Shown one piece after another: positions 1-64,000 of a DNA stretch of 64,000 bases (its first letter is position 1; every line of letters begins with the position of its first letter). Location: the NCBI RefSeq assembly GCF_947495725.1, contig NZ_CANLZZ010000002.1, forward strand, positions 558,001-622,000, given 5' to 3'. Made by a program: the position numbers and the translations under genes. Source of the DNA: an uncultured Lutibacter sp. Lineage in GTDB: Bacteria > Bacteroidota > Bacteroidia > Flavobacteriales > Flavobacteriaceae. The notes beneath the pieces were generated by a model. The model saw only the letters and a list, made by a program, of their open reading frames with translations. It made no database searches and was not told the origin of the DNA.

Positions 1-1175
1 TAGATCTTGGTTATAATGTTGAAGAAACATTAAACAGTTTGGTTATGTATGCATTAAAAGAGAAAGATGATGAGTTATTACAAATTGTAACAAAATCGTT
101 AAATAGCCATTTAGAGTTTATGTTACCAGATGGAGCTTGGGATAACAGTTGGGGTACTCGCCAATATAAATGGAGTTATTGGGGAAGCCGTACTTGTGAT
201 GGTAGTCAGCCTGCTTTTGGTATGATGGCGCACATCAATCCTGCTTTTGGAACAGCCGCAGTTAAAAATACCGAATTATTAAAAGAATGTACTGCTAGCG
301 GATTATTACATGGAGGGCCTCATTTTGAATCTCATGGTGTTAAACCTTGTGTACATCATACATTTGCACATGCAAAACCACTAGCAGCAATGTTAGATCA
401 CTGGAATCATTTACCTGAAATTAATAAAAATACAGCATTGCCAAGAACAACAGCAGATGGAGTAAAACATTTTAAAGATTTAGATGTTTCACTTTTTGCG
501 CGGGGTGATTGGAGAGGGACAGTTAGTGCCTATGATTCAGAGTATCATTATGAATACGATTTCCGTCAGGCAACGGGTGGAGCTTTAGGAGTGTTGTATC
601 ATAATAAAGTAGGATTGTTATGTGCAGCAAGTATGGCCGTATATCAATTGGTTGAAAAGAACAATCAACAACCACAACCAGGTAAGGATATTGCGTTAAC
701 ACCTAGAATTGAAACTTTTAAGAATAATGTATGGTACACTAATTTATTTGATTTAGAAGCAAGTATAAAATCTTCTGATTCTAATGGTAAAATTCAGTTA
801 GTAACAAATACAGTTATTAAAAATGAAGCGCGTGAAGCTGTAACTGAAACGGCGTCAGATTTTGAAATTGACTATAACTGTGCTGCTGAAGAAATGAAAA
901 TAACGGTAAAAACGGATCAGCAAATTAACGAAGCTACAGCATTTGTTCTTCCAATTGTTTCGCCAACAGGTGAAGTGGTAACTTTTAAAAATGAAAATGA
1001 AATTTCTATTCAAAAACTAGAAGGTTTGGTAACAATTAAAGCAAATGTCCCTTTAAATATAAAGGAAATACCCGGAAGCAGAACATTTAATATGGTTCCT
1101 GGAGTTGAGGCAGTGCCTATTGAAATTTTTTTCGATAAAAGTAAAGAGTTGATAATTACAGTAACTGTGAGCTAG
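1..1175 (+). CDS. Toroid polysaccharide lyase-like protein (PL40-like candidate), 5'-truncated by window
   Basis: This is the C-terminal part of a gene that begins upstream of the window. The frame is open from base 3 and the first residues (DLGYNVEETLN) match the paralogue at 14149-16062 from about residue 265, so a TTG at 39 is not the true start. Shared blocks include LEFMLPDGAWDNS, the YWGSRT block and HHTFAHAK. The helical half followed by a beta-rich C-terminal half is the pattern of (alpha/alpha)-toroid lyases. I think of ulvan lyase family PL40, but this is from memory and a heparinase-II/III-like lyase is the alternative. The GH59-type gene follows after 56 bp with no promoter box between, so the two are probably co-transcribed. 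Confidence 0.6.
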   Translation, partial: DLGYNVEETLNSLVMYALKEKDDELLQIVTKSLNSHLEFMLPDGAWDNSWGTRQYKWSYWGSRTCDGSQPAFGMMAHINPAFGTAAVKNTELLKECTASGLLHGGPHFESHGVKPCVHHTFAHAKPLAAMLDHWNHLPEINKNTALPRTTADGVKHFKDLDVSLFARGDWRGTVSAYDSEYHYEYDFRQATGGALGVLYHNKVGLLCAASMAVYQLVEKNNQQPQPGKDIALTPRIETFKNNVWYTNLFDLEASIKSSDSNGKIQLVTNTVIKNEAREAVTETASDFEIDYNCAAEEMKITVKTDQQINEATAFVLPIVSPTGEVVTFKNENEISIQKLEGLVTIKANVPLNIKEIPGSRTFNMVPGVEAVPIEIFFDKSKELIITVTVS

Positions 1176-1231
1176 TTTAAGTATTTAAAACGCATTAATC
1201 TAATTAATAAACAATGAATTAAAAAAATGAT

Positions 1232-3538
1232 ATGAGATTAATTGTAACGTTCTTTTTGTGTTTCTGTTCTGTAGCTTATGCTATTGAAGTAAAAGATTTA
1301 AAATGTGAGTCTAAAACAAATCCTACAGGAATTACCAAAACGCATCCAAGTTTTAGCTGGACTTTTGTTGGTGATAAAACCAGTTCTGAACAAGGAGGTT
1401 TTCGAATTATGATGGCCACAAGTATTGAAAAATTGAAGTATCCTGACATTTGGGATACAGGACCAACCAGTAATTCTGAAACAGGACCTTATCTCTACTT
1501 AGGAAAACCATTAAAGTCAGGGCAAAAGGTATATTGGCAAGTTAGTGTATGGGGTAATAATAGAGGGGTTAAACACAGTGAGCCAGCCTGGTTTGAGATG
1601 GGTGAAATTGTCAATTCAAAAAAAACATTTGAACCTCGTATTTTTGAACAAAAGGAAGGCGTTGTGCAAATATTTTTAAATCCAAAAGATAAAGGTCGAG
1701 TTTTTGAAGGTATTGGAGGCGTTAGTGCTGGAGCTTCTACTGATTTACTGTACGATTATAAAGATCCTTACCAAAGTCAAATTTTAGATATATTATTTAA
1801 ACCCAAGTTTGGAGCTGGTTTTCAGCATCTAAAAGTAGAAATGGGTGGTGGAGAAAATTCTACTTGTGGCTCTGAACCCTCGCATGCTATTTCTAGAGAA
1901 GAATTAAAAAATCCAGTGTCTAGAGGGTACGAATTTTGGCTAATGCGAGAAGCTAAAAACCGAAATAAAGACTTGATTTTGGAATACCTGCCATGGAGTT
2001 TTCCAGGCTATTTGAAACCGAATATTTACACCAAAGAATCAGCTGAATATTTCGTTTCATTTTTAGATGTGGCAAAACGCGATTGGAATTTGGATATTGA
2101 TTGGGTAGCTGCAGCCGAAAACGAAAACTATACCGACCGCGATTGGTTGGTGAATGAAGTGCGCCCACTATTGGATGCCCGTGGGTACAAAAATGTGAAA
2201 ATTCAAGGGCCAGATGATAACAGTGGCGATTGGCAAATTTTTGAAGAACTCGAAAAAGACCCAGAATTTGATAAGGTAATTGAAGCTGCTGGCTATCATT
2301 ATGTGACAGGTCGAGAATTTAATGAAAATATGGTAGATGGCAGAGGACGCCCAACAACTGACAAGGCTAAAGCATCAGGCAAACCACTTTGGGCTAGTGA
2401 AGATTGGAGCTGGACTGGCAAAGATTGGGGTGGAGCAGGGGCACTCAATCTAGCACGTTTGTACAACAAGTTTTATATACGCGATAAAATTACCAAAACC
2501 CTCATTTGGGCACCTATTGGCTCAATATACGAATCGGTTACTTGGGATAAGGCAGGTGCTATGAAGGCTAACAGTCCTTGGAGTGGTTATTATGAAGTAT
2601 GGCCTACCATTTGGGCAACGGCGCATACCACACAATTTGCAGAACCGAATAAATGGAACTATTTGGATAAAGCTTGTGGCTTGTTTGATGCTGCAACTTA
2701 CAAAGGAAGTTGTGTTACTTTAAAAGAAAAAAACAGCGATAATTGGAGTATGATTATTTGTACAGAGGAGGCTGAGACCCTAGCGATTAAGATTGAAAAA
2801 GGCTTGTCAGATAAAATGGTTTCAGTTTGGAAATCTGATGAGAATAATCAGTTTGTTCAGCAAGAATGTATTCTCCCTATAAAAGGAAAGTTTGTAATAA
2901 ATCTTGATCCTAAATGTATTTACTCATTGACCACAACTACAGGTCAGCAAAAAGGACATTATGAAATTCCTAATGAAACAGCTTTTCCTTTTCCTTATAG
3001 TGAAGATTATGAAGATAGAAAAGCAGGAGATTTACCTAAATATCATTCAGACCAAACAGGGAGTTTTGAAATTGCCAAAAAAGAAGATGGAACAAACTGT
3101 TTAAAACAAATTAATACCGAACAAGGGTACGACTGGATGCGTATTTACAGACGTTCAAACATAAAACCTAATACTTTGGTTGGTGATGTAAATTGGAAGG
3201 ATTTTACCTGTAGTGTTGATGTTTTTATTGAAGGCGGTAATGTGGAATTAGGAGGTAGAGTTAAAGGTAGTTATTTGAAAGGGTATCGCTTTATACTCGA
3301 AAAAAATGGAGAATGGAAACTTGTCTTTGATAAAAAAACGTTGGCAGAAGGAAACATTGATGGTTTTGATGGTGGAATTTGGCACAATATAAAACTTCAA
3401 TTTAGAAGTAAAGAAATTCAAGCCTATGTAGATGAAAATTTCATTTTAAAGGTTAATCACCAAAGTAGATCAGGGTATGTTTTATTGGGAAGCTCGTATA
3501 ATGTTAATTTATTTGATAATTTGGAGATAATAGATTAA
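1232..3538 (+). CDS. GH59-type (galactocerebrosidase-like) glycoside hydrolase with N-terminal Fn3-like domain
   Basis: Secreted 768-aa enzyme with a signal peptide at residues 1-17. Residues ~18-125 form an Fn3-like domain of the kind that opens the GH78 rhamnosidases of this locus (PSFSW, YWQVSVW). Residues ~150-545 resemble animal galactocerebrosidase: RVFEGIGGVSAG, the QILDILFKPKFGA block, LPWSFPGYL, and a late PWSGYY/AHTTQF block. By alignment with GALC (WNERSYN, SSEDFS), acid/base Glu is E298 in ENENY and the nucleophile is E390 in LWASEDW. Residues ~590-768 look like a concanavalin-type lectin domain. GH59 enzymes are retaining beta-galactosidases; the substrate here is unknown, perhaps a galactose side chain. 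It follows the toroid lyase-like gene in the same unit. Confidence 0.8.
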   Translation: MRLIVTFFLCFCSVAYAIEVKDLKCESKTNPTGITKTHPSFSWTFVGDKTSSEQGGFRIMMATSIEKLKYPDIWDTGPTSNSETGPYLYLGKPLKSGQKVYWQVSVWGNNRGVKHSEPAWFEMGEIVNSKKTFEPRIFEQKEGVVQIFLNPKDKGRVFEGIGGVSAGASTDLLYDYKDPYQSQILDILFKPKFGAGFQHLKVEMGGGENSTCGSEPSHAISREELKNPVSRGYEFWLMREAKNRNKDLILEYLPWSFPGYLKPNIYTKESAEYFVSFLDVAKRDWNLDIDWVAAAENENYTDRDWLVNEVRPLLDARGYKNVKIQGPDDNSGDWQIFEELEKDPEFDKVIEAAGYHYVTGREFNENMVDGRGRPTTDKAKASGKPLWASEDWSWTGKDWGGAGALNLARLYNKFYIRDKITKTLIWAPIGSIYESVTWDKAGAMKANSPWSGYYEVWPTIWATAHTTQFAEPNKWNYLDKACGLFDAATYKGSCVTLKEKNSDNWSMIICTEEAETLAIKIEKGLSDKMVSVWKSDENNQFVQQECILPIKGKFVINLDPKCIYSLTTTTGQQKGHYEIPNETAFPFPYSEDYEDRKAGDLPKYHSDQTGSFEIAKKEDGTNCLKQINTEQGYDWMRIYRRSNIKPNTLVGDVNWKDFTCSVDVFIEGGNVELGGRVKGSYLKGYRFILEKNGEWKLVFDKKTLAEGNIDGFDGGIWHNIKLQFRSKEIQAYVDENFILKVNHQSRSGYVLLGSSYNVNLFDNLEIID

Positions 3539-3575
3539 AAATTTAAAAAAGAATAAAGGGTTTAAAACAAATAAA

Positions 3576-3620
3576 CCTAATACTACAGGATAGTAATTAT
3601 TGGGTTTAAAATTAACTTTG
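3576..3620 (+). promoter_or_regulatory. PUL box plus -7 element ahead of GH78 operon
   Basis: Box CCTAATACTACAGGATA at 3576-3592, then a 20-nt spacer, then an exact TAnnTTTG element (TAACTTTG, 3613-3620). The ATG of the GH78 gene is 34 bp further on. Box and spacing match nine other sites in the window. An imperfect inverted repeat (3572-3582 with 3598-3608) overlaps this copy. Confidence 0.75.
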
Positions 3621-3654
3621 AAAATGTTAAGAAGAATTTAATTAGCTTTTAAAT

Positions 3655-6510
3655 ATGAATAAAATCAAGCTTTCAATTATACTACTATTAGTTATATGTA
3701 ATGTATCCTGTACTCAAAAAGAATTACCAGCAAAAGGATTAAATTTTAGATCTTTAACTGTTAATTCAAAACAAAATCCAACATCTATTGAAAGTGATCA
3801 ACCTTTTTTTTCTTGGGTTATAGAAGCTAAGGGTTTTAATAAATCACAATCTGCATTTCAGATTTTAGTAGCATCTTCAAAAAATAAATTAAACGAAAAT
3901 GATGCTGATTTATGGAATTCAAAGAAAGTAAATAGCGCTGAATCTACTTTTGTAAAATTTAAAGGGGCATCATTACAAGCATTACAAACTTATTATTGGA
4001 AAGTGAAGGTTTGGGATGAACAAGGAAATGTTTCAAATTGGTCTAATATTCAGCAATTTGAAATGGGATTAATGAGTGAGGCTAATTGGGGAGCCTCAAA
4101 ATGGATTACGCTAAATAAAGATACAAGAACTTCAGAGCATCGTTTTAGAGATTATAAAACGGGTAAAATGGAAAAGCCAATGATAGTTGATGGTTTTGCC
4201 GCTAGTTATTTTAGAAATGAAGTAGAACTTGATAAAGATGTTGAATATGCACAAGTATATATTTGTGGTTTAGGTTATTATGAATTGTATTTGAATGGAC
4301 AAAAAGTAGGAGATCACGTTTTGGATCCAGCTCCTTCAAATTATGATAAACAAGCTTATTACGTAAATTATAATATTACTGAACAAATAAAATCTGGAAA
4401 AAATGCCTTTGGAATTATATTAGGAAATGGATTTTATGGGCAAAATATTTCTTGGAGCCGAGATCCAGAATCGAATAAAAAAGGAGTGTCTTACGGATCA
4501 CCAGCCGTACGTTGTATGGTGAAATTAAATTATACTGATGGTACTTCATCAGATTTTTATACAGATGAAAACTGGAAAGAAGCTACGGGGCCAATTGTGT
4601 TTAATAATATTTATGGAGGTGATACTTATGATGCAAGATATGAGTTAGGAGCGTGGAATTCTGTAGGTTTTAATGATGAAAAATGGGGTAAAGTTAAAAT
4701 TACAAATCCAAAATTGAAAAAAGTAAGCGCACAACAAATTCCTGCTATTAAAAAATTGAAGGAGTTTGAACCTCAAAATGTATTTAAAGCTCCCGATGGA
4801 AATTGGATAGTGGATTTTGGACAAAATATTGCAGGCTGGGTAAAAATAAATGTTCAAGAAAAAGAAGGACAACTAATTGAAATTACAACGACAGAGACAT
4901 TATTAACTAATGGAAAAGATGTCTTTCAAGGTTCTACAGGTGGAGGAGCCAATGGCATGGCACAAATTTTTAAGTACATCTGTAAAGGAAGTGAAAAAGA
5001 ATCTTGGGAACCAAAATTTAGCTATCACGGTTTTAGGTATGCTAAAATAAAAGGGGTTTCGAGAAAACCAGATAGCGATATGATAAAAGCTGTATTGGTT
5101 GCTACTGATATTCAAGAAACGGGAAGTTTTAATTCTTCTAGTGAATTGCTGAATAAAATGCATACAATTAGCAAATGGACCATTGTAGATAATATTCACG
5201 GAATTCCAGAAGATTGTCCACATCGTGAAAAATGTGGTTGGTTAGGCGATGCGCATGCATTTTGTGAATATGCTTTGTATAATTATGACATGTACGATTT
5301 TTACAGAAAATATATGGAGGACATACGTACACAAATGCGACCTACAAAAGGACATAATAATCCTGAAGTTAAATTTCAAGTTCCAACTATGATTGCTCCA
5401 GGAAAGCGTACATCAACCTATGCCAAAATAGATTGGGGTGTTGCAACTATGTATTTACCATGGTACAATTACCTATATTATGGAGATGATACCATTGTAA
5501 AAGACTATTATAAAGAAATGAAAGAGTTAACAAATTTCTATCTTTCGTTTAAAGATGAAAATGGTATTATGCAAGATGGTATGGGAGATTGGTGTCCACC
5601 TAAATGGGACAGAAGAAAAAACCCTAGTGCTATGGAATGCGATCCAATAATTTCTGCAAATGCTTATTTTTATGATGTTTTAGGTATTATGCAAACTTTT
5701 GCCAAAATGAATAAGGATACTGCATATGAAGATCAAATGAAAAAGGAGAAACAAGAATTAAAAGAAGCATTCAATAAAAAATATTTAATTGAAATTCCAA
5801 CTACTAAGTATAAATGGTACGCAAGTCAAACAGCAACAGTGCAGGCGTTACAGTTTGGTATGGTTCCTGAAAATGAGTTGGTTAGCGTTGTAGATGGTTT
5901 GGTATATGATATTACAGAAGTAAAAGGAGGTCATCATTCAACAGGAATTCACGGGAATAGATATATTTATACTGTTTTAAGTAAATATGGAAAAGCAGAT
6001 TTAGCGTATCAAATATTAACTACACCAGAATTTCCAAGTCAAACCTATGTAATGAATTCAGGATTTACAACTTGGCCAGAGCGTCAATTTGAATGGGAGA
6101 AAATGGAAGGGCCAACAAATTCACTAAACCATCCAATGCATAGTGGGTTTGCTGCGTATTTTTATGAATCTTTAGGAGGGATAAAATCAACAAAGGCAGA
6201 AGTGGGATACAAAGAGTTTACAATAAACCCAGAATTTCCAACTCAAATAACTAATACAGATGTAACAATACCAACACCTTATGGTGAAATTAAAAATTCT
6301 TGGACTATTAAAGATGCCGTTTTAACAATGAAACTAACAGTTCCATTTAATACTAAAGGTCATGTATTGTTGAATGTTGATGAATTTAAATCCTTAAAAA
6401 TAAACGGGCAGCCAGTTAATGAAGATAACGAGAGTACTGAATTAAAAATTAAAGATGACTATACAGTTATATTAGGTTCAGGAGTATATGAAATTCAATA
6501 TGTAAAATAA
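3655..6510 (+). CDS. GH78 alpha-L-rhamnosidase, lipoprotein
   Basis: A 951-aa lipoprotein (lipobox ending at Cys in NVSCTQ) that should remove terminal alpha-L-rhamnose from oligosaccharides in the periplasm or at the outer membrane. Domain order is Fn3-like (residues ~25-140), bacterial rhamnosidase N domain (~175-330), a beta domain, the (alpha/alpha)6 barrel (~490-830) and a C-terminal beta domain. The catalytic block reads EDCPHREKCGWLGD: D520, E525 and D532 have the same spacing as D567, E572 and D579 of Bacillus RhaB. The other two GH78 proteins here carry the DCPQRDER variant, so this one belongs to a different subgroup. The late WPER motif stands where other GH78 enzymes have WERW, the proposed general base. 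It leads an operon with the PL25-like gene 13 bp downstream. Confidence 0.92.
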   Translation: MNKIKLSIILLLVICNVSCTQKELPAKGLNFRSLTVNSKQNPTSIESDQPFFSWVIEAKGFNKSQSAFQILVASSKNKLNENDADLWNSKKVNSAESTFVKFKGASLQALQTYYWKVKVWDEQGNVSNWSNIQQFEMGLMSEANWGASKWITLNKDTRTSEHRFRDYKTGKMEKPMIVDGFAASYFRNEVELDKDVEYAQVYICGLGYYELYLNGQKVGDHVLDPAPSNYDKQAYYVNYNITEQIKSGKNAFGIILGNGFYGQNISWSRDPESNKKGVSYGSPAVRCMVKLNYTDGTSSDFYTDENWKEATGPIVFNNIYGGDTYDARYELGAWNSVGFNDEKWGKVKITNPKLKKVSAQQIPAIKKLKEFEPQNVFKAPDGNWIVDFGQNIAGWVKINVQEKEGQLIEITTTETLLTNGKDVFQGSTGGGANGMAQIFKYICKGSEKESWEPKFSYHGFRYAKIKGVSRKPDSDMIKAVLVATDIQETGSFNSSSELLNKMHTISKWTIVDNIHGIPEDCPHREKCGWLGDAHAFCEYALYNYDMYDFYRKYMEDIRTQMRPTKGHNNPEVKFQVPTMIAPGKRTSTYAKIDWGVATMYLPWYNYLYYGDDTIVKDYYKEMKELTNFYLSFKDENGIMQDGMGDWCPPKWDRRKNPSAMECDPIISANAYFYDVLGIMQTFAKMNKDTAYEDQMKKEKQELKEAFNKKYLIEIPTTKYKWYASQTATVQALQFGMVPENELVSVVDGLVYDITEVKGGHHSTGIHGNRYIYTVLSKYGKADLAYQILTTPEFPSQTYVMNSGFTTWPERQFEWEKMEGPTNSLNHPMHSGFAAYFYESLGGIKSTKAEVGYKEFTINPEFPTQITNTDVTIPTPYGEIKNSWTIKDAVLTMKLTVPFNTKGHVLLNVDEFKSLKINGQPVNEDNESTELKIKDDYTVILGSGVYEIQYVK

Positions 6511-6523
6511 AAACATTTAAATA

Positions 6524-7954
6524 ATGAAAAAGATACTTTTTTTGTGTTGCTCTTTTATACTGTTAACTGCTTGTGTAAATTCACAGATTAAAATCAAGCA
6601 AGAAAGTATTTCAACCGTAGATTTTAAAGCATTAACTATTAAAGGTAAATTTGGAATTGCAATAAATGGACGAACTTATCAAAAAGATGCATTGGCATCA
6701 CATAAAGGTTATCAATATATTGCATATTATAATGAGAACCGACGAGTATGTATTTCAAGAAGAAAACTTCCTTTAGGAGATTGGAGAACCATTCAATTTT
6801 TAGATTATAAATTTAATAGTGACGATTCACATAATATAGTATCATTTGGTATTTGCCCAAATGACGGAACTATTCACCTAGCATTTGACCACCATGGGCA
6901 TCCTTTACATTATCGAGTTTCAAAAAAAGGTTTAGCAACTAATCCAGAAACTATTGAATGGAGCTCAGCTTCATTTGGTTCAATTAAAAATGAATTGGAA
7001 GAAAGTAAACCTATTAAAATAACCTACCCAAAATTTTGGCAAACTCCTGAAGGTAATCTTCAAATGAATTACCGTAGAGGAGGTTCAGGTAATGGAGATC
7101 GTATGTTGGTAGACTACAATTCTAAAACTGGGAAATGGGAAAATACACGGCAAATAGATTCAGCGTTAGGGATGTTTAAAGATCAGTTAGGAAAAAGTGA
7201 GTCGCGTTGCTCTTATCCAAATGGCTACGATTATGATGCTAATGGAAGGTTGCATTTAACTTTTGTTTGGCGTGAAAATAGCCAGGGTGCTAATCACGAT
7301 TTAATGTATGTTTATAGCGATGATCGTGGATTTACATGGAAGAATAATGAAGGGGAATTGTTAGAGGAAATCCCAAATGTTAATTCATCTGGTATTGTTG
7401 TACAATCCATTCCAAGAGTATTAGGTTTAATGAATGATCATGGACAGGTTATTGATTCAAAAGGGCGCATACATGTAGTTATGTATCATGGCACTAAAGA
7501 AACAATTGAAGCAGCAGGAAGCACATTGGGAGCAAGCCGGTGGGGACCAAGTGCTGCGCAGCGATATTTTCATTATTGGAGAGAAGAGAATGGTAAATGG
7601 AATAGTTTACAGTTACCTATGGCGGTTGGTAATCGTCCTAAAATTTTTGCGGATAAAAATGACAACCTTATTATAATTTATTGTGGTACAACCGATAAAA
7701 CAATAAAAGGTAAAAGTAGCAAAGCTGATGGTGAAGATTTAATAGTAGCTGTGGCTACCAAAAATAATTATTGGCAAGATTGGCATATTGCACATTCGGT
7801 AAAAGGGCCATTTATGAATGATATGTTGGGTGATGTTTACCGTTGGAAAAATGAAGGTGTTTTATCTATAATGCTTCAAGATAAACCTAAAAATAATAGA
7901 CAACCAAGCTCTTTGAGAGTTGTCGATTTATCTTTTAATTTAAGTAAAAAATAA
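6524..7954 (+). CDS. PL25-like (BNR_4 beta-propeller) ulvan lyase candidate
   Basis: A 476-aa lipoprotein (LTAC lipobox, C17). The whole mature protein has the blade-like repeats of the BNR_4 family. Typical signatures are SDDSHNIVSFGI (H103), GTIHLAFDHHGHPLHYR (H123, H124, H126), then DGRLHLTF-like and SKGRIHVV-like blades. In PL24 and PL25 ulvan lyases, histidine, tyrosine and arginine residues on a seven-bladed propeller cleave the Rha3S-uronate bond by beta-elimination; the histidine blocks here fit that plan. It lies 13 bp after the GH78 gene, so lyase and rhamnosidase are made together. Family assignment is from motif recognition only; a sialidase-like or non-catalytic propeller is less likely. 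Confidence 0.75.
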   Translation: MKKILFLCCSFILLTACVNSQIKIKQESISTVDFKALTIKGKFGIAINGRTYQKDALASHKGYQYIAYYNENRRVCISRRKLPLGDWRTIQFLDYKFNSDDSHNIVSFGICPNDGTIHLAFDHHGHPLHYRVSKKGLATNPETIEWSSASFGSIKNELEESKPIKITYPKFWQTPEGNLQMNYRRGGSGNGDRMLVDYNSKTGKWENTRQIDSALGMFKDQLGKSESRCSYPNGYDYDANGRLHLTFVWRENSQGANHDLMYVYSDDRGFTWKNNEGELLEEIPNVNSSGIVVQSIPRVLGLMNDHGQVIDSKGRIHVVMYHGTKETIEAAGSTLGASRWGPSAAQRYFHYWREENGKWNSLQLPMAVGNRPKIFADKNDNLIIIYCGTTDKTIKGKSSKADGEDLIVAVATKNNYWQDWHIAHSVKGPFMNDMLGDVYRWKNEGVLSIMLQDKPKNNRQPSSLRVVDLSFNLSKK

Positions 7955-8068
7955 ATTTGTATTAGCACTTGTTGAACTTAAGAGTTTTAGGTGAATTCCA
8001 TTTTTTTATATTTATTAAAAGAAAGCAATACTTGTTTTGAAAATAACTATAAATATTCAATCTAAGAA

Positions 8069-8112
8069 CAGTGCAGTACAGGACACTTTTTGATGAAGTA
8101 ATATTTAATTTG
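8069..8112 (+). promoter_or_regulatory. PUL box plus -7 element ahead of GH5-sulfatase-rhaM operon
   Basis: Box CAGTGCAGTACAGGACA at 8069-8085. The best -7 match is TTAATTTG (8105-8112), one mismatch from TAnnTTTG, with a 19-nt spacer; the other nine sites have 20. The GH5 start codon is 24 bp beyond. Confidence 0.68.
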
Positions 8113-8136
8113 CAATGAATTTAATAAATATTACTA

Positions 8137-9531
8137 ATGAAGTTTCAAGCTGTTTTTTTGTTGTTTACATTAACAACTTTAGTTACATATTCGCAAATTA
8201 ACCACGGATTAAGAGATGAATCAGGTCGTCATGTTATTCCAAGAGGTTTTGTAATCAATACTAATGATCATAAAGGTGAAGTGGTTTTTGACAGTGATGA
8301 TTATATGAGAATGGTTAGAATGGGCGCAAATACGCAGGTTATTCGATTAGAACTTGGAAAGTTAAGCAGTTTCCCTGGTGGAAAATTAGATAAAAATTAT
8401 CTTTTAAAATTAGATACTTTAGTAGGGTTGGGCAAAAATTCAGGAATGAAAACTGTTTTTAAAATGACTGTTTATGGTGTAGATAAATTTGTTTGGGAAG
8501 AATTTTGGTTAAATAAAAACAATGAATATCAGACATATATAGATGCTTGGAAAGTTATTTGGAAAAGATTTTCTAGCGATTCATCAGTTTTAGGGTACGA
8601 TGTTGTTAATGAGCCAAGAAAGTTGACAATGGATATTTCTTATACAGATCTCACAAAAAAATATCTAATTCCATTGTATCAAAACATTATTGATGAAAGT
8701 CAAAAGATAAATGCAGATAAGAAGATTCTTTTTCAATCGATTTTTATGAATAAAGGTGAAGCTATAGATAATAATCAATATGCTGAAATTAAAACTCCAA
8801 TAAACAGAAAAAACATCATTTTCGCACCTCATATTTATCAAAATAACATTAATTTAATTAAGCCAGTAATGGATCGTTTTGATAAGGAATCGAAAATGCT
8901 TAATGCACCAATTCTAATTGGAGAATGGGGTTTTCCAACATTTGCTTCGACAGATACCTTAATTGATGGTAAATTGGGGCAGCTAAAATACAAAGAGCTT
9001 TATATTAAAACAGCTGAAACATTTGACCGTATGGGGGTTGGGTCTATAAAAGCTTGGTTTTTAGGAAATAGAAGTATGCAAAATTTTCTTCCTGGAGGTC
9101 CTTCTACTTGGGCTATATTTAGTGATAAAAAAGCTGCAGGTACAGTAGAGCGTAAATACATAACAGATATTATATCCCGTCCTTTTCCTCAATGTATTGC
9201 CGGTAATATTCAATCGTTTTTATTTAATCACGCAACAAGAACTCTTGATTTAAAAATAAAAGCTGATAATAACAAAGGAACTTCTAAAATATTTATTGGA
9301 GCCAATAGGCATTACCCTGATGGATTTTCAATACTAATTAATGAAGATTTGGTAATGTTTTATGACCCGTTAAAAAATGTAGGACTTGAGGTTTATAAAT
9401 GCCCAAATGATGTAAATCCATCAAATTTTATTTGGGACAATCAAAGTCAAAAATTAATAGTGTTAAAATGGCCAATTAGAAATGAAGATTTGAATATAAA
9501 AATTGTTCCAGGCTTAATGAATTTTAAATAA
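8137..9531 (+). CDS. GH5-like glycoside hydrolase, secreted
   Basis: A 464-aa protein with a signal peptide (to about residue 19, TYSQ). Residues ~20-345 form a clan GH-A TIM barrel: VIPRGFV near the first strand, acid/base E159 in YDVVNEP and nucleophile E263 in ILIGEWGF, the standard GH5 pair. Residues ~350-464 look like a beta-sandwich, an arrangement that recalls endoglycoceramidase-type GH5 enzymes. The bond cut is not evident from sequence; in this locus it could act on a xylose, glucose or glucuronate linkage. It is the first gene of a box-driven operon with a sulfatase 41 bp downstream and then rhaM. Confidence 0.8.
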   Translation: MKFQAVFLLFTLTTLVTYSQINHGLRDESGRHVIPRGFVINTNDHKGEVVFDSDDYMRMVRMGANTQVIRLELGKLSSFPGGKLDKNYLLKLDTLVGLGKNSGMKTVFKMTVYGVDKFVWEEFWLNKNNEYQTYIDAWKVIWKRFSSDSSVLGYDVVNEPRKLTMDISYTDLTKKYLIPLYQNIIDESQKINADKKILFQSIFMNKGEAIDNNQYAEIKTPINRKNIIFAPHIYQNNINLIKPVMDRFDKESKMLNAPILIGEWGFPTFASTDTLIDGKLGQLKYKELYIKTAETFDRMGVGSIKAWFLGNRSMQNFLPGGPSTWAIFSDKKAAGTVERKYITDIISRPFPQCIAGNIQSFLFNHATRTLDLKIKADNNKGTSKIFIGANRHYPDGFSILINEDLVMFYDPLKNVGLEVYKCPNDVNPSNFIWDNQSQKLIVLKWPIRNEDLNIKIVPGLMNFK

Positions 9532-9572
9532 TAGTAAAAAAGTGAATTAAAGTAATTACTAAAAATATATTT

Positions 9573-11327
9573 ATGAATAAATGGTTAGTGGCAGGAGTTA
9601 TTATTTTTTCAATTTTTGGTTGCAATTCAAAAAAGGAAAATAGCCAAAAAGAGAATGAGGTTTCATCTTTAATGCAGTTGCCAGAGCAACCAAATATTTT
9701 ATGGTTAGTAACCGAAGATATGGGACCTTACATACCTCCGTTTGGAGATAATACTGTTGAAACGCCTAATTTAACTAGGTTGGCAAATGAAGGGGTGATT
9801 TACCCAAATTTATATTCTACATCAGGAGTATGCGCTCCAAGCCGAGCGGCAATTGCAACGGGTATGTATCCATCTAGTATTGGAGCAAATCATATGCGTA
9901 CAAATTCTTATATGAAGCACACTGGATTACCCGCTTATGAAGCTGTGCCCCCGTCAGAAGTAAAAATGATAAGTGAATTACTTCGTAAACAAGGTTATTA
10001 TTGTACAAATAATTATAAAGAAGATTATCAATTTAGAGCTCCAAAAACAGCTTGGGATGAAAGTAGTAAATATGCACATTGGAGAAATAGAGCTAAAAAT
10101 CAACCTTTCTTTTCAGTTTTTAATTTTACCGAAACTCATGAGTCGGGATTGTTTGAACCCTATGGATTTCGTCAAATAGAAACAAGACATTATCATGCTG
10201 GAGACACTACTTATGTTTGGAAACAAAATGGGCTTCCTGATGCAAAAAATAGAATGACGGAAGATGAAACACCTAAACATTTATCAAAAGACACAAAATT
10301 TAAGATTCCGCCATATCTTCCAAATAACGATGTTACAAATCGTGATATGTGGAAATTATATAACAATATTGTCGAAATGGATAAACAAGTTGGAGTAGTT
10401 TTAAAGCAGTTAGAAGATGATGGGTTGTTAGAAAATACAATAATCTTTTTTTATGGAGACCATGGGGGCCCTTTACCAAGAGAAAAACGTTTAATTTATG
10501 ATTCAGGCTTAAATACGCCATTAATTGTTCGTTATCCAAATAAAGTGGGAGCTGGTAAAAAAGTAGATGATCTAATTAGTTTTGTAGACTTTGCACCAAC
10601 ACTACTTTCTTTAGCTCAAGTTGAACCAAAACAGTATATGCAGGGTCAGGCCTTTTTAGGAGATTTAGCATCTCAAGAAAAACGTAAATACATCCATGCA
10701 GCCGCTGATCGTTTTGATGAAGTAACTGATGCCATTAGAGCAGTTAGAGACAATCAATTTAAATATATTAGGAATTATAAACCAGAACAAGGGTATTATT
10801 TACCACTTGCTTACAGAGAAAAAATACCCACAATGCAAGAATTATTAAAGTTGCGTAGTGAAGGTAAATTAAATGAAATTCAAATGCAATGGTTTAGAAA
10901 TCAGAAACCTGTGGAAGAATTGTTTGATTGTAAAGCAGATCCATACGAACTAGAAAATTTAGCACAAAAACCAGAGTATAAAAAAAAATTAATTGAGCTT
11001 AGAAATGAAATGAATAGATGGTTGAATGAGATTAAAGATAATCCAGAATTGACTGAATTAGAATTGATAAAACAACTTTGGAGTGGAAAAGATAGTAAGC
11101 CAAAAACAGCTAAACCTATAATTTCTAGTTCAAAAGGTGAAATAATCATTGATTGTGCAACAGAAGGTGCTTCAATAGGTTATAAGGTGAAGTATCAAGG
11201 TGAAAAATCTAAAAGTTGGAGTGTATATAAAGGACCATTTAATATTTCAAAAGGAGCTACTATTGAAGTGCGAGCGCATAGAATAGGTTTTATACCAAGT
11301 GAAATAATAACGTTTAATTACAATTAA
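9573..11327 (+). CDS. S1 family sulfatase with C-terminal chitobiase-like domain, lipoprotein
   Basis: A 584-aa lipoprotein (FGCNSK). The N-terminal alkaline-phosphatase-like domain has metal-binding TEDMGPY near residue 48 and the formylglycine motif CAPSR (C87-R91) followed by AAIATG. A later YGDHGG block supplies further metal ligands. It resembles heparan N-sulfatase-like S1 enzymes. Residues ~510-584 form a small Ig-like domain like the C-terminal domain of chitobiases, also present in the GH2 protein of this locus. It should remove sulfate esters from the polymer or oligomers, and needs a formylglycine-generating enzyme or anSME encoded elsewhere. Which position is desulfated cannot be told from sequence. 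Confidence 0.9.
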   Translation: MNKWLVAGVIIFSIFGCNSKKENSQKENEVSSLMQLPEQPNILWLVTEDMGPYIPPFGDNTVETPNLTRLANEGVIYPNLYSTSGVCAPSRAAIATGMYPSSIGANHMRTNSYMKHTGLPAYEAVPPSEVKMISELLRKQGYYCTNNYKEDYQFRAPKTAWDESSKYAHWRNRAKNQPFFSVFNFTETHESGLFEPYGFRQIETRHYHAGDTTYVWKQNGLPDAKNRMTEDETPKHLSKDTKFKIPPYLPNNDVTNRDMWKLYNNIVEMDKQVGVVLKQLEDDGLLENTIIFFYGDHGGPLPREKRLIYDSGLNTPLIVRYPNKVGAGKKVDDLISFVDFAPTLLSLAQVEPKQYMQGQAFLGDLASQEKRKYIHAAADRFDEVTDAIRAVRDNQFKYIRNYKPEQGYYLPLAYREKIPTMQELLKLRSEGKLNEIQMQWFRNQKPVEELFDCKADPYELENLAQKPEYKKKLIELRNEMNRWLNEIKDNPELTELELIKQLWSGKDSKPKTAKPIISSSKGEIIIDCATEGASIGYKVKYQGEKSKSWSVYKGPFNISKGATIEVRAHRIGFIPSEIITFNYN

Positions 11328-11337
11328 TTTAGAATAA

Positions 11338-11652
11338 ATGAAAAGACTTGCTTTTAAAATGAAATTAAATAAAGGTCAAAAAGAAGCTTATAAAAAAAGG
11401 CATAATGAGATTTGGCCAGAATTAAAAAAGTTATTAAAAGATAATGGAGTAAGTGAATATTCCATTTTTTTTGATGAAGAAACCAATACGCTTTTTGCAT
11501 TCCAAAAAGTTTCAGGTAATGGAGGTTCTCAAGATTTAGCAAATAACGAAATCGTTAAAAAATGGTGGGATTTTATGGCCGATATAATGGAAGTAAATCC
11601 AGATAATTCACCAGTTTCAATTCCTTTAGAAGAAGTGTTTTATTTAAAATAA
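11338..11652 (+). CDS. rhaM: L-rhamnose mutarotase
   Basis: A 104-aa cytoplasmic protein, the usual RhaM length. It interconverts alpha and beta anomers of L-rhamnose so that the isomerase receives its preferred form. Family hallmarks are KRHNEIWPEL with the catalytic His at 22 (as in E. coli RhaM), the YSIFFDE strand, and the WW pair at 76-77 near the C-terminus. It starts 10 bp after the sulfatase stop and is the last gene of the operon. It is the only cytoplasmic enzyme among these secreted proteins and directly identifies L-rhamnose as a released sugar. Confidence 0.95.
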   Translation: MKRLAFKMKLNKGQKEAYKKRHNEIWPELKKLLKDNGVSEYSIFFDEETNTLFAFQKVSGNGGSQDLANNEIVKKWWDFMADIMEVNPDNSPVSIPLEEVFYLK

Positions 11653-11674
11653 AGCTATGGTTAATGTTGGTTTT

Positions 11675-11719
11675 CAGCACAGTGCAGGATGCATTTAACA
11701 GGCTGTAAGAGTAATTTTA
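11675..11719 (+). promoter_or_regulatory. PUL box plus -7 element ahead of PL24-like gene
   Basis: Box CAGCACAGTGCAGGATG (11675-11691), 20-nt spacer, then TAATTTTA (11712-11719), one mismatch from TAnnTTTG. The start codon lies 43 bp downstream. Confidence 0.68.
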
Positions 11720-11762
11720 AGGATCGATTGTTTTATGAAAAGCGAAGAAATTTATTAATAAA

Positions 11763-13949
11763 ATGAAAATAAAACACTTTAAAGAAGGTTCGAGAGCTGA
11801 ATACTTATTTCTACTTTTTGTATTTTGTTCTTATTTTATTTCAGCACAAGTAGTTCTTGAGGATGAAGTTAAAATTACTGACATAGGCTTGCATTTTGAT
11901 GGAAGTAAAGTTGAAAGTGGGAATGGTAGTCAAGATGTAAATACTCCCTACGATTATTTTTACGGCCGTAATATTTCAGCCCATGGAGATTGTATTAAGA
12001 CATTTGGTATTTATGTTTTTATGACGTGGTATCGTGGTGGAAAAGATGATCGCCATGTAATGTTAACACGTTATAATACAATTACAGGTTCAATGGCAAC
12101 TATAGAGTTTCCTCATAGACATACAGGGTTTAATAACCAATGGTGGATAGGTGAATCACATAACACTATTGGGTTGGCAATAAGCCCTCTAGATGGCACT
12201 ATCCATTTGCTTTATGATATGCATGCATATCACAAAACACGACCTTCAGATGGAAGTTTAGCAAATGATTATTTTAGATATTCTTATTCAGTTAAAAATG
12301 CTACAACTGTTTCAGATGCTGATTTTACCTTAGATAAATTCGTAAAGAATAGTTCAGGAGGTTATAAGCATTTAAGTTTGAATGGCGGTGAGGACTACTC
12401 TAATTTTCAAGGGTTAACATATCCTCAATTTTTCTTGAATGATGCTGGTGATCTTTTCATGTATATGCGTGAAGGTGGAAATAATAATGGTGCTTATAAA
12501 TTTTCTAAATATTCTGCCAATACTTCTTCTTGGTCTAACTTTACTCATTTCAATGTTTTAAATGCCAAAAACCAACCAGAAATAGATCATAACTGGGGAC
12601 TTTATGGGAATATGAAATATGTGAATGGAAAAATAAGAGTTGGGTTTCAGCGTAGAGAAAACAAAGAAGATAAATACCAATATCAAAATGGTGTGTATTA
12701 TGCTTATTCTGATAATCAGGATGGTACAAGTGATTGGAAAAACCATTCAGGTGAAAGCTTTTCTTTACCACTTTATGACGCTGATTTTGTAAAAGTAATG
12801 GAGCCTGGCGATTATGTGCAGACAACTCAAATAGATAAAGTTTATATTGTTAGCGACTTTGATTGGACAGTTACAGATAATGGCGATGTACATATTATTA
12901 GCAAAGTAAAGGATAATCAATATAATATTACCAAATATTTACATACCTACAAACCAGTTGGTGCTACAGATTTTATTACTTCAGAAGATTTTGCAGGAGG
13001 AACTTCTATTTATACTTATGGAGATGATGTTTACATAATTGGTTTAACAACTAGTCGACGTGTTTTTGTAGATAAGGCAGTAGGAGGAACAAATAGTTTT
13101 TCTAGAGTTTATGAAGCAACATCTGGTAAAACATTTGATCATGGTCGGGTTCATATCAATAATGGGAAGCTGTATTATTATTTAATGGAGAAAAAATCTG
13201 GTAATGCACAACCCTTGTATCTTCAAATTATAGATTTGGATATTGTACCTACAAACCCTAAAGGTTCTAATAATTTTGCAATTCAGGCTATTGGAGAAAC
13301 GTGTGCTAATATGGATAATGGTAAACTGATTATTAAAGGAACTGCAAAACATAATTATGTAGCAACTATTAATGGTGTTAACTATGATTTTGATAAAAAT
13401 AAAACCATAGAAGGTCTAGGTCCAGGAACTTATGATTTATGTATTGACGTAGTTGGAGAAAATTTCAGTCATTGTTATGAAGTAACGATAGAACAAGCAA
13501 CAAAATTAACTGGGAAAATTAGTGTAAATAAACAATCTGCAAAAGTCTCTGTCCAATCTGGATTGGCGCCTTATACGCTCATTAAAAACGGACAGAAAAT
13601 ATTTGAAACTAATCAGCCAAATTTTTCTATAGAAGTGAATCATGGCGATACTATTCAAATTAAGAGTAAGGAAACTTGTCAAGGAGAACTACTAAAAACC
13701 ATCAAATTACATAACAATATTAAAGCATATCCTAATCCTACAAATGGTCTTTTTGAATTGTATATTCCAAATGTCGAGAAATCAATAGGTATAGAAGTTT
13801 ACAATATTTATTCCCAATTATTAATTTCTAAAACTTACACAGTGCAAGCTGGTAAGGTTCAATTGAATTTAGAAGATAAGTCTAAAGGTATCTACTTTGT
13901 AAAAGTAAATTCAAAGACACCTACATTTGTTAAAATTATAAAAAATTAA
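11763..13949 (+). CDS. PL24-like beta-propeller ulvan lyase candidate with T9SS sorting domain
   Basis: A 728-aa secreted protein. The signal peptide runs to about residue 29 (YFISAQ). Residues ~30-490 form a beta-propeller with BNR-type blades; WWIGESHNTIGLAI (H133) and HLLYDMHAYHK (H154, H157) match the histidine blocks of PL24/PL25 ulvan lyases. Residues ~495-640 carry small repeats with Cys pairs. Residues ~650-728 are a T9SS type A sorting domain (KAYPNPTNG near the start, KGIYFVKV and a Lys-rich end). This is the only protein in the window with such a tail, so it is the likely extracellular or surface-released first-attack lyase. It forms a single-gene unit behind its own box. PL24 versus a related BNR lyase family is not certain. 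Confidence 0.72.
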   Translation: MKIKHFKEGSRAEYLFLLFVFCSYFISAQVVLEDEVKITDIGLHFDGSKVESGNGSQDVNTPYDYFYGRNISAHGDCIKTFGIYVFMTWYRGGKDDRHVMLTRYNTITGSMATIEFPHRHTGFNNQWWIGESHNTIGLAISPLDGTIHLLYDMHAYHKTRPSDGSLANDYFRYSYSVKNATTVSDADFTLDKFVKNSSGGYKHLSLNGGEDYSNFQGLTYPQFFLNDAGDLFMYMREGGNNNGAYKFSKYSANTSSWSNFTHFNVLNAKNQPEIDHNWGLYGNMKYVNGKIRVGFQRRENKEDKYQYQNGVYYAYSDNQDGTSDWKNHSGESFSLPLYDADFVKVMEPGDYVQTTQIDKVYIVSDFDWTVTDNGDVHIISKVKDNQYNITKYLHTYKPVGATDFITSEDFAGGTSIYTYGDDVYIIGLTTSRRVFVDKAVGGTNSFSRVYEATSGKTFDHGRVHINNGKLYYYLMEKKSGNAQPLYLQIIDLDIVPTNPKGSNNFAIQAIGETCANMDNGKLIIKGTAKHNYVATINGVNYDFDKNKTIEGLGPGTYDLCIDVVGENFSHCYEVTIEQATKLTGKISVNKQSAKVSVQSGLAPYTLIKNGQKIFETNQPNFSIEVNHGDTIQIKSKETCQGELLKTIKLHNNIKAYPNPTNGLFELYIPNVEKSIGIEVYNIYSQLLISKTYTVQAGKVQLNLEDKSKGIYFVKVNSKTPTFVKIIKN

Positions 13950-14080
13950 AGGAAAATTATTTTTAGTTTTAATTGCTCAAATAAGGCACCGTTTTATATA
14001 CCAAAAATTACCGATTATGATTACAATAAAAACTCTAATATGAATATTATAGCTAATATAAATTTAAGTCTTTATAAAAA

Positions 14081-14125
14081 CCTAATAGTACAGGATACAA
14101 GATCTTTCGCTTAATGTTATTTTTA
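14081..14125 (+). promoter_or_regulatory. PUL box plus -7 element ahead of the toroid lyase/GH78 operon
   Basis: Box CCTAATAGTACAGGATA (14081-14097), 20-nt spacer, then TATTTTTA (14118-14125), one mismatch from TAnnTTTG. The start codon at 14149 is 23 bp beyond. Confidence 0.7.
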
Positions 14126-14148
14126 TGGTGTATAAGAATAATTAAATA

Positions 14149-16062
14149 ATGAAAAGACGCTCTTTTATAAATATAACTACAATAGGGAGTCTTGGTTTGT
14201 TATTACCACTGCATCATGCTTGCATTGAAAATAAGCATAATTCTTTTGATTTTAAGGATATGACAGATTTTGAATCTTCTTCATTCAAGCTTCTTAAAAC
14301 TTGGTGTGATGCAATGATTCGTGAGCAAATTAACGATGAAAATGATCCTGTATCTAACGGTGCTTTGTATTGTGAAGCTTGTGATTTAATTCATGGAAGA
14401 TGTCAAGAGTCCGTGTATCCATTTTTGTATATGGTTGATAAAACTGGCGAGCAAAAATATTTAGATGCTGCTATAAAAGTAATGGATTGGTCAGTAAACG
14501 TTGACAAACCAGATGGTAGTTGGACCAATATGATTGATCCAAAATCTTGGTGGGGAACAACTGTTTTTGGAGCCATTGCTTTGGGAGAAGCCTTACACCA
14601 TCACGGTCATATTTTACCTATAGAACTTAAAGGAAAATGGGAAAAACGTCTAAAACAGGCAATTGAATTAGTGTATCAAAAATTCGACATGCATTTTAGT
14701 CATATCAATTATAGATTCACAGCTATTTATGCTTTATACTTTTTAGGAAACTACTTCAATGAAGAAAAATATATAGTTAGAAGTAAAGAGTTTGCAGCGT
14801 TAATACCAGCATATTTAACAGAGCCAAATAAATTGATTTTTGGTGAAGATAAACCCGATAATGATAAAAGTGCAAAAGGATTATATCCAATAGATTTAGG
14901 TTATAATGTTGAAGAAACCTTAAATGGAGTGGTGCAATATGCAGTTCTTGAAAAAGATGAAGAGTTATTAGAGTTATTAGCTGAATCTATGAATGGGCAT
15001 TTAGAATTTATGTTGCCAGATGGTGCTTGGGATAATAGTTTTGGTACTCGACAAAACAAATGGACGTATTGGGGAAGTAGAACAACTGATGGTTGTCAAC
15101 CAGCTTTTGCTTTAATGGCGAATAGAAACCCTGCTTTTGGAACAGCAGCAGTTTTAAGTACAGAGTTGTTAGAACGATGTACTGTAAACGGACTTTTAGC
15201 TGGAGGAATACACTATGAAACTCATGGAGTAAAACCGTGTATGCATCACACTTTTGCACATGCTAAAAATTTAGCCTTTGTTTTAGATAATTCAGAAAAT
15301 TTAAAAAATGTAAATAAAAAAACACCAGTACCAAGAAGTACAAATAACGGTGTAAAACATTTTCCAGAATTAGATGTTTGGTTAGCAGCAAGAGGGCCTT
15401 GGAGAAGTACCATTTCATCTTACGATCAAATTTGGAAGAAAAAATATTCAGTTGCAGCCACAGGAGGTTCATTAGCAGTTTTATGGCATCAAAAAGTGGG
15501 GCCTTTATTTACAGCGAGTATGGCTGAATATATTGAAGTTGAAGACTATAACCAACAACCACAACCAGGTGAAGACTTTTGTTTAACACCTCGTGTTGAG
15601 CGTTTTGTTAATGAGGTTTGGTACACCAATATACACGATTTAAAAGCTAAAGTTTCTAATACCGATAAAAACGGAATTATCAATTTTGAAGTACTTGCAG
15701 CCTTAACAAACAGAGAAAAAGAAACCTTAGATGCCTCAGGAGATTTTAAACTGAATTATGTATTCGATACAGAAAAAACAACTATTAAAGCATTAAGAAC
15801 ATCAATTGAAGAAAACGATGATAGGTTGGTATTACCAATTATTTCTCCAACAGGTGAAAAAGTTATTGAAATTGCTGAAAACAAAATTGAAATTCATAAA
15901 AAAGAAGGCATAGTTGTACTTGAAGCAAACGTGCCAATAGCTATTAAAGAGTCTGAAAAATCGCGCATTTTTAATCAAGTTCCAGGGATGGAAGTTTTGC
16001 CAATAATAGTGGTTTTTCCAAAGGAAATAAAAGAGGTTATATGTACAATTAATGTGATTTAA
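14149..16062 (+). CDS. Toroid polysaccharide lyase-like protein (PL40-like candidate), Tat-type signal
   Basis: A 637-aa protein, full-length paralogue of the truncated gene at 1-1175. The N-terminus KRRSFINI followed by a hydrophobic stretch resembles a twin-arginine signal; a Cys after LPLHHA could be a weak lipobox. Residues ~40-420 are helix-rich with repeated W/H/Y motifs (CEACDLIHGRCQES, KSWWGTTVFGAIALG, HHTFAHAK), like an incomplete (alpha/alpha) toroid. Residues ~430-637 are beta-rich. This architecture is that of heparinase-like lyases. From memory the closest described group is ulvan lyase PL40, which I cannot verify here. It leads the operon running to 24812. Catalytic residues are not assigned. 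Confidence 0.65.
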   Translation: MKRRSFINITTIGSLGLLLPLHHACIENKHNSFDFKDMTDFESSSFKLLKTWCDAMIREQINDENDPVSNGALYCEACDLIHGRCQESVYPFLYMVDKTGEQKYLDAAIKVMDWSVNVDKPDGSWTNMIDPKSWWGTTVFGAIALGEALHHHGHILPIELKGKWEKRLKQAIELVYQKFDMHFSHINYRFTAIYALYFLGNYFNEEKYIVRSKEFAALIPAYLTEPNKLIFGEDKPDNDKSAKGLYPIDLGYNVEETLNGVVQYAVLEKDEELLELLAESMNGHLEFMLPDGAWDNSFGTRQNKWTYWGSRTTDGCQPAFALMANRNPAFGTAAVLSTELLERCTVNGLLAGGIHYETHGVKPCMHHTFAHAKNLAFVLDNSENLKNVNKKTPVPRSTNNGVKHFPELDVWLAARGPWRSTISSYDQIWKKKYSVAATGGSLAVLWHQKVGPLFTASMAEYIEVEDYNQQPQPGEDFCLTPRVERFVNEVWYTNIHDLKAKVSNTDKNGIINFEVLAALTNREKETLDASGDFKLNYVFDTEKTTIKALRTSIEENDDRLVLPIISPTGEKVIEIAENKIEIHKKEGIVVLEANVPIAIKESEKSRIFNQVPGMEVLPIIVVFPKEIKEVICTINVI

Positions 16063-16071
16063 ATGATAATT

Positions 16072-16812
16072 ATGAAATTTATAAAAAAAACAGGTATTTA
16101 TTTTGTAGGCCTTTTTTTACTAGCTATACATTTAAATTGTAGTGGAAGCGATAATGATGAGGAAATTGTAAAAGTAGAGCCAGAGCCAGAAAACCTGATT
16201 CCCTTAATACCAAATGAAGGTATTCCAAGTCCGTTCAATTTATTTACTGTAATTAATGATGATGTAGAACGAAAGGATTTTAACACGGTTTCTAAATGGT
16301 ACGAAGAAGCTCCAAATAAACAAGTATTTAAGCTATTTATAGGTGATGAATTTAATGGAGAAAGAAAACATGCTAGAACGGAGGCTGGGCAGGGTTTAAA
16401 ATGGAAAGAAGGCACAGAGTGGCACACTTTTGAAGCAACTATGAAGCCAAGCGGTAAACTTAGTGAAACGTATACTATTGCACAACTTTTTGCAGGATGT
16501 TGTGGTCCACAACTTAGAGTAGAGGTAAAAACAAATGGTAGAATACATGTAGGATCTAGGAATAATGGAAACATAGGAATTTCTACAGATGACGATTGGG
16601 CAAACGGACAAAAAAGTTTCAAAATCAAAATTAGAAGTAACGGTAAAGATATGGAGGTGTATTTTAATAATGAGTTGAAATTTACAGGCATTTCTGAAGA
16701 AAGTTCATTGGGTAATGCAAATGCATTGTATCACTTTAGGTGGGGAGTTTACTCAAACAATAAAATGACAAAAAATTTAAGTAACACGGTAACAAATATA
16801 ACTAGAGAATAA
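16072..16812 (+). CDS. Small beta-jelly-roll lipoprotein, polysaccharide-lyase-like
   Basis: A lipoprotein of about 246 aa. I prefer the ATG at 16072 (MKFIKK, positive n-region, lipobox HLNC) over the one at 16063, which abuts the previous stop codon. After a Glu/Pro linker the domain reads like a compact jelly roll: FNGERKHARTEAG, a TIAQLFAGCCGP block, RVEVKTNGRIHVGS, and a late FRWGVYSN. RTE and the WGVY strand are reminiscent of PL7, PL18 and PL28 lyases, where Arg/Glu/Gln/Tyr on the concave sheet do catalysis. Family is unassigned; a carbohydrate-binding role is equally possible. The adjacent Cys pair within the usual QIH-like strand is unusual. It sits between the toroid lyase and two GH78 genes. 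Confidence 0.6.
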   Translation: MKFIKKTGIYFVGLFLLAIHLNCSGSDNDEEIVKVEPEPENLIPLIPNEGIPSPFNLFTVINDDVERKDFNTVSKWYEEAPNKQVFKLFIGDEFNGERKHARTEAGQGLKWKEGTEWHTFEATMKPSGKLSETYTIAQLFAGCCGPQLRVEVKTNGRIHVGSRNNGNIGISTDDDWANGQKSFKIKIRSNGKDMEVYFNNELKFTGISEESSLGNANALYHFRWGVYSNNKMTKNLSNTVTNITRE

Positions 16813-16840
16813 TATTAAAAAATTGTAAAAAAAATAACTA

Positions 16841-19627
16841 ATGAAGCTTAAATATGTTTTTTTAATAATCATCAGTATCATTTTTTTGCTTTTCAGTTCT
16901 TGTAATGAACAAAAGGTTTTAAAAGCAGAAAATTTAGTGATATCCGAAGGATTTAAAAATCCTATTGGTTTTTACAATCCTCAACCTACTTTTTCATGGG
17001 AATTACCAGTTTCTAATGCCATAAAAAGCCAATCAGCTTATCAAATAGTAGTGGCAACAAGTCAGGATCTATTACCAGATAATGCCGATTTATGGGATTC
17101 AAAAAAGCAACAGAGTAACCAATCAACATTTATTAAATATAAAGGAAAAGAATTAAACTCTCGTCAAAAAGTTTATTGGCAAGTTCGTTACTGGAATCAG
17201 GATGCAAATGATTCAAATTGGAGTAATATTAGTAGTTTTGAACTAGGTTTACTTAATAATTCAGACTGGAAAGCAAAATGGGTTGGACTTAATACGGTAA
17301 AAGATAGTATAAGAGGGGTTCGTAAATTTTTAATGCATCGTCCACAATATCTAAGAAAAGAGTTTGTGTTATCTTCAAATGTAGAATCTGCACGAATGTA
17401 TATTACAGCAAAAGGTGTTTTTGATGTACATATGAATGGTAAAAACGTAAGCGATGATGTAATGCCTCCGGGTTGGACTCCATATAACCATCGTATTGAA
17501 ACCATTACTTATGATGTTAAACAACTTTTAGCTTCGGGTAAAAATTCAATTGCAATAGAGTTGGCATCTGGTTGGCATTCAGGTAGAATTAGTAGAGGAA
17601 AAGCATTGTACGAAAACTTTGCATCACCAAAAGTATTATGTCAGTTGGAAATAACATTGAAAGATGGAACAATCCAAACAATTCTATCTGATGAAAGTTG
17701 GAAAGGGACTTCTAATGGTCCAATACGATTGGCTAGTATTTATGATGGAGAAGTTTACGATGCTAATTTTGAAATACCAAATTGGACATCAAATACTTTT
17801 AACAATGATGTGTGGAAATCTGTTGAAGTTGAAGCTATTTCAATGGATGTAAAATTAGAACCAAAACGTCATAGTACAGTTAAAGATAAAGTAATTATTG
17901 ATGATGTTGAGATTGTTTCGGTAAGCGATAATTCAGCTGTTTTTAATTTGAAACAGAATATGGTGGGTGTTCCAAAAATTAAGGTGCCTATGAAAAAAGG
18001 AGATACTTTAAAAATTCGATTTTCTGAAATGTTATTAGCTGATGATTCATTTTATACCACAAATTATCGTTCAGCAAAATCAACTGATTACTTTATAGCG
18101 GCAAAAGATGGTGTTATAGAATATAAACCAAAATTCACATTCCACGGATTTCAGTTTGTAGAACTAAGTGGCTATGATCAACAAGCTAAACCTAATTCAA
18201 GTTGGGTAAAAGGTGTGGTACAGCATTCAAATTTTGAAACGAACGGAACGTTTAAGTCTTCTCATGAAAAATTAAACCAACTACAAAGTAATATTACTTG
18301 GGGTTTACGTGATAATTTTTTCGATATTCCTACAGACTGCCCGCAACGTGATGAGCGATTAGGGTGGACAGGAGATGCACAAGTAATTGCACCTACTGCA
18401 CTCTTTAATTATAATACGCATGCTTTTTGGACTGCCTGGTTACAGAGCTTAAGAGAAAATCAATCAGAACATAAAAATGGCTTAGTGCCTTTTATTGTAC
18501 CAGATGTCCTTCAAAACAAAAACGGTAGTTCTGGTTGGGGAGACGCTTGTGTAATTATACCTTGGGATATTTATAATTTAACAGGAGATGTTACGGTACT
18601 TAAAGATAGTTATGAATCTGCAAAAAAATGGGTAAGCTACTATCAATCCAAAGTTAAAGGCAAAGCGTATATTCCAAAAACGCATTCTTTTGCTGATTGG
18701 TTACAACCTTTTCCTACTAAAACAGGTAAAATGGGAAATCGAGGAGATACTCCAAAAGAGTTCATTAATACTGCTTATTTTGCACATTCTGCACATTTAA
18801 TTTCTAAAATTGCTGGTGTTTTAGGTGAAAAAGATGATAAAAAAAAATATAAAGAGCTACATAAAGCTGTTGCTAACGCTTTTGAAAATGAGTATTTTGA
18901 TGAAAACGGAAAATTTAAAAATAAAAAGCAAACACAAACAAGCTATTTACTGGCCATATATTTTGATTTGTTAAAACCAGCAACTAAATTAAAAGCACAA
19001 AAGCATTTATTAGAAGAAATTAAAAAAGCAGACAATCATTTAGGAACAGGTTTTTTAGGAACGCCAATTTTACCAAAGGTTTTAGATGATATGGGAGAGA
19101 TAGATTTAATGTATAAAATTCTATTTAAAGAAACATATCCATCTTGGTTTTACTCTATAAATCAAGGAGCAACCACAATGTGGGAACGTTGGAATAGTTT
19201 TAGTAAAAAAAGTGGTTACAACTCGCAAAGTATGAATAGTCTAAATCATTATGCATACGGAGCTATTGGTCAATGGATGTACGAGCGTATAGCAGGTTTA
19301 GCGTCGTTAGAATCAGGATACAAGAAAATTAGAATCGCACCACAGCCAAATACCGAGTTTTTAACATCGGCTGCTGCAAGTGTAAAAACACCTTATGGAG
19401 AAGCATCGTCATCTTGGAAAATTAATGATAATTCCTTTAGACTTGAGATCGTAATTCCACCTAACACATCTGCAGAAGTGCATATACCTTATGGTGATGA
19501 AGAAAATTTATTAGTAAACGGAAATAATTTCATGGAAACTTCAAATTTAAAATTAATCAGTTCTGCTAAAAATTTAGTCAAAGTTTTAGCAGAACCAGGA
19601 ACATATAACTTTCAAATTAAACTTTAA
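16841..19627 (+). CDS. GH78 alpha-L-rhamnosidase, lipoprotein (tandem copy 1)
   Basis: A 928-aa lipoprotein (FSSC lipobox, then NEQK). Domain order is Fn3-like (~25-145), rhamnosidase N domain, beta domain, (alpha/alpha)6 barrel (~470-810) and C-terminal beta domain. The catalytic block DCPQRDERLGWTGD places D499, general acid E505 and D512; WERW (E782) is the expected general base, matching E636/E895 of the Streptomyces avermitilis enzyme by motif. It should release L-rhamnose from desulfated, lyase-generated oligosaccharides. A close paralogue follows after 3 bp, clearly a tandem duplication. Confidence 0.93.
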   Translation: MKLKYVFLIIISIIFLLFSSCNEQKVLKAENLVISEGFKNPIGFYNPQPTFSWELPVSNAIKSQSAYQIVVATSQDLLPDNADLWDSKKQQSNQSTFIKYKGKELNSRQKVYWQVRYWNQDANDSNWSNISSFELGLLNNSDWKAKWVGLNTVKDSIRGVRKFLMHRPQYLRKEFVLSSNVESARMYITAKGVFDVHMNGKNVSDDVMPPGWTPYNHRIETITYDVKQLLASGKNSIAIELASGWHSGRISRGKALYENFASPKVLCQLEITLKDGTIQTILSDESWKGTSNGPIRLASIYDGEVYDANFEIPNWTSNTFNNDVWKSVEVEAISMDVKLEPKRHSTVKDKVIIDDVEIVSVSDNSAVFNLKQNMVGVPKIKVPMKKGDTLKIRFSEMLLADDSFYTTNYRSAKSTDYFIAAKDGVIEYKPKFTFHGFQFVELSGYDQQAKPNSSWVKGVVQHSNFETNGTFKSSHEKLNQLQSNITWGLRDNFFDIPTDCPQRDERLGWTGDAQVIAPTALFNYNTHAFWTAWLQSLRENQSEHKNGLVPFIVPDVLQNKNGSSGWGDACVIIPWDIYNLTGDVTVLKDSYESAKKWVSYYQSKVKGKAYIPKTHSFADWLQPFPTKTGKMGNRGDTPKEFINTAYFAHSAHLISKIAGVLGEKDDKKKYKELHKAVANAFENEYFDENGKFKNKKQTQTSYLLAIYFDLLKPATKLKAQKHLLEEIKKADNHLGTGFLGTPILPKVLDDMGEIDLMYKILFKETYPSWFYSINQGATTMWERWNSFSKKSGYNSQSMNSLNHYAYGAIGQWMYERIAGLASLESGYKKIRIAPQPNTEFLTSAAASVKTPYGEASSSWKINDNSFRLEIVIPPNTSAEVHIPYGDEENLLVNGNNFMETSNLKLISSAKNLVKVLAEPGTYNFQIKL

Positions 19628-19630
19628 ATC

Positions 19631-22411
19631 ATGTTTAAAAAATCAAATTTCAAATATTTTTTATACGCAATAAGCGCTTTTATTTTATTGACTCTAGCAT
19701 CACGCAAAGAGAAAGCAACAATAGCAGAAGCTCAAGAATTAACAATTTCAGAAGGGTTTGAAAATCCTTTAGGCTTTTATGATAGCACTCCTGATTTTTC
19801 ATGGAAATTACCAGTTTCCGAAGAGGTATTGAGTCAATCAGCATATCAAATAGTAGTAGCTAGTGCCACAGATTTGTTACCTGATAATGCGGATTTATGG
19901 GATTCTGAAAAGCAAGAAAGCAGTCAATCAACCTTTATACAATATGATGGAAAAGTATTGAATTCACGTCAAAAAGTTTATTGGCAAGTAAAATATTGGA
20001 ATCAAAATAAAGAAGCTTCAAAGTGGAGTGAAATCAATCATTTTGAATTAGGATTGTTAAACAATAGTGATTGGAATGCAAAATGGATAGGTTTACCAAC
20101 CAAAGAAGAAGGTGTACTTGGAAGTCAAGATAATGTAATTCACAGACCTCAATACTTAAGAAAAGATTTTAAGCTATCTAATGAAGTAGCCTCGGCAAGA
20201 TTGTTTATAACTGCAAAAGGTGTTTTTGATGTAGCTATAAATGGAAAAGATGTTAGTGATGATGTTATGCCTCCTGGGTATACACCTTATAAAAAACGTA
20301 TTGAAACCATTACATATGATGTTAGTGAATTAGTAGTATCAGGACAAAATACTATTGGAGTTGAAGTTGCTGCAGGATGGCACTCTGGACGATTAGGTTG
20401 GATGAAGTCTTTTTGGAGCAATACAGAATCACCAAAGGTTTTATGTCAGTTAGAAGTAACAATGAAAGACGGTTCTAAAGATATTGTTGTTTCTGACAAA
20501 AGTTGGAAAGGAACAACAAATGGGCCTATAAGAGTTTCTGAAATTTATGATGGTGAATCTTATGATGCTAATTTAGAAATGGCTAATTGGACAACTAATA
20601 ACTTTGATGATAAAGATTGGAAAACGGTAAATGCTTTTCCAGTTAGTAATGATATAAAGTTAGAACCAAAACGACATACAACAGTAAAATCTAAGATTGA
20701 ATTGGAAACAAAAGATATTATTAATAGAGATGGAGCAGTTATTTTCGATTTACAGCAAAATATGGTAGGTGTACCTTTGTTAAAAGTACCAATGAAAAAA
20801 GGAGAAATGCTTAAAGTTAGATTTGCTGAAATGCTATCACCAGATGGATCTTTTTATACAGAAAATTATAGAAGCGCTCAGTCTACCAATTATTACACCG
20901 CGTCAGAAGAAGGTGTAATAGAATGGATGCCAAAGTTTACTTTTCACGGATTTCGTTATGTAGAGCTAAGCGGATTTGATGCCTCTAAAACACCATCAAA
21001 AGATTGGGTAACAGGATTAGTTCAATATTCAAATTTTGAAGAAAATGGAACATTTACATCTTCACACGAAAAGTTAAATCAGTTACAAAGTAATATTGTT
21101 TGGGGATTGCGTGGAAATTTCTTTGATATTCCAACCGATTGTCCGCAAAGAGATGAACGTATGGGGTGGACTGGAGATGCTCAGGTTTTTGGTCCAACGT
21201 CGATTTTTAATGCTGATGTTCATAAATTTTGGGCAAGTTGGTTACAGAGTGTTCGTGAGTCTCAGTATGATAATGGAGGTATTCCGTTTGTAGTACCAGA
21301 TGTTTTATATAACAATAAAGTAAGTTCTGGCTGGGGTGATGTTTGTACTATTATTCCTTGGAAAATTTATTTTAGAACTGGAGATATAGGTGTTTTAGAA
21401 GAAAATTATGTTATGATGAAAAAATGGGTGCAACATCATAATGAAACTTCAAAAAATTATATTTCGTATATGAATTCTTTTGCGGATTGGTTACAACCAT
21501 ATCCTGCGAATGGAAATAACAAAGGAGATACTTCACATAGTTTGATAGGAACTGCATTTTTTGCACATTCAGCCAAATTAACTGCACAAACAGCAGAAGT
21601 ATTAGGAAGAACTGAAGAACAGGCTAAATATGAAGAATTATATAAATTGGTTGCGAAGGCTTTTGAAAATGAGTTTTTTGATGAGAATGGAAAAGTAAAA
21701 GGAATTTCCGAAACACAAACTTCTTATTTATTAGCACTAGCATTTGATTTATTATCTGAAGATAAACAAGCAAATGCTAAAAAACATTTGTTAGAAAAAA
21801 TAGCAGATGCTGATAATCATTTACGTACAGGATTTTTAGGAACACCTTTATTATCTGAAGTATTAGATGAAACTGGTGAAACTGATTTAATGTATAAAAT
21901 ATTGTTTAATGAAACGTACCCATCATGGTTTTACTCTATTAATCAAGGAGCAACAACAATCTGGGAGCGATGGAACAGTTATAGTAAAGAAGAAGGTTTT
22001 AATCCGATGAGAATGAATAGTTTAAATCATTATGCATATGGTGCAATAGGAGAGTGGATGTACGAACGTGTTGCTGGAATCGCTCCCTTAGAAGTAGGAT
22101 ATAAAAAAATATGTATTGCACCACAAGTAAGGCAGCCACTTACATCTGCATCTGCCTCCTTAAACACACCTTATGGAAAGACATCTTCTTCTTGGGAAAT
22201 TAAGGATGGGCAGTTTAATCTAGATGTAATTGTTCCTCCAAATACAACAGCTTTAATTGTTATTCCAGCTGATACAAGCCAAGTTCTTGATGTTAATGGA
22301 AAGGCTTTTGAAAACAATAAAAATATGAAGTTGATTTCAACCGAAAAAAATGTATTCTACATAGAAGTAAAACCAGGGAATTATACATTTAAATCAAAGC
22401 TTAAAAAATGA
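19631..22411 (+). CDS. GH78 alpha-L-rhamnosidase (tandem copy 2), lipobox Cys lost
   Basis: A 926-aa paralogue of the preceding gene with the same domains; the catalytic block has D503 and E509, and WERW has E779. The signal sequence ends LTLASRKEK where the sister protein has FSSCNEQK. Codon 25 (19703-19705) is CGC (Arg). A single T-to-C change from TGC would turn a good LASC lipobox into LASR, so this copy probably cannot be lipidated and may be soluble or inner-membrane retained. Its stop overlaps the next start (ATGA), implying translational coupling. The two copies may differ in location rather than in reaction. Confidence 0.92.
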   Translation: MFKKSNFKYFLYAISAFILLTLASRKEKATIAEAQELTISEGFENPLGFYDSTPDFSWKLPVSEEVLSQSAYQIVVASATDLLPDNADLWDSEKQESSQSTFIQYDGKVLNSRQKVYWQVKYWNQNKEASKWSEINHFELGLLNNSDWNAKWIGLPTKEEGVLGSQDNVIHRPQYLRKDFKLSNEVASARLFITAKGVFDVAINGKDVSDDVMPPGYTPYKKRIETITYDVSELVVSGQNTIGVEVAAGWHSGRLGWMKSFWSNTESPKVLCQLEVTMKDGSKDIVVSDKSWKGTTNGPIRVSEIYDGESYDANLEMANWTTNNFDDKDWKTVNAFPVSNDIKLEPKRHTTVKSKIELETKDIINRDGAVIFDLQQNMVGVPLLKVPMKKGEMLKVRFAEMLSPDGSFYTENYRSAQSTNYYTASEEGVIEWMPKFTFHGFRYVELSGFDASKTPSKDWVTGLVQYSNFEENGTFTSSHEKLNQLQSNIVWGLRGNFFDIPTDCPQRDERMGWTGDAQVFGPTSIFNADVHKFWASWLQSVRESQYDNGGIPFVVPDVLYNNKVSSGWGDVCTIIPWKIYFRTGDIGVLEENYVMMKKWVQHHNETSKNYISYMNSFADWLQPYPANGNNKGDTSHSLIGTAFFAHSAKLTAQTAEVLGRTEEQAKYEELYKLVAKAFENEFFDENGKVKGISETQTSYLLALAFDLLSEDKQANAKKHLLEKIADADNHLRTGFLGTPLLSEVLDETGETDLMYKILFNETYPSWFYSINQGATTIWERWNSYSKEEGFNPMRMNSLNHYAYGAIGEWMYERVAGIAPLEVGYKKICIAPQVRQPLTSASASLNTPYGKTSSSWEIKDGQFNLDVIVPPNTTALIVIPADTSQVLDVNGKAFENNKNMKLISTEKNVFYIEVKPGNYTFKSKLKK

Positions 22412-23247
22412 AAATAATAAAACTAATAATATGTTTTGTGATTGCCATAAACTCAACTGTTTCATCGCAAACAATAAATCCACCAGCAGGAAGAATTGCC
22501 ATTGTTGCAGATGGTAATTCTCCAGATCCAGATGATCTTGGAGGAACAGCAGTTTCTATTGCTTTGTTAAGAGCTTCAGGTCTCGAAAATAAACTTGTTC
22601 ATTATTCACATAGTTGTGATTTGATAAGAAATCAAAAGATTTCAGTCTTAGCTGAAAAAGAACGTCATGCTTTAATGCAAAGTTGTTGTGATGTTACTTC
22701 AAGACGTTGGGGTGGTTTTGAATCACTTACTTTTTTAGATGCCAAGTGGCAGTTAGATAAAACCATTAATGATTTGGCACATGCTATAAGTATATCTTCT
22801 GCTGAAGATCCTCTTTGGATTATAGAAGCTGGAGAACCAGATATCATTGGGTTTGCCTTAAAATTAGCACCTAAAGATAAGCATCAGTTTGTAAAGGTTG
22901 TAACGCATCACCCGGCAAATGATAATGCAGGAGATTTCTATAAATGGCAAGATATTTTAGATTTTGGGGTGGAAGAAGTTAGAATTCCAGACCAAAATAT
23001 TAAATTAAAAGTTGATCTTGAAGATTGGGATTGGGCTAAAAATCATTCAGACCCTATAATTCAAAGTATATGGATTCAAGGAAAAATTGCAGAAGTTGAT
23101 GATGTTGTTAAATTTCAAAAAGGTAAGTGGGATTGTTCAGATGCTGGTATGGTATTGTATTGGATAACCGGAGCTACAAATGGAGGATTAAAACAAGGAA
23201 ATGTTGACGATGTAAAAAAAATATTATTGAACTATATTGAAAAGTAA
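22408..23247 (+). CDS. Secreted nucleoside-hydrolase-like protein of unknown role
   Basis: A 279-aa protein with a signal peptide (cleavage about residue 20, VSSQ). The N-terminal block IVADGNSPDPDDLGG resembles the Asp-rich calcium site of inosine-uridine nucleoside hydrolases and the DUF1593 group, and a central PLWIIEAGEPDIIGFAL block fits the same Rossmann-like fold. A ribonucleoside substrate is unlikely for a secreted protein in a glycan operon; such proteins in PULs may act on glycosides, but that is inference. The start overlaps the GH78 stop by 4 bp. The gap to the following sulfatase is 116 bp. Confidence 0.7.
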   Translation: MKIIKLIICFVIAINSTVSSQTINPPAGRIAIVADGNSPDPDDLGGTAVSIALLRASGLENKLVHYSHSCDLIRNQKISVLAEKERHALMQSCCDVTSRRWGGFESLTFLDAKWQLDKTINDLAHAISISSAEDPLWIIEAGEPDIIGFALKLAPKDKHQFVKVVTHHPANDNAGDFYKWQDILDFGVEEVRIPDQNIKLKVDLEDWDWAKNHSDPIIQSIWIQGKIAEVDDVVKFQKGKWDCSDAGMVLYWITGATNGGLKQGNVDDVKKILLNYIEK

Positions 23248-23363
23248 TTTAAGATTGAAAACAATGTAGTAAAAATACCATTGATTTTTCGAGTTTCAAA
23301 CAGAGTAAAGGAATTGTTCAATCAGCCATATAATCATTAAATAGAGAGTGAAATTAAAAAAAT

Positions 23364-24812
23364 ATGAATAGAATTGTAGTGTTTATTGTAGTAAGTTGTT
23401 TAATAGGGTTAAGTAGCTTAGCAGCACAAGAAAAACCAAACGTATTGGTTTTTATAGTAGATGATTTAAGAGCAGAATTAGGTTGTTATGGAAGTGAAAC
23501 AGCAAAAACACCTAGTATAGATAAACTTGCAAGTGAAGGAGTGATGTTTAATAAAGCTTATTCACAACAAGCCATTTGTGCTCCCTCACGCATGAGTATG
23601 TTAACTGGATTGCGCCCTGAAAATTTAGGGATATACAGTATTTTTACACCTTTACGTAAAGTTCATAAAGATATTGTGTCAATACCGCAGTTATTTAATA
23701 AAAATGGATACAAAACAGTAAGTATTGGTAAGGTTTATCATCATAGTCGTGATGACCAAGAGGTTTGGACACATTATTTCCCTAAAGAACCTGATAGTTA
23801 TTTAAAACCTGAAAATATTAAATTATTGGCGTGTCTTAAAGCAAAAGGTGTAAAATCTTTAAAAGGGCCAGCCTTTGAAGATGCCAATGTAGCCGATGAT
23901 GGTTATAAGGATGGTCGTTCAGCAAAAAGAGCAATAGAAACTCTTCATAAATTAAAAAATGAAAAGTTTTTAATGTTTGTTGGGTTAAGTAAGCCTCACT
24001 TACCGTTTAACGCACCTAAAAAATATTGGGATTTATATAATAAAAAAGACTTTAAAGTGCCTTCTAGGGAAAAACCAGAAGGAATGTATAGGTTAGCCTT
24101 AAGTACTTGGGGAGAATTGAAAGGTTATTATGGTATTCCTAAAGAAGGTGATTTAGACGATGATTTAACAAGACAGTTAATACATGGTTATCATGCTTCT
24201 GTAAGTTATATTGATGCTCAAGTAGGAAAAATTATAAAAACATTAGAAGAGTTAGACTTACGTAAAAACACAATGGTTGTATTTATGAGTGACCATGGAT
24301 ATAAAATTGGAGAATACGGGGCTTGGTGTAAACATTCAAATAAAGAAATTGATGTAAGAGTACCTTTTATAGTAAGTAGAGAAACAGGTTATAAAAATAG
24401 AGTAGTAGGTGTTACATCAAATGCATTAATAGAAAATGTTGATTTATTTCCTACGTTAGTCGATGCTTGTGGATTAAAAGGCTTAAATTTTAATGGAAAA
24501 AGTATTTTACCGGTAGTAGATAATCCAAATCTAAAATGGGATGAAGTAGCAACTAGCGTGTATCCAAGAGGAACTAAAATTATGGGATGTACAGCCACAG
24601 ATGGAAATTGGAGGTATACCGAGTGGAGAGATTCTAAAACACAGGAGGTTTTAAGTGTCGAATTATATGAACATAAAAATAGTTTGTTGTCTTTTGTTAA
24701 TTTATCGGGAAATCTAAAATATGAGAAAGTAGAACACAAAATGAAGAGTCTTCTTGAATCACAAATGCCAAAAAATAATGGTGCGTTTTTACAAAATGAT
24801 ATTCCAAGATAA
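23364..24812 (+). CDS. S1 sulfatase, iduronate-2-sulfatase-like (S1_7 type)
   Basis: A 482-aa secreted sulfatase with a signal peptide to about residue 21 (LAAQ). It has the [12 protein letters not shown] metal block, the formylglycine motif CAPSR (C72-R76) followed by MSMLTG, GKVYHH, and [11 protein letters not shown] with KH for sulfate binding. The overall pattern is that of iduronate-2-sulfatase-like S1_7 enzymes. In an ulvan-type PUL this class could remove 2-O- or 3-O-sulfate from uronate, xylose or rhamnose; the target is not evident. It is the last gene before a terminator at 24912. The 116-bp gap upstream has no convincing box, so it probably reads through from the GH78 operon. Confidence 0.9.
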
Positions 24813-24911
24813 AATTAGAGAAAGAATTTGAAAAAAGAAGTATTTTATTATGAGCTAGTTAGAGTCTCATGTGCTCCAGTTTAGTGAGTGTGAATAACAA
24901 TAAAACTATAG

Positions 24912-24943
24912 CCTTTACAATAATTATTTTGTAGAGGTTTTTT
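24912..24943 (+). terminator. Intrinsic terminator after sulfatase
   Basis: Nine-bp stem CCTTTACAA/TTGTAGAGG (one T-G wobble), 8-nt loop, then six T. It closes the 14149-24812 unit and insulates the SusCD operon. The surrounding gap 24813-25219 otherwise holds only the promoter described next. Confidence 0.75.
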
Positions 24944-25106
24944 CATTTTTTATGGTTTGTCACAAGCAAGGAAATAAGAATAATTTATACTATTTAAAAA
25001 AATAATTGATCAAATTCTAGCATTTAATTATATGAAACAAGTTAATTCTCCTAAAAAAAAATATCTTCATAATAAAAATTACTGGAATTAATAAAATTAT
25101 GTTTTA

Positions 25107-25151
25107 CAGTATAGTACAGGATACCAATACTTGATACTCTTTGTAGATTTG
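25107..25151 (+). promoter_or_regulatory. PUL box plus -7 element ahead of SusCD operon
   Basis: Box CAGTATAGTACAGGATA (25107-25123), 20-nt spacer, exact -7 element TAGATTTG (25144-25151). The leader to the SusC start is about 85 nt. Confidence 0.78.
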
Positions 25152-25240
25152 TTAACATATTATTATGATTTGGCCTTTTTGCATTAAGAGTAATAATTAT
25201 AATGAAATCAAACTAATTTATGTTAAAATTTAAACTGAAT

Positions 25241-28200
25241 ATGAAACAAAATTTAAAAAAACAATTTCCTGTTTCGGGGTTAGCGTTACTGCTGGTAATA
25301 GTTTTTTCCAGTTTTACTGCAATTAATTTAGAAGCTCAAAATAGGATTTCAGGTGTTGTGACAGATGAAAGTGGGATGCCATTGCCGGGTGTGACTATTC
25401 TTCAAAAAGGAACCACTCGAGGAGCATCTACGGATTTTGAGGGAAATTATTCTATTGATTTAACTGAAGGTGAAAACATTCTAGTGTTTTCTTATTTAGG
25501 ATTTAAAACAGTGGAAATTGCGATTAATGGAAGAACAACGGTTAATGCAACTTTAGTAGGTGATGTAGAAAGTTTAGACGAAGTAGTACTTGTAGGTTAT
25601 GGTACTCAGAAGAAAGAGAGTGTCGTAGGGGCGATTACTCAGATTAAAGGAGCTGCATTAATGGAAAGAGCCGCTGGTATAGCCAATGTTGAAGAAGCGC
25701 TACAAGGAAACTTACCTGGTGTAACTGCTATTCAAGGTAGTGGGATTCCAGGTCAGTCAGATATGCAAATTTTTATTCGTGGTCAAAGTTCATGGAACGG
25801 TTCGGGAGGTCCACTAATTCTTGTTGATGGAGTTAAGAGATCCATGACTGATATCGATATGAACGACATTGAAAAGCTATCTGTTCTTAAAGATGCTTCA
25901 GCCACAGCTGTATTTGGGGTAGAGGGGGCAAATGGTGTAATATTAATTACTACTAAGCGTGGTCAAGTGGGTAAGGCTCAATTGTCTTTAGCTGTTAATT
26001 CTACCGTTAAATTTGTTTCTAAGTTGCCGGAAAAGTTGGATTCATATGATGCAATAATGCAGGCAAATAGTTCTATTTTAAGAGAATTGCCTATTTCACC
26101 TATTGGATGGGGTGATTTTCAACCAATGTCTATTGTAGACAAATACCGTAATCCATCTTCTGAAGAAGAAAGCTATTTATATCCTAATATTAATTATGAG
26201 GATGAACTATTGAAAGATTTTGCTCAAGATTATAGAGTTAATTTATCTGTACGTGGTGGTAATAAATCTGCCAAGTATTTTGGAAGTTTAGCTTTTCAAA
26301 CAGTAAATGATATTTTTGATGGTGGTAAATACGATAGCGGAAAAGGGTATCTAGGTGAATATAAGTACGAGCGGTTTAATTACCGAAGTAACATTGATTT
26401 CGATATTACTAATACTACAGAACTTTCAGTAAACCTTTCTGGTTACTTAGGAACTCGAGAATCACCTAGTAATTTAAATGTCGTTGCAAATGGACTTTAC
26501 GAAATTGCTCCTAATTTGTATACGCCCGTATATCCTGATGGTTTATATGGACAATATAAAGACGACGGGTATGGTATCACCAATCCTATTGTAAGTTTAA
26601 CTAATACAGGATATGATACGTATACCAATTTTCAGGTAAATACAGATTTTATTCTGAAGCAAAAATTGGATTTTATAGCAAAAGGTTTATCAGCTCAAGC
26701 TCGATTTTCGCTAGATAATAATATGACAAGTCTACAATCTTTAAATGATAATGGAGCAGATGGGGTAGAAAATTTAATATATAGAGTCTATGATGGTGAT
26801 ACAGAGACTTTTTTATCTCCAAATGGTGTAAATGATTTTGGTTTCGTAATTAGACCTTGGACTGTTGGTCCTTCACAAATAATTGATGGAAATAGCGGTA
26901 CTGCTAGTCAGCGTAGAGATCGTAGTATGGTTTATGACTTTTCTATGAATTATAACCAAACATTTGGAGACAAGCATAATGTAACAGGACTATTTTTATT
27001 TAGAAGACAAGAACGTGCTAGAGGAAGTGTTTTTCCTACGTTTCGTGAAGATTGGGTAGCTAGAGCAACCTATGATTATGACAACAGATACTTTTTAGAT
27101 ATAAATGGAGCATATAATGGTTCAGAAAAATTTGGTCCAGGATTTCGTTTTGAACTCTTTCCTTCTGCAGCAGCAGGTTGGACTGTAACAAACGAATCTT
27201 TTATGGAAGAGGTAGATTGGTTGAATAAACTTAAATTTAGAGGATCTTACGGACTTATTGGTGATGATAATTTTAGTGGTAGATGGAGATATATTAGCAC
27301 GTGGTCAAATGGAGGATCGGCATATTTGGTACCAAGTAATTACGGAGGAACATCACCTTACATTTTCTATAGAGAGGCACAAGTTGGGAATCCAAATCTT
27401 CAATGGGAAACAGCTATTAAGTACAATATTGGTGCTGAAATAGGATTGTTTAATAATATGGTAACTGCTGAAGTTGATTATTTTGCAGAAAACCGTGATA
27501 ATATTCTTGTTACTGGCTCATCAAGAGCCGTACCTGATTGGTTTGGAGCAATTCCTCCAGATTTTAATAAAGGACAAGTAGAAGTAAGAGGTTTTGAAGT
27601 TGTATTGGGTGCAAATCATACCTTCGAGAATGGATTAAATCTTTTTGGTAATTTTAACTATACACAAGCAAAAGATGAAGTTATAGTTAGAGATGACCCA
27701 GTGTTTCAACCTTTTTATCAAAAGGATGCAGGTTTCCCAATAGGTCAATCAAATACTGCCATTCCTGTAGGAATCATGACTAGCTGGGATGATGTTTATA
27801 TGTCAACACCTCAAGTCACAAATCAGAATCTAACACGTGTAGGTTATTATGATGTAGTAGATTTTGATGGAGATGGTATTTATAATAGTTCTTTTGATAA
27901 TGCACCTTTTGGTTACCCAGTTCGTCCACAAAGAAACTGGAGTGCTACTTTAGGAGGACGTTACAAAGGCTTTAGTGTTTCGGCTCAGCTGTATGGAACA
28001 CAAAATGCTAATAGAAGTTTTGGAAACAGAACGTTTACAAATCAAACTCATTTGATTTTTTCACAAGATACAAATTATTGGACTGTTGATACGCCTAATA
28101 ATACAGATACGCAGCCTGCATGGAGGGCGCAAGGTGCAACTAACCCAAGAGACAACTGGTATGATGCATCATTAACGCGACTAAAAGCTGTTTCAATATC

Positions 28201-28399
28201 ATATGATATACCAGAAAAAACATGTGAAAAGCTTGGGGTTAAGTCCCTACAGTTTTTTGTTAATGGAAATAATTTAATCCTGTGGACGGACTTACCTGAT
28301 GACAGAGAATTTAATGGTACAGTTACCGCAGATTCTAGTTTTAGAGGAGATTACCCAACCTTAAAAAGGTTTAACTTTGGTTTTAACATGAATTTTTAA
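25241..28399 (+). CDS. SusC-like TonB-dependent outer-membrane transporter (pair 1)
   Basis: About 1052 aa from the ATG at 25241 (MKQNLKKQ, signal to LEAQN); the ATG at 25220 adds seven residues that weaken the signal peptide. After the signal come a carboxypeptidase-regulatory-like domain (ISGVVTDESGMPLPGVT), the SusC motif LDEVVLVGYGTQKK, a plug domain (FIRGQSSWNGSG, LKDASATAVFG, GANGVILITTKRG) and a 22-strand barrel ending in an aromatic residue (FNMNF). It imports oligosaccharides with the SusD-like lid encoded 10 bp downstream. It leads the five-gene import operon. Confidence 0.93.
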   Translation: MKQNLKKQFPVSGLALLLVIVFSSFTAINLEAQNRISGVVTDESGMPLPGVTILQKGTTRGASTDFEGNYSIDLTEGENILVFSYLGFKTVEIAINGRTTVNATLVGDVESLDEVVLVGYGTQKKESVVGAITQIKGAALMERAAGIANVEEALQGNLPGVTAIQGSGIPGQSDMQIFIRGQSSWNGSGGPLILVDGVKRSMTDIDMNDIEKLSVLKDASATAVFGVEGANGVILITTKRGQVGKAQLSLAVNSTVKFVSKLPEKLDSYDAIMQANSSILRELPISPIGWGDFQPMSIVDKYRNPSSEEESYLYPNINYEDELLKDFAQDYRVNLSVRGGNKSAKYFGSLAFQTVNDIFDGGKYDSGKGYLGEYKYERFNYRSNIDFDITNTTELSVNLSGYLGTRESPSNLNVVANGLYEIAPNLYTPVYPDGLYGQYKDDGYGITNPIVSLTNTGYDTYTNFQVNTDFILKQKLDFIAKGLSAQARFSLDNNMTSLQSLNDNGADGVENLIYRVYDGDTETFLSPNGVNDFGFVIRPWTVGPSQIIDGNSGTASQRRDRSMVYDFSMNYNQTFGDKHNVTGLFLFRRQERARGSVFPTFREDWVARATYDYDNRYFLDINGAYNGSEKFGPGFRFELFPSAAAGWTVTNESFMEEVDWLNKLKFRGSYGLIGDDNFSGRWRYISTWSNGGSAYLVPSNYGGTSPYIFYREAQVGNPNLQWETAIKYNIGAEIGLFNNMVTAEVDYFAENRDNILVTGSSRAVPDWFGAIPPDFNKGQVEVRGFEVVLGANHTFENGLNLFGNFNYTQAKDEVIVRDDPVFQPFYQKDAGFPIGQSNTAIPVGIMTSWDDVYMSTPQVTNQNLTRVGYYDVVDFDGDGIYNSSFDNAPFGYPVRPQRNWSATLGGRYKGFSVSAQLYGTQNANRSFGNRTFTNQTHLIFSQDTNYWTVDTPNNTDTQPAWRAQGATNPRDNWYDASLTRLKAVSISYDIPEKTCEKLGVKSLQFFVNGNNLILWTDLPDDREFNGTVTADSSFRGDYPTLKRFNFGFNMNF

Positions 28400-28409
28400 A
28401 AAGAACGTA

Positions 28410-30278
28410 ATGAAAAATTATATAGCAAAAATATTATTATTCATGGGGCTTATATTGTCGTTCTCTTGCGAGGACTACTTAGATATTGCTCCGGAATCAG
28501 AATTGAGTCAAACCGATGTTTTTTCAAACTTCGATAGTGCACAAGGATTTGTTGAAGAAATGTACGGCTTAGTCGTTGATTATGGAACTTCAGCTCATAC
28601 TTTCCAAGATTATTTATATGGAGATGATGCACATGGTAATAGAACCTGGAAAGCAAGTTATTTGATTGATAACGGTAACCTAAATGGATTAAATCGTGCT
28701 AATTACAGTTATTTAACATCTTGGAAAAATTCTACGTATGGAACCAACAACGCAAGTACTACTCAAAATAATCAAAGTAGAAGACCAGGATTATGGGATG
28801 GTAGTTTAAAAGGTATTCGTAACGCAAATATTGTACTTGAGAGTGAAGATTTAATGATAGGTTTATCTCAGGATGAAAAAAATATTATACTTGGACAAGC
28901 TTACTTTTTTAGAGCATTTTTTCATAATGAAATTATGAAGTTCTGGGGACGCTTTCCTTATATAGATAGAGTGTTTGTAGGTGATTTTGACGTACCACGT
29001 CCGGCAACTTATAAAGAGAGTGCTTTAGCAGCCAATGAAGATTACAAGAAGGCTATTGAGTTATTGCCTGTAAATTGGGATGATACTTCATTCGGACAAA
29101 AAACTTTAGGTGATAATATGGGTAGACTTACTAAAGGAGCTGCTTATGCATTTCAAGGGAAAAATCTGCTTCTTGCTGCAAGTCCATTAATGCATGGTAA
29201 CAACGGCGCTATGAATACTTACGAGTATGATACCGAATTAGCGAATATGGCAGCTGATGCTTTTGCAGGAGTTCTTAAATTAACTGATCAAGGCCGCTAT
29301 CGATTAGCTAGCGATTTGGAAGAATATGAAGAAGTGTTTTGGAAAACACCAGCGGCCAATATGTGGCCGGGTAGTACAGAGTTTATTTTTGGCCCTACAA
29401 GTGGTAATGCTGCCCAAGCAGAAAGATTTATGACATCAGGAATGGACAGAGACATTCATGGAAGGTCTGGATCTGAAATTTCTAGCCCTACTCATAATTT
29501 TATTCATTATAATTTCGGAATGGCTAATGGTTTATCAATTGAAGACGATATGACTGGAAACTATGGTCCTACATTATATGATCCTAATAATCCATTCGCA
29601 AATCGTGATCCACGTTTTTATCAATGGATTGTTGTAGATGGCGATTCTTTTGGAACAAAAGCGAGCATACCTGCTAAACATAAAAAAGCGCAGCTTTTTA
29701 CAGGGGGTGAACACCGTAGTACAGGTAGTGATAACCAACCATCTACAACGGGATATATGCGTAAGAAATTTTATCCTGTAGTTGATGGAGAATTTCATAG
29801 CAAATGGAACAGAATTATTCAAAATTATAAGGGGACACTTTTGCATATGAGACTTACAGATGTTTATTTAATGTATGCCGAATCTTTACATGCTGCAAAA
29901 GGTGCAACTACTGCGCCTGGATCTTATAGCTTAACTGCAGTAAATGCTATTAATTTATTACGTAGTAGAGCTGGTATTCCTAATGTTAACGCTTCAATTG
30001 TGTCTAATAACAATAAGTTTATGGATGAATTAAGAAGAGAAAGAGCAGTTGAATTAAGTTTTGAAGCTCATAGATGGGTTGACCTGCGTCGTTGGGGAAT
30101 AGCACATTTAGATAAATATAAAAGAAAACTAGCTTTTGAATTTCCTAAAGATCATTCGTCTTTTACAGAAAGGTTACTTGTTGAGAGAATTTGTGAATAT
30201 CCAAAACATTATTGGATACCTTTTGAGGCTAAACAAACGCAGATTTACGAGGGCTTCCCTCAAAATCCAGGATGGTAG
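28410..30278 (+). CDS. SusD-like glycan-binding lipoprotein (pair 1)
   Basis: A 622-aa surface lipoprotein (lipobox LSFSC, then EDYLDI). RagB/SusD features are the N-terminal TPR-like helices (YFFRAFFHNEIMKFWGRFPY), a long middle insertion rich in Asn/Gly, and the C-terminal signature RRERAVELSFEAHRWVDLRRWG plus FPQNPGW. It forms the hinged lid of the SusC transporter and binds oligosaccharide at the cell surface. At 622 aa it is at the long end for the family. Confidence 0.92.
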   Translation: MKNYIAKILLFMGLILSFSCEDYLDIAPESELSQTDVFSNFDSAQGFVEEMYGLVVDYGTSAHTFQDYLYGDDAHGNRTWKASYLIDNGNLNGLNRANYSYLTSWKNSTYGTNNASTTQNNQSRRPGLWDGSLKGIRNANIVLESEDLMIGLSQDEKNIILGQAYFFRAFFHNEIMKFWGRFPYIDRVFVGDFDVPRPATYKESALAANEDYKKAIELLPVNWDDTSFGQKTLGDNMGRLTKGAAYAFQGKNLLLAASPLMHGNNGAMNTYEYDTELANMAADAFAGVLKLTDQGRYRLASDLEEYEEVFWKTPAANMWPGSTEFIFGPTSGNAAQAERFMTSGMDRDIHGRSGSEISSPTHNFIHYNFGMANGLSIEDDMTGNYGPTLYDPNNPFANRDPRFYQWIVVDGDSFGTKASIPAKHKKAQLFTGGEHRSTGSDNQPSTTGYMRKKFYPVVDGEFHSKWNRIIQNYKGTLLHMRLTDVYLMYAESLHAAKGATTAPGSYSLTAVNAINLLRSRAGIPNVNASIVSNNNKFMDELRRERAVELSFEAHRWVDLRRWGIAHLDKYKRKLAFEFPKDHSSFTERLLVERICEYPKHYWIPFEAKQTQIYEGFPQNPGW

Positions 30279-30317
30279 TTTTATACAATTTGTTATAATT
30301 AATATAAAGAAAAAAAA

Positions 30318-33300
30318 ATGAAGATAAATAAATTATATAAGTTGTTTACTCTTGTGTGCTTAGCCTTGTTTTGCTTTAGTAATTTTACAATAGCACAAAC
30401 AAAAGGCACAGAGATAAAAGCAACCATAGTTGATGAACAAGGTAGTCCAATAAGCGGAGTAAATGTTTTTGGTCCTAATGGCGTGCAAACAATTACAAAC
30501 AATAATGGACAGTTTGAAATTAAATTACAGAGCTCTGAGTCTGTTGTAATACAAAAAAAGGGATTTGAATCAGCACTTGTTGGCATGTCTGATTTAATAG
30601 GTAGCATTACTTTAGTGAAATCACCGTTCCTTGCTACAGAAGACGATCAAATCAATATGGGAGTCGCTACTAAAAACCGACGTGAAGTTGTTGGTGCGAT
30701 GTCATCAATTAACACAAAAGATCGTTTAACCTATGACAATACACAGTGGGTTAGAGATTACATTAATGGTTTAATGTTAGGTGTTAAAGGTTCCTCAAAT
30801 ATTAGAGGATTAGGAAATGCAATTTTTGTTATTGACGGTGTAATTGGTCGTGACCCAAATATTTTAAATATGGAAGAGGTTGACCAGATTACAGTTCTTA
30901 AGGATGCAAACTCAGTTGCCTTATACGGGAGTCAAGGAAGAAATGGTGTAATCATTATCAATACCAAACGTGGAAAAATTAATAGAAAAGAAGTAAATGT
31001 TAATGTTCGTTCTGGTATAAGAGTGCCTATTGCTTTACCTAATTATCTTGGTTCTGCTCAATACATGCAACTATTTAATGAAGCAAGAATAAACGATGGG
31101 CAAGATATTTCTTTTCAGCCTGAAGATATTACACCTTATTTAGATAATCCAAATAATTATAGGTATCCAGATGTTGACTTTTATTCAGACGATTATATCC
31201 GACCATTTGTACTTTCAACAAGTGTAATTACCGAGTTTTCAGGTGGAAATGACAAGTCACAATATTACGTTAATGCCGGATGGAACCGTAATCAATCATG
31301 GGTTAACATTAACCCAGATGCCAATGCAGGGGATAATAGATTTAATGTAAGAGGTAACATCGATTTTAAAGTAAACGATTGGATTAAAAGTAGTCTTGAT
31401 GGAATTGCAATTATAAGTTCAAGTAAAAGCGCTTTATCTAATTTATTGAATGCTGGTACAAATTTTAAACCTAATTCATATGTGCCTTTAATCCCTGTAA
31501 GTATGGTAGATACAATTGGAAATCCAGGACTTGCTGCTCAAATTGAGTCAGCTAGGATATATGATGGAATGTTGTTAGGAGGAGCCCAACAGTTTCAAAA
31601 TGATACCCCTATTGCTAATGCTATTGCTGGAGGTTATCAAAATAATGTGATTCGTTCAACACAGTTTAATAACTCAATAGATTTTGATCTAGATATGATA
31701 ACTGAAGGGTTGTCAGCAAGAACTTATTTAAGTTTTGATTTTTATGATTCATATAAATTATCAATTCGAAACCAGTATAAAGTTTATGAAGCAGAATGGA
31801 CAGATGATAAAATAACAGCATTGACACCATATGGTACTGATTTAAAAGATTTAACTGAAAATGTTAGCACTAATGGTTTTGTATCAAGATTGGGTTTTTA
31901 TGGTCTTGTAAATTATAAAAAAACTATTGCAGAGAACCACTCCTTAAATACTACTTTCTTAGGGTATTACAACTCAATGAAGAGAAACAATGTGCTTCAA
32001 ACAGATATAGATACTCATCTCGGATTTCAATTAGCGTATGATTATAAGAAAAAGATGTTTGTTGATTTTAGTGGGGCTTACGTTAGTTCAATTAAATTAC
32101 CAGAAGGTAATAGAGGTGGATTTTCACCAACACTTGGATTAGGATATATACTTAGTGAAGAGTCTTTCTTGAAAGATAACGAGGTTATTGACTATTTGAA
32201 GTTAAAAGCATCAGGAGGTATCATAAAATCAGATATCGGAATCGACGCATATTATTTATACAATGAAACATATTCTAATGGCGGAACGTTTAACTGGGCA
32301 GATGGTCAAAGTTCTAACCGTAGACAAGATGTTTCACAAGGAGGAAATCCTAATATGGGATTTGAAGAACGTATCGACCTAAATATTGGTTTTGAAAGTT
32401 ACCTAATGAATTCACTTTGGTTTGAATTTAATTATTTTAAAACACAACTTGATAAGCAATTAACTTTTTTAACTGATAAATATCCATCTTATTATAATAC
32501 TTTTAGACCGTATGATAATTATAATAAAAATGAATATAAAGGTTTTGAAATAGGATTAAATTACAATAAAACCATTAATGATTTTACTGTAGGTGTCGGT
32601 GCAAATATTTTATATAACGAGTCTATAGCAGCAAAACGATCTGAAGTTAACGAGTTTGACTACCAAAATAGAGTTGGAAAAGAAACATCTACAATTTTTG
32701 GATTAGTTGACCAAGGATTTTATTCGGAAGCTGACTTTAATATTGATGGTGACGGTAATTATATTTTAAAGGATGGTTTAGCGGTGCCAATTTTTGGTGA
32801 AGTTCAACCAGGTGATATAAAATATATAGATCAAAACGGAGATAATAGTATTGATAACGATGACAATGTTGCTATTGGACAAGGTAGTAGTCCTTGGACT
32901 TATGGCTTAAATTTAAACTTTAAGTACAAATCGTTTAACTTATTTATACTAGGTACAGGTCAATTTGGAGCTGATGCAATTAAGAATGATAGCTATTATC
33001 AAGTAAACGGAAATGATAAATATTCTGAGGTTGTTTTAGGACGTTGGACACCTGAAACTGCTAATACCGCAACATTTCCAAGGTTATCTTCAGGAAACAA
33101 TTCAAACAATTTTAGAACATCTACTTTTTGGATGTACGACACAAGTTTCTTTAAAATTAACCGTGCTCAGTTAACATATGAATTTACTGATGACTTATGT
33201 GACAAAATTGGGATGGAAGATTTTAGTTTGAATCTTTCAGGAACCAACCTTTTAGAAGTAGCTGAAAACAGAGATATTCGTCAATTGTCAATTGGTGGAA

Positions 33301-33347
33301 CACCTCAATTTAGAGCATATACTCTTGGTTTAAGAATGTCATTTTAA
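30318..33347 (+). CDS. SusC-like TonB-dependent outer-membrane transporter (pair 2)
   Basis: A 1009-aa protein with a signal peptide to about residue 26 (TIAQ). It has a regulatory-like domain (IVDEQGSPISGVNVFG), a plug (GSSNIRGLGNAIFVIDGV, VLKDANSVALYGSQGRNG) and a beta-barrel. In place of the usual VVVGYGTQ motif the plug begins with QINMGVATKNRREVVGA, a divergent form. It is a different subgroup from pair 1 and may take oligomers of other size or composition. It is followed 22 bp later by its SusD. Confidence 0.92.
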   Translation: MKINKLYKLFTLVCLALFCFSNFTIAQTKGTEIKATIVDEQGSPISGVNVFGPNGVQTITNNNGQFEIKLQSSESVVIQKKGFESALVGMSDLIGSITLVKSPFLATEDDQINMGVATKNRREVVGAMSSINTKDRLTYDNTQWVRDYINGLMLGVKGSSNIRGLGNAIFVIDGVIGRDPNILNMEEVDQITVLKDANSVALYGSQGRNGVIIINTKRGKINRKEVNVNVRSGIRVPIALPNYLGSAQYMQLFNEARINDGQDISFQPEDITPYLDNPNNYRYPDVDFYSDDYIRPFVLSTSVITEFSGGNDKSQYYVNAGWNRNQSWVNINPDANAGDNRFNVRGNIDFKVNDWIKSSLDGIAIISSSKSALSNLLNAGTNFKPNSYVPLIPVSMVDTIGNPGLAAQIESARIYDGMLLGGAQQFQNDTPIANAIAGGYQNNVIRSTQFNNSIDFDLDMITEGLSARTYLSFDFYDSYKLSIRNQYKVYEAEWTDDKITALTPYGTDLKDLTENVSTNGFVSRLGFYGLVNYKKTIAENHSLNTTFLGYYNSMKRNNVLQTDIDTHLGFQLAYDYKKKMFVDFSGAYVSSIKLPEGNRGGFSPTLGLGYILSEESFLKDNEVIDYLKLKASGGIIKSDIGIDAYYLYNETYSNGGTFNWADGQSSNRRQDVSQGGNPNMGFEERIDLNIGFESYLMNSLWFEFNYFKTQLDKQLTFLTDKYPSYYNTFRPYDNYNKNEYKGFEIGLNYNKTINDFTVGVGANILYNESIAAKRSEVNEFDYQNRVGKETSTIFGLVDQGFYSEADFNIDGDGNYILKDGLAVPIFGEVQPGDIKYIDQNGDNSIDNDDNVAIGQGSSPWTYGLNLNFKYKSFNLFILGTGQFGADAIKNDSYYQVNGNDKYSEVVLGRWTPETANTATFPRLSSGNNSNNFRTSTFWMYDTSFFKINRAQLTYEFTDDLCDKIGMEDFSLNLSGTNLLEVAENRDIRQLSIGGTPQFRAYTLGLRMSF

Positions 33348-33369
33348 TATAAATAGAAAATTTAGATAA

Positions 33370-35082
33370 ATGAAAAATTTAATAAAATATATATTAATTA
33401 TGTTGGTTTTTGCCGGCATGATTGCCTGTGACCCAATTGATGAAAACAGGCTAGACTTTGATTATGTGAATTCAGATCCAGCAACGGCAGAAGGATTATT
33501 ATTACAAGGTTATACAGGACTAGTTAGTCAGTATGCGTTTTCTGAAGCAGCAACTGATGATGCTATTAATAATCAATTGAGTAATGGTTACAAAAGAATA
33601 GCTCTTGGAGAATTATCAGCTCAATATAATCCAGCCGCACGTTGGAATAATTTTGAAAAAGTATTTTACTTAAACAGATTTTTAGAAATAATTAATGCTG
33701 GTGAAATAGAGTGGAGCAGAGATGTAGAAACTAATGAACTATTTAACAAACGTATGAAGGGTGAGGCTCTTGCGCTTAGAGCTTTACATCACTTTTATGT
33801 GCTACAAGCTCATGCAGGAAAAGGAACTTCTGGAAACTTGCTAGGAATTCCATACTTTCTTGAGTTTATTACCTCTGAAGGAAATTTTAACATACCACGT
33901 TTGTCATTTGAAGCTTCTGTTGAAGAAATTATGACAGATTTTGATGAGGCTCTAACATTATTACCAACAGATTATTCAAATAATGATGCAGATATTGATC
34001 CATGGTACTCAGGTTATGATCCAGGAAAATATAAAGTAGTGAATGGAAGTGCCTATGATTTACGTATTTCAGGTAGAATTGTAAAAGCACTTAAAGCACG
34101 TTTGGCATTGTTTGCTGCTAGTCCATCATTTTTAAATGGCCAAAAAGATTACTATCAAAAAGCAGCCGAAAACGCAAGTGACTTGTTAAATACTATTGGA
34201 GGAGTTTCTGGTTTAGCACCAGGAGGTGTTGAATTTTACACGTCAGATGATGATATAAACACAGGTGAAATGCTGTGGCGTGGTTCAATTGGTGGTAATA
34301 GCTCAACATACGAACAAAGAATGTTCCCGCCTTCAGTAAATGGAAAAGGAGAGATAAACCCTACGCATAATTTAGTTATGGCATTTCCTATGAAAAATGG
34401 ATTTCCTGCAACTGAAGCTAATGGTTTTGATGCTCAGAATCCATATGCAAATAGAGACCCGAGATTAACAAAATACATTGTTGTAAATGGAGCTTCTATT
34501 GGAGGAGGTACTATTAATACTGGTAATGGAGGAGGAATTGATAGACTAGATTCTATCCCTCAATTTTCTACTACTACAGGGTATTATCTTAAAAAATTGT
34601 TACGTCCAGACGTAAGAATTAATAGTGATGGAACTACATCAGGAAAGAGACACTTTAATGTATATTTTAGATACACAGAATTGTTTTTAATTTTGGCAGA
34701 ATCAGCAAATGAAATTGGAGGTCCAGATTATCAGGTTAATGGCATGAGTGCACGTAATGTTATCGCCGCAATTCGCCAAAGAGCTGGAATTGCACAGCCA
34801 GATAATTATTTAACTTCTCTTTCAAGTAAAGAGGAAATGAGAGAACTTATTAGAAATGAACGACGTTTAGAACTTAGCTTTGAAGGTCATAGGTTTTGGG
34901 ATCTTAGAAGATGGGGGGTATCATTAAATGAAACTGCCAAAGGATATTTTTACAATGGAAATAATTATGTAGAATTACCTACTGTTGAAACTAGAAACTA
35001 TCAACCTTTTGCTACCTATATGCCAATTCCAAATGACGAAACGTTAAAGTTTTCTGAACTTGAACAAAATAATGGCTGGTAG
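33370..35082 (+). CDS. SusD-like glycan-binding lipoprotein (pair 2)
   Basis: A 570-aa lipoprotein (lipobox MIAC, then DPIDEN). SusD hallmarks are EALALRALHHFYVLQAH, AARLALFAASP-like helices, and the C-terminal RNERRLELSFEGHRFWDLRRWG with terminal NNGW. It partners the SusC encoded just upstream. It lacks the long Asn-rich insertion of the first SusD, so the binding faces probably differ. Confidence 0.92.
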   Translation: MKNLIKYILIMLVFAGMIACDPIDENRLDFDYVNSDPATAEGLLLQGYTGLVSQYAFSEAATDDAINNQLSNGYKRIALGELSAQYNPAARWNNFEKVFYLNRFLEIINAGEIEWSRDVETNELFNKRMKGEALALRALHHFYVLQAHAGKGTSGNLLGIPYFLEFITSEGNFNIPRLSFEASVEEIMTDFDEALTLLPTDYSNNDADIDPWYSGYDPGKYKVVNGSAYDLRISGRIVKALKARLALFAASPSFLNGQKDYYQKAAENASDLLNTIGGVSGLAPGGVEFYTSDDDINTGEMLWRGSIGGNSSTYEQRMFPPSVNGKGEINPTHNLVMAFPMKNGFPATEANGFDAQNPYANRDPRLTKYIVVNGASIGGGTINTGNGGGIDRLDSIPQFSTTTGYYLKKLLRPDVRINSDGTTSGKRHFNVYFRYTELFLILAESANEIGGPDYQVNGMSARNVIAAIRQRAGIAQPDNYLTSLSSKEEMRELIRNERRLELSFEGHRFWDLRRWGVSLNETAKGYFYNGNNYVELPTVETRNYQPFATYMPIPNDETLKFSELEQNNGW

Positions 35083-35121
35083 TATAATTGTATACTTTAA
35101 ATGAATTTAAAAATATTAAAC

Positions 35122-36171
35122 ATGAAAATAAAATTAATATTAGTCGCTTTTGCCCTTAGTTTGATGGCTTGCGAGAATCAGGTTAATGAATTTGACGACT
35201 TTGGCTCAACTTCAGTGTATTTCCCATATCAAACTCCCGTTAGAACTTTAATTTTAGGTAAATATGATTTAGGTTTTAATGAAAACGATAACAATGGTAG
35301 GTTTGAAATAGGGGTTATTATGTCTGGAGTTTATGAAAATACAACGAACAGAAAGGTGCACTTTGAATTAGCGCCTGAATTGATAAACCCTTCTGTGATA
35401 GGTGTTAGCTCAGTAAATGTACAGGTGTTGCCATCTTCTTATTATACTATTGAACAAGAGAGTCCAGTAACAATTCCAGTGGGTTCTACTAAAGGACGTA
35501 TTCCTGTACAACTTAATGATGCATTTTTTGAAGACCCTCTTTCTTTTGCAGGTGAAAATGAGGTTAATTATGTACTCCCACTAAAAATTACAGATTACGA
35601 ACAATTAGATTCACTTTTAACTGGGGTTCCTAATGAAGATGTTATAAACCCTGTTAAGGTAAAAGGTAGTGATTGGGCATCTGAGCCAAAAGATTATACA
35701 CTTTACGGTATTAAATTTATGAATAAATATCAAGGCATATATTTGCGCCGAGGTGAAGATGTAATGACTAATGCTTCAGGAGAGAAAGTGAGTAATGTTT
35801 ACCAAGCTGAATTTGTGGTAAGGGATGAATTGGTTACCTTATCTACAAGCGGAAGATTTAATGTTGAATTGTCTAATCTTGTGCGAAGGGGTGGACTTTC
35901 AAGTCCTGGAAGTGTAAATATGGAATTATCATTTAATGAAAATGGTGATTGTACAATTTCTAGTTTTAATGATGATATCTATAATATTTCAGGCTCAGGA
36001 AAGTTTGTTGAAGATGGAGATGAATGGGGAGGAAAAAAACGTGATGCAATCTACTTAGATTATACATATACAGATACAGCGAACAACGAAACACATGCCG
36101 TTAAAGACACTTTAGTGATTAGAGACAGAAATGTGAAATTTGAAGAATTTACACTTGAATTGACAGAATAA
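35122..36171 (+). CDS. DUF1735-like surface glycan-binding lipoprotein candidate
   Basis: About 349 aa from the ATG at 35122 (MKIKLILVAF, lipobox LMAC, then ENQ); the ATG at 35101 adds a short non-signal extension. Residues ~25-190 look like two beta-sandwich modules of the DUF1735/SusE type (SVYFPYQTPVRTL, GRFEIGVIMSGVYEN, YYTIEQESPVTIPVGS). The remaining half has an LIPOCALIN-like or jelly-roll pattern and no catalytic motif I recognise. As the gene after SusCD it is probably a surface glycan-binding protein. It ends 42 bp before a strong terminator. Confidence 0.7.
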   Translation: MKIKLILVAFALSLMACENQVNEFDDFGSTSVYFPYQTPVRTLILGKYDLGFNENDNNGRFEIGVIMSGVYENTTNRKVHFELAPELINPSVIGVSSVNVQVLPSSYYTIEQESPVTIPVGSTKGRIPVQLNDAFFEDPLSFAGENEVNYVLPLKITDYEQLDSLLTGVPNEDVINPVKVKGSDWASEPKDYTLYGIKFMNKYQGIYLRRGEDVMTNASGEKVSNVYQAEFVVRDELVTLSTSGRFNVELSNLVRRGGLSSPGSVNMELSFNENGDCTISSFNDDIYNISGSGKFVEDGDEWGGKKRDAIYLDYTYTDTANNETHAVKDTLVIRDRNVKFEEFTLELTE

Positions 36172-36213
36172 TAGTCTTTAGAAATAAATACAAAACAACT
36201 ATAATTGAAAAAG

Positions 36214-36252
36214 AATAGCGAAGGTTGCAAACATCTTTCGTTATTTTTTTTT
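36214..36252 (+). terminator. Intrinsic terminator of SusCD operon
   Basis: Stem AATAGCGAA/TTCGTTATT (one G-T wobble), 14-nt loop, followed by nine T (36244-36252). Confidence 0.8.
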
Positions 36253-36327
36253 GTATCAGATGTTCTTATTATGAATATACAAAAATACGATATAATTCTA
36301 AACAACTGTATTTTAAAAATATTCAAT

Positions 36328-36372
36328 CAGGATAGTTCAGGATGGTTTATTTTTTTTAAAAATTTAATTTTG
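36328..36372 (+). promoter_or_regulatory. PUL box plus -7 element ahead of PL28-like gene
   Basis: Box CAGGATAGTTCAGGATG (36328-36344), the clearest direct repeat (CAGGAT-N4-CAGGAT); 20-nt spacer; exact -7 TAATTTTG (36365-36372). The start codon is 22 bp beyond. Confidence 0.78.
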
Positions 36373-36394
36373 TTTAAAATAATTTTTTATAATC

Positions 36395-37318
36395 ATGAGA
36401 AAAAGTAAGTTTAATTACATGTTCATCACAATAACCACTTTATTTGTTTTTGTGATTTTCATTTCATGTCAATCTGATGATGAGGATGATGATATCATAG
36501 AGATTATTAAAGAAGACCCTGATCCTGATCCAGAAGTAGTCATAGCAGATGAAGATACAGGTACATATACAACGTGTAATTCAGATGGCGAAAATGCTAC
36601 TAGGACATCGGATGATTTACCAAATCCTGTTAATATAGGAACCATTGATGATAGGAGTTGCTATGCAAATTACAAAGAAAGTACGATTGATGGAAAAGTT
36701 TGGGGTATATATAATATAACTGATGGTTCTAATCATATAGATTCAAATGGTTTGCAGCCTAGAATTGAGCGTTCATTACCAAGAGTAGCAAAAACAGGTA
36801 TAGGAACTTTTGTGAAATTTACAGGGACTGTAAGAGTTCTTGAAGTAGGAGATACTACTGGAGAAAACAATGATGGTAGTTACATAGCACAGGCTAAAGG
36901 TAAACATACTGGAGGTGGTGGTTCGCCAGATCCAGCCATTTGTTTGTATTTAGCTAAACCAGTATATGGTACAGGTGCTGATGCAAATAAGCAAGTGTCG
37001 TTTGATATTTATGCGGAACGTATCTTAGTTCGTGGAGGATCAGGAAGCGGCAGAGAAATTGTTTTCTTAAAGAACATAAAGAAAAATGAGGCAACTGATT
37101 TTGAGCTAAAAGTAGGTTTTAGAGAAGACCCTAACGATGCTACAAAAAAATTACACTATTGCGATGCAATAATTGGGGGAGAAACTTTTAATTGGAATAT
37201 TCCTGAAGCAGAACGTGCAACAGAATCGAAAATTAGATATGGTGCATATCGTGTAAAAGGTGGGAGAGCTCAAATTAGATGGGCAAATACTACGCACACT
37301 AAAGTGGAAAAAGATTAA
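36395..37318 (+). CDS. PL28-like ulvan lyase candidate, lipoprotein
   Basis: A 307-aa lipoprotein (FISC, then an acidic Asp/Glu/Pro linker to about residue 55, suggesting surface export). The domain at ~60-300 has [35 protein letters not shown], a GKHTGGGG block and [12 protein letters not shown], which resembles PL28 ulvan lyases such as the Nonlabens enzyme as I remember it. The fold is a beta-jelly roll. The proposed reaction is beta-elimination at Rha3S-uronate bonds. It forms a single-gene unit with its own box and terminator. Confidence 0.68.
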
Positions 37319-37363
37319 ATTTTTTCACAAAAAAAATACAATTAGGTCTAAAATATTTAAAAA

Positions 37364-37393
37364 TGGTTGGAAGAAATTTCAACCACTTTTTTT
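37364..37393 (+). terminator. Intrinsic terminator after PL28-like gene
   Basis: Stem TGGTTG-G-AA / TT-T-CAACCA with a GAAA loop and one wobble, then C and seven T. It may also stop minus-strand transcription arriving from the GH2 relic. Confidence 0.8.
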
Positions 37394-37440
37394 GATTATT
37401 GATTCTTTAATAATTATACGATTAAATTTATAGTTGAATT

Positions 37441-38036
37441 TTAATTAGACTTTTTTATCTCAATTCTGTTTTTCCAAGGCTCATAAAAAGAAAACCGATA
37501 GATTCTTAGTATTTTTATGTCTTCTGTAATTTTAACGTTGTTGTTTTGTAAGTGTTGCTTTATGCTTTGTAAATTATCTATTTCAAAAGCAGGATGTCTT
37601 TTAGACTTTTTACAATTTTTCCCGTTCCAATATGAAGTGAAACATCAGCTATTTGTCTAACAGATTCAAACTCGATAAATACTTTTTTTTCTGAATCAGA
37701 TTTGTCAAGTTGAAAGTGTTTGCGATACCATACTGTTCCTCGCCATTGGTTATCTTCACCATTATGGTGTCCATGGCTTAAATCGTCAAATGTATCAATA
37801 TCGTTAAATGTGTGTGGGCAACTTATAGCGCTCCAAGATGTATCATTAAAATTTGATTCTTGTGCGTTTTTAGGGTTTTCTTTTATAAATTTCCAATCTG
37901 GATTAAAATTATATTTAATTCGATTTCCTTTTGATATGTTATTAGCTGTAGCGTTGTTTTCTTTTTTACAAGAAGAAAAATTTATGGCTACAAAAGTTAT
38001 TATAACTAAAATTATACTGAATTTTAACTTAACCAT
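37441..38036 (-). pseudogene. Chimeric relic: GH2 N-terminal domain joined out of frame to a VOC/glyoxalase C-terminus
   Basis: Translation from 38036 gives a lipoprotein signal (FSSC) and a GH2 sugar-binding start (WKFIKENPKNAQ, WYRKHFQL, FESVRQIADV), then switches to SLHIGTGKIVKSLK and stops at 37578. Shifting one frame at about 37597 gives HPAFEIDNL and then YRFSFYEPWKNRIEI, ending at 37441-37443. HIGTG, HPAFEID and the final block are typical of the C-terminal half of VOC/glyoxalase proteins. So a deletion joined a GH2 gene to a downstream VOC gene and another indel broke the frame. It lies 23 bp after the GH39-like gene in its operon. No catalytic GH2 barrel remains. Confidence 0.75.
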
Positions 38037-38059
38037 TGATAAGATGCATTATATTTTAA

Positions 38060-39718
38060 TTATTGAGGAATTAGTTCAATTAACTTAACGCTATGACGTT
38101 CTAAATTTACTTTTAATGTAATTTTGTTATCCTTTTTTTCAATAATTGAATCTTTGATTGTTTGAGGTAATTTAGCTTTTGATTCGTATTTTGCTAAATT
38201 AGAGTTTAACACATCTTTCCACCCATCTTCAAAATAATCCGAAGGTCTATTACCGTATTTGCGTCCATTAGTTTTTATTGCAACACCTGCATCTGAACAA
38301 TCTTTATAAAGTTCATGCATAAAAATACCGTGTGTTTTATCAATAGTCCATTCATTCATTTTCCATTTAGTTGAGCCTGAAATTAGACCACCTTCAATTT
38401 GAGGATAAATAGTTTTAGTTGTACCGCTATTTCTACTGGAATTGTGATTGTAAACAAGCAAATAAATTTTATTATTTTTGCTAACAGGTATAATTCCGTT
38501 ATGACCAGAAGTGTTGTTTTTAATGCTTTGTAATCTATTTCCATTTTCCATTTTTTGAAACATTTCAGTAACGTTTCTTCTTCCCGCAGGTAAATTACTG
38601 GCTTCAATTTCTTGACCCCAGTCGTATATTTCTGTAATATTATATCCATAAGCCAAATCTGCTATCGCAGCATACCAACTTGCTCCCATTTCAGTACCAT
38701 CATTAAGGCTGAGACCTCTATTTCCGTTTTCATCTCTTAAAACTCCAAATTCTTGGATGTCAAAAGGAATGTTGCTAAATTGAGAATAGCTATTTAGTTT
38801 TGCTCTATAAGGTTCTACAGTTTCAGGTAATTTAATAGTCTTTTGATCAAACTTCTCATAATATGAAATACAGAAAAAATCCATTTTTGTTCCTGTTTTT
38901 CCAGTAGCGTAATTTGTACCTGTAGCACAATGATCTATTAGTTCTGTGGTATATGTAGCAACGCCCTCTGTAAGTAAATTTCCAGGACCAATGATGGCAT
39001 CAGGAATTACTTTTAAAACTTCATCAACAGTAATGTCGTAATGTTTAAAAAAATCTTCTTTCGTTCCATTCCAATGTTCTGGAGCATAATTAGGCTCTGT
39101 GGCAACCCTAAAACGCCAAGTTTTAACTTCATTCAATCCAAATTCATCTACAAGGGTTTGTAAGAAAGCATTTATATATATTCTCCAAATAGTGTAATCA
39201 TCAGGTGGGTTTGTATTACCATATTTATTTACTTCCTGAACAGCATTCATTTTCCACGGAACATTATCTAGAACTATCCTTGGCTTAAAACCGGTTTCCA
39301 TGAAGCCACGCATGCTAGTTAACAAGCCACTAAAATCTGTTATAATATTGCCAGAACCATCTACACCATTAAAAAAAGTGTTTAAATTATCTGTTCTACC
39401 ACCTAAAACCCTCACCATATTATAACTTTTCACATAATCCTTTATTGGTTCAAGCGACGATCTAAAACTTGCACCATTAAAACGTGTTTGATTTACCATT
39501 GGTCTTGTTGACCAAAAATTATACATTTCTCCAAGAACAGCACTTGTGTTAATAGTTACAATTTTATTGGGATCTATAATCTCTTCTTCTGGCGGATTTG
39601 TATTTTCATCTGGAATTTCTTCAATGAAAGGATCAGATTTTGAACAAGAGAATGAAATAATACAAGCCAATAGTATTGAAAGAAAAAATATTCGTCTCTT
39701 TTGATTTAGATACATCAT
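38060..39718 (-). CDS. GH39-like glycoside hydrolase, lipoprotein
   Basis: A 552-aa lipoprotein (ISFSC, C25, then an acidic Pro-rich linker). Residues ~50-430 form a GH-A type TIM barrel: MVRVLGGR, WRFRVATEPN with acid/base E208, ISYYEKF, and IQEFGV with nucleophile E323. A beta-domain follows. GH39 enzymes are beta-xylosidases or iduronidases, and GH39 members are known in ulvan loci. Thr207 replaces the Asn that normally precedes the acid/base in clan GH-A, which is odd. It is transcribed leftward from its own box and shares the intergenic region with the GH2 operon. Confidence 0.75.
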   Translation of the reverse strand: MMYLNQKRRIFFLSILLACIISFSCSKSDPFIEEIPDENTNPPEEEIIDPNKIVTINTSAVLGEMYNFWSTRPMVNQTRFNGASFRSSLEPIKDYVKSYNMVRVLGGRTDNLNTFFNGVDGSGNIITDFSGLLTSMRGFMETGFKPRIVLDNVPWKMNAVQEVNKYGNTNPPDDYTIWRIYINAFLQTLVDEFGLNEVKTWRFRVATEPNYAPEHWNGTKEDFFKHYDITVDEVLKVIPDAIIGPGNLLTEGVATYTTELIDHCATGTNYATGKTGTKMDFFCISYYEKFDQKTIKLPETVEPYRAKLNSYSQFSNIPFDIQEFGVLRDENGNRGLSLNDGTEMGASWYAAIADLAYGYNITEIYDWGQEIEASNLPAGRRNVTEMFQKMENGNRLQSIKNNTSGHNGIIPVSKNNKIYLLVYNHNSSRNSGTTKTIYPQIEGGLISGSTKWKMNEWTIDKTHGIFMHELYKDCSDAGVAIKTNGRKYGNRPSDYFEDGWKDVLNSNLAKYESKAKLPQTIKDSIIEKKDNKITLKVNLERHSVKLIELIPQ

Positions 39719-39757
39719 TGTTTTTTTTAAGTATTTATTTTAAAAAAGTATTGTTTG

Positions 39758-39802
39758 TAAATTTAATAGATATTAATAATAAAACTGACCTGTAGTGTCA
39801 TG
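39758..39802 (-). promoter_or_regulatory. PUL box plus -7 element ahead of GH39-like gene (minus strand)
   Basis: On the minus strand, box CATGACACTACAGGTCA (39802-39786), 20-nt spacer, then TAAATTTA (39765-39758), one mismatch from TAnnTTTG. The start codon lies 39 bp beyond. The first half-site CATGAC is shared with the divergent box at 39847. Confidence 0.68.
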
Positions 39803-39846
39803 TAGTAAGTAGTTTGAAATAAGCAGTGAAAATAATTAAAATTATA

Positions 39847-39891
39847 CATGACACAACAGGATAAATAAAATGCTACTTAGGATTAAGTTTG
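39847..39891 (+). promoter_or_regulatory. PUL box plus -7 element ahead of GH2-GH106-sulfatase operon
   Basis: Box CATGACACAACAGGATA (39847-39863), 20-nt spacer, exact -7 TAAGTTTG (39884-39891). Because transcription should begin near 39897, the ATG at 39870 cannot be the start; 39903 or, better, 39924 must be. Confidence 0.76.
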
Positions 39892-39923
39892 TTTTATTAA
39901 ATATGAATAGAATTAAAATTAAA

Positions 39924-42900
39924 ATGAAAATAAAATCAATATTAGTACTATTTTTTGTTTGTACACTTGGTTATTCTCAGAGAATAGAAACTAATTTTAA
40001 CTACAAATGGCATTTTATATTAGAAGATGATGTTAATTTTTCAAAAGAAAATTTTAACTCTTCTTCATGGGAGTTGTTGAATATTCCTCACGATTGGTCT
40101 TTTGAAAAAGGTGTGAGAAAAGGTGGCGATCAAGGGCAAGGTGGTGGTTATCATGATGGAGGAATAGGTTGGTATCGTAAATCGTTTAACATTCAAAAGA
40201 AAAGCTTATCAAAAATAAATTACATCAATTTTGATGGTGTTTATATGAACAGTGAAGTTTGGGTAAATGGTAATTATTTAGGGAAAAGACCTTATGGATA
40301 CATTAGTTTTCGCTATAATATTTCAAAATATTTAAAAGAAGGAAAAAACACCATTGCCGTAAGAGTTGATAACTCTTTAGAGCCTTCAGCTCGCTGGTAT
40401 CATCCTTGTGGAATTTATGCAACTGTAACATTAATTGAGGTAAATCCAACTCATTTTAAACCAAATAGTATTTTTATAAAAACACCATCTATTCAAAAAA
40501 ATAAAGCTATAGTTTTTATTAATGCTGAGGTTTATGGAAATATTAAGGGTTTAAAATATGTGGTTAAACTTTTTTCTTCTAAAGGAAAACTATTGACTCA
40601 AAAATCTAAAAAATTAAAAAGTTCAAATCCAAAATATCAATTAGAAGTTGAGAATCCAAAGTTATGGAGTCCAGAAACACCTGTATTATACACAGCGATG
40701 ACCCAAATTTTAAAAGGCAAAAAAGTAATTGATGAAATAGAAACCACTTTTGGTTTTAAAACCGTAAAATGGGAAGCCAAAACAGGTTTTTGGTTAAATG
40801 GCGAAAATGTAAAATTAAAAGGCGTTTGTGAACATTGGGAAGGTGGTCCTGTAGGAGGTGCTTGGACAAAACCAATGTTGCGTTGGAAATTACAGAGTTT
40901 AAAAGATATGGGTATTAATGCTATTCGTCCTTCTCATAACCCAACACCACCAATGTTTTACGATATATGTGATGAAATCGGGTTATTGGTTATGGATGAA
41001 ATTTTTGATGGTTGGCATAAAAAAGCCCCTCAAGATTACGGTAAACAAGCTTTTAACGAATGGTGGCAGCGTGATGTTGAGGAATGGATTACTAGAGACC
41101 GAAATCATCCAAGTATTTTTGTTTGGAGTTTAGGTAATGAAACACATAGCGATATTGCTCCAGAATTGGTGAAATTAGGGAAAAGTTTAGACCCAACCCG
41201 ATTGTTTACTTCAGGTGCAGGAAATCCTGAAGATATGGATATTACGGGTGTAAATGGAGGTTCTGAGACCAAATCATTTATAGAAAGTAGAACGTTTGAT
41301 AAACCATTTATTTCTACTGAAGCGCCTCACACTTGGCAAACACGAGGTTACTATCGAACACAAACTTGGTGGCGTGATAATGAATTACCAGGAACTTATG
41401 AGTTGCCTAATTTAACCGAGAAAGAAATTTTCTTTTATGAAGGAATTAATCCTAAAAACTGGAGAAACAGAAAACAAAGTTTTAATTCTTCTTATGACAA
41501 TGCAACCGTAAGGGTTTCCGCTAGAAAATATTGGGAAGTTATGCGAGACAATCCTTGGCATAGTGGACACTTCCGTTGGACAGGTTTCGACTATTATGGT
41601 GAAGCAGGTTTAGTTCATGGAGGTTTACCTTTTAATTTATTTATGGGTGGAGCTTTAGATGTTGCTGGATTTAAAAAGGACCTATTTTATTTTTATCAAA
41701 GTCAGTGGACAAAGGAAACGATGTTGCACATGCTCCCGCATTGGTCGCATCCTAGAATGAAAAAAGGAACTGTAATTCCTGTTTGGGTGTATTCTAATGC
41801 CGATGAAGTTGAATTATTTTTAAATGGAAAATCGTTAGGAAAAGATAAGCCAGGAACTGTTTGGAATGAAATGCAATGTGAATGGATGGTGCCTTATGAA
41901 GAAGGAAAATTAGAAGCAGTAGCTTACAAAAAAGGTGAAGAAGTAAAAAGAACTTCATTTAACACAAGTAAACAACCTTCAAAATTAAAGACGAGTATTC
42001 AAAAATTAAAAGCAGAAGACAGTTTTACCACAAGTTATATTATTACTTCAGAAAGTTTAGATGAAAACAATAATTTATATCCTTATGGAGAAAATAAAGT
42101 TTATTACAATATTCAAGGTGATGTAAAAAGGATTTCTATGGAAAATGGAAACCCTATAGATCCTACCAGTAGAACAAAATCAGACTTTAGAGCATTGTTT
42201 TTTGGGAAAACGAGATTGTTTTTAAGAGAGCTTCCAAATGCTAAAAAGGCATCGATAATAACGGCATCTATTTTAGGAGATAAAGCTTTATATACTTCAA
42301 ATAAAATTACAATTGAAGCAGAACAGATTCATATCATAGGAAAATCAATTTTTGAAGATTTAGAAATTCTTTATTCAATAAATGGAGAAGACCCAGAAAT
42401 AAAAGGTACAATTTACAAAGGAGCTTTTGAAGTTTCTGAAGGTACAACAGTATTAGCTGTAATAAAGCAAAACGGAAAAGTAGTATTAAAACTAAGCGAA
42501 ACCTTTGGTAAAAACGAAGGCCTATTTTGGGGAGATGAACATTCTAAAGATATGTGGATTGGAAGAGGAGTTAACATTTCGGCTGAAGAAGGTATTCTTA
42601 GAGGAGATGCAACGGTGAGTAATGAGGCACACCGTTACAAAGGTAGTGGATTTGTTAGGTTTGATGGAAAAGAAGGTGCTGTAACATTCTACCAAGAAAA
42701 CGATGGCGAAGAAGGTGATTACAGTATGCGTTTTAGATATATGCACAATAATGTTGGAAAATTACATACAATGAAACTGTATCTAAATGATGAGTACATA
42801 AGAACACTTGAGTTTAAACCAACTGGAGGTTGGGAAAAAGAATGGAAATTTGTTCCAGCTATTTTAAGACTTAAAGCGGGAGCAAATAATATTAGGATAG

Positions 42901-42950
42901 AGACAACCGGAGAAAGTGGACCATTTATAGATGAATTATTTATTGATTAA
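39924..42950 (+). CDS. GH2 glycoside hydrolase, multidomain, secreted
   Basis: 1008 aa from the ATG at 39924 (MKIKSILVLF, signal to GYSQ); earlier ATGs at 39870 and 39903 lie at or before the predicted transcript start or lack a signal. Domains: GH2 sugar-binding (FNYKWHF, HDWSFEKG, GWYRKSF), Ig-like, TIM barrel with acid/base E406 in SLGNETH and nucleophile E466 in ISTEAPH, then a DUF4982-like domain, a chitobiase-like C-terminal Ig domain and a CBM6/35-like module. GH2 covers beta-galactosidase, beta-glucuronidase and beta-mannosidase; specificity is not evident. Beta-glucuronidase or beta-xylosidase activity would suit ulvan. First gene of a seven-gene operon. Confidence 0.9.
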   Translation: MKIKSILVLFFVCTLGYSQRIETNFNYKWHFILEDDVNFSKENFNSSSWELLNIPHDWSFEKGVRKGGDQGQGGGYHDGGIGWYRKSFNIQKKSLSKINYINFDGVYMNSEVWVNGNYLGKRPYGYISFRYNISKYLKEGKNTIAVRVDNSLEPSARWYHPCGIYATVTLIEVNPTHFKPNSIFIKTPSIQKNKAIVFINAEVYGNIKGLKYVVKLFSSKGKLLTQKSKKLKSSNPKYQLEVENPKLWSPETPVLYTAMTQILKGKKVIDEIETTFGFKTVKWEAKTGFWLNGENVKLKGVCEHWEGGPVGGAWTKPMLRWKLQSLKDMGINAIRPSHNPTPPMFYDICDEIGLLVMDEIFDGWHKKAPQDYGKQAFNEWWQRDVEEWITRDRNHPSIFVWSLGNETHSDIAPELVKLGKSLDPTRLFTSGAGNPEDMDITGVNGGSETKSFIESRTFDKPFISTEAPHTWQTRGYYRTQTWWRDNELPGTYELPNLTEKEIFFYEGINPKNWRNRKQSFNSSYDNATVRVSARKYWEVMRDNPWHSGHFRWTGFDYYGEAGLVHGGLPFNLFMGGALDVAGFKKDLFYFYQSQWTKETMLHMLPHWSHPRMKKGTVIPVWVYSNADEVELFLNGKSLGKDKPGTVWNEMQCEWMVPYEEGKLEAVAYKKGEEVKRTSFNTSKQPSKLKTSIQKLKAEDSFTTSYIITSESLDENNNLYPYGENKVYYNIQGDVKRISMENGNPIDPTSRTKSDFRALFFGKTRLFLRELPNAKKASIITASILGDKALYTSNKITIEAEQIHIIGKSIFEDLEILYSINGEDPEIKGTIYKGAFEVSEGTTVLAVIKQNGKVVLKLSETFGKNEGLFWGDEHSKDMWIGRGVNISAEEGILRGDATVSNEAHRYKGSGFVRFDGKEGAVTFYQENDGEEGDYSMRFRYMHNNVGKLHTMKLYLNDEYIRTLEFKPTGGWEKEWKFVPAILRLKAGANNIRIETTGESGPFIDELFID

Positions 42951-42960
42951 ATTTTTAAAA

Positions 42961-45900
42961 ATGAAAAACATTCTTTGGAGTACAGTACTTATATTTTTAA
43001 GTTTTAGTATTCAGGCTCAAAATTTAAATTCGGGATTTCAAAATCCACCCAACGAAGCAAAAGCAAGAACTTGGTGGCATTGGATTAGTGGAAACGTTTC
43101 TAAATCTGGAATTACAAAAGATTTAGAAGCAATGAAACAAGTGGGCATTCAAGAGGCACAATTGTTTAATGTACACCTAGGTTTTCCCGAAGGTCCTGTA
43201 AAATATCTGTCTGATGAATGGTTATCGCTATTTCATTTTTCAGCTACTGAAGCTAAACGATTAGGATTAGAATTGACATTTCATAATGGTCCTGGTTGGT
43301 CTTCTTCTGGAGGTCCTTGGGTAACGCCAGGAAATGCGATGCAAACGGTGGTTTTTAGTGAGCTAATTGTAAAAGGTGGAAACAAATTTCATAGCAAATT
43401 ACCCAAACCTAAAACAAAATTTGATTTTTATAAAGATATTGCAGTTTTAGCGTTTCCAAAACCAAAAGATTCTTTAAAAATTGATGGTTTAGATTATAAA
43501 ATTTTATCAAATAGAATTAGAAATCACTTATTGCCAGATACTAAAGAAATTCCAGAAGCTGCAATTGTAAAAAAAGAAAGCATTATTAATATCACTTCTA
43601 AGTTCTCTAGTGAAGGTGTTTTAGAATGGAATGTACCAGAAGGCGAATGGATTATTTTACGAATAGGACATACGCCAAATGGTGCAAAAAATAGACCTGC
43701 CGTAGATGGTGGTCACGGTTTAGAAGTAGATAAAATGTCTACAGTTGCATTAGATGATTATTGGAGCAAAGGTGTACAGCCCATTTTAAATAAATTAGGG
43801 GGCTTAGTAGGGGAAACTGTAAATAATTGTTTGATTGATAGTTACGAAGTAGGTTCTCAAAATTGGACTTCTGGTTTTGAAGATGAATTTCAAAAATTAA
43901 GAGGATATAATTTAACATCCTATTTACCAACTTTGGCAGGCTATTATATAGAAAGTGGAGAAATTACAGAACGTTTTCAATGGGATTTTAGAAGAACTAT
44001 TGGCGATTTAATTGCTGAAAATTATTATGGGCATTTTGCAGAATTGTGTCATAAAAACAATTTAAAATTTTCTGTAGAACCTTATTGGGGCCCTTTTGAT
44101 AATATGCAAGTAGGTGCGACAGGTGATATTGTAATGTGTGAGTTTTGGAGTGGAGGTTATCCTTTTTTTGATTCCCCTAAATTTGTATCTTCTATAGCGC
44201 ATTTAAATGGAAGTAGCATTGTTGGTGCAGAATCTTTTACAGGAATTGGAGGTTGGGACAAACACCCAGCAACTATAAAATCTATTGGCGATAAAGCTTG
44301 GGCAGAAGGCATTACACGTTTTATATTTCATTCGTACGTGCATCAACCTTGGGATATTGGACCAGGAATGGCGTTAAGTTATCACGGTTTTGATTTTAAT
44401 CGTTTGAATACTTGGTGGAAGCAAAGCAAAAGCTATCTAGATTATATTGCCAAATCACAATTTTTATTACAACAGGGGACTAATGTTGCTGATGTGTTGG
44501 TGTTTACTGGAGATTCTTCTCCAAACACCGCTTTTTTACTACCAGAGTTGAAGAAATCTGGATATGACTACGATTTGATTGGTGCTAACAAACTATCAGA
44601 ATTGTCTGTAAAAAAAGGAAAAATCGTTACAAAATTTGGAGTAGCTTATGAAGTATTACTTCTACCAGAAAGCGATTGGATTACGCCTAAAACCTTAAAA
44701 ATAATAGAGGCTTTGGTTAAAGATGGAGCTGCAATTATTGGGAAAAGACCAAAACAATCTCCAAGTTTAACTAATTATCCACAGAACGATGTTGTTATTA
44801 AAAATACTGCTAAAAAACTTTGGGATTCTAATTCAATTAAGGATATTTCAATCAATCAATTTTTAGAAGAAAATAAAATTACACCAGATTTTTCAGTTGA
44901 AAAAGGCAGTAAAGGCGACATCAGTTTTATTCACAGAAAAACAGCAGAAGCAGACATTTTTTTTATCGCCAATACAAAAAAAGAAAGCAGAGAAATTGTT
45001 GGAAGATTTAGAGTAGAAGACAAACAAGCTGAACTATGGAATGCAGAAACTGGCGAAATAAAAAAAGTAGCTGTTTGGAAAAGTAATGAAGATGGAACCA
45101 TAAGTATTCCTTTAAATTTAGAAAGTGAACAATCCATTTTTATCGTTTTTAAAGAAAATTCAGCAGGTAAAGATCATATTGTTGAAGTTGATGTAAAATT
45201 AGAAAAACCAACACCTACACCATTATCAAATTTAAAAATAATCAAAGCAGAATATGGTAATTTTTTACAAGAAGGTTTGGTAGATATTACTGATAAAGTA
45301 GAAAAAGTTGTAAAAAACGGAAAAGTAAATTTTAAAATGTCTAGGGGTTTTTGTGATTGTGATCCAGCAATGGGTTATGTAAAAGAGTTTAGAATGGAGT
45401 ATCAAATTGGAGATAAAGTCGAACATATTCACGCAGAAGAGAGAGAGCTAGTTAGCATTGATGCTGGTAATCAACCACTCAAAATAATTTCTGCAGTGTT
45501 TGGTAAATTTAAAGCAGAAACCAAAGGAGTTCCTAAAAACTTTGAAGCTTTTGATGTTACTGAAAACATTCAAAAACAAGTAACTACTGGGAATTTTAAT
45601 ATCAAAATTTCAGATGAATTGGTAAATGGAAAAACATTAAAAAATGCTTATAATTTTCTAAAAATTACATTTGAAACCGATGGAATTTTAAGAACCACTA
45701 TAATTCCTGAAGGTGAATTTTTGAACTTAAACAGATCTATTCCTGCCTCAGAAATATATAAAACAAAAGGCAATACGATTTGGAAAACACCTTTTTCTGG
45801 AAGTTTGTCGTATACGACATCCTCAGGAAAATCGAAAAAAGTAAAAGTAAAGGTTCCAAAACCTATTGAGCTTTCAAAGGATTGGCAAGTTACTTTTCCT

Positions 45901-46428
45901 TTAAAAAACGGAACATCAATTAAAAAGAATTATAAAACATTAACATCTTGGTCAGAAGCTTCTGAAGAAGAAATTCAATATTTTTCTGGAACTGCGATTT
46001 ATGAAAAGGAATTTACTTTAACTAAACAACAATTAGGAAAAGAATATGCTTACAAATTGGATCTAGGCAGTGTTTCAATAATTGCAGAAGTATATATCAA
46101 CGATAAAAAAGTAAGTGCCTTATGGAAAGCTCCTTTTAAAGTATCCATTGATGAATATTTAAAAAAAGGCAACAATACAGTAAGAATAAAAATCACAAAT
46201 TTATGGGTAAATCGAATAATTGGTGATGAAAAAGAGCCTTTAGATTACAAACGAAGGGGTACAAAAACCAAAGAACTTCCTAGTTGGTTAGGAAATCCAG
46301 AATCTCGTGATTCCAAAAGACAAACATTCTCATCTTGGAAGCATTGGAGTAAAGATAGTCCATTGCAAATGTCGGGACTTTTAGAACCTGTAAAAATCAA
46401 TGTTTCGGTCGTAAAAGAATTAAAATAG
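42961..46428 (+). CDS. GH106-like alpha-L-rhamnosidase, secreted
   Basis: 1155 aa from the ATG at 42961 (MKNILWSTVL, signal to IQAQ), 10 bp after the GH2 stop; the ATG at 42931 overlaps GH2 and lacks a signal. GH106 signs are an N-terminal NPPNEAKARTWWHWISGNV, LEAMKQVGIQEAQLF, NGPGWSSSGGPW and a long (beta/alpha)8 core with SYEVGSQNWT and SVEPYWGP. It ends in a GH2-like galactose-binding domain (~1000-1120; YEKEFTL, DLGSVSIIAEVYIND). GH106 enzymes release alpha-L-rhamnose. With three GH78 enzymes also present, the rhamnose is probably in more than one linkage or sulfation state. Confidence 0.88.
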   Translation: MKNILWSTVLIFLSFSIQAQNLNSGFQNPPNEAKARTWWHWISGNVSKSGITKDLEAMKQVGIQEAQLFNVHLGFPEGPVKYLSDEWLSLFHFSATEAKRLGLELTFHNGPGWSSSGGPWVTPGNAMQTVVFSELIVKGGNKFHSKLPKPKTKFDFYKDIAVLAFPKPKDSLKIDGLDYKILSNRIRNHLLPDTKEIPEAAIVKKESIINITSKFSSEGVLEWNVPEGEWIILRIGHTPNGAKNRPAVDGGHGLEVDKMSTVALDDYWSKGVQPILNKLGGLVGETVNNCLIDSYEVGSQNWTSGFEDEFQKLRGYNLTSYLPTLAGYYIESGEITERFQWDFRRTIGDLIAENYYGHFAELCHKNNLKFSVEPYWGPFDNMQVGATGDIVMCEFWSGGYPFFDSPKFVSSIAHLNGSSIVGAESFTGIGGWDKHPATIKSIGDKAWAEGITRFIFHSYVHQPWDIGPGMALSYHGFDFNRLNTWWKQSKSYLDYIAKSQFLLQQGTNVADVLVFTGDSSPNTAFLLPELKKSGYDYDLIGANKLSELSVKKGKIVTKFGVAYEVLLLPESDWITPKTLKIIEALVKDGAAIIGKRPKQSPSLTNYPQNDVVIKNTAKKLWDSNSIKDISINQFLEENKITPDFSVEKGSKGDISFIHRKTAEADIFFIANTKKESREIVGRFRVEDKQAELWNAETGEIKKVAVWKSNEDGTISIPLNLESEQSIFIVFKENSAGKDHIVEVDVKLEKPTPTPLSNLKIIKAEYGNFLQEGLVDITDKVEKVVKNGKVNFKMSRGFCDCDPAMGYVKEFRMEYQIGDKVEHIHAEERELVSIDAGNQPLKIISAVFGKFKAETKGVPKNFEAFDVTENIQKQVTTGNFNIKISDELVNGKTLKNAYNFLKITFETDGILRTTIIPEGEFLNLNRSIPASEIYKTKGNTIWKTPFSGSLSYTTSSGKSKKVKVKVPKPIELSKDWQVTFPLKNGTSIKKNYKTLTSWSEASEEEIQYFSGTAIYEKEFTLTKQQLGKEYAYKLDLGSVSIIAEVYINDKKVSALWKAPFKVSIDEYLKKGNNTVRIKITNLWVNRIIGDEKEPLDYKRRGTKTKELPSWLGNPESRDSKRQTFSSWKHWSKDSPLQMSGLLEPVKINVSVVKELK

Positions 46429-46450
46429 ATTGTAGAAAAAAAATATAAAA

Positions 46451-47785
46451 ATGAGAGAATTAAAAAGTGTAAGTATACTAGTTATAATAGTTAGTTTGTT
46501 TTTTTCTTGCGGAAATAAAAACAAGAAAAATATAACTGAAACTAAAAAGAGAATGGAAGAAGAACTTCCAAATATTGTTTTTATTTTATCTGATGATCAA
46601 TCCTGGACAGATTACGGTTTTATGGGCGATAAGAATATTGAAACCCCAAGATTAGACCAATTTGCTAATGAAAGCTTAACATTTGAAAGAGGCTATGTGC
46701 CAACTTCTTTATGTTCTCCATCTTTAGCAACCATTATTACCGGTCTATACCCAAAGCAGCATGGAGTTTTAGGGAACGACAGAGTACTTCCAGGTGATAA
46801 AAGAGAAAACAAAAAAGAATGGCGAGCCAAAAATTATCAACCTATAATAGACAACTTTAAAGAATTAAATACACTGCCAGATTTATTAAAAGAGAAAGGC
46901 TATTTATCATTTCAAACGGGTAAATGGTGGATAGGTAACCATAAAAATGGAGGTTTTGATGATGGAATGACTCATGGAAACCCAAATCGTGGCGGAAGAC
47001 ACGGTGATTACGGCTTAGAAATTGGAAGAAAAGGGTTAGATACTTTATGTAGTTATGTTGATATAGCTGTAAAAGAAAAGAAACCATTTTTTATGTGGTA
47101 TGCACCCTTTTTACCTCATAGACCACATAATCCACCTCAAAGATTGTTAGATAAATATATGAAGAAAACAACGTCTGAACATCTAGCAAAATATTGGGCA
47201 ATGTGTGAGTGGTTTGATGAAACTTGTGGGGAATTATTTGATGCCTTTGAAGACAGAGGACTAACAGAAAACACTTTGTTTGTTTACGTATGTGATAATG
47301 GTTGGGTGCAAGACCCTGAAAAAAGTGGCTATATGAAAAATTCTAAACGTGCACCTTATGATTTGGGAATGAGAACTCCAATTATATATAAATGGGAAGG
47401 GAAAATAAACCCTAAAATGGATGCTGAAAATGTGGTGAGTAGTATTGATATGGTACCAACGGTTTTAAGTTTATTGGGAATTGAACATTCGAAAGAAATG
47501 AAAGGAATTAATGTGTTGGATGAAGAACAACTGAAAAATAGAAAAGGAATATTTGGAGAGATTTACGCTCATGATTTTGATACGATAGAAAATAGTATGT
47601 TTTATAATATGGCTATTTTTCCTCCTTTTAAACTAATTGTCCCAGATTCAATTAGAAAAAAGGATGAAAAAATTCAGCTTTATAATATTGATGAAGACCC
47701 ATTTGAAAAAAACAATATAGCTGAGAATCATCCCGAAATTGTAGATGATTTAAAAGAAAAAATTAAAGTGTTTAGAGCTGAATAG
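46451..47785 (+). CDS. S1 sulfatase with atypical CSPSL active-site motif, lipoprotein
   Basis: A 444-aa lipoprotein (FFSC, then GNKN). The sulfatase fold is clear (IVFILSDDQSWTDYGFMG, TGKWWIGNHKNGGF, VCDNGW). The formylglycine site reads C88-S-P-S-L92 instead of CxPSR, with ATIITG after it, so the Arg that helps maturation and catalysis is Leu. The Cys itself is intact, and some S1 subfamilies may carry this form normally; otherwise maturation would be impaired. It starts 22 bp after the GH106 stop. Confidence 0.85.
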   Translation: MRELKSVSILVIIVSLFFSCGNKNKKNITETKKRMEEELPNIVFILSDDQSWTDYGFMGDKNIETPRLDQFANESLTFERGYVPTSLCSPSLATIITGLYPKQHGVLGNDRVLPGDKRENKKEWRAKNYQPIIDNFKELNTLPDLLKEKGYLSFQTGKWWIGNHKNGGFDDGMTHGNPNRGGRHGDYGLEIGRKGLDTLCSYVDIAVKEKKPFFMWYAPFLPHRPHNPPQRLLDKYMKKTTSEHLAKYWAMCEWFDETCGELFDAFEDRGLTENTLFVYVCDNGWVQDPEKSGYMKNSKRAPYDLGMRTPIIYKWEGKINPKMDAENVVSSIDMVPTVLSLLGIEHSKEMKGINVLDEEQLKNRKGIFGEIYAHDFDTIENSMFYNMAIFPPFKLIVPDSIRKKDEKIQLYNIDEDPFEKNNIAENHPEIVDDLKEKIKVFRAE

Positions 47786-47793
47786 TACTTTTT

Positions 47794-49317
47794 ATGAAAA
47801 ATGTATACATCTTATTAGTTACTGTTTTTGTAATGGTTTCATCTTGCAATTCAACGGAAAAAAAAGAAGAAGTTAAAGAGGCTTCAAAACCAAACGTACT
47901 GTTTATTGCAGTTGATGATTTAAACAATTGGATAACACCTATTGATGGTTTTTCCAATGCAAAAACACCAAATTTTGATAGGCTAGCAGCAAAAGGTGTT
48001 ACGTTTACCAACGCACATTGTCAAGCACCATTATGTGGGCCATCAAGAGCATCATTAATGACAGGTCTTCGACCTTCAACAACGGGTATTTATGGTATGA
48101 CACCCGATAATAAAATTCGTAGAGAAGAAAACTCAGCAACAAAAGATATTACTTTTCTTCCAGAGTACTTTAAAAATAATGGATACTATACTATGGGAAT
48201 TGGTAAACTTTTTCATATTTACGCACCAAAGGGTATGTTTGATGAGGATGGAGGGCGTGTGAAAGGTTTTGGACCATATCCTGAAAAGAGATTTGTTTGG
48301 GACGGTTTTGGTAAAGGAATAAAAGGTACACATGGAAGAACAAGCACCGATTGGGGTGCTTTTCCTGAAAATGATACGTTAATGCCGGACCATCAATCTG
48401 TAAATTGGGTGGTAGAGCGTTTACATAAAAAATATGAGCAACCTTTTTTTATGGGACTAGGTTTTTTACGTGTACATGTGCCTTTGTATGTGCCACAAAA
48501 ATGGTTTGATATGCATCCTTTGGAAGGAATTGAAACACCACCATATTTGTCTGATGATTTAAAGGATATTCCTCCTGTTGGTATGAAAATTAATGATTTA
48601 CCTATGATGCCTTCAACTGAATGGGCAATAGAAAGTGGAGAATGGAAGAAAATTGTTCAAGCATATTTGGCGTGTATGAGTTATGTAGATTATGAGTTAG
48701 GTAGAGTTTTAGATGCACTAGAAAGTAGTGATTACGCAGACAATACGATTATTGTTTTATGGTCAGATCACGGATATCGTTTAGGAGAAAAAGGAACATT
48801 TGCAAAACATGCATTATGGGAAACTGCCACTAAAGCACCGTTAATGTTTGCTGGGCCAAATGTACCTAAAGGGAAAAAAATTAATGCGCCAGTAGAAATG
48901 TTATCTATTTATCCAACATTGTTGGAATTAAGTGGTTTACCAGCTTATGAAAGAAATGAGGGCAAAAGTTTAGTGCCAATGTTGCAAAATGAAAAAAATG
49001 AAGAAGGTGCTTATGCCATTACTACTTTTGGAATGAATAACCATGCGGTAAAAGCTGATGGTTTTCGATATATTGGTTATGAGGATGGAGCTGAAGAATT
49101 TTATGATCATAGTACAGATCCAAACGAATGGGCCAATGAAGCATCCAATCCTAAATTTAAGAGTAAAATAGCAGCATTAAAAGCTTTGTTACCAACGGTG
49201 AATTCAAAATGGGATTCAAAATCTAATTATACTTTTCAACCTTATTTTGTTGAGCAAAAGGCAAGAATAAATGGAGAGGAAGTTAAAGAGGTAAAAGTAA
49301 TTGGAGCAAAACATTAA
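47794..49317 (+). CDS. S1 sulfatase (iduronate-2-sulfatase-like), lipoprotein
   Basis: A 507-aa lipoprotein (VSSC, then NSTEKK). It has AVDDLNNW, the formylglycine motif CGPSR (C81-R85) followed by ASLMTG, GKLFHIY, and a late WSDHGYRLGEKG with KH. This pattern groups with S1_7 iduronate-2-sulfatase-like enzymes, as does the sulfatase at 23364, but the two are clearly divergent. The start lies 8 bp after the previous stop, so the two are translated from one transcript. Target sulfate unknown. Confidence 0.9.
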   Translation: MKNVYILLVTVFVMVSSCNSTEKKEEVKEASKPNVLFIAVDDLNNWITPIDGFSNAKTPNFDRLAAKGVTFTNAHCQAPLCGPSRASLMTGLRPSTTGIYGMTPDNKIRREENSATKDITFLPEYFKNNGYYTMGIGKLFHIYAPKGMFDEDGGRVKGFGPYPEKRFVWDGFGKGIKGTHGRTSTDWGAFPENDTLMPDHQSVNWVVERLHKKYEQPFFMGLGFLRVHVPLYVPQKWFDMHPLEGIETPPYLSDDLKDIPPVGMKINDLPMMPSTEWAIESGEWKKIVQAYLACMSYVDYELGRVLDALESSDYADNTIIVLWSDHGYRLGEKGTFAKHALWETATKAPLMFAGPNVPKGKKINAPVEMLSIYPTLLELSGLPAYERNEGKSLVPMLQNEKNEEGAYAITTFGMNNHAVKADGFRYIGYEDGAEEFYDHSTDPNEWANEASNPKFKSKIAALKALLPTVNSKWDSKSNYTFQPYFVEQKARINGEEVKEVKVIGAKH

Positions 49318-49373
49318 ATACATCTAAAATTTATTTTAGTATAAAAAGAGTCTAATAAAAAAGTAATATTAAA

Positions 49374-51044
49374 ATGAAGATTTTTTCAAAAATATCAATA
49401 TTCATTTGTGCTACAATTCTTTTTGTAGGATGTAAGACATCATTATCATCAGAAAAAAGCAAGAATACAGAAGAAAAACAGAACCCCAATATTATCTTTA
49501 TTATGGCAGATGATTTAGGTTGGACAGATTTAAGTTCACCTAACACAAGTTTGGATAATGGTTCTAAATATTATGAAAGCCCGAACATAGATAAATTGGC
49601 GAAGGAAGGGAAGTCATTTACTTATGCATATACACAGCAAAACTGCCAACCCACTCGCGCAGCACTTCATACTGGGCAATACGCAACAGGATTGCAAAAT
49701 GGAGTGTATAATGTGGGAAGCCTTAAAAGAGCTTCGAAAGGTATTGTTACATCTATCAAACCTCCCGTTCAAAATAATTATTTACAAGAAGAATGTGTAT
49801 CTATGTTTGAAACCTTAAAAACGGTTGGTTATCACACGGCTTGGTTTGGAAAGTTACATGCTATTAAAAAGGAAGCGCACGCTGCTACTTATCTGGGTGT
49901 TGATTATAATCTGGCACTACGAAAAGAAACAAATGCTACCGTAAATGGTGTAAAAGTTAAAAATGAGTTCTTTGCGCAAAATGATGATGCTAAAGGTTGG
50001 ATCTTTAATCACGTAGGATTAAAAGACTATGCACAACCTTATGATGCTTCTTATATTAAAAATGTTTTAGTGCCAATGAAAAATGGAAATGATCCCTGGC
50101 TATTGGAAGGCACACCTAAACATCTTACTGATGCCTTGGGAGATGCTGTTGTTGATTATATTAAAGATAGATCACAAGAAAAAGAACCATTTTTCGCTTA
50201 TGTTCCTTTTCATGCAGTACATGTGAGCATTCTTCCGCGTCCTGATTTGGAAGCTAAATATGAAGCCAAAACATCACAGGATCCTCGTCATAAACGCGTT
50301 AATTACGCTGCCTTTGTTGAACTTTTGGATCAAACTGTAGGACGTGTTTTAAATGCGCTAGATGATCCAAATGGTGATGGCAATACTCAAGATGGTATTG
50401 CTGAAAATACGTTAGTTGTATTCTATTCAGATAATGGTGGCTTTATGGGACCTACTGATAATACACCATTGCGTTTAAGAAAAGGAACGTATTATGAAGG
50501 AGGTGTTCGCGTACCTTTGATTTTCAAGTACCCAGGTGTTATTTCACCAAATACAGTGAACACTGCTCAAGAAGTTCATGCCATTGATTTTTATCCTACA
50601 CTGGCCGAAATGGCTGGGGCAGAGCTACCTGATTCTCAAAAGCATGAAATTGATGGAAAATCGGTTGCACCTGTTTTAAGAGAAGAAACAGAAGTACTTG
50701 ATGATAAAACAGAGCTGTATTGGCATTTTCCAGGGTATATGGATGTGCGTAATATGCCTCAATCAGTTATTCATTATAGAGATACCGACAACCAACATTA
50801 TAAATTGTTCTATCTCTACGAAGATGATTCATATGAACTTTATAATCTTAGTAAAGATATAGGTGAAACTGTTAATCTTTTAGATGAAAGCCCAAGCCAA
50901 AAGACACTATATTTAGCGAATAAGATGAACAATAAACTTCGAGAATGGCTTATGAAAAGGGATGCTCCTACAGGAACTTGGGCGAAAAATGGAGAGAAAG
51001 TACCTTACCCTCAGATAGATGGTATTCAAAAATATAAAATATAA
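49374..51044 (+). CDS. S1 sulfatase with CQPTR motif, lipoprotein
   Basis: A 556-aa lipoprotein (FVGC). IIFIMADDLGWTDL provides the metal ligands, and C91-Q-P-T-R95 is the formylglycine motif with Thr replacing Ser, within CxPxR tolerance. It continues with AALHTG, GKLHAIK, and a YSDNGG block near residue 355. The closing YELYNLSKDIGE is typical of arylsulfatase-A-like S1 proteins. It is probably an exo- or endo-sulfatase on uronate/rhamnose oligomers. Follows the previous gene after 56 bp with no promoter box. Confidence 0.9.
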   Translation: MKIFSKISIFICATILFVGCKTSLSSEKSKNTEEKQNPNIIFIMADDLGWTDLSSPNTSLDNGSKYYESPNIDKLAKEGKSFTYAYTQQNCQPTRAALHTGQYATGLQNGVYNVGSLKRASKGIVTSIKPPVQNNYLQEECVSMFETLKTVGYHTAWFGKLHAIKKEAHAATYLGVDYNLALRKETNATVNGVKVKNEFFAQNDDAKGWIFNHVGLKDYAQPYDASYIKNVLVPMKNGNDPWLLEGTPKHLTDALGDAVVDYIKDRSQEKEPFFAYVPFHAVHVSILPRPDLEAKYEAKTSQDPRHKRVNYAAFVELLDQTVGRVLNALDDPNGDGNTQDGIAENTLVVFYSDNGGFMGPTDNTPLRLRKGTYYEGGVRVPLIFKYPGVISPNTVNTAQEVHAIDFYPTLAEMAGAELPDSQKHEIDGKSVAPVLREETEVLDDKTELYWHFPGYMDVRNMPQSVIHYRDTDNQHYKLFYLYEDDSYELYNLSKDIGETVNLLDESPSQKTLYLANKMNNKLREWLMKRDAPTGTWAKNGEKVPYPQIDGIQKYKI

Positions 51045-51062
51045 AAAATAAACACTATTAAA

Positions 51063-52547
51063 ATGAATAAAAAATATTTCGTTTTTTTTCTTTTAGGAAC
51101 CGTAGCCTTTGTTTTTACTGCTTGTTTAACTAATAAGAATAAAGCTTTAAATGAGGAAGCTGAAAAAGAAATACAGAGATTAAATAAGCCCAATATGATT
51201 TTTTATTTGGCAGATGATCAAGATGTTTATGATTATGGCTGTTATGGGAATAAAAAGGTAAAAACAACAGCCGTAGATAGATTGGCGAAAGAAGGGATGC
51301 TTTTTAATAATGCTTTTACTGCTCAAGCCATTTGTGCGCCAAGTAGATCACAAATTTTTACAGGTAAATACCCATTAAAAAATGGTTGTTTTGCAAATCA
51401 TACAGCTACAAGACCAAATATTGAAAGTGTTACAATTAAGATGAAAAATTTGGGTTATGAAGTTGTTTTGGCAGGAAAAAGCCATGTAAAGCCATCTAAT
51501 GTGTATCAGTGGGATAGGGAATGGGAGCCAGTTCCTAAAAAGAATGTTCCTAGAGATTATATTCCTTTAGATAGCATAGAAAATTACTTTAAAACTTCAA
51601 AAAAGCCATTTTGTATGTTCATCACTTCAAAATACCCTCATGGAAAATATTTTGATGTAGAAAACCCAAATGCTGAAGACCTTAAATTTTATCCATTCAA
51701 TGCGCATAAGAAAAGTAGTAAATCATATATTAAGAGTAGAGCAGGTTATTATAGAAGTATTGAAGAAGACAATAAGCAATTAGAAAGTGTGCTAAATTTA
51801 ATTGATATTTATTTACATGATAATACCTTATTTGTTTATAGTGCAGACCATGGAGTTTCTGGGAAATTCACCGTAAAAGATATTGGTTTAAAAGTGCCTT
51901 TTGTTGTGCGTTGGCCAAGAGTAATAAATGCAGGTTCAATATCAGACCAATTAATTCATTATACTGACGTGCTCCCAACTTTTATGGATATTGCAGGTGG
52001 TAAAGTAGGGACAGATATGGATGGTAAAAGTTTTTTGTCAATTCTTAAAGGTGAAGATATTGAAATTAATAAATATGTATATGGGATTAGAACCAACCAA
52101 AATATTCTAAACTCTGAAGTTTTTCCTTCACGAATGATTCGTGATAAACAATATAAATACATTAGAAATTTTAATTCGTTAGAAGTGGTTGAGCAAAATT
52201 TAACAGGAAAACCAAATATAGATTTCTTTATTAAAAGAGGTGCAATGCATTTTAAAAATGAACCTTTTGAAGAGTTATACGATTTACAAAACGATCCTTT
52301 TGAACAACATAATTTAGCTGAAAATTCAGATTACAAAGATGTTAAAGAGCGATTAACAAAAGATATGTTTACTTGGATGAAAGACCAAGGAGATTTTTTA
52401 AATGATCAAATAGGGAATATGCCTCTTGTAACTCCTAAAGGGAATAAAGGTTTTAAACTAGATAAAGATACTCCGAGCAGAAAAATACCTGATTCAATAA
52501 AAAACACTTTAAATAGTGAAGATTATTTAATAATTGAACATTGGTAA
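51063..52547 (+). CDS. S1 sulfatase (heparan N-sulfatase-like), lipoprotein
   Basis: A 494-aa lipoprotein (FTAC). It has YLADDQDVYDYGCYG, the formylglycine motif CAPSR (C91-R95) with SQIFTG after it, GKSHVKP, and YSADHGVSGK in place of the longer SDHG loop. It resembles the S1_8-type heparan N-sulfatase-like group. A rhamnose-3-sulfatase activity would suit this locus but is inference. It starts 18 bp after the upstream stop. Confidence 0.9.
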   Translation: MNKKYFVFFLLGTVAFVFTACLTNKNKALNEEAEKEIQRLNKPNMIFYLADDQDVYDYGCYGNKKVKTTAVDRLAKEGMLFNNAFTAQAICAPSRSQIFTGKYPLKNGCFANHTATRPNIESVTIKMKNLGYEVVLAGKSHVKPSNVYQWDREWEPVPKKNVPRDYIPLDSIENYFKTSKKPFCMFITSKYPHGKYFDVENPNAEDLKFYPFNAHKKSSKSYIKSRAGYYRSIEEDNKQLESVLNLIDIYLHDNTLFVYSADHGVSGKFTVKDIGLKVPFVVRWPRVINAGSISDQLIHYTDVLPTFMDIAGGKVGTDMDGKSFLSILKGEDIEINKYVYGIRTNQNILNSEVFPSRMIRDKQYKYIRNFNSLEVVEQNLTGKPNIDFFIKRGAMHFKNEPFEELYDLQNDPFEQHNLAENSDYKDVKERLTKDMFTWMKDQGDFLNDQIGNMPLVTPKGNKGFKLDKDTPSRKIPDSIKNTLNSEDYLIIEHW

Positions 52548-52569
52548 TTAACCATTTATAAAATAGCGT

Positions 52570-53985
52570 ATGATGAATTTTAAAAATAAATACATTTTAA
52601 TTGTATTAACTATTTTAATTAGTTTTTCGTGTACAACGAAGCAAAAATCAGAAAAAGAAGATGCTTTAAAAAAGAAACCTAATGTTTTATTTATTGCCAT
52701 TGATGATTTAAGAACTGAATTGGGGTGTTATGGTGTACCACAAGTTAAGTCTCCAAACATAGATCAATTGGCTCAAGATGCGTTTGTTTTCAACCGAGCC
52801 TATTGCAATGTACCTGTTTGTGGAGCTTCAAGAGCCAGTTTACTTACAAGTATTCTACCTACAAAAACACGTTTTATAGATTATAGAGCTAAGGCAGAAG
52901 AGGATGTCCCAAATGCTAAAACATTACCAGGTATATTTAAAGAAGCTGGTTATACCACTATATCTAACGGAAAGATTTTCCATTATAATAAAGATGTTCA
53001 GGATGCTAGTTGGAGTCAAAAACCGTGGATGCCGGCAGGAGGTCATGCCGTATGTTATGATCCAGAAACTGAACAATTACTTATGAAATCAGGTAATGGT
53101 CGCGTATACGAAGCTCCAGAGGTAGCAGATAGTTTTTACCCAGATTATAAAATTGCACAAAAAACCATAAGTGATTTGCGCAGTTTCAAAGTGTCTGGAG
53201 AACCTTTCTTTATGGCTTGTGGATTTTTTCGTCCTCATATGCCTTTTTATGCACCTAAGAAATATTGGGATTTATATGATAGAGATTCCATTGAAATAGC
53301 TGATAACCGTTATCTTCCTGAAAATGCCCCTAGTGGATTGCGTGGAAGTGGAGAATTTAAAACCTATAGCTTTGGAGAATATACACCTAACACCAATGAA
53401 TTTCATAAAATGATGCGCCATGGGTATTATGCTTGTGTAAGTTATGTAGATCAATTAGTTGGCGAGGTAATGAGTGAGCTTGAAAACCTTGGCTTAGCAG
53501 AAAATACGATTGTTGTATTATGGGGAGACCATGGCTGGCATTTGGGAGAGCATGAGTTTTGGGGTAAACACAATACCTTGCATAATGCCTTGCAAGTTCC
53601 TTTAATTGTAAAAGTGCCAGGAAAAGCAAAAGGTATGCTAACAGAAGCTTTGGTTGAGAGTGTTGATATTTACCCTACACTTTGTGACTTGGCTAATATT
53701 CCTACACCTGATTACATTATGGGAGAGAGTTTTAAATCTATTCTTGATGAACCTAAACAGTCGTTTAGAGAAAATGTATATGCGAGGTTTAAAGCAGCTG
53801 ATGCCATAGTTACGGAAGAATTTACTTATTCTTTGTATGAAAACGGAGAGGAAATGTTGTACAACCGTAAATTAGATCCTGAAGAGAATAAGAATGTTGC
53901 GACGGATGTTAGCTACAAAAAGGTAATTGAAGAAATGCGAAATGCTCTAAAAATAAAACAACAGCAAGCAGCTAGTTATAAATAA
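52570..53985 (+). CDS. S1 sulfatase with CGASR motif, lipoprotein
   Basis: A 471-aa lipoprotein (SFSC). It has AIDDLRTELGCYG, the formylglycine motif C84-G-A-S-R88 (Ala in place of Pro; CxAxR is a known tolerated form) then ASLLTS, NGKIFHY, and WGDHGWHLGEHEFWGKH with the sulfate-binding Lys/His. It groups with iduronate-2-sulfatase-like S1_7 enzymes. It is the last gene of the 39924-53985 operon. No clear terminator follows directly; the next 200 bp lead to an orphan promoter box. Confidence 0.9.
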   Translation: MMNFKNKYILIVLTILISFSCTTKQKSEKEDALKKKPNVLFIAIDDLRTELGCYGVPQVKSPNIDQLAQDAFVFNRAYCNVPVCGASRASLLTSILPTKTRFIDYRAKAEEDVPNAKTLPGIFKEAGYTTISNGKIFHYNKDVQDASWSQKPWMPAGGHAVCYDPETEQLLMKSGNGRVYEAPEVADSFYPDYKIAQKTISDLRSFKVSGEPFFMACGFFRPHMPFYAPKKYWDLYDRDSIEIADNRYLPENAPSGLRGSGEFKTYSFGEYTPNTNEFHKMMRHGYYACVSYVDQLVGEVMSELENLGLAENTIVVLWGDHGWHLGEHEFWGKHNTLHNALQVPLIVKVPGKAKGMLTEALVESVDIYPTLCDLANIPTPDYIMGESFKSILDEPKQSFRENVYARFKAADAIVTEEFTYSLYENGEEMLYNRKLDPEENKNVATDVSYKKVIEEMRNALKIKQQQAASYK

Positions 53986-54186
53986 ACAACAGCGGTTATA
54001 ATTTAATACGAAATAAGAAACTAAATAAGGTATTTCTAGTAAGGGATTTTATTAGTTTATAAACACTGTTTCTTGGTGCTATATGCTTACAAAAGTCATT
54101 AAAGCAAATCATTAAATAATGAATTAAAAATGATTAGTTTTTTATTGAAATTTCAATAGTTAATTTAACAATAATATAATTAGAGT

Positions 54187-54231
54187 CAGGACAGTACAGG
54201 ATGATTGAGTATTTTTAAATTAATAATTTAG
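54187..54231 (+). promoter_or_regulatory. Orphan PUL box plus -7 element with no coding gene behind it
   Basis: Box CAGGACAGTACAGGATG (54187-54203), 20-nt spacer, TAATTTAG (54224-54231), one mismatch from TAnnTTTG. No ORF of plausible length follows; a strong terminator lies 96 bp beyond. The gap 53986-54877 holds this unit and the next one. Confidence 0.68.
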
Positions 54232-54237
54232 CAGTGA

Positions 54238-54353
54238 TTTTATAGGAGTATAAGATGTTGAGTTAATTAAGTTTAATTAATTATTAAAAAATAATAATTA
54301 TTAAAGTTAAAAAGTTTGGTTAATAAGAGGAGCTTGGAGAAGCTCCTTTTTTT
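54238..54353 (+). ncRNA. Candidate small RNA between orphan PUL box and terminator
   Basis: Inferred transcript of about 110-120 nt starting a few bases after the -7 element at 54224 and ending in the T-run at 54353. It is A/U-rich with overlapping inverted repeats around 54270-54305 (TTAATTAA-type) and ends in a GC-stemmed hairpin. No start codon opens more than a few residues. Because it carries the box of the PUL regulon it could be a trans-acting regulator of PUL mRNAs, but nothing in the sequence proves function. Confidence 0.45.
54328..54353 (+). terminator. Intrinsic terminator of candidate small RNA
   Basis: Perfect 8-bp stem AGGAGCTT/AAGCTCCT with a GGAG loop and seven T (54347-54353), the first pairing in the stem. 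Confidence 0.85.
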
Positions 54354-54501
54354 AATGCTAAAAAAAGTTCAAAAGTGTATTTAATTTGTTCGAATTTATA
54401 GAGTATTTTAAAATTTGTAATTAATAAAAAAAAGGTAAAAATTATAGGCTTCGGATTAGATTAATTCGATGAAGAGTTGAATTCAACTATAATGATGAAT
54501 A

Positions 54502-54546
54502 TAGGATAGTACAGGACAGTTTTTGCTCTTACTTACGATAAATTTG
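54502..54546 (+). promoter_or_regulatory. PUL box plus -7 element upstream of lutABC
   Basis: Box TAGGATAGTACAGGACA (54502-54518), 20-nt spacer, exact -7 TAAATTTG (54539-54546). The next coding gene, lutA, starts 331 bp beyond, giving an unusually long leader. Confidence 0.75.
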
Positions 54547-54812
54547 AACCAAGATTAATAGGATTTGTTAATTTTAGAGTACAAGATTTAATAATTAAAT
54601 GGATATAAAATAAAAATTATATAAATTTATTTATGAAATAGGTTAAAAAAACCTTAATACTGGTAATAGGTGTTTGGAGAAATAAATGTAGAGTATTTAA
54701 AAAAAAGTGCTACCAATAGTCTGGATTATGAGGATTATATAATGCCTTCTGTATTTAATAATTTCTTAATACTAAAAATAATTATGATTAATTAATTCTA
54801 TATTTCGATGAA

Positions 54813-54846
54813 GGTTGAGTTATTATTAGGCTCAATTCTTTTTTTT
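54813..54846 (+). terminator. Terminator-like hairpin in lutA leader (possible attenuator)
   Basis: Stem GGTTGAG/CTCAATT (two G-T wobbles), 11-nt loop, then C and eight T, ending 31 bp before the lutA start. It is weaker than the other terminators, so read-through or attenuation is plausible. No good -7 element lies between it and lutA. Confidence 0.5.
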
Positions 54847-54877
54847 GTTAATCAATACAATTTCAAAATTAAATTAG

Positions 54878-55615
54878 ATGAAAGTAGGTCTTTTTATACC
54901 TTGTTATATCAATCAGTTGTATCCACAAGTTGCCATTGCAACATTAGAATTGTTGGAGAAATTAAATGTAGATGTTTATTATCCTTCAACCCAAACTTGT
55001 TGTGGGCAACCATTAGGAAATTCGGGATATGAAGAAGACTCAAAAGGAGCATGCCAATTATTTGTGGAGAATTTTAAAGAATACGATTTTATAGTTGGTC
55101 CTTCAGGAAGTTGTATTTATCATATAAAAAAGCATTTTGATATTTTAGAACAAACACCAGAAGTAGTTAAAGTTAGGGAAAATGCTTATGAATTGTGTGA
55201 ATTCATAGTTAAAATATTGGGTAAAACGGAAGTTGGCGCTTCATTTCCTTATAAAGTTGGACTTCATAAAAGTTGTCACGGACTTCGCGGCTTAAATTTG
55301 GGTTCTTGTTCAGAAAGAATGGAGCCGCACTATTCTACTGAAGAAGACTTATTAAACAATGTGAAAGGTCTAGAGCTAGTGAAATTAAATAGAGAAGATG
55401 AATGTTGTGGTTTTGGAGGAACTTTTTCTGTTTTTGAAGAAGCTGTATCTGTGAAAATGGGTAAAGATAAAATTAAAGATCACCTAGATAGTGGAGTTGA
55501 AGTAATTACTGGAGCAGATCATTCTTGTTTAATGCATTTAGAAGGGTTAATAAATAGAGATAACAAACCATTAAGAGTTATGCATATTGCAGAAATCTTA
55601 AATAAAACTTTATAA
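54878..55615 (+). CDS. lutA: Lactate utilisation protein A (CCG-domain oxidoreductase subunit)
   Basis: A 245-aa cytoplasmic protein with two CCG (cysteine-rich) domains: STQTCCGQP and KSCHGLR in the first half, DECCGFGG and ADHSCLMHL in the second. This is LutA/YkgE, which with LutB and LutC oxidises L-lactate to pyruvate. In this locus the lactate would come from L-lactaldehyde, the C3 product of rhamnose breakdown. LutB starts 2 bp after the stop. An overlapping frame from 54808 is a shadow. Confidence 0.93.
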   Translation: MKVGLFIPCYINQLYPQVAIATLELLEKLNVDVYYPSTQTCCGQPLGNSGYEEDSKGACQLFVENFKEYDFIVGPSGSCIYHIKKHFDILEQTPEVVKVRENAYELCEFIVKILGKTEVGASFPYKVGLHKSCHGLRGLNLGSCSERMEPHYSTEEDLLNNVKGLELVKLNREDECCGFGGTFSVFEEAVSVKMGKDKIKDHLDSGVEVITGADHSCLMHLEGLINRDNKPLRVMHIAEILNKTL

Positions 55616-55617
55616 GT

Positions 55618-56988
55618 ATGTCTCATTCAGAAAAAGCAGCAGTATTTAATAAAAATGAAGCCAAAGTAAATTGGCACGATAAAGCCTTGTGGTATGTTCG
55701 AGAAAAAAGAGACAATGCAGCTCACGGAGTTAAAGGTTGGGAATATTTGCGCGAGTTAGCTTCAGGGATTAAAGCAAATGTACTATCAAATTTAGATGAT
55801 TATTTAATTGAATTTGAGGCGAATGCGTTAGCAAATGGAATTAAAGTTCATTGGGCATCAAGTGCTGAGGAACATAATCAAATTGTTTCAAAAATATTAG
55901 AAGATAAAAAAGCAAAAAAAGTGGTTAAAAGTAAGTCAATGCTTACTGAAGAATGCCATTTAAATCCATACCTTGAAAATAAAGGAATTGAAGTAGTCGA
56001 TACAGATTTGGGTGAATATATCGTGCAAATTGCAAAAGAATCACCAAGTCATATTGTATTGCCAGCAATTCATAAAACTAAAGAAGAGGTTGATGAATTG
56101 TTTCAAGAACATTTAGGAACAACACCTAGTAATGGAAATCCTGAATATTTAACAAATGAGGCAAGAAAACATTTAAGAAAAAAGTTTTTACAAGCCGATG
56201 CCGCCATAACTGGAGTTAATTTTGCAATTGCTGAAACTGGTGGTATTGTAGTTTGCACAAATGAAGGAAATGCAGATATGGGGTCTCATAGTGCACCTGT
56301 TCATATTGCCTGTATGGGAATTGAAAAAATAATTCCAAAAGAAGAACATCTAGGAATTTTTTTACGTTTGTTAGCAAGAAGTGCTACAGGCCAGCCCATT
56401 ACAACTTATTCATCGCATTTTAACAAACCTACAGAAGGGAGAGAAATGCATATTGTAATTGTAGATAATGGAAGAACAGAACAATTAAGTCGTGAAGATT
56501 TTAGAGCATCACTTCATTGTATTCGATGTGGGGCTTGTATGAATACCTGTCCTATTTACAGGCGAAGTGGTGGGCATAGTTATGATGCTACCATTCCAGG
56601 ACCAATTGGTTCAATTTTATCTCCGGGTAAAGATTTAACAAAACATAGTTCATTGCCATTTGCATCTACCCTGTGTGGTTCTTGTTCCAATGTTTGTCCC
56701 GTGAAGATTAACATTCACGAACAATTATATTCATGGCGACAAATCATTACAAAAGATGTAAAACAACCTTTAGTTAAGAAAACTATATTGAAAATTGCAG
56801 GCGTAGTGCTCTCAAATAGGACACTTTACAATATTGGAGGTAAATCGGCGCGATTCATGTTAAAATATGCTCCTCGATTTATGGTGTATTCTAAATTAAA
56901 CGCTTGGGGAAAAGCACGTGAATTGCCTGAAGTAAAGAATCAAAATTTCGATGATTGGTATAAAGAAAAAAGAAAGAACAATGGGTAG
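55618..56988 (+). CDS. lutB: Lactate utilisation iron-sulfur protein B
   Basis: A 456-aa protein, the usual LutB/YkgF length. The N-terminal two thirds is the LUD domain (KSKSMLTEECHLN, ITGVNFAIAETGGIVV). The [4Fe-4S] ferredoxin block has CIRCGACMNTCP (C301, C304, C307, C311) and CGSCSNVCP (C353, C356, C360). It transfers electrons from lactate oxidation in the LutABC complex. The lutC start overlaps its end by 8 bp. Confidence 0.95.
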   Translation: MSHSEKAAVFNKNEAKVNWHDKALWYVREKRDNAAHGVKGWEYLRELASGIKANVLSNLDDYLIEFEANALANGIKVHWASSAEEHNQIVSKILEDKKAKKVVKSKSMLTEECHLNPYLENKGIEVVDTDLGEYIVQIAKESPSHIVLPAIHKTKEEVDELFQEHLGTTPSNGNPEYLTNEARKHLRKKFLQADAAITGVNFAIAETGGIVVCTNEGNADMGSHSAPVHIACMGIEKIIPKEEHLGIFLRLLARSATGQPITTYSSHFNKPTEGREMHIVIVDNGRTEQLSREDFRASLHCIRCGACMNTCPIYRRSGGHSYDATIPGPIGSILSPGKDLTKHSSLPFASTLCGSCSNVCPVKINIHEQLYSWRQIITKDVKQPLVKKTILKIAGVVLSNRTLYNIGGKSARFMLKYAPRFMVYSKLNAWGKARELPEVKNQNFDDWYKEKRKNNG

Positions 56989-57562
56989 AGAAGCAATTTT
57001 AAAGTCTATAAAACAAAACAAGCCAGCGTTGTTGCCTTTACATGAAATTAATTTGGAAGCTTTTTCAGAAGAAGTGAACTTACTAGATACTTTTAAAAGT
57101 AATGTTGAATTGGTGGGTGGTACTATTCAAGAATTGAAAAAGAATGAAAATTTAACTACTGAAATTAATAAACGGTATCCTAAGGCTAAAAAGATAGTTG
57201 GGAATTCGCAAACTTCAGATATTGGAACGATTCCAATTAGTAAAGAAACAGAACCTCACCAATTAGAAAATATTGATTTAGCTATTATTAAAGGTGAATT
57301 TGGTGTTGCAGAAAATGGTGCAATATGGATTTCTGAACAGGATTTCCCAATTAGAGTTTTGCCATTTATTACCAACGACTTAGTGATTGTTCTAGAAAAA
57401 GAAAATTTGTGTTTGCATCTGCACGATGCGTATAAGAAAATAGCAGGTAGAGAACGTTCTTTTGGGTTGTTTATATCAGGTCCTTCCAAAACAGCAGATA
57501 TAGAACAATGTCTTGTGATTGGGGCTCAAGGGGCAATGAGTTTGACAGTCGTTTTAATTTAA
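56981..57562 (+). CDS. lutC: Lactate utilisation protein C (LUD domain)
   Basis: A 193-aa LUD-domain protein (LutC/YkgG): IVGNSQTSDIG, IKGEFGVAENGAIWI and ISGPSKTADIEQ plus LVIGAQGAMSL are family blocks. I chose the ATG at 56981 (MGREAILKSI), which overlaps lutB by 8 bp; the ATG at 56951 adds ten Lys-rich residues encoded within lutB. Third subunit of the L-lactate oxidising system. The fucO relic begins 17 bp later. Confidence 0.93.
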   Translation: MGREAILKSIKQNKPALLPLHEINLEAFSEEVNLLDTFKSNVELVGGTIQELKKNENLTTEINKRYPKAKKIVGNSQTSDIGTIPISKETEPHQLENIDLAIIKGEFGVAENGAIWISEQDFPIRVLPFITNDLVIVLEKENLCLHLHDAYKKIAGRERSFGLFISGPSKTADIEQCLVIGAQGAMSLTVVLI

Positions 57563-57579
57563 CAAAGAATAAATATGAA

Positions 57580-58723
57580 ATGTTACAAAGTAGAAGAATA
57601 TATTTACCGCCATTAAGTCTAATAGGCCCAGGTGCATTAAAAGATTTAGGAGAAGAATTAAAAGCACTTCCATATAAAAAAGCTCTTTTTGTTACAGATA
57701 AAATATTAGTTCAAATCGGCGTAGCTCAAAACGTAATAGATGTTCTAACAACTTCAAATATTGAAGTTGTTACTTTTGACAATGTTCAGCCAAATCCGAC
57801 TGTTAAAAATGTTAACAATGGATTAAAATTATTGCAAGAAAATGCTTATAACTTTAGGCGGAGGGTCTCCTCAAGATTGCGGAAAAGCGATTGGTATTTT
57901 AGCTACAAATGGAGGTAATATTAAGGATTATGAAGGTATTCATGTATCTAAAAAATCTTCCTTACCTATTATTGCAATTAATACAACAGCTGGTACAGCT
58001 AGCGAAGTAACCATAAACTATGTTATTACAGATGTAAAAAGACAAGTGAAAATGGTGATGGTTGATAAAAACTGTTTAGTTTCAATCGCCGTAAATGACC
58101 CTGAACTAATGTTGGGGAAACCAGCTGTACTTACTGCTGCAACGGGGATGGATGCTCTTACACATGCTATAGAAGCTTACCTAACAAAAGGAGCGTTTGA
58201 TTGGTCAGATGCCTTGGCTTTGGAGGCTATAAAATTAATTTCTCAAAGTTTAGAGCAAGCCGTAAAACATGGAGATGATCTTGAGGCTAGAAGTAAAATG
58301 GCTTGGGGACAATTTATTGCGGGTCAATCATTTTCAAATGCAGGTTTAGGGTTTGTTCACTCAATGGCACATCAATTAGGTGGTATGTATGATTTACCAC
58401 ATGGAGTAGCAAATGCTATTCTATTACCACACGTTGAGCGATTTAATATCCCTTCTTGTACTTATAAACTTAAAAGAGTTGCTCGAGCAATGGGTGTTGG
58501 TGTGCTTGACATGAGTGATCTTGAAGGTGCAAATGCTGCAATAAAAGCAATAGAAAAACTATCAGCAGCTGTTGGAATTCCTTCTGGCCTGAAAGAATTA
58601 GGTGTTAAAGAAGAAGATTTTGAAAAAATGGCAGAAAACGCAATTCTTGATGTTTGCACCGGAGGTAACCCTAGAGAGGTTAATGTTGACGATGCTATTG
58701 CAATTTATCAATCTGCAATGTAA
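57580..58723 (+). pseudogene. fucO: Lactaldehyde reductase, frameshifted
   Basis: Iron-dependent group III alcohol dehydrogenase that would reduce L-lactaldehyde to L-1,2-propanediol. Frame 1 from 57580 gives MLQSRRIYLPPLSLIGPGAL up to GLKLLQEN at about 57842. The rest (LITLGGGSPQDCGKAIG, TTAGTASEVTINYVITD, LTHAIEAYLTKGA, HSMAHQLG, LPHGVANAILLPH, VCTGGNPRE) continues in another frame to 58723. Against E. coli FucO, two to four residues are missing at the junction, which suggests a deletion of 8 or 11 nt rather than one-base slippage. Metal-site histidines are intact downstream. It lies in the lutABC unit. Confidence 0.85.
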
Positions 58724-58792
58724 TAGTTATTTAAAATGGCTATACAGGATATTAAAAAACTAATGTACTTAAGCTAAATACAATTAGCTCTT

Positions 58793-58825
58793 AAACCATC
58801 TAAAATTTATGATTTAGGTGGTTTT
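58793..58825 (+). terminator. Intrinsic terminator after fucO
   Basis: Twelve-bp stem AAACCATCTAAA/TTTAGGTGGTTT (one T-G wobble), 8-nt loop, short T-run and a second T-stretch after CAAG. It marks the right end of the PUL. Confidence 0.78.
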
Positions 58826-59310
58826 CAAGTTTTTAAGAGTAAATAGAATTTTTACTATTTAATTTAAAATGATAGTTATTTATTAAAGTATATGTTGAAC
58901 TGACACTCTTATTAAATCAATAACAAATTAGTATAATGGATTTAACTATTCAAAAACGAATATTAACAAAACAAAGGGCAACCTATATCAGTTTAATCCA
59001 TTGTAACATTAAACCAAATTAATTCAATAGAAGGTCTATTTCTCACCTATGAATCAAAATTGAAAATAGCACCATCTCCAGCATTATTCCATACCGTTTG
59101 CTCTCCATTTCATAAAGCTTCCAATTTCGCGCAGAAAGAGCCACCAAAAATGTGGCACTTACTTTTAGCCTTTGCGCTTTTTAAATCCGTTTCCATTAGA
59201 AACATTCCTACAAGCTAGAAATATTCGTGCAGGTAATAAGGTGTTCACAATACGCTCCATTTTGTTTCATAAAATATATCTGCAAGGGCATTCAATAAAT
59301 AAAACATAAA

Positions 59311-59355
59311 TCCTCTCCTTTTTTAAAGGGGAGGTGCCATCGGCGGAGGGGTTAA
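59311..59355. repeat. Short inverted-repeat element
   Basis: CCTCTCCTTT (59312-59321) pairs with AAAGGGGAGG (59325-59334) around TTT with one wobble, followed by GTGCCATCGGCGGAGGGGTT. It resembles a dispersed intergenic repeat I associate with Flavobacteriia genomes; copy number cannot be checked here. Confidence 0.5.
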
Positions 59356-60364
59356 TAATTCCCTTGCATATACCATAAATTGCACTAATCGTCCACAGTC
59401 CTCATTTAGCACAATTTATTTATTTTACTGCACACATTCCACATATTCCTCACGCATAGCTATCTTTTGCCCCTAAAACCCAATAAAGTATCCATTCATA
59501 ATTATTAGGGGCAAACCGCTATTACACAATTTGGCTCGCCTGCTTGGTCACTTCGGGCTAAAAAAAGGGTGTCACAGTTTTTGAAGACCTCCATTTTGCA
59601 TATAATTTAATTACTCCTTAACACTCGCAATTAAAACATATTGCAAACGCGCACAAGAGCAATGTATTCCGTTAACATTGTACTCCAAAATGTAGAAATA
59701 TACTAAAAACCTCAACTCACAAAAACGACCTATTAAAATAGCAATAGCAATTCAAGTTGTCGAAGCGTATGAGCAACCCAAAAAGCGCAGCGACCTGGGT
59801 GTGAAAGTGAGATGACTTAGAATGCAAAGCTATTCTAATAAGTCTTGATTTTTTGATTCGTTTTGCATCAAGGCAAAATGAATAATGACAACATAAAATT
59901 CACTCCATAAAGTGCCCTTGCTTTTCCAGCAGCATCAAAAACACCGCCACCCTTGCGTGTACCACGTAGTTGTTGCACGTACTTATTCGAACCTCAACGT
60001 ACTTTTGCCCCAACACCCTTGTTCCTGCTCGCGGCGGCTCGCGTTAATGCTACCGCATTAGGCTTACCATTACCTGCTGAAATGAACATTCTTATAATCA
60101 TTTCAAAGAATAATCGAGGTTTAAAAAATAAAAAAGGTCGCAAAAATCGGTTGTTCCCTTCTCCAGCCGCACTTAGACTTTCAAGGTCAAGCCCTTCGGG
60201 TTTTGAAAAAAATCTCCACCTCATTTACAGCTCGTTTCAAATTTTTATAAAAAACACCGGTTGTATTTTTTACAAAAACCTTGACAGCCTTTGCCACACA
60301 ACCAACAGGGGTGCTTTCTTTTTTCTTTTTGTTTAAAAATTTATATGCGCGAAGCAGGGCTGAG

Positions 60365-60395
60365 CGTAAAAAGTGTCCAGTGGACGCTTTTAGCG
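60365..60395. repeat. Inverted repeat upstream of DUF6943 gene
   Basis: AAAAGTGTCCA (60369-60379) and TGGACGCTTTT (60381-60391) form an almost perfect palindrome with one wobble; matching CG-rich flanks extend it on both sides. It could be a terminator or a protein-binding site. Confidence 0.5.
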
Positions 60396-60439
60396 ATAGA
60401 GCCAGATGGCGCCAGGATGTTATTTTTAATTCGAGAACT

Positions 60440-60844
60440 ATGCCAACTTATGAAATCAAAACCCACCGAAGCGGAAGAGCCTATAATACACCGCACTTTT
60501 TTATTCTAAATAAAGGATTAAACAGTGGTAAGCCACTGGAGAAGCCTTGCCCAAATTGTTATGTCATTACAACACCTTTAGAGGAAACCCGGGAATCTCT
60601 ATATTATTTATGCTTATCTCTTAAAATAGGCAAGTATTTCGCATACTATTTAAAAGGAAGTGTCATTCCATTTATCTGTATTTCAGATGCTAAAAAAGTG
60701 ATTAATGTAGCACTCCATAACTATGAGCAACAACAGTGGAAAACCAAGGTTGAAAAGCTTAAAAAAATCAATGCTTTTGAAGAAAATCTACAGCAACAAC
60801 TAGTAGCAATTTCAAAATTGAAAATTGCTTTGTTGAGGTCTTAA
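60440..60844 (+). CDS. DUF6943-like hypothetical protein
   Basis: A 134-aa cytoplasmic protein of unknown function. Conserved-looking blocks are MPTYEIKTHRSGRAYN, PHFFILNKGLNSGKPL and PCPNCYVI, then a SVIPFI block and a Lys-rich C-terminal helix. I recognise these as DUF6943, a family I associate with Bacteroidota mobile regions. The open frame extends back to 60281, but that part runs through a non-coding-looking palindrome, so the ATG at 60440 is preferred. A short inverted-repeat pair follows. Confidence 0.7.
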   Translation: MPTYEIKTHRSGRAYNTPHFFILNKGLNSGKPLEKPCPNCYVITTPLEETRESLYYLCLSLKIGKYFAYYLKGSVIPFICISDAKKVINVALHNYEQQQWKTKVEKLKKINAFEENLQQQLVAISKLKIALLRS

Positions 60845-60855
60845 ACTTTCTTGTC

Positions 60856-60906
60856 ATTCCTGCGAAGGCAGGAATCTCAAATTGTCACCCTCAGCTCGAC
60901 TGGGGG
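60856..60906. repeat. Pair of short palindromic repeats
   Basis: ATTCCTGC-GAAG-GCAGGAAT (60856-60875) and CCCTCAG-CTCGA-CTGGGGG (60888-60906, one wobble), each followed by an ATCTC-like tail. They look like dispersed REP-type intergenic palindromes. They lie between the DUF6943 and SLOG genes and could also end transcription. Confidence 0.55.
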
Positions 60907-60932
60907 ATCTCATCATTTAAAACTAAAAGAAA

Positions 60933-61280
60933 ATGAAAATAATTATAGCAGGATCCAGATCCTTTACCGATTACCAAAAATTAAAAGAAATATGTGACAA
61001 ATTCCTCCGGGATCAAAACAATATTGAAATTGTAAGTGGTACATGCCGAGGAGCAGATAAACTAGGAGAACAGTACGCAAAAGAACGAGGATATGAAATC
61101 ACTCAATTCCCTGCAAACTGGAATAAATATGGAAAGTCAGCTGGGCCAAAAAGAAATCAAGAAATGGCAAATTATGCCAATGCATTAATAGCCTTTTGGG
61201 ATGGGAAAAGCAAAGGAACCAACAATATGATTCAACTAGCAAATAGGTGTAATTTAGATATTCTGATTTGTTATCATTAA
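60933..61280 (+). CDS. SLOG/DUF2493 (YspA-like) protein
   Basis: A 115-aa single-domain protein. The N-terminal strand and loop MKIIIAGSRSFTDYQ, then SGTCRGADKLGEQYAKERGY, FPANWNKYGKSAGPKRNQEM and ALIAFWDGKSKGT are the nucleotide-binding signatures of the DUF2493 branch of the SLOG superfamily. SLOG domains bind nucleotide-derived ligands and are common in phage and defence contexts. Partner and ligand are unknown. It lies 88 bp after the DUF6943 gene. Confidence 0.85.
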   Translation: MKIIIAGSRSFTDYQKLKEICDKFLRDQNNIEIVSGTCRGADKLGEQYAKERGYEITQFPANWNKYGKSAGPKRNQEMANYANALIAFWDGKSKGTNNMIQLANRCNLDILICYH

Positions 61281-61377
61281 TTCTATAGTTATTCTAAATT
61301 AAAAATCTTAATAAAGACACTTCGCTATTTAAGTTTTTCTATTAAAAATTAAAATAGTAATTCCTTAATTAAGTTTT

Positions 61378-61408
61378 TTGTGATTTTCTTAAATAAGAAG
61401 TACCTTTG
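61378..61408 (+). promoter_or_regulatory. Bacteroidota-type promoter of fic gene
   Basis: TTG at 61378-61380, 20-nt spacer, exact TAnnTTTG (TACCTTTG, 61401-61408). The Fic start codon is 24 bp further. No PUL box is present, so this serves as an in-window example of an unregulated-type promoter. Confidence 0.65.
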
Positions 61409-61432
61409 ATAAAGTTTTAATTAAAAAGCAAT

Positions 61433-62557
61433 ATGAAAAGTTTTAAAGCAGGAAATCAGATACATCAAGGGACTTATAAGAGTTTTCAGCCTAATAGGAT
61501 AAATCAAGAATGGAAAATTGATGATATGGAACTGTTAAATCTGTTAAGTCAGGCTGATAGGCAACTTGGTAGACTAGATATGTATTCAGAATACATCCCA
61601 AATATTGATCTTTTTATAAGTATGCACGTTTTAAAAGAGGCAACTCAATCTAGCAAAATAGAAGGGACTAAAACGAATATTGAAGATGCTTTATTGGATA
61701 TAGAAGATGTGAATGATGAAAAAAGAGATGATTGGGAGGAGGTTCAAAATTATATAGAAGCTTTAAATTCAGCAATTGCAAATCTTGAAAAACTACCATT
61801 TTCATCACGCTTAATAAAAGAAACTCATAAGATTCTATTACAGGGAGTTCGAGGAAAGCATAAGTTGCCTGGAGAATTTAGGAGTAGCCAAAATTGGATA
61901 GGTGGAGCCAGCATTAATGACGCTACGTTTATACCTCCAATTCATTCAAGTGTCAACGATTATATGGGGGACTTAGAAAAGTTTGCTCATAGTATAGAAT
62001 CATATTTCCCGGACTTATTAAAAATTGCGCTCATACATTATCAATTTGAAACAATACATCCATTTTTAGATGGAAATGGAAGAGTTGGGAGATTATTGAT
62101 TACTTTATATTTAGTTGAAAAAGGAATTCTGAAAAAACCAATTTTATACCTTTCTGATTTTTTTGAGAAAAACAGGTCTTTATATTATGACAATTTAACG
62201 CGAGTACGTGAAAAAAATGACTTAACGCAATGGTTTAAATTTTTTTTAGTTGGAGTTATCGAAACTGCTAAGAACAGTGTAACTACTTTTGATAGTATTC
62301 TTAAGTTACAAAAAGAAGTAGAAGTTAAAATTCAAACTTTAGGAAGCCGTTCTAATAATGCTCAGTTAATTGTAAATTATTTGTTTCAGCGCCCAATTCT
62401 AGACGCTAGTAAGGTGAAAGATTTAACAAACCTCTCATTGCCTTCTGTATATAAATTAATCGATGATTTAGAAAAACTAGACATAATAAAAGAAACCACA
62501 GGAGCTAAAAGAGGAAAGATTTATATGTTTAGAGAATATACAAACCTGTTTAATTAG
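61433..62557 (+). CDS. Fic family protein (AMPylase-type) with C-terminal winged helix
   Basis: A 374-aa protein. An N-terminal helical region carries the inhibitory motif SSKIEG (S73-G78; pattern [S/T]xxxE[G/N]), making it a class II Fic protein. The catalytic Fic motif HPFLDGNGRVGR spans residues 209-220. Residues ~300-365 form a winged-helix DNA-binding domain (LSLPSVYKLIDDLEKLDII). Such proteins transfer AMP, or sometimes other nucleotides, to target hydroxyls and often regulate their own gene. No antitoxin gene is adjacent, consistent with intramolecular inhibition. Target unknown. It faces the minus-strand cluster convergently. Confidence 0.92.
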   Translation: MKSFKAGNQIHQGTYKSFQPNRINQEWKIDDMELLNLLSQADRQLGRLDMYSEYIPNIDLFISMHVLKEATQSSKIEGTKTNIEDALLDIEDVNDEKRDDWEEVQNYIEALNSAIANLEKLPFSSRLIKETHKILLQGVRGKHKLPGEFRSSQNWIGGASINDATFIPPIHSSVNDYMGDLEKFAHSIESYFPDLLKIALIHYQFETIHPFLDGNGRVGRLLITLYLVEKGILKKPILYLSDFFEKNRSLYYDNLTRVREKNDLTQWFKFFLVGVIETAKNSVTTFDSILKLQKEVEVKIQTLGSRSNNAQLIVNYLFQRPILDASKVKDLTNLSLPSVYKLIDDLEKLDIIKETTGAKRGKIYMFREYTNLFN

Positions 62558-62599
62558 CCTTAAATTGGAAGAAATGTTTAATGCTCTTAAATTAAACAG

Positions 62600-63109
62600 C
62601 TAAACATTCAACTCCTCAATTACAATTTGTTGAGGTAAAAAGTTCCAGCAATAATAACTACTGCTAAACGTAATTTTACGTTCAGTAATACCATTATTAA
62701 GAAACTTCATGCGCTTGTCAAATAGCAAGAGTTGCAATTCTTTGTGTTTAAAAAGTTGTTTTGGAGCCGCATCATTAAGCCAGGTATTGGTCATAATCAG
62801 TGCAAAAGGTTTATTGAATGATAAAGCCCTTTCAAAGTATTTACGTTTGTTAGAAAAAGGTGGATTACTTATTAATACATCCCATTGTTCAGGTTCATAA
62901 GAAAAAAAATCTTGCCCATTGTTAATATGGCTAAAAACAACCTTATTCTGCTTACTAATTTGTTTTACAAACTCGCTTTCGGCTGTATCAAACGGACACC
63001 AAACAATGGCTTCTTTAGGAATATATTTTAATATAGGAGTAACGCCATATGCAGGTGTATAACACTCATCATTCTTTCCCTTGCTGTATAATATCTTACT
63101 ACTATTCAC
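62600..63109 (-). CDS. Phage-type N6-adenine DNA methyltransferase-like protein
   Basis: A 169-aa protein. Motif IV is NPPF in WDVLISNPPFSNKRK (about residues 76-90). An upstream WCPFDTAES stands where SAM-binding motif I is expected, and a TPAYGVTPIL block near the start resembles phage Dam-like methyltransferases. It is short and without a target-recognition domain, so specificity is unknown; a substrate other than DNA is possible. It starts 3 bp after the stop of the 58-aa gene, last in the minus-strand cluster. Confidence 0.7.
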   Translation of the reverse strand: MNSSKILYSKGKNDECYTPAYGVTPILKYIPKEAIVWCPFDTAESEFVKQISKQNKVVFSHINNGQDFFSYEPEQWDVLISNPPFSNKRKYFERALSFNKPFALIMTNTWLNDAAPKQLFKHKELQLLLFDKRMKFLNNGITERKITFSSSYYCWNFLPQQIVIEELNV

Positions 63110-63112
63110 ACT

Positions 63113-63289
63113 TTAACTATTATCGGCAAATAACTTTCGTAGTATATAAGAAACAAAAAAACTAATCACTGCTCCAATAACAGCCATAACAGCAGTAAAA
63201 ACTACATCATGCAAGCTGATATTGAAAACAGTTGATAGTAGTGTGCCCCCAAACACACCAGATTTTAGTTGATAATTATTTGTTGTCAT
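63113..63289 (-). CDS. Small membrane protein, 58 aa
   Basis: Short gene found by reading the minus strand: it begins MTTNNYQLKSGVFGG and ends LRKLFADNS, with one long hydrophobic segment at about residues 27-50 (VVFTAVMAVIGAVISFF). Its start overlaps the end of the 80-aa gene by 14 bp and its stop is 3 bp from the methyltransferase-like start, so it fits a compact operon. Size and single transmembrane segment would suit a holin-like protein, but this is only inference. Confidence 0.65.
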   Translation of the reverse strand: MTTNNYQLKSGVFGGTLLSTVFNISLHDVVFTAVMAVIGAVISFFVSYILRKLFADNS

Positions 63290-63518
63290 TAGTTGTAGTT
63301 TCGGGATCAGTTTTAGTGTCAGATACTACAGCTTGACTTACAGCAGTGGCTACAGTTCCTGCCACAGTTAAATAAGTTGCAATAGTCACAACAATAGCGG
63401 GCATTGCAATTGGAGCAGCAATAATAACACCTCCAGCAGTAGCCAAAGCAATGCCAATGTTTCTAAGTTTTCTAAAAAAATTAGGAGTCTTTTTTTTATA
63501 TCGTTGAGTTAATTTCAT
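63276..63518 (-). CDS. Small membrane protein, 80 aa, hypothetical
   Basis: Basic N-terminus (MKLTQRYKKKTPNFFRKLR), then a long Ala/Val/Ile-rich hydrophobic region at residues ~20-62 that can form two membrane helices, and an acidic Thr/Asp tail. I recognise no family. It begins 2 bp after the DUF5675 stop and overlaps the 58-aa gene, so the cluster is probably one transcript. A phage or injection-system accessory is possible. Confidence 0.6.
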   Translation of the reverse strand: MKLTQRYKKKTPNFFRKLRNIGIALATAGGVIIAAPIAMPAIVVTIATYLTVAGTVATAVSQAVVSDTKTDPETTTNDNK

Positions 63519-63520
63519 AA

Positions 63521-63916
63521 TTAAGATTTTATAGTTAATGTGATGGTTTCTTTTCGGTCAAATGCTTGGTAACAACTAGAAATTATTTTTTGAAATAACG
63601 GTGTAGATTGCAATCCTTTTCCAATACCAGTCAATGTTGAAACAGGAGCCAAACAACCTTTCAATTCCTTTTTTGCATCATTGGCAGGATGTATCAAGAT
63701 CAAACTTCTGCCAGGAACATTTTCAACCAATAAATGATGCTTAAACTTTTCTGAATAACGAGGTTTCAACGTATAAACACCTTCAGGAATACAAGAAATG
63801 TTTAGCTTGTTATCCAACCAAGGTAATTCAATGGCAAAGCCTAAAAATTGTCTTTTATAAAAGAGGACACTATTCGTGCCCTCCTTAAAATAAGTTCTGT
63901 GTAATAGTAAATACAT
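63521..63916 (-). CDS. DUF5675 family protein
   Basis: A 131-aa protein. YLLLHRTYF, GFAIELPWLDN, SCIPEGVYTLKPR and LILIHPANDAKKELKGCLAP are the DUF5675 blocks; the H, C and Ser/Asp residues in HPAN and GCL resemble a small hydrolase or L,D-transpeptidase-like site. The family is frequent in prophages and phage-tail-like elements of Bacteroidota, probably acting on cell wall, but its chemistry is not established. Its ATG shares one base with the stop of the upstream gene. Confidence 0.8.
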   Translation of the reverse strand: MYLLLHRTYFKEGTNSVLFYKRQFLGFAIELPWLDNKLNISCIPEGVYTLKPRYSEKFKHHLLVENVPGRSLILIHPANDAKKELKGCLAPVSTLTGIGKGLQSTPLFQKIISSCYQAFDRKETITLTIKS

Positions 63917-64000
63917 TAAACAGTGTCAATATCAATAATGGACAAGGCGTTGTATGATCCATTTTTCAATGAATACATTTCACCATTTACTTCTTGATAA
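63916..64000 (-). CDS. C-terminus of an unidentified gene (truncated by window)
   Basis: Minus-strand frame open from the window edge, reading YQEVNGEMYSLKNGSYNALS and ending IDIDTV before the TAA at 63918-63916. The stop overlaps the DUF5675 start by one base, so it belongs to the same operon. Too short to assign. Confidence 0.5.
   Translation of the reverse strand, partial: YQEVNGEMYSLKNGSYNALSIIDIDTV

Follow-up and report, generated by a model that had tools for sequence, protein, structure and literature searches.

Ulvan is a major seaweed polysaccharide. Sugar regulators of the GntR family are often repressors, and B. subtilis AraR is a repressor that acts on palindromes. In the accessible parts of the published descriptions, GntR subfamilies are named after their C-terminal domain and their usual operators are palindromes, and there are precedents for GntR proteins on direct repeats among the NanR, FarR, NagQ and MocR types; the accessible part of PMC3870299 describes four tandem sites for the DeoR-type RhaR in Chloroflexus. 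For flavobacterial ulvan loci, the open-licence literature searched yielded neither a regulator nor an operator, and its accessible parts, including those of PMC3878776, PMC3870299, PMC12125979, PMC12858550, PMC11697453, PMC5320631, PMC4494728 and PMC8012715, contain no GntR rhamnose regulator in Bacteroidota; nor was the 17-mer consensus discussed below found as text in the main texts of that literature. The window analysed here is a 64,000-nucleotide stretch of contig C2 from an uncultured Lutibacter sp., and it is an ulvan PUL by its PL28 ulvan lyase (410 bits) and SusC/SusD pair.

A direct repeat in fixed register with the -7 element

An earlier note on this DNA had described ten copies of a 17-bp box with a 10-bp repeat period, and all ten 17-mers are present where it placed them, with the A at position 7 and the CAGG at positions 11-14 invariant in 10/10. 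The period stands but the length does not, becoming 18 bp once more sites are added; window and further sites together give CAGGATAG-TA-CAGGATAG, an 18-bp direct repeat of 10-bp period, and the 70 box sites from outside the window show a direct repeat without dyad. The boxes of the window, each with its octamer and what follows, are:

3576..3593, plus strand: 18-bp box; octamer TAACTTTG at 3613-3620; ahead of the GH78 rhamnosidase operon 3655-7954
8069..8086, plus strand: box; octamer TTAATTTG at 8105-8112, at 19 nt; ahead of GH5 and sulfatase genes 8137-11327
11675..11692, plus strand: box; octamer TAATTTTA at 11712-11719; ahead of a BNR_4 protein with secretion tail, 11763-13949
14081..14098, plus strand: box; octamer TATTTTTA at 14118-14125; ahead of genes 14149-24812, with a GH78 at 16841
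25107..25124, plus strand: box; octamer TAGATTTG at 25144-25151; ahead of SusC/SusD genes 25220-36171
36328..36345, plus strand: box; octamer TAATTTTG at 36365-36372; ahead of the PL28 ulvan lyase 36395-37318
39785..39802, minus strand: box; octamer TAAATTTA at 39765-39758; ahead of a GH39 gene 39718-38060
39847..39864, plus strand: box; octamer TAAGTTTG at 39884-39891; ahead of GH2, GH106 and sulfatase (by eye) genes to 53985
54187..54204, plus strand: highest-scoring box; octamer TAATTTAG at 54224-54231; no notable ORF after the box
54502..54519, plus strand: box; octamer TAAATTTG at 54539-54546; ahead of lactate-use genes 54878-57562

All ten are intergenic. As the ORF start listed after box 39847 (39870) falls between the box and its -7, the ATG at 39903 is the likelier translation start. 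Downstream of box 14081 the gene at 19631 resembles, by eye only, the GH78 at 16841, and that at 23364 is sulfatase-like. Box 54187 is followed by a terminator-like hairpin with a T-run at about 54329-54353, and its promoter is predicted to make a short RNA; a FopS-like RNA at 54292-54356 was considered and rejected, as it scores 23.1 bits where the gathering score is 56, and FopS matches in 0/3 related loci.

A PWM trained on the ten window sites scores those same sites at 20.1-26.4 bits, with the runner-up position in the window at 12.9, and at 14 bits or more it finds 10 positions in the window against a mean of 0.95 in 20 second-order Markov controls. The earlier note would have fallen had genes been hit as often as promoters, and it survives: 84 of 96 matrix matches of at least 13 bits in four genomes are intergenic, a count that includes the ten training sites and comes from stretches picked for their matches. 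The 40 nt upstream of the box hold no conserved element.

As had been claimed, in nine of the ten window 17-mers exactly 20 nt separate the end of the 17-mer from a TAnnTTTG-like octamer (five exact, four with one mismatch), the box at 8069 being the one at 19 nt. The same register holds at 74 of the 84 intergenic sites, which have an octamer with at most one mismatch at a gap of 20, while each of the other gaps between 8 and 35 has one in at most 4/84 sites and the opposite direction in at most 3/84 at any gap. The octamer, conserved at this fixed place and ending in G or A (TAnnTTTR), is a housekeeping -7 element; both the fixed register and the activator-like position that had been proposed for the box are supported. 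TTTG is found at gaps 15-31 in 0/66 box promoters, but 160 control promoters also have it at only 0-3.7% per gap, and the absent -33 was therefore dropped as proof of activation. A third repeat unit is not a general feature, since 3/79 sites match at least 5 of its 8 bases against 8/395 control offsets; tandem arrays are thus sporadic, and in those that occur the spacing of 20 nt to the octamer is kept by the last unit.

Regulon extent and the GntR gene that accompanies the box

As an independent test, profile R1, built from the ten window sites, was run over the 4.24-Mb genome, 150 of 19,412 first-look candidates being scored. Among these the ten window sites rank on top (E 9e-7 to 4e-5). The next five all fall at C2:527-554 kb (E 2.5e-4 to 0.016), around rhamnose-catabolism genes and at a distance of 4-31 kb to the left of the window; the first match elsewhere in the genome has an E of 0.18. 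The letters alone are insufficient at up to three mismatches, as the plain 17-mer then has 12 matches in the genome (8 within C2:523-613 kb) where the reversed pattern has 7. The boxes span the PL28 ulvan lyase through the lactate-use proteins, in agreement with the single regulon proposed earlier, and, with C2:523266 counted (matrix 16.6 bits; absent from the R1 matches at E<=10), the regulon would start some 35 kb ahead of the window. One other intergenic match, C5:92247, scores 17.1 bits and has no clear -7.

The regulator had been placed outside the window, and none is seen within it. The candidate gene, C2:537689-536640, is divergent from the rhamnose operon, at 20-21 kb to the left of the window. 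Its product has an N-terminal GntR winged HTH (PF00392, residues 17-80, 41.6 bits against a cut-off of 27) and a C-terminal LacI/periplasmic-binding-like domain (Peripla_BP_3, PF13377, 26.6 bits against a cut-off of 26.5; 38.9 in an orthologue), and a fold search puts LacI-family structures on top. With both domains of the AraR subfamily, it is an AraR-architecture GntR protein; the box is not the palindrome that is typical of GntR operators, a trait that does not define the family.

Box and GntR gene occur together. Of 38 genus genomes, four carry 13-22 boxes each (E<=0.05), and these are exactly the four with a GntR orthologue of at least 68% identity. Among 199 family genomes the GntR gene is present in 39/39 with at least two boxes, and 0/154 of those without it have two or more (Fisher 2e-35); among 295 class-wide genomes, a sample that shares two genomes with the family one, it is present in 7/7 with at least two. 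Each of the 80 loci retrieved through similarity to the GntR protein has a match of at least 14 bits, as against one such match in 20 other neighbourhoods (267 kb); in 79/80 a match reaches at least 17 bits and is followed at 19-20 nt by a -7, and in 62/80 such a match is divergent and at most 1 kb upstream (four loci with other gene coordinates left out). The other DNA-binding regulators checked, among the neighbourhood clusters listed, are found in at most 8/80 loci each. The isomerase association is nearly as strong (39/39 family genomes, Fisher 1e-34) since the GntR gene is, as a rule, linked to the rhamnose genes, and only three genomes split them. In these three the box follows GntR: G061 and G074 have the isomerase and neither GntR nor box, and G038 has GntR and two matrix boxes without the isomerase. 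A single match without GntR occurs in 9/53 box-positive family genomes and 15/24 class-wide, and of the 23 class-wide genomes in which a GntR homologue occurs (all of 35-45% identity), 14 have no box at E<=0.01. The box is common to many Bacteroidota, across dozens of genera.

Residue 58, in the recognition helix, is Glu in 28/28 proteins on the box side of the tree, in 0/15 other paralogues and in 0/4 further paralogues from box-bearing stretches. These four (G026 C1:422821, G002 C20, G016 C19 and G016 C27) are of a Phe58 type. Twenty-two weaker GntR matches of 32-47% identity were taken as paralogues, two G031 fragments being left out of the survey; 16 paralogue neighbourhoods contain one box-like match, without a -7, and the neighbourhood of a nested 47% paralogue in G002 contains no box. 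G144 has Val58 together with an altered repeat, CAGAACAGTA-CAGAACGG, but this repeat still scores 19.6 bits in the matrix, with a weak -7 at 20 nt, and is a soft case for specificity. G144 carries both GntR and isomerase. Four genomes (G419, G473, G438 and G521) have Glu58 yet no convincing intergenic box within the 17 kb examined. A Leu58-type paralogue motif, ACYAGTA-NN-TACYRGT, could be read as a direct repeat and is equally a palindrome, so it is not counted as support.

A proposed activator and the readings that compete with it

We put at roughly two in three the probability that the AraR-type GntR protein is an activator whose subunits line up head to tail on the repeat, at about -50 to -33. 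Two of them, sometimes more, would occupy CAGGATAG-TA-CAGGATAG along one DNA face, with the right half of the repeat in the position expected for a -33 element. The LacI-type domain would sense L-rhamnose or an early L-rhamnose product, and the bound protein would bring RNA polymerase carrying the housekeeping sigma to the TAnnTTTR promoters, so that ulvan depolymerisation and uptake come on jointly with rhamnose catabolism and lactate oxidation. An alternative sigma factor was rejected by argument, as the -7 remains TAnnTTTR and the box tracks one regulator gene.

The main rival is that the same protein represses from the box, blocking polymerase at -33 until a rhamnose-derived inducer frees it. 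GntR/AraR and LacI-type sugar regulators often do so, NanR is a precedent in the part of its literature available, the -33 region does lie under the box, and the other promoters here likewise have no clear -33, so that box promoters could work unaided. Occlusion, however, requires no exact register, whereas 74/84 sites have a good octamer at 20 nt in one direction and the last unit of the tandem arrays is again at 20 nt; repression seems to us unlikely, if the most serious of the alternatives.

The activator might instead be of the AraC or hybrid two-component type, as the earlier note had suggested, acting from an unlinked gene, with the GntR gene a mere neighbour. Such a promoter position is favoured by AraC activators, and AraC-domain matches number 20 genome-wide, four of them in frames of 1360-1449 aa; B. 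theta RhaR, in the partial account available, is an AraC-family positive regulator. Against this, no AraC domain comes nearer to the boxes than 170 kb (C2:480-662 kb has no match), the AraC-domain proteins of the relative loci form two clusters, each in 8/80, and in the three genomes where GntR and the rhamnose genes are split the box goes with GntR. The box period is 10 bp as against about 21 bp for the HTCS motifs in the accessible part of PMC3878776. With a GntR/LacI-type protein tracking the box, the earlier suggestion finds no support, and we consider it improbable. A DeoR-type regulator has less in its favour still: the published DeoR RhaR motifs share the periodicity of the box, being direct repeats of 10-11 bp period (PMC3870299, accessible part), but the sole HTH_DeoR match in the genome, C4:333144, is on a different contig from the boxes, and no DeoR gene stands beside the rhamnose genes of this genome, which makes this reading very hard to credit.

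Returning to the GntR activator, a wider proposal, for which we see even odds, is that it exemplifies a widespread Bacteroidota class of GntR/LacI hybrids. Its members would be true activators, stacked head to tail on 10-bp repeats and standing in for the -33 element; they would coordinate use of a whole polysaccharide, from lyases to lactate, as a trans-acting multi-locus regulon, possibly with a short RNA, and the repeat's fourth base would be read by residue 58 of the recognition helix. Together, the site, its spacing rule and the candidate sensor should make rhamnose/ulvan regulons predictable from sequence in dozens of genera, and box and candidate regulator offer a ready sensor-promoter pair.

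Comparison with known systems

The arrangement, a GntR protein on a direct repeat in activator-like register, is rare and now open to simple bench test. One near counterpart is B. subtilis AraR, which likewise has an N-terminal GntR HTH, a C-terminal LacI-type sugar domain and a sugar regulon; here, in contrast, a direct repeat is locked to the -7 and the regulon comprises ten or more promoters. The C-terminal domain of E. coli NanR is of the FadR type, unlike that of the candidate regulator. NanR resembles it as a GntR protein on tandem direct repeats, (GGTATA)3, which it binds cooperatively, but according to the available part of its description NanR is a repressor. The MocR proteins (GabR, PdxR, TauR) share the GntR HTH, often use direct repeats and, in the accounts accessible in part, often activate a divergent operon, but they have an aminotransferase-like sensor domain, head-to-tail dimers and a PLP ligand. 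DeoR-type RhaR shares the rhamnose regulon and the direct repeats of 10-11 bp period (PMC3870299, accessible part), but belongs to another protein family and acted as a repressor where it was tested. B. theta RhaR, of the AraC family, and the HTCS similarly control sugar use and PULs in Bacteroidota, but are of other protein families, and their direct repeats are about 21 bp apart in the accessible parts of PMC3878776 and PMC3870299.

Box sites and their -7 elements

All ten 17-mer boxes lie where the earlier note placed them and are intergenic, and the spacing it described holds, nine ending 20 nt and one 19 nt before a TAnnTTTG-like octamer. A weight matrix built from them gives its own sites at least 20.1 bits, versus 12.9 for the best remaining window position. 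The full-genome scan proposed in that note, made with a 48-nt profile of the ten window sites, returned behind these training sites five matches, all at C2:527-554 kb (C2 is the window's contig, the window itself spanning C2:558001-622000), and beyond them the best E was 0.18. Matrix scans of fetched stretches added a site at C2:523266, whose octamer has two mismatches, and a match on another contig (C5:92247) without a clear -7. The regulon spans ~90 kb.

The concern that the matrix might hit equally often inside genes is not borne out, as 84 of 96 matches of at least 13 bits in stretches of four genus genomes are intergenic; these stretches were selected for their hits, and the ten training sites are counted in the 84. 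With ties resolved in favour of gap 20, the best octamer has at most one mismatch at 78/84 intergenic matches versus 1/12 within genes. With no tie preference, such an octamer stands at gap 20 in 74/84 intergenic sites (65/74 outside the window), whereas each of the remaining gaps between 8 and 35 has at most four, and each gap in the opposite direction at most three. Among 80 relatives picked by similarity to GntR, the candidate regulator, gap 20 is found in 110 of 117 matches having a -7 above 3 bits, and 38/155 matches lack such a -7. The consensus of 70 non-window sites is CAGGATAG-TA-CAGGATAG; its right half is the strongest part (C11 in 70/70), and the 40 nt upstream of these 70 boxes hold no conserved element. 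In some relatives at least three 10-bp units stand in tandem (six at locus L140); the last unit keeps the usual register in the L140, L151 and G269 arrays, and the register is less clear in that of genome G002 contig C7.

Genes and a predicted short RNA of the regulon

The left part contains the GntR gene and rhamnose-catabolism genes; the assignments in the window part come from a scan of 20 proteins, 19 of them from the window.

Genes of the regulon
Left part: isomerase, best model L-rhamnose isomerase (504 bits, under the 647 cut-off)
Left part: FGGY kinase, best model rhamnulokinase (61 bits, far under cut-off)
Left part: class II aldolase and aldehyde dehydrogenase genes
Left part: bifunctional rhamnulose-1-phosphate aldolase/dehydrogenase, named via its orthologue in genome G026 (941 bits, above cut-off)
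Window part: PL28 ulvan lyase, GH78, GH106, GH39, GH2, GH5, a sulfatase
Window part: SusC/SusD and lactate-use proteins

The lactate genes have a 376-nt leader (window 54502-54878) with a terminator-like hairpin ~40 nt before the first gene, possibly an attenuator. An iron alcohol dehydrogenase, lactaldehyde reductase-like, is seemingly split across two overlapping frames (57508-58723). The rhamnose-ulvan region may be a mobile island, since gene sets that look alike by eye flank it (C2:512776-523242 and window 60440-64000, C2:618440-622671), with integrase-like genes on the left side (C2:487108 and 518699).

The top-scoring box has no ORF of note downstream (window 54187-54360); a hairpin with a T-run lies ~110-130 nt past the expected transcription start, so that a box-driven short RNA is predicted, and the stretch weakly resembles the FopS sRNA family, at 23.1 bits against a gathering threshold of 56. 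A near-invariant box variant, CAGGATTGTACAAGATA, lies upstream of a short stretch without a long ORF in four genomes (L053, G026 C1:261541; L062, G002 C22:102023; L078, G016 C4:117918; L011, C2:523266), with a terminator-like hairpin after it in two of the four. A second box precedes a sulfatase-like gene at these loci in three genomes, and that of the window's genome appears decayed.

GntR and the boxes

The GntR/LacI-type protein (gene C2:537689-536640) is present at 80/80 loci, which were selected by this protein, and the isomerase and kinase at 73/80; among the clusters listed, AraC-domain proteins occur at up to 8 loci per cluster, sigma-54 activators at up to 7, LuxR-type proteins at up to 5 and a histidine kinase at 9. 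The unbiased direction, from boxes to GntR, agrees with this association. Among 38 genus genomes, exactly the four with a GntR orthologue of at least 68% have 13-22 boxes, and six more have one weak match each. Among 199 family genomes, 53 have a match at E<=0.01; GntR is present in 44 of these, among them every one of the 39 that have at least two matches, while nine single-match genomes lack GntR, and one GntR genome, G144, lacks a match. Of 295 class genomes, 24 have a match, and GntR is present in 7/7 with two or more (two of these, the window's genome and G163, belong to the family set as well), in 2 single-match genomes and not in the other 15; no match is found in 14 of the 23 GntR-bearing genomes. 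The large searches ran under stricter filters, so these counts are lower bounds.

In some genomes GntR and the rhamnose genes occur apart. The isomerase is present in G061 and G074, where a search at E<=1e-70 finds no GntR and the 19-20 kb surrounding the isomerase gene contain no box match of at least 13 bits. In G038, which has GntR and two matrix boxes (one of them at E<=0.01), the isomerase is missing. G144 has both genes; its GntR is 46% identical and carries Val in place of Glu at residue 58 of the recognition helix, and the altered repeat CAGAACAGTA-CAGAACGG adjoins its GntR gene. Glu58 occurs in 28/28 sequences on the tree's box side (five without a convincing box) versus 0/19 others, and box position 14 is G at 81/84 sites in the four genomes and 107/108 in the relatives. 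This one covariation event and clade difference are suggestive of a link between residue and box, not proof.

GntR paralogue genes have their own conserved motifs just before them, by type (L174, L175, L177-L182; L169-L173), TACCNNAACAGAACAG for Phe58 and ACYAGTA-NN-TACYRGT, a palindrome or repeat, for Leu/Met58, which suggests autoregulation. A box immediately precedes a Phe58-type gene in G026 (C1:422640) and G002 (C20:98169), which may place another regulator under the regulon's control.

Proposed mechanism and known regulators

Because the boxes keep an exact register and one orientation and overlap the -33 region, polymerase contact, and hence activation, is the favoured reading; a missing -33 element is in itself not informative on this point. 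For the Lutibacter agarilyticus orthologue, structure prediction from 37 sequences (mean pLDDT 88, pTM 0.71) gives a winged-HTH helix-strand pattern joined by a domain matching LacI-family structures, suggesting a sugar ligand, which from the genes controlled would be rhamnose or rhamnulose.

The rhamnose regulators described in the available part of PMC3870299 are of AraC, DeoR and LacI types, and the term GntR is absent from that paper. B. theta HTCS motifs repeat at ~21 bp (PMC3878776, in excerpt), and precedents for direct-repeat-binding GntR proteins exist. The protein architecture is already known and the operator unusual, and from comparison with published regulators we therefore place the system as a variant, set apart by this operator and a well-bounded large regulon.
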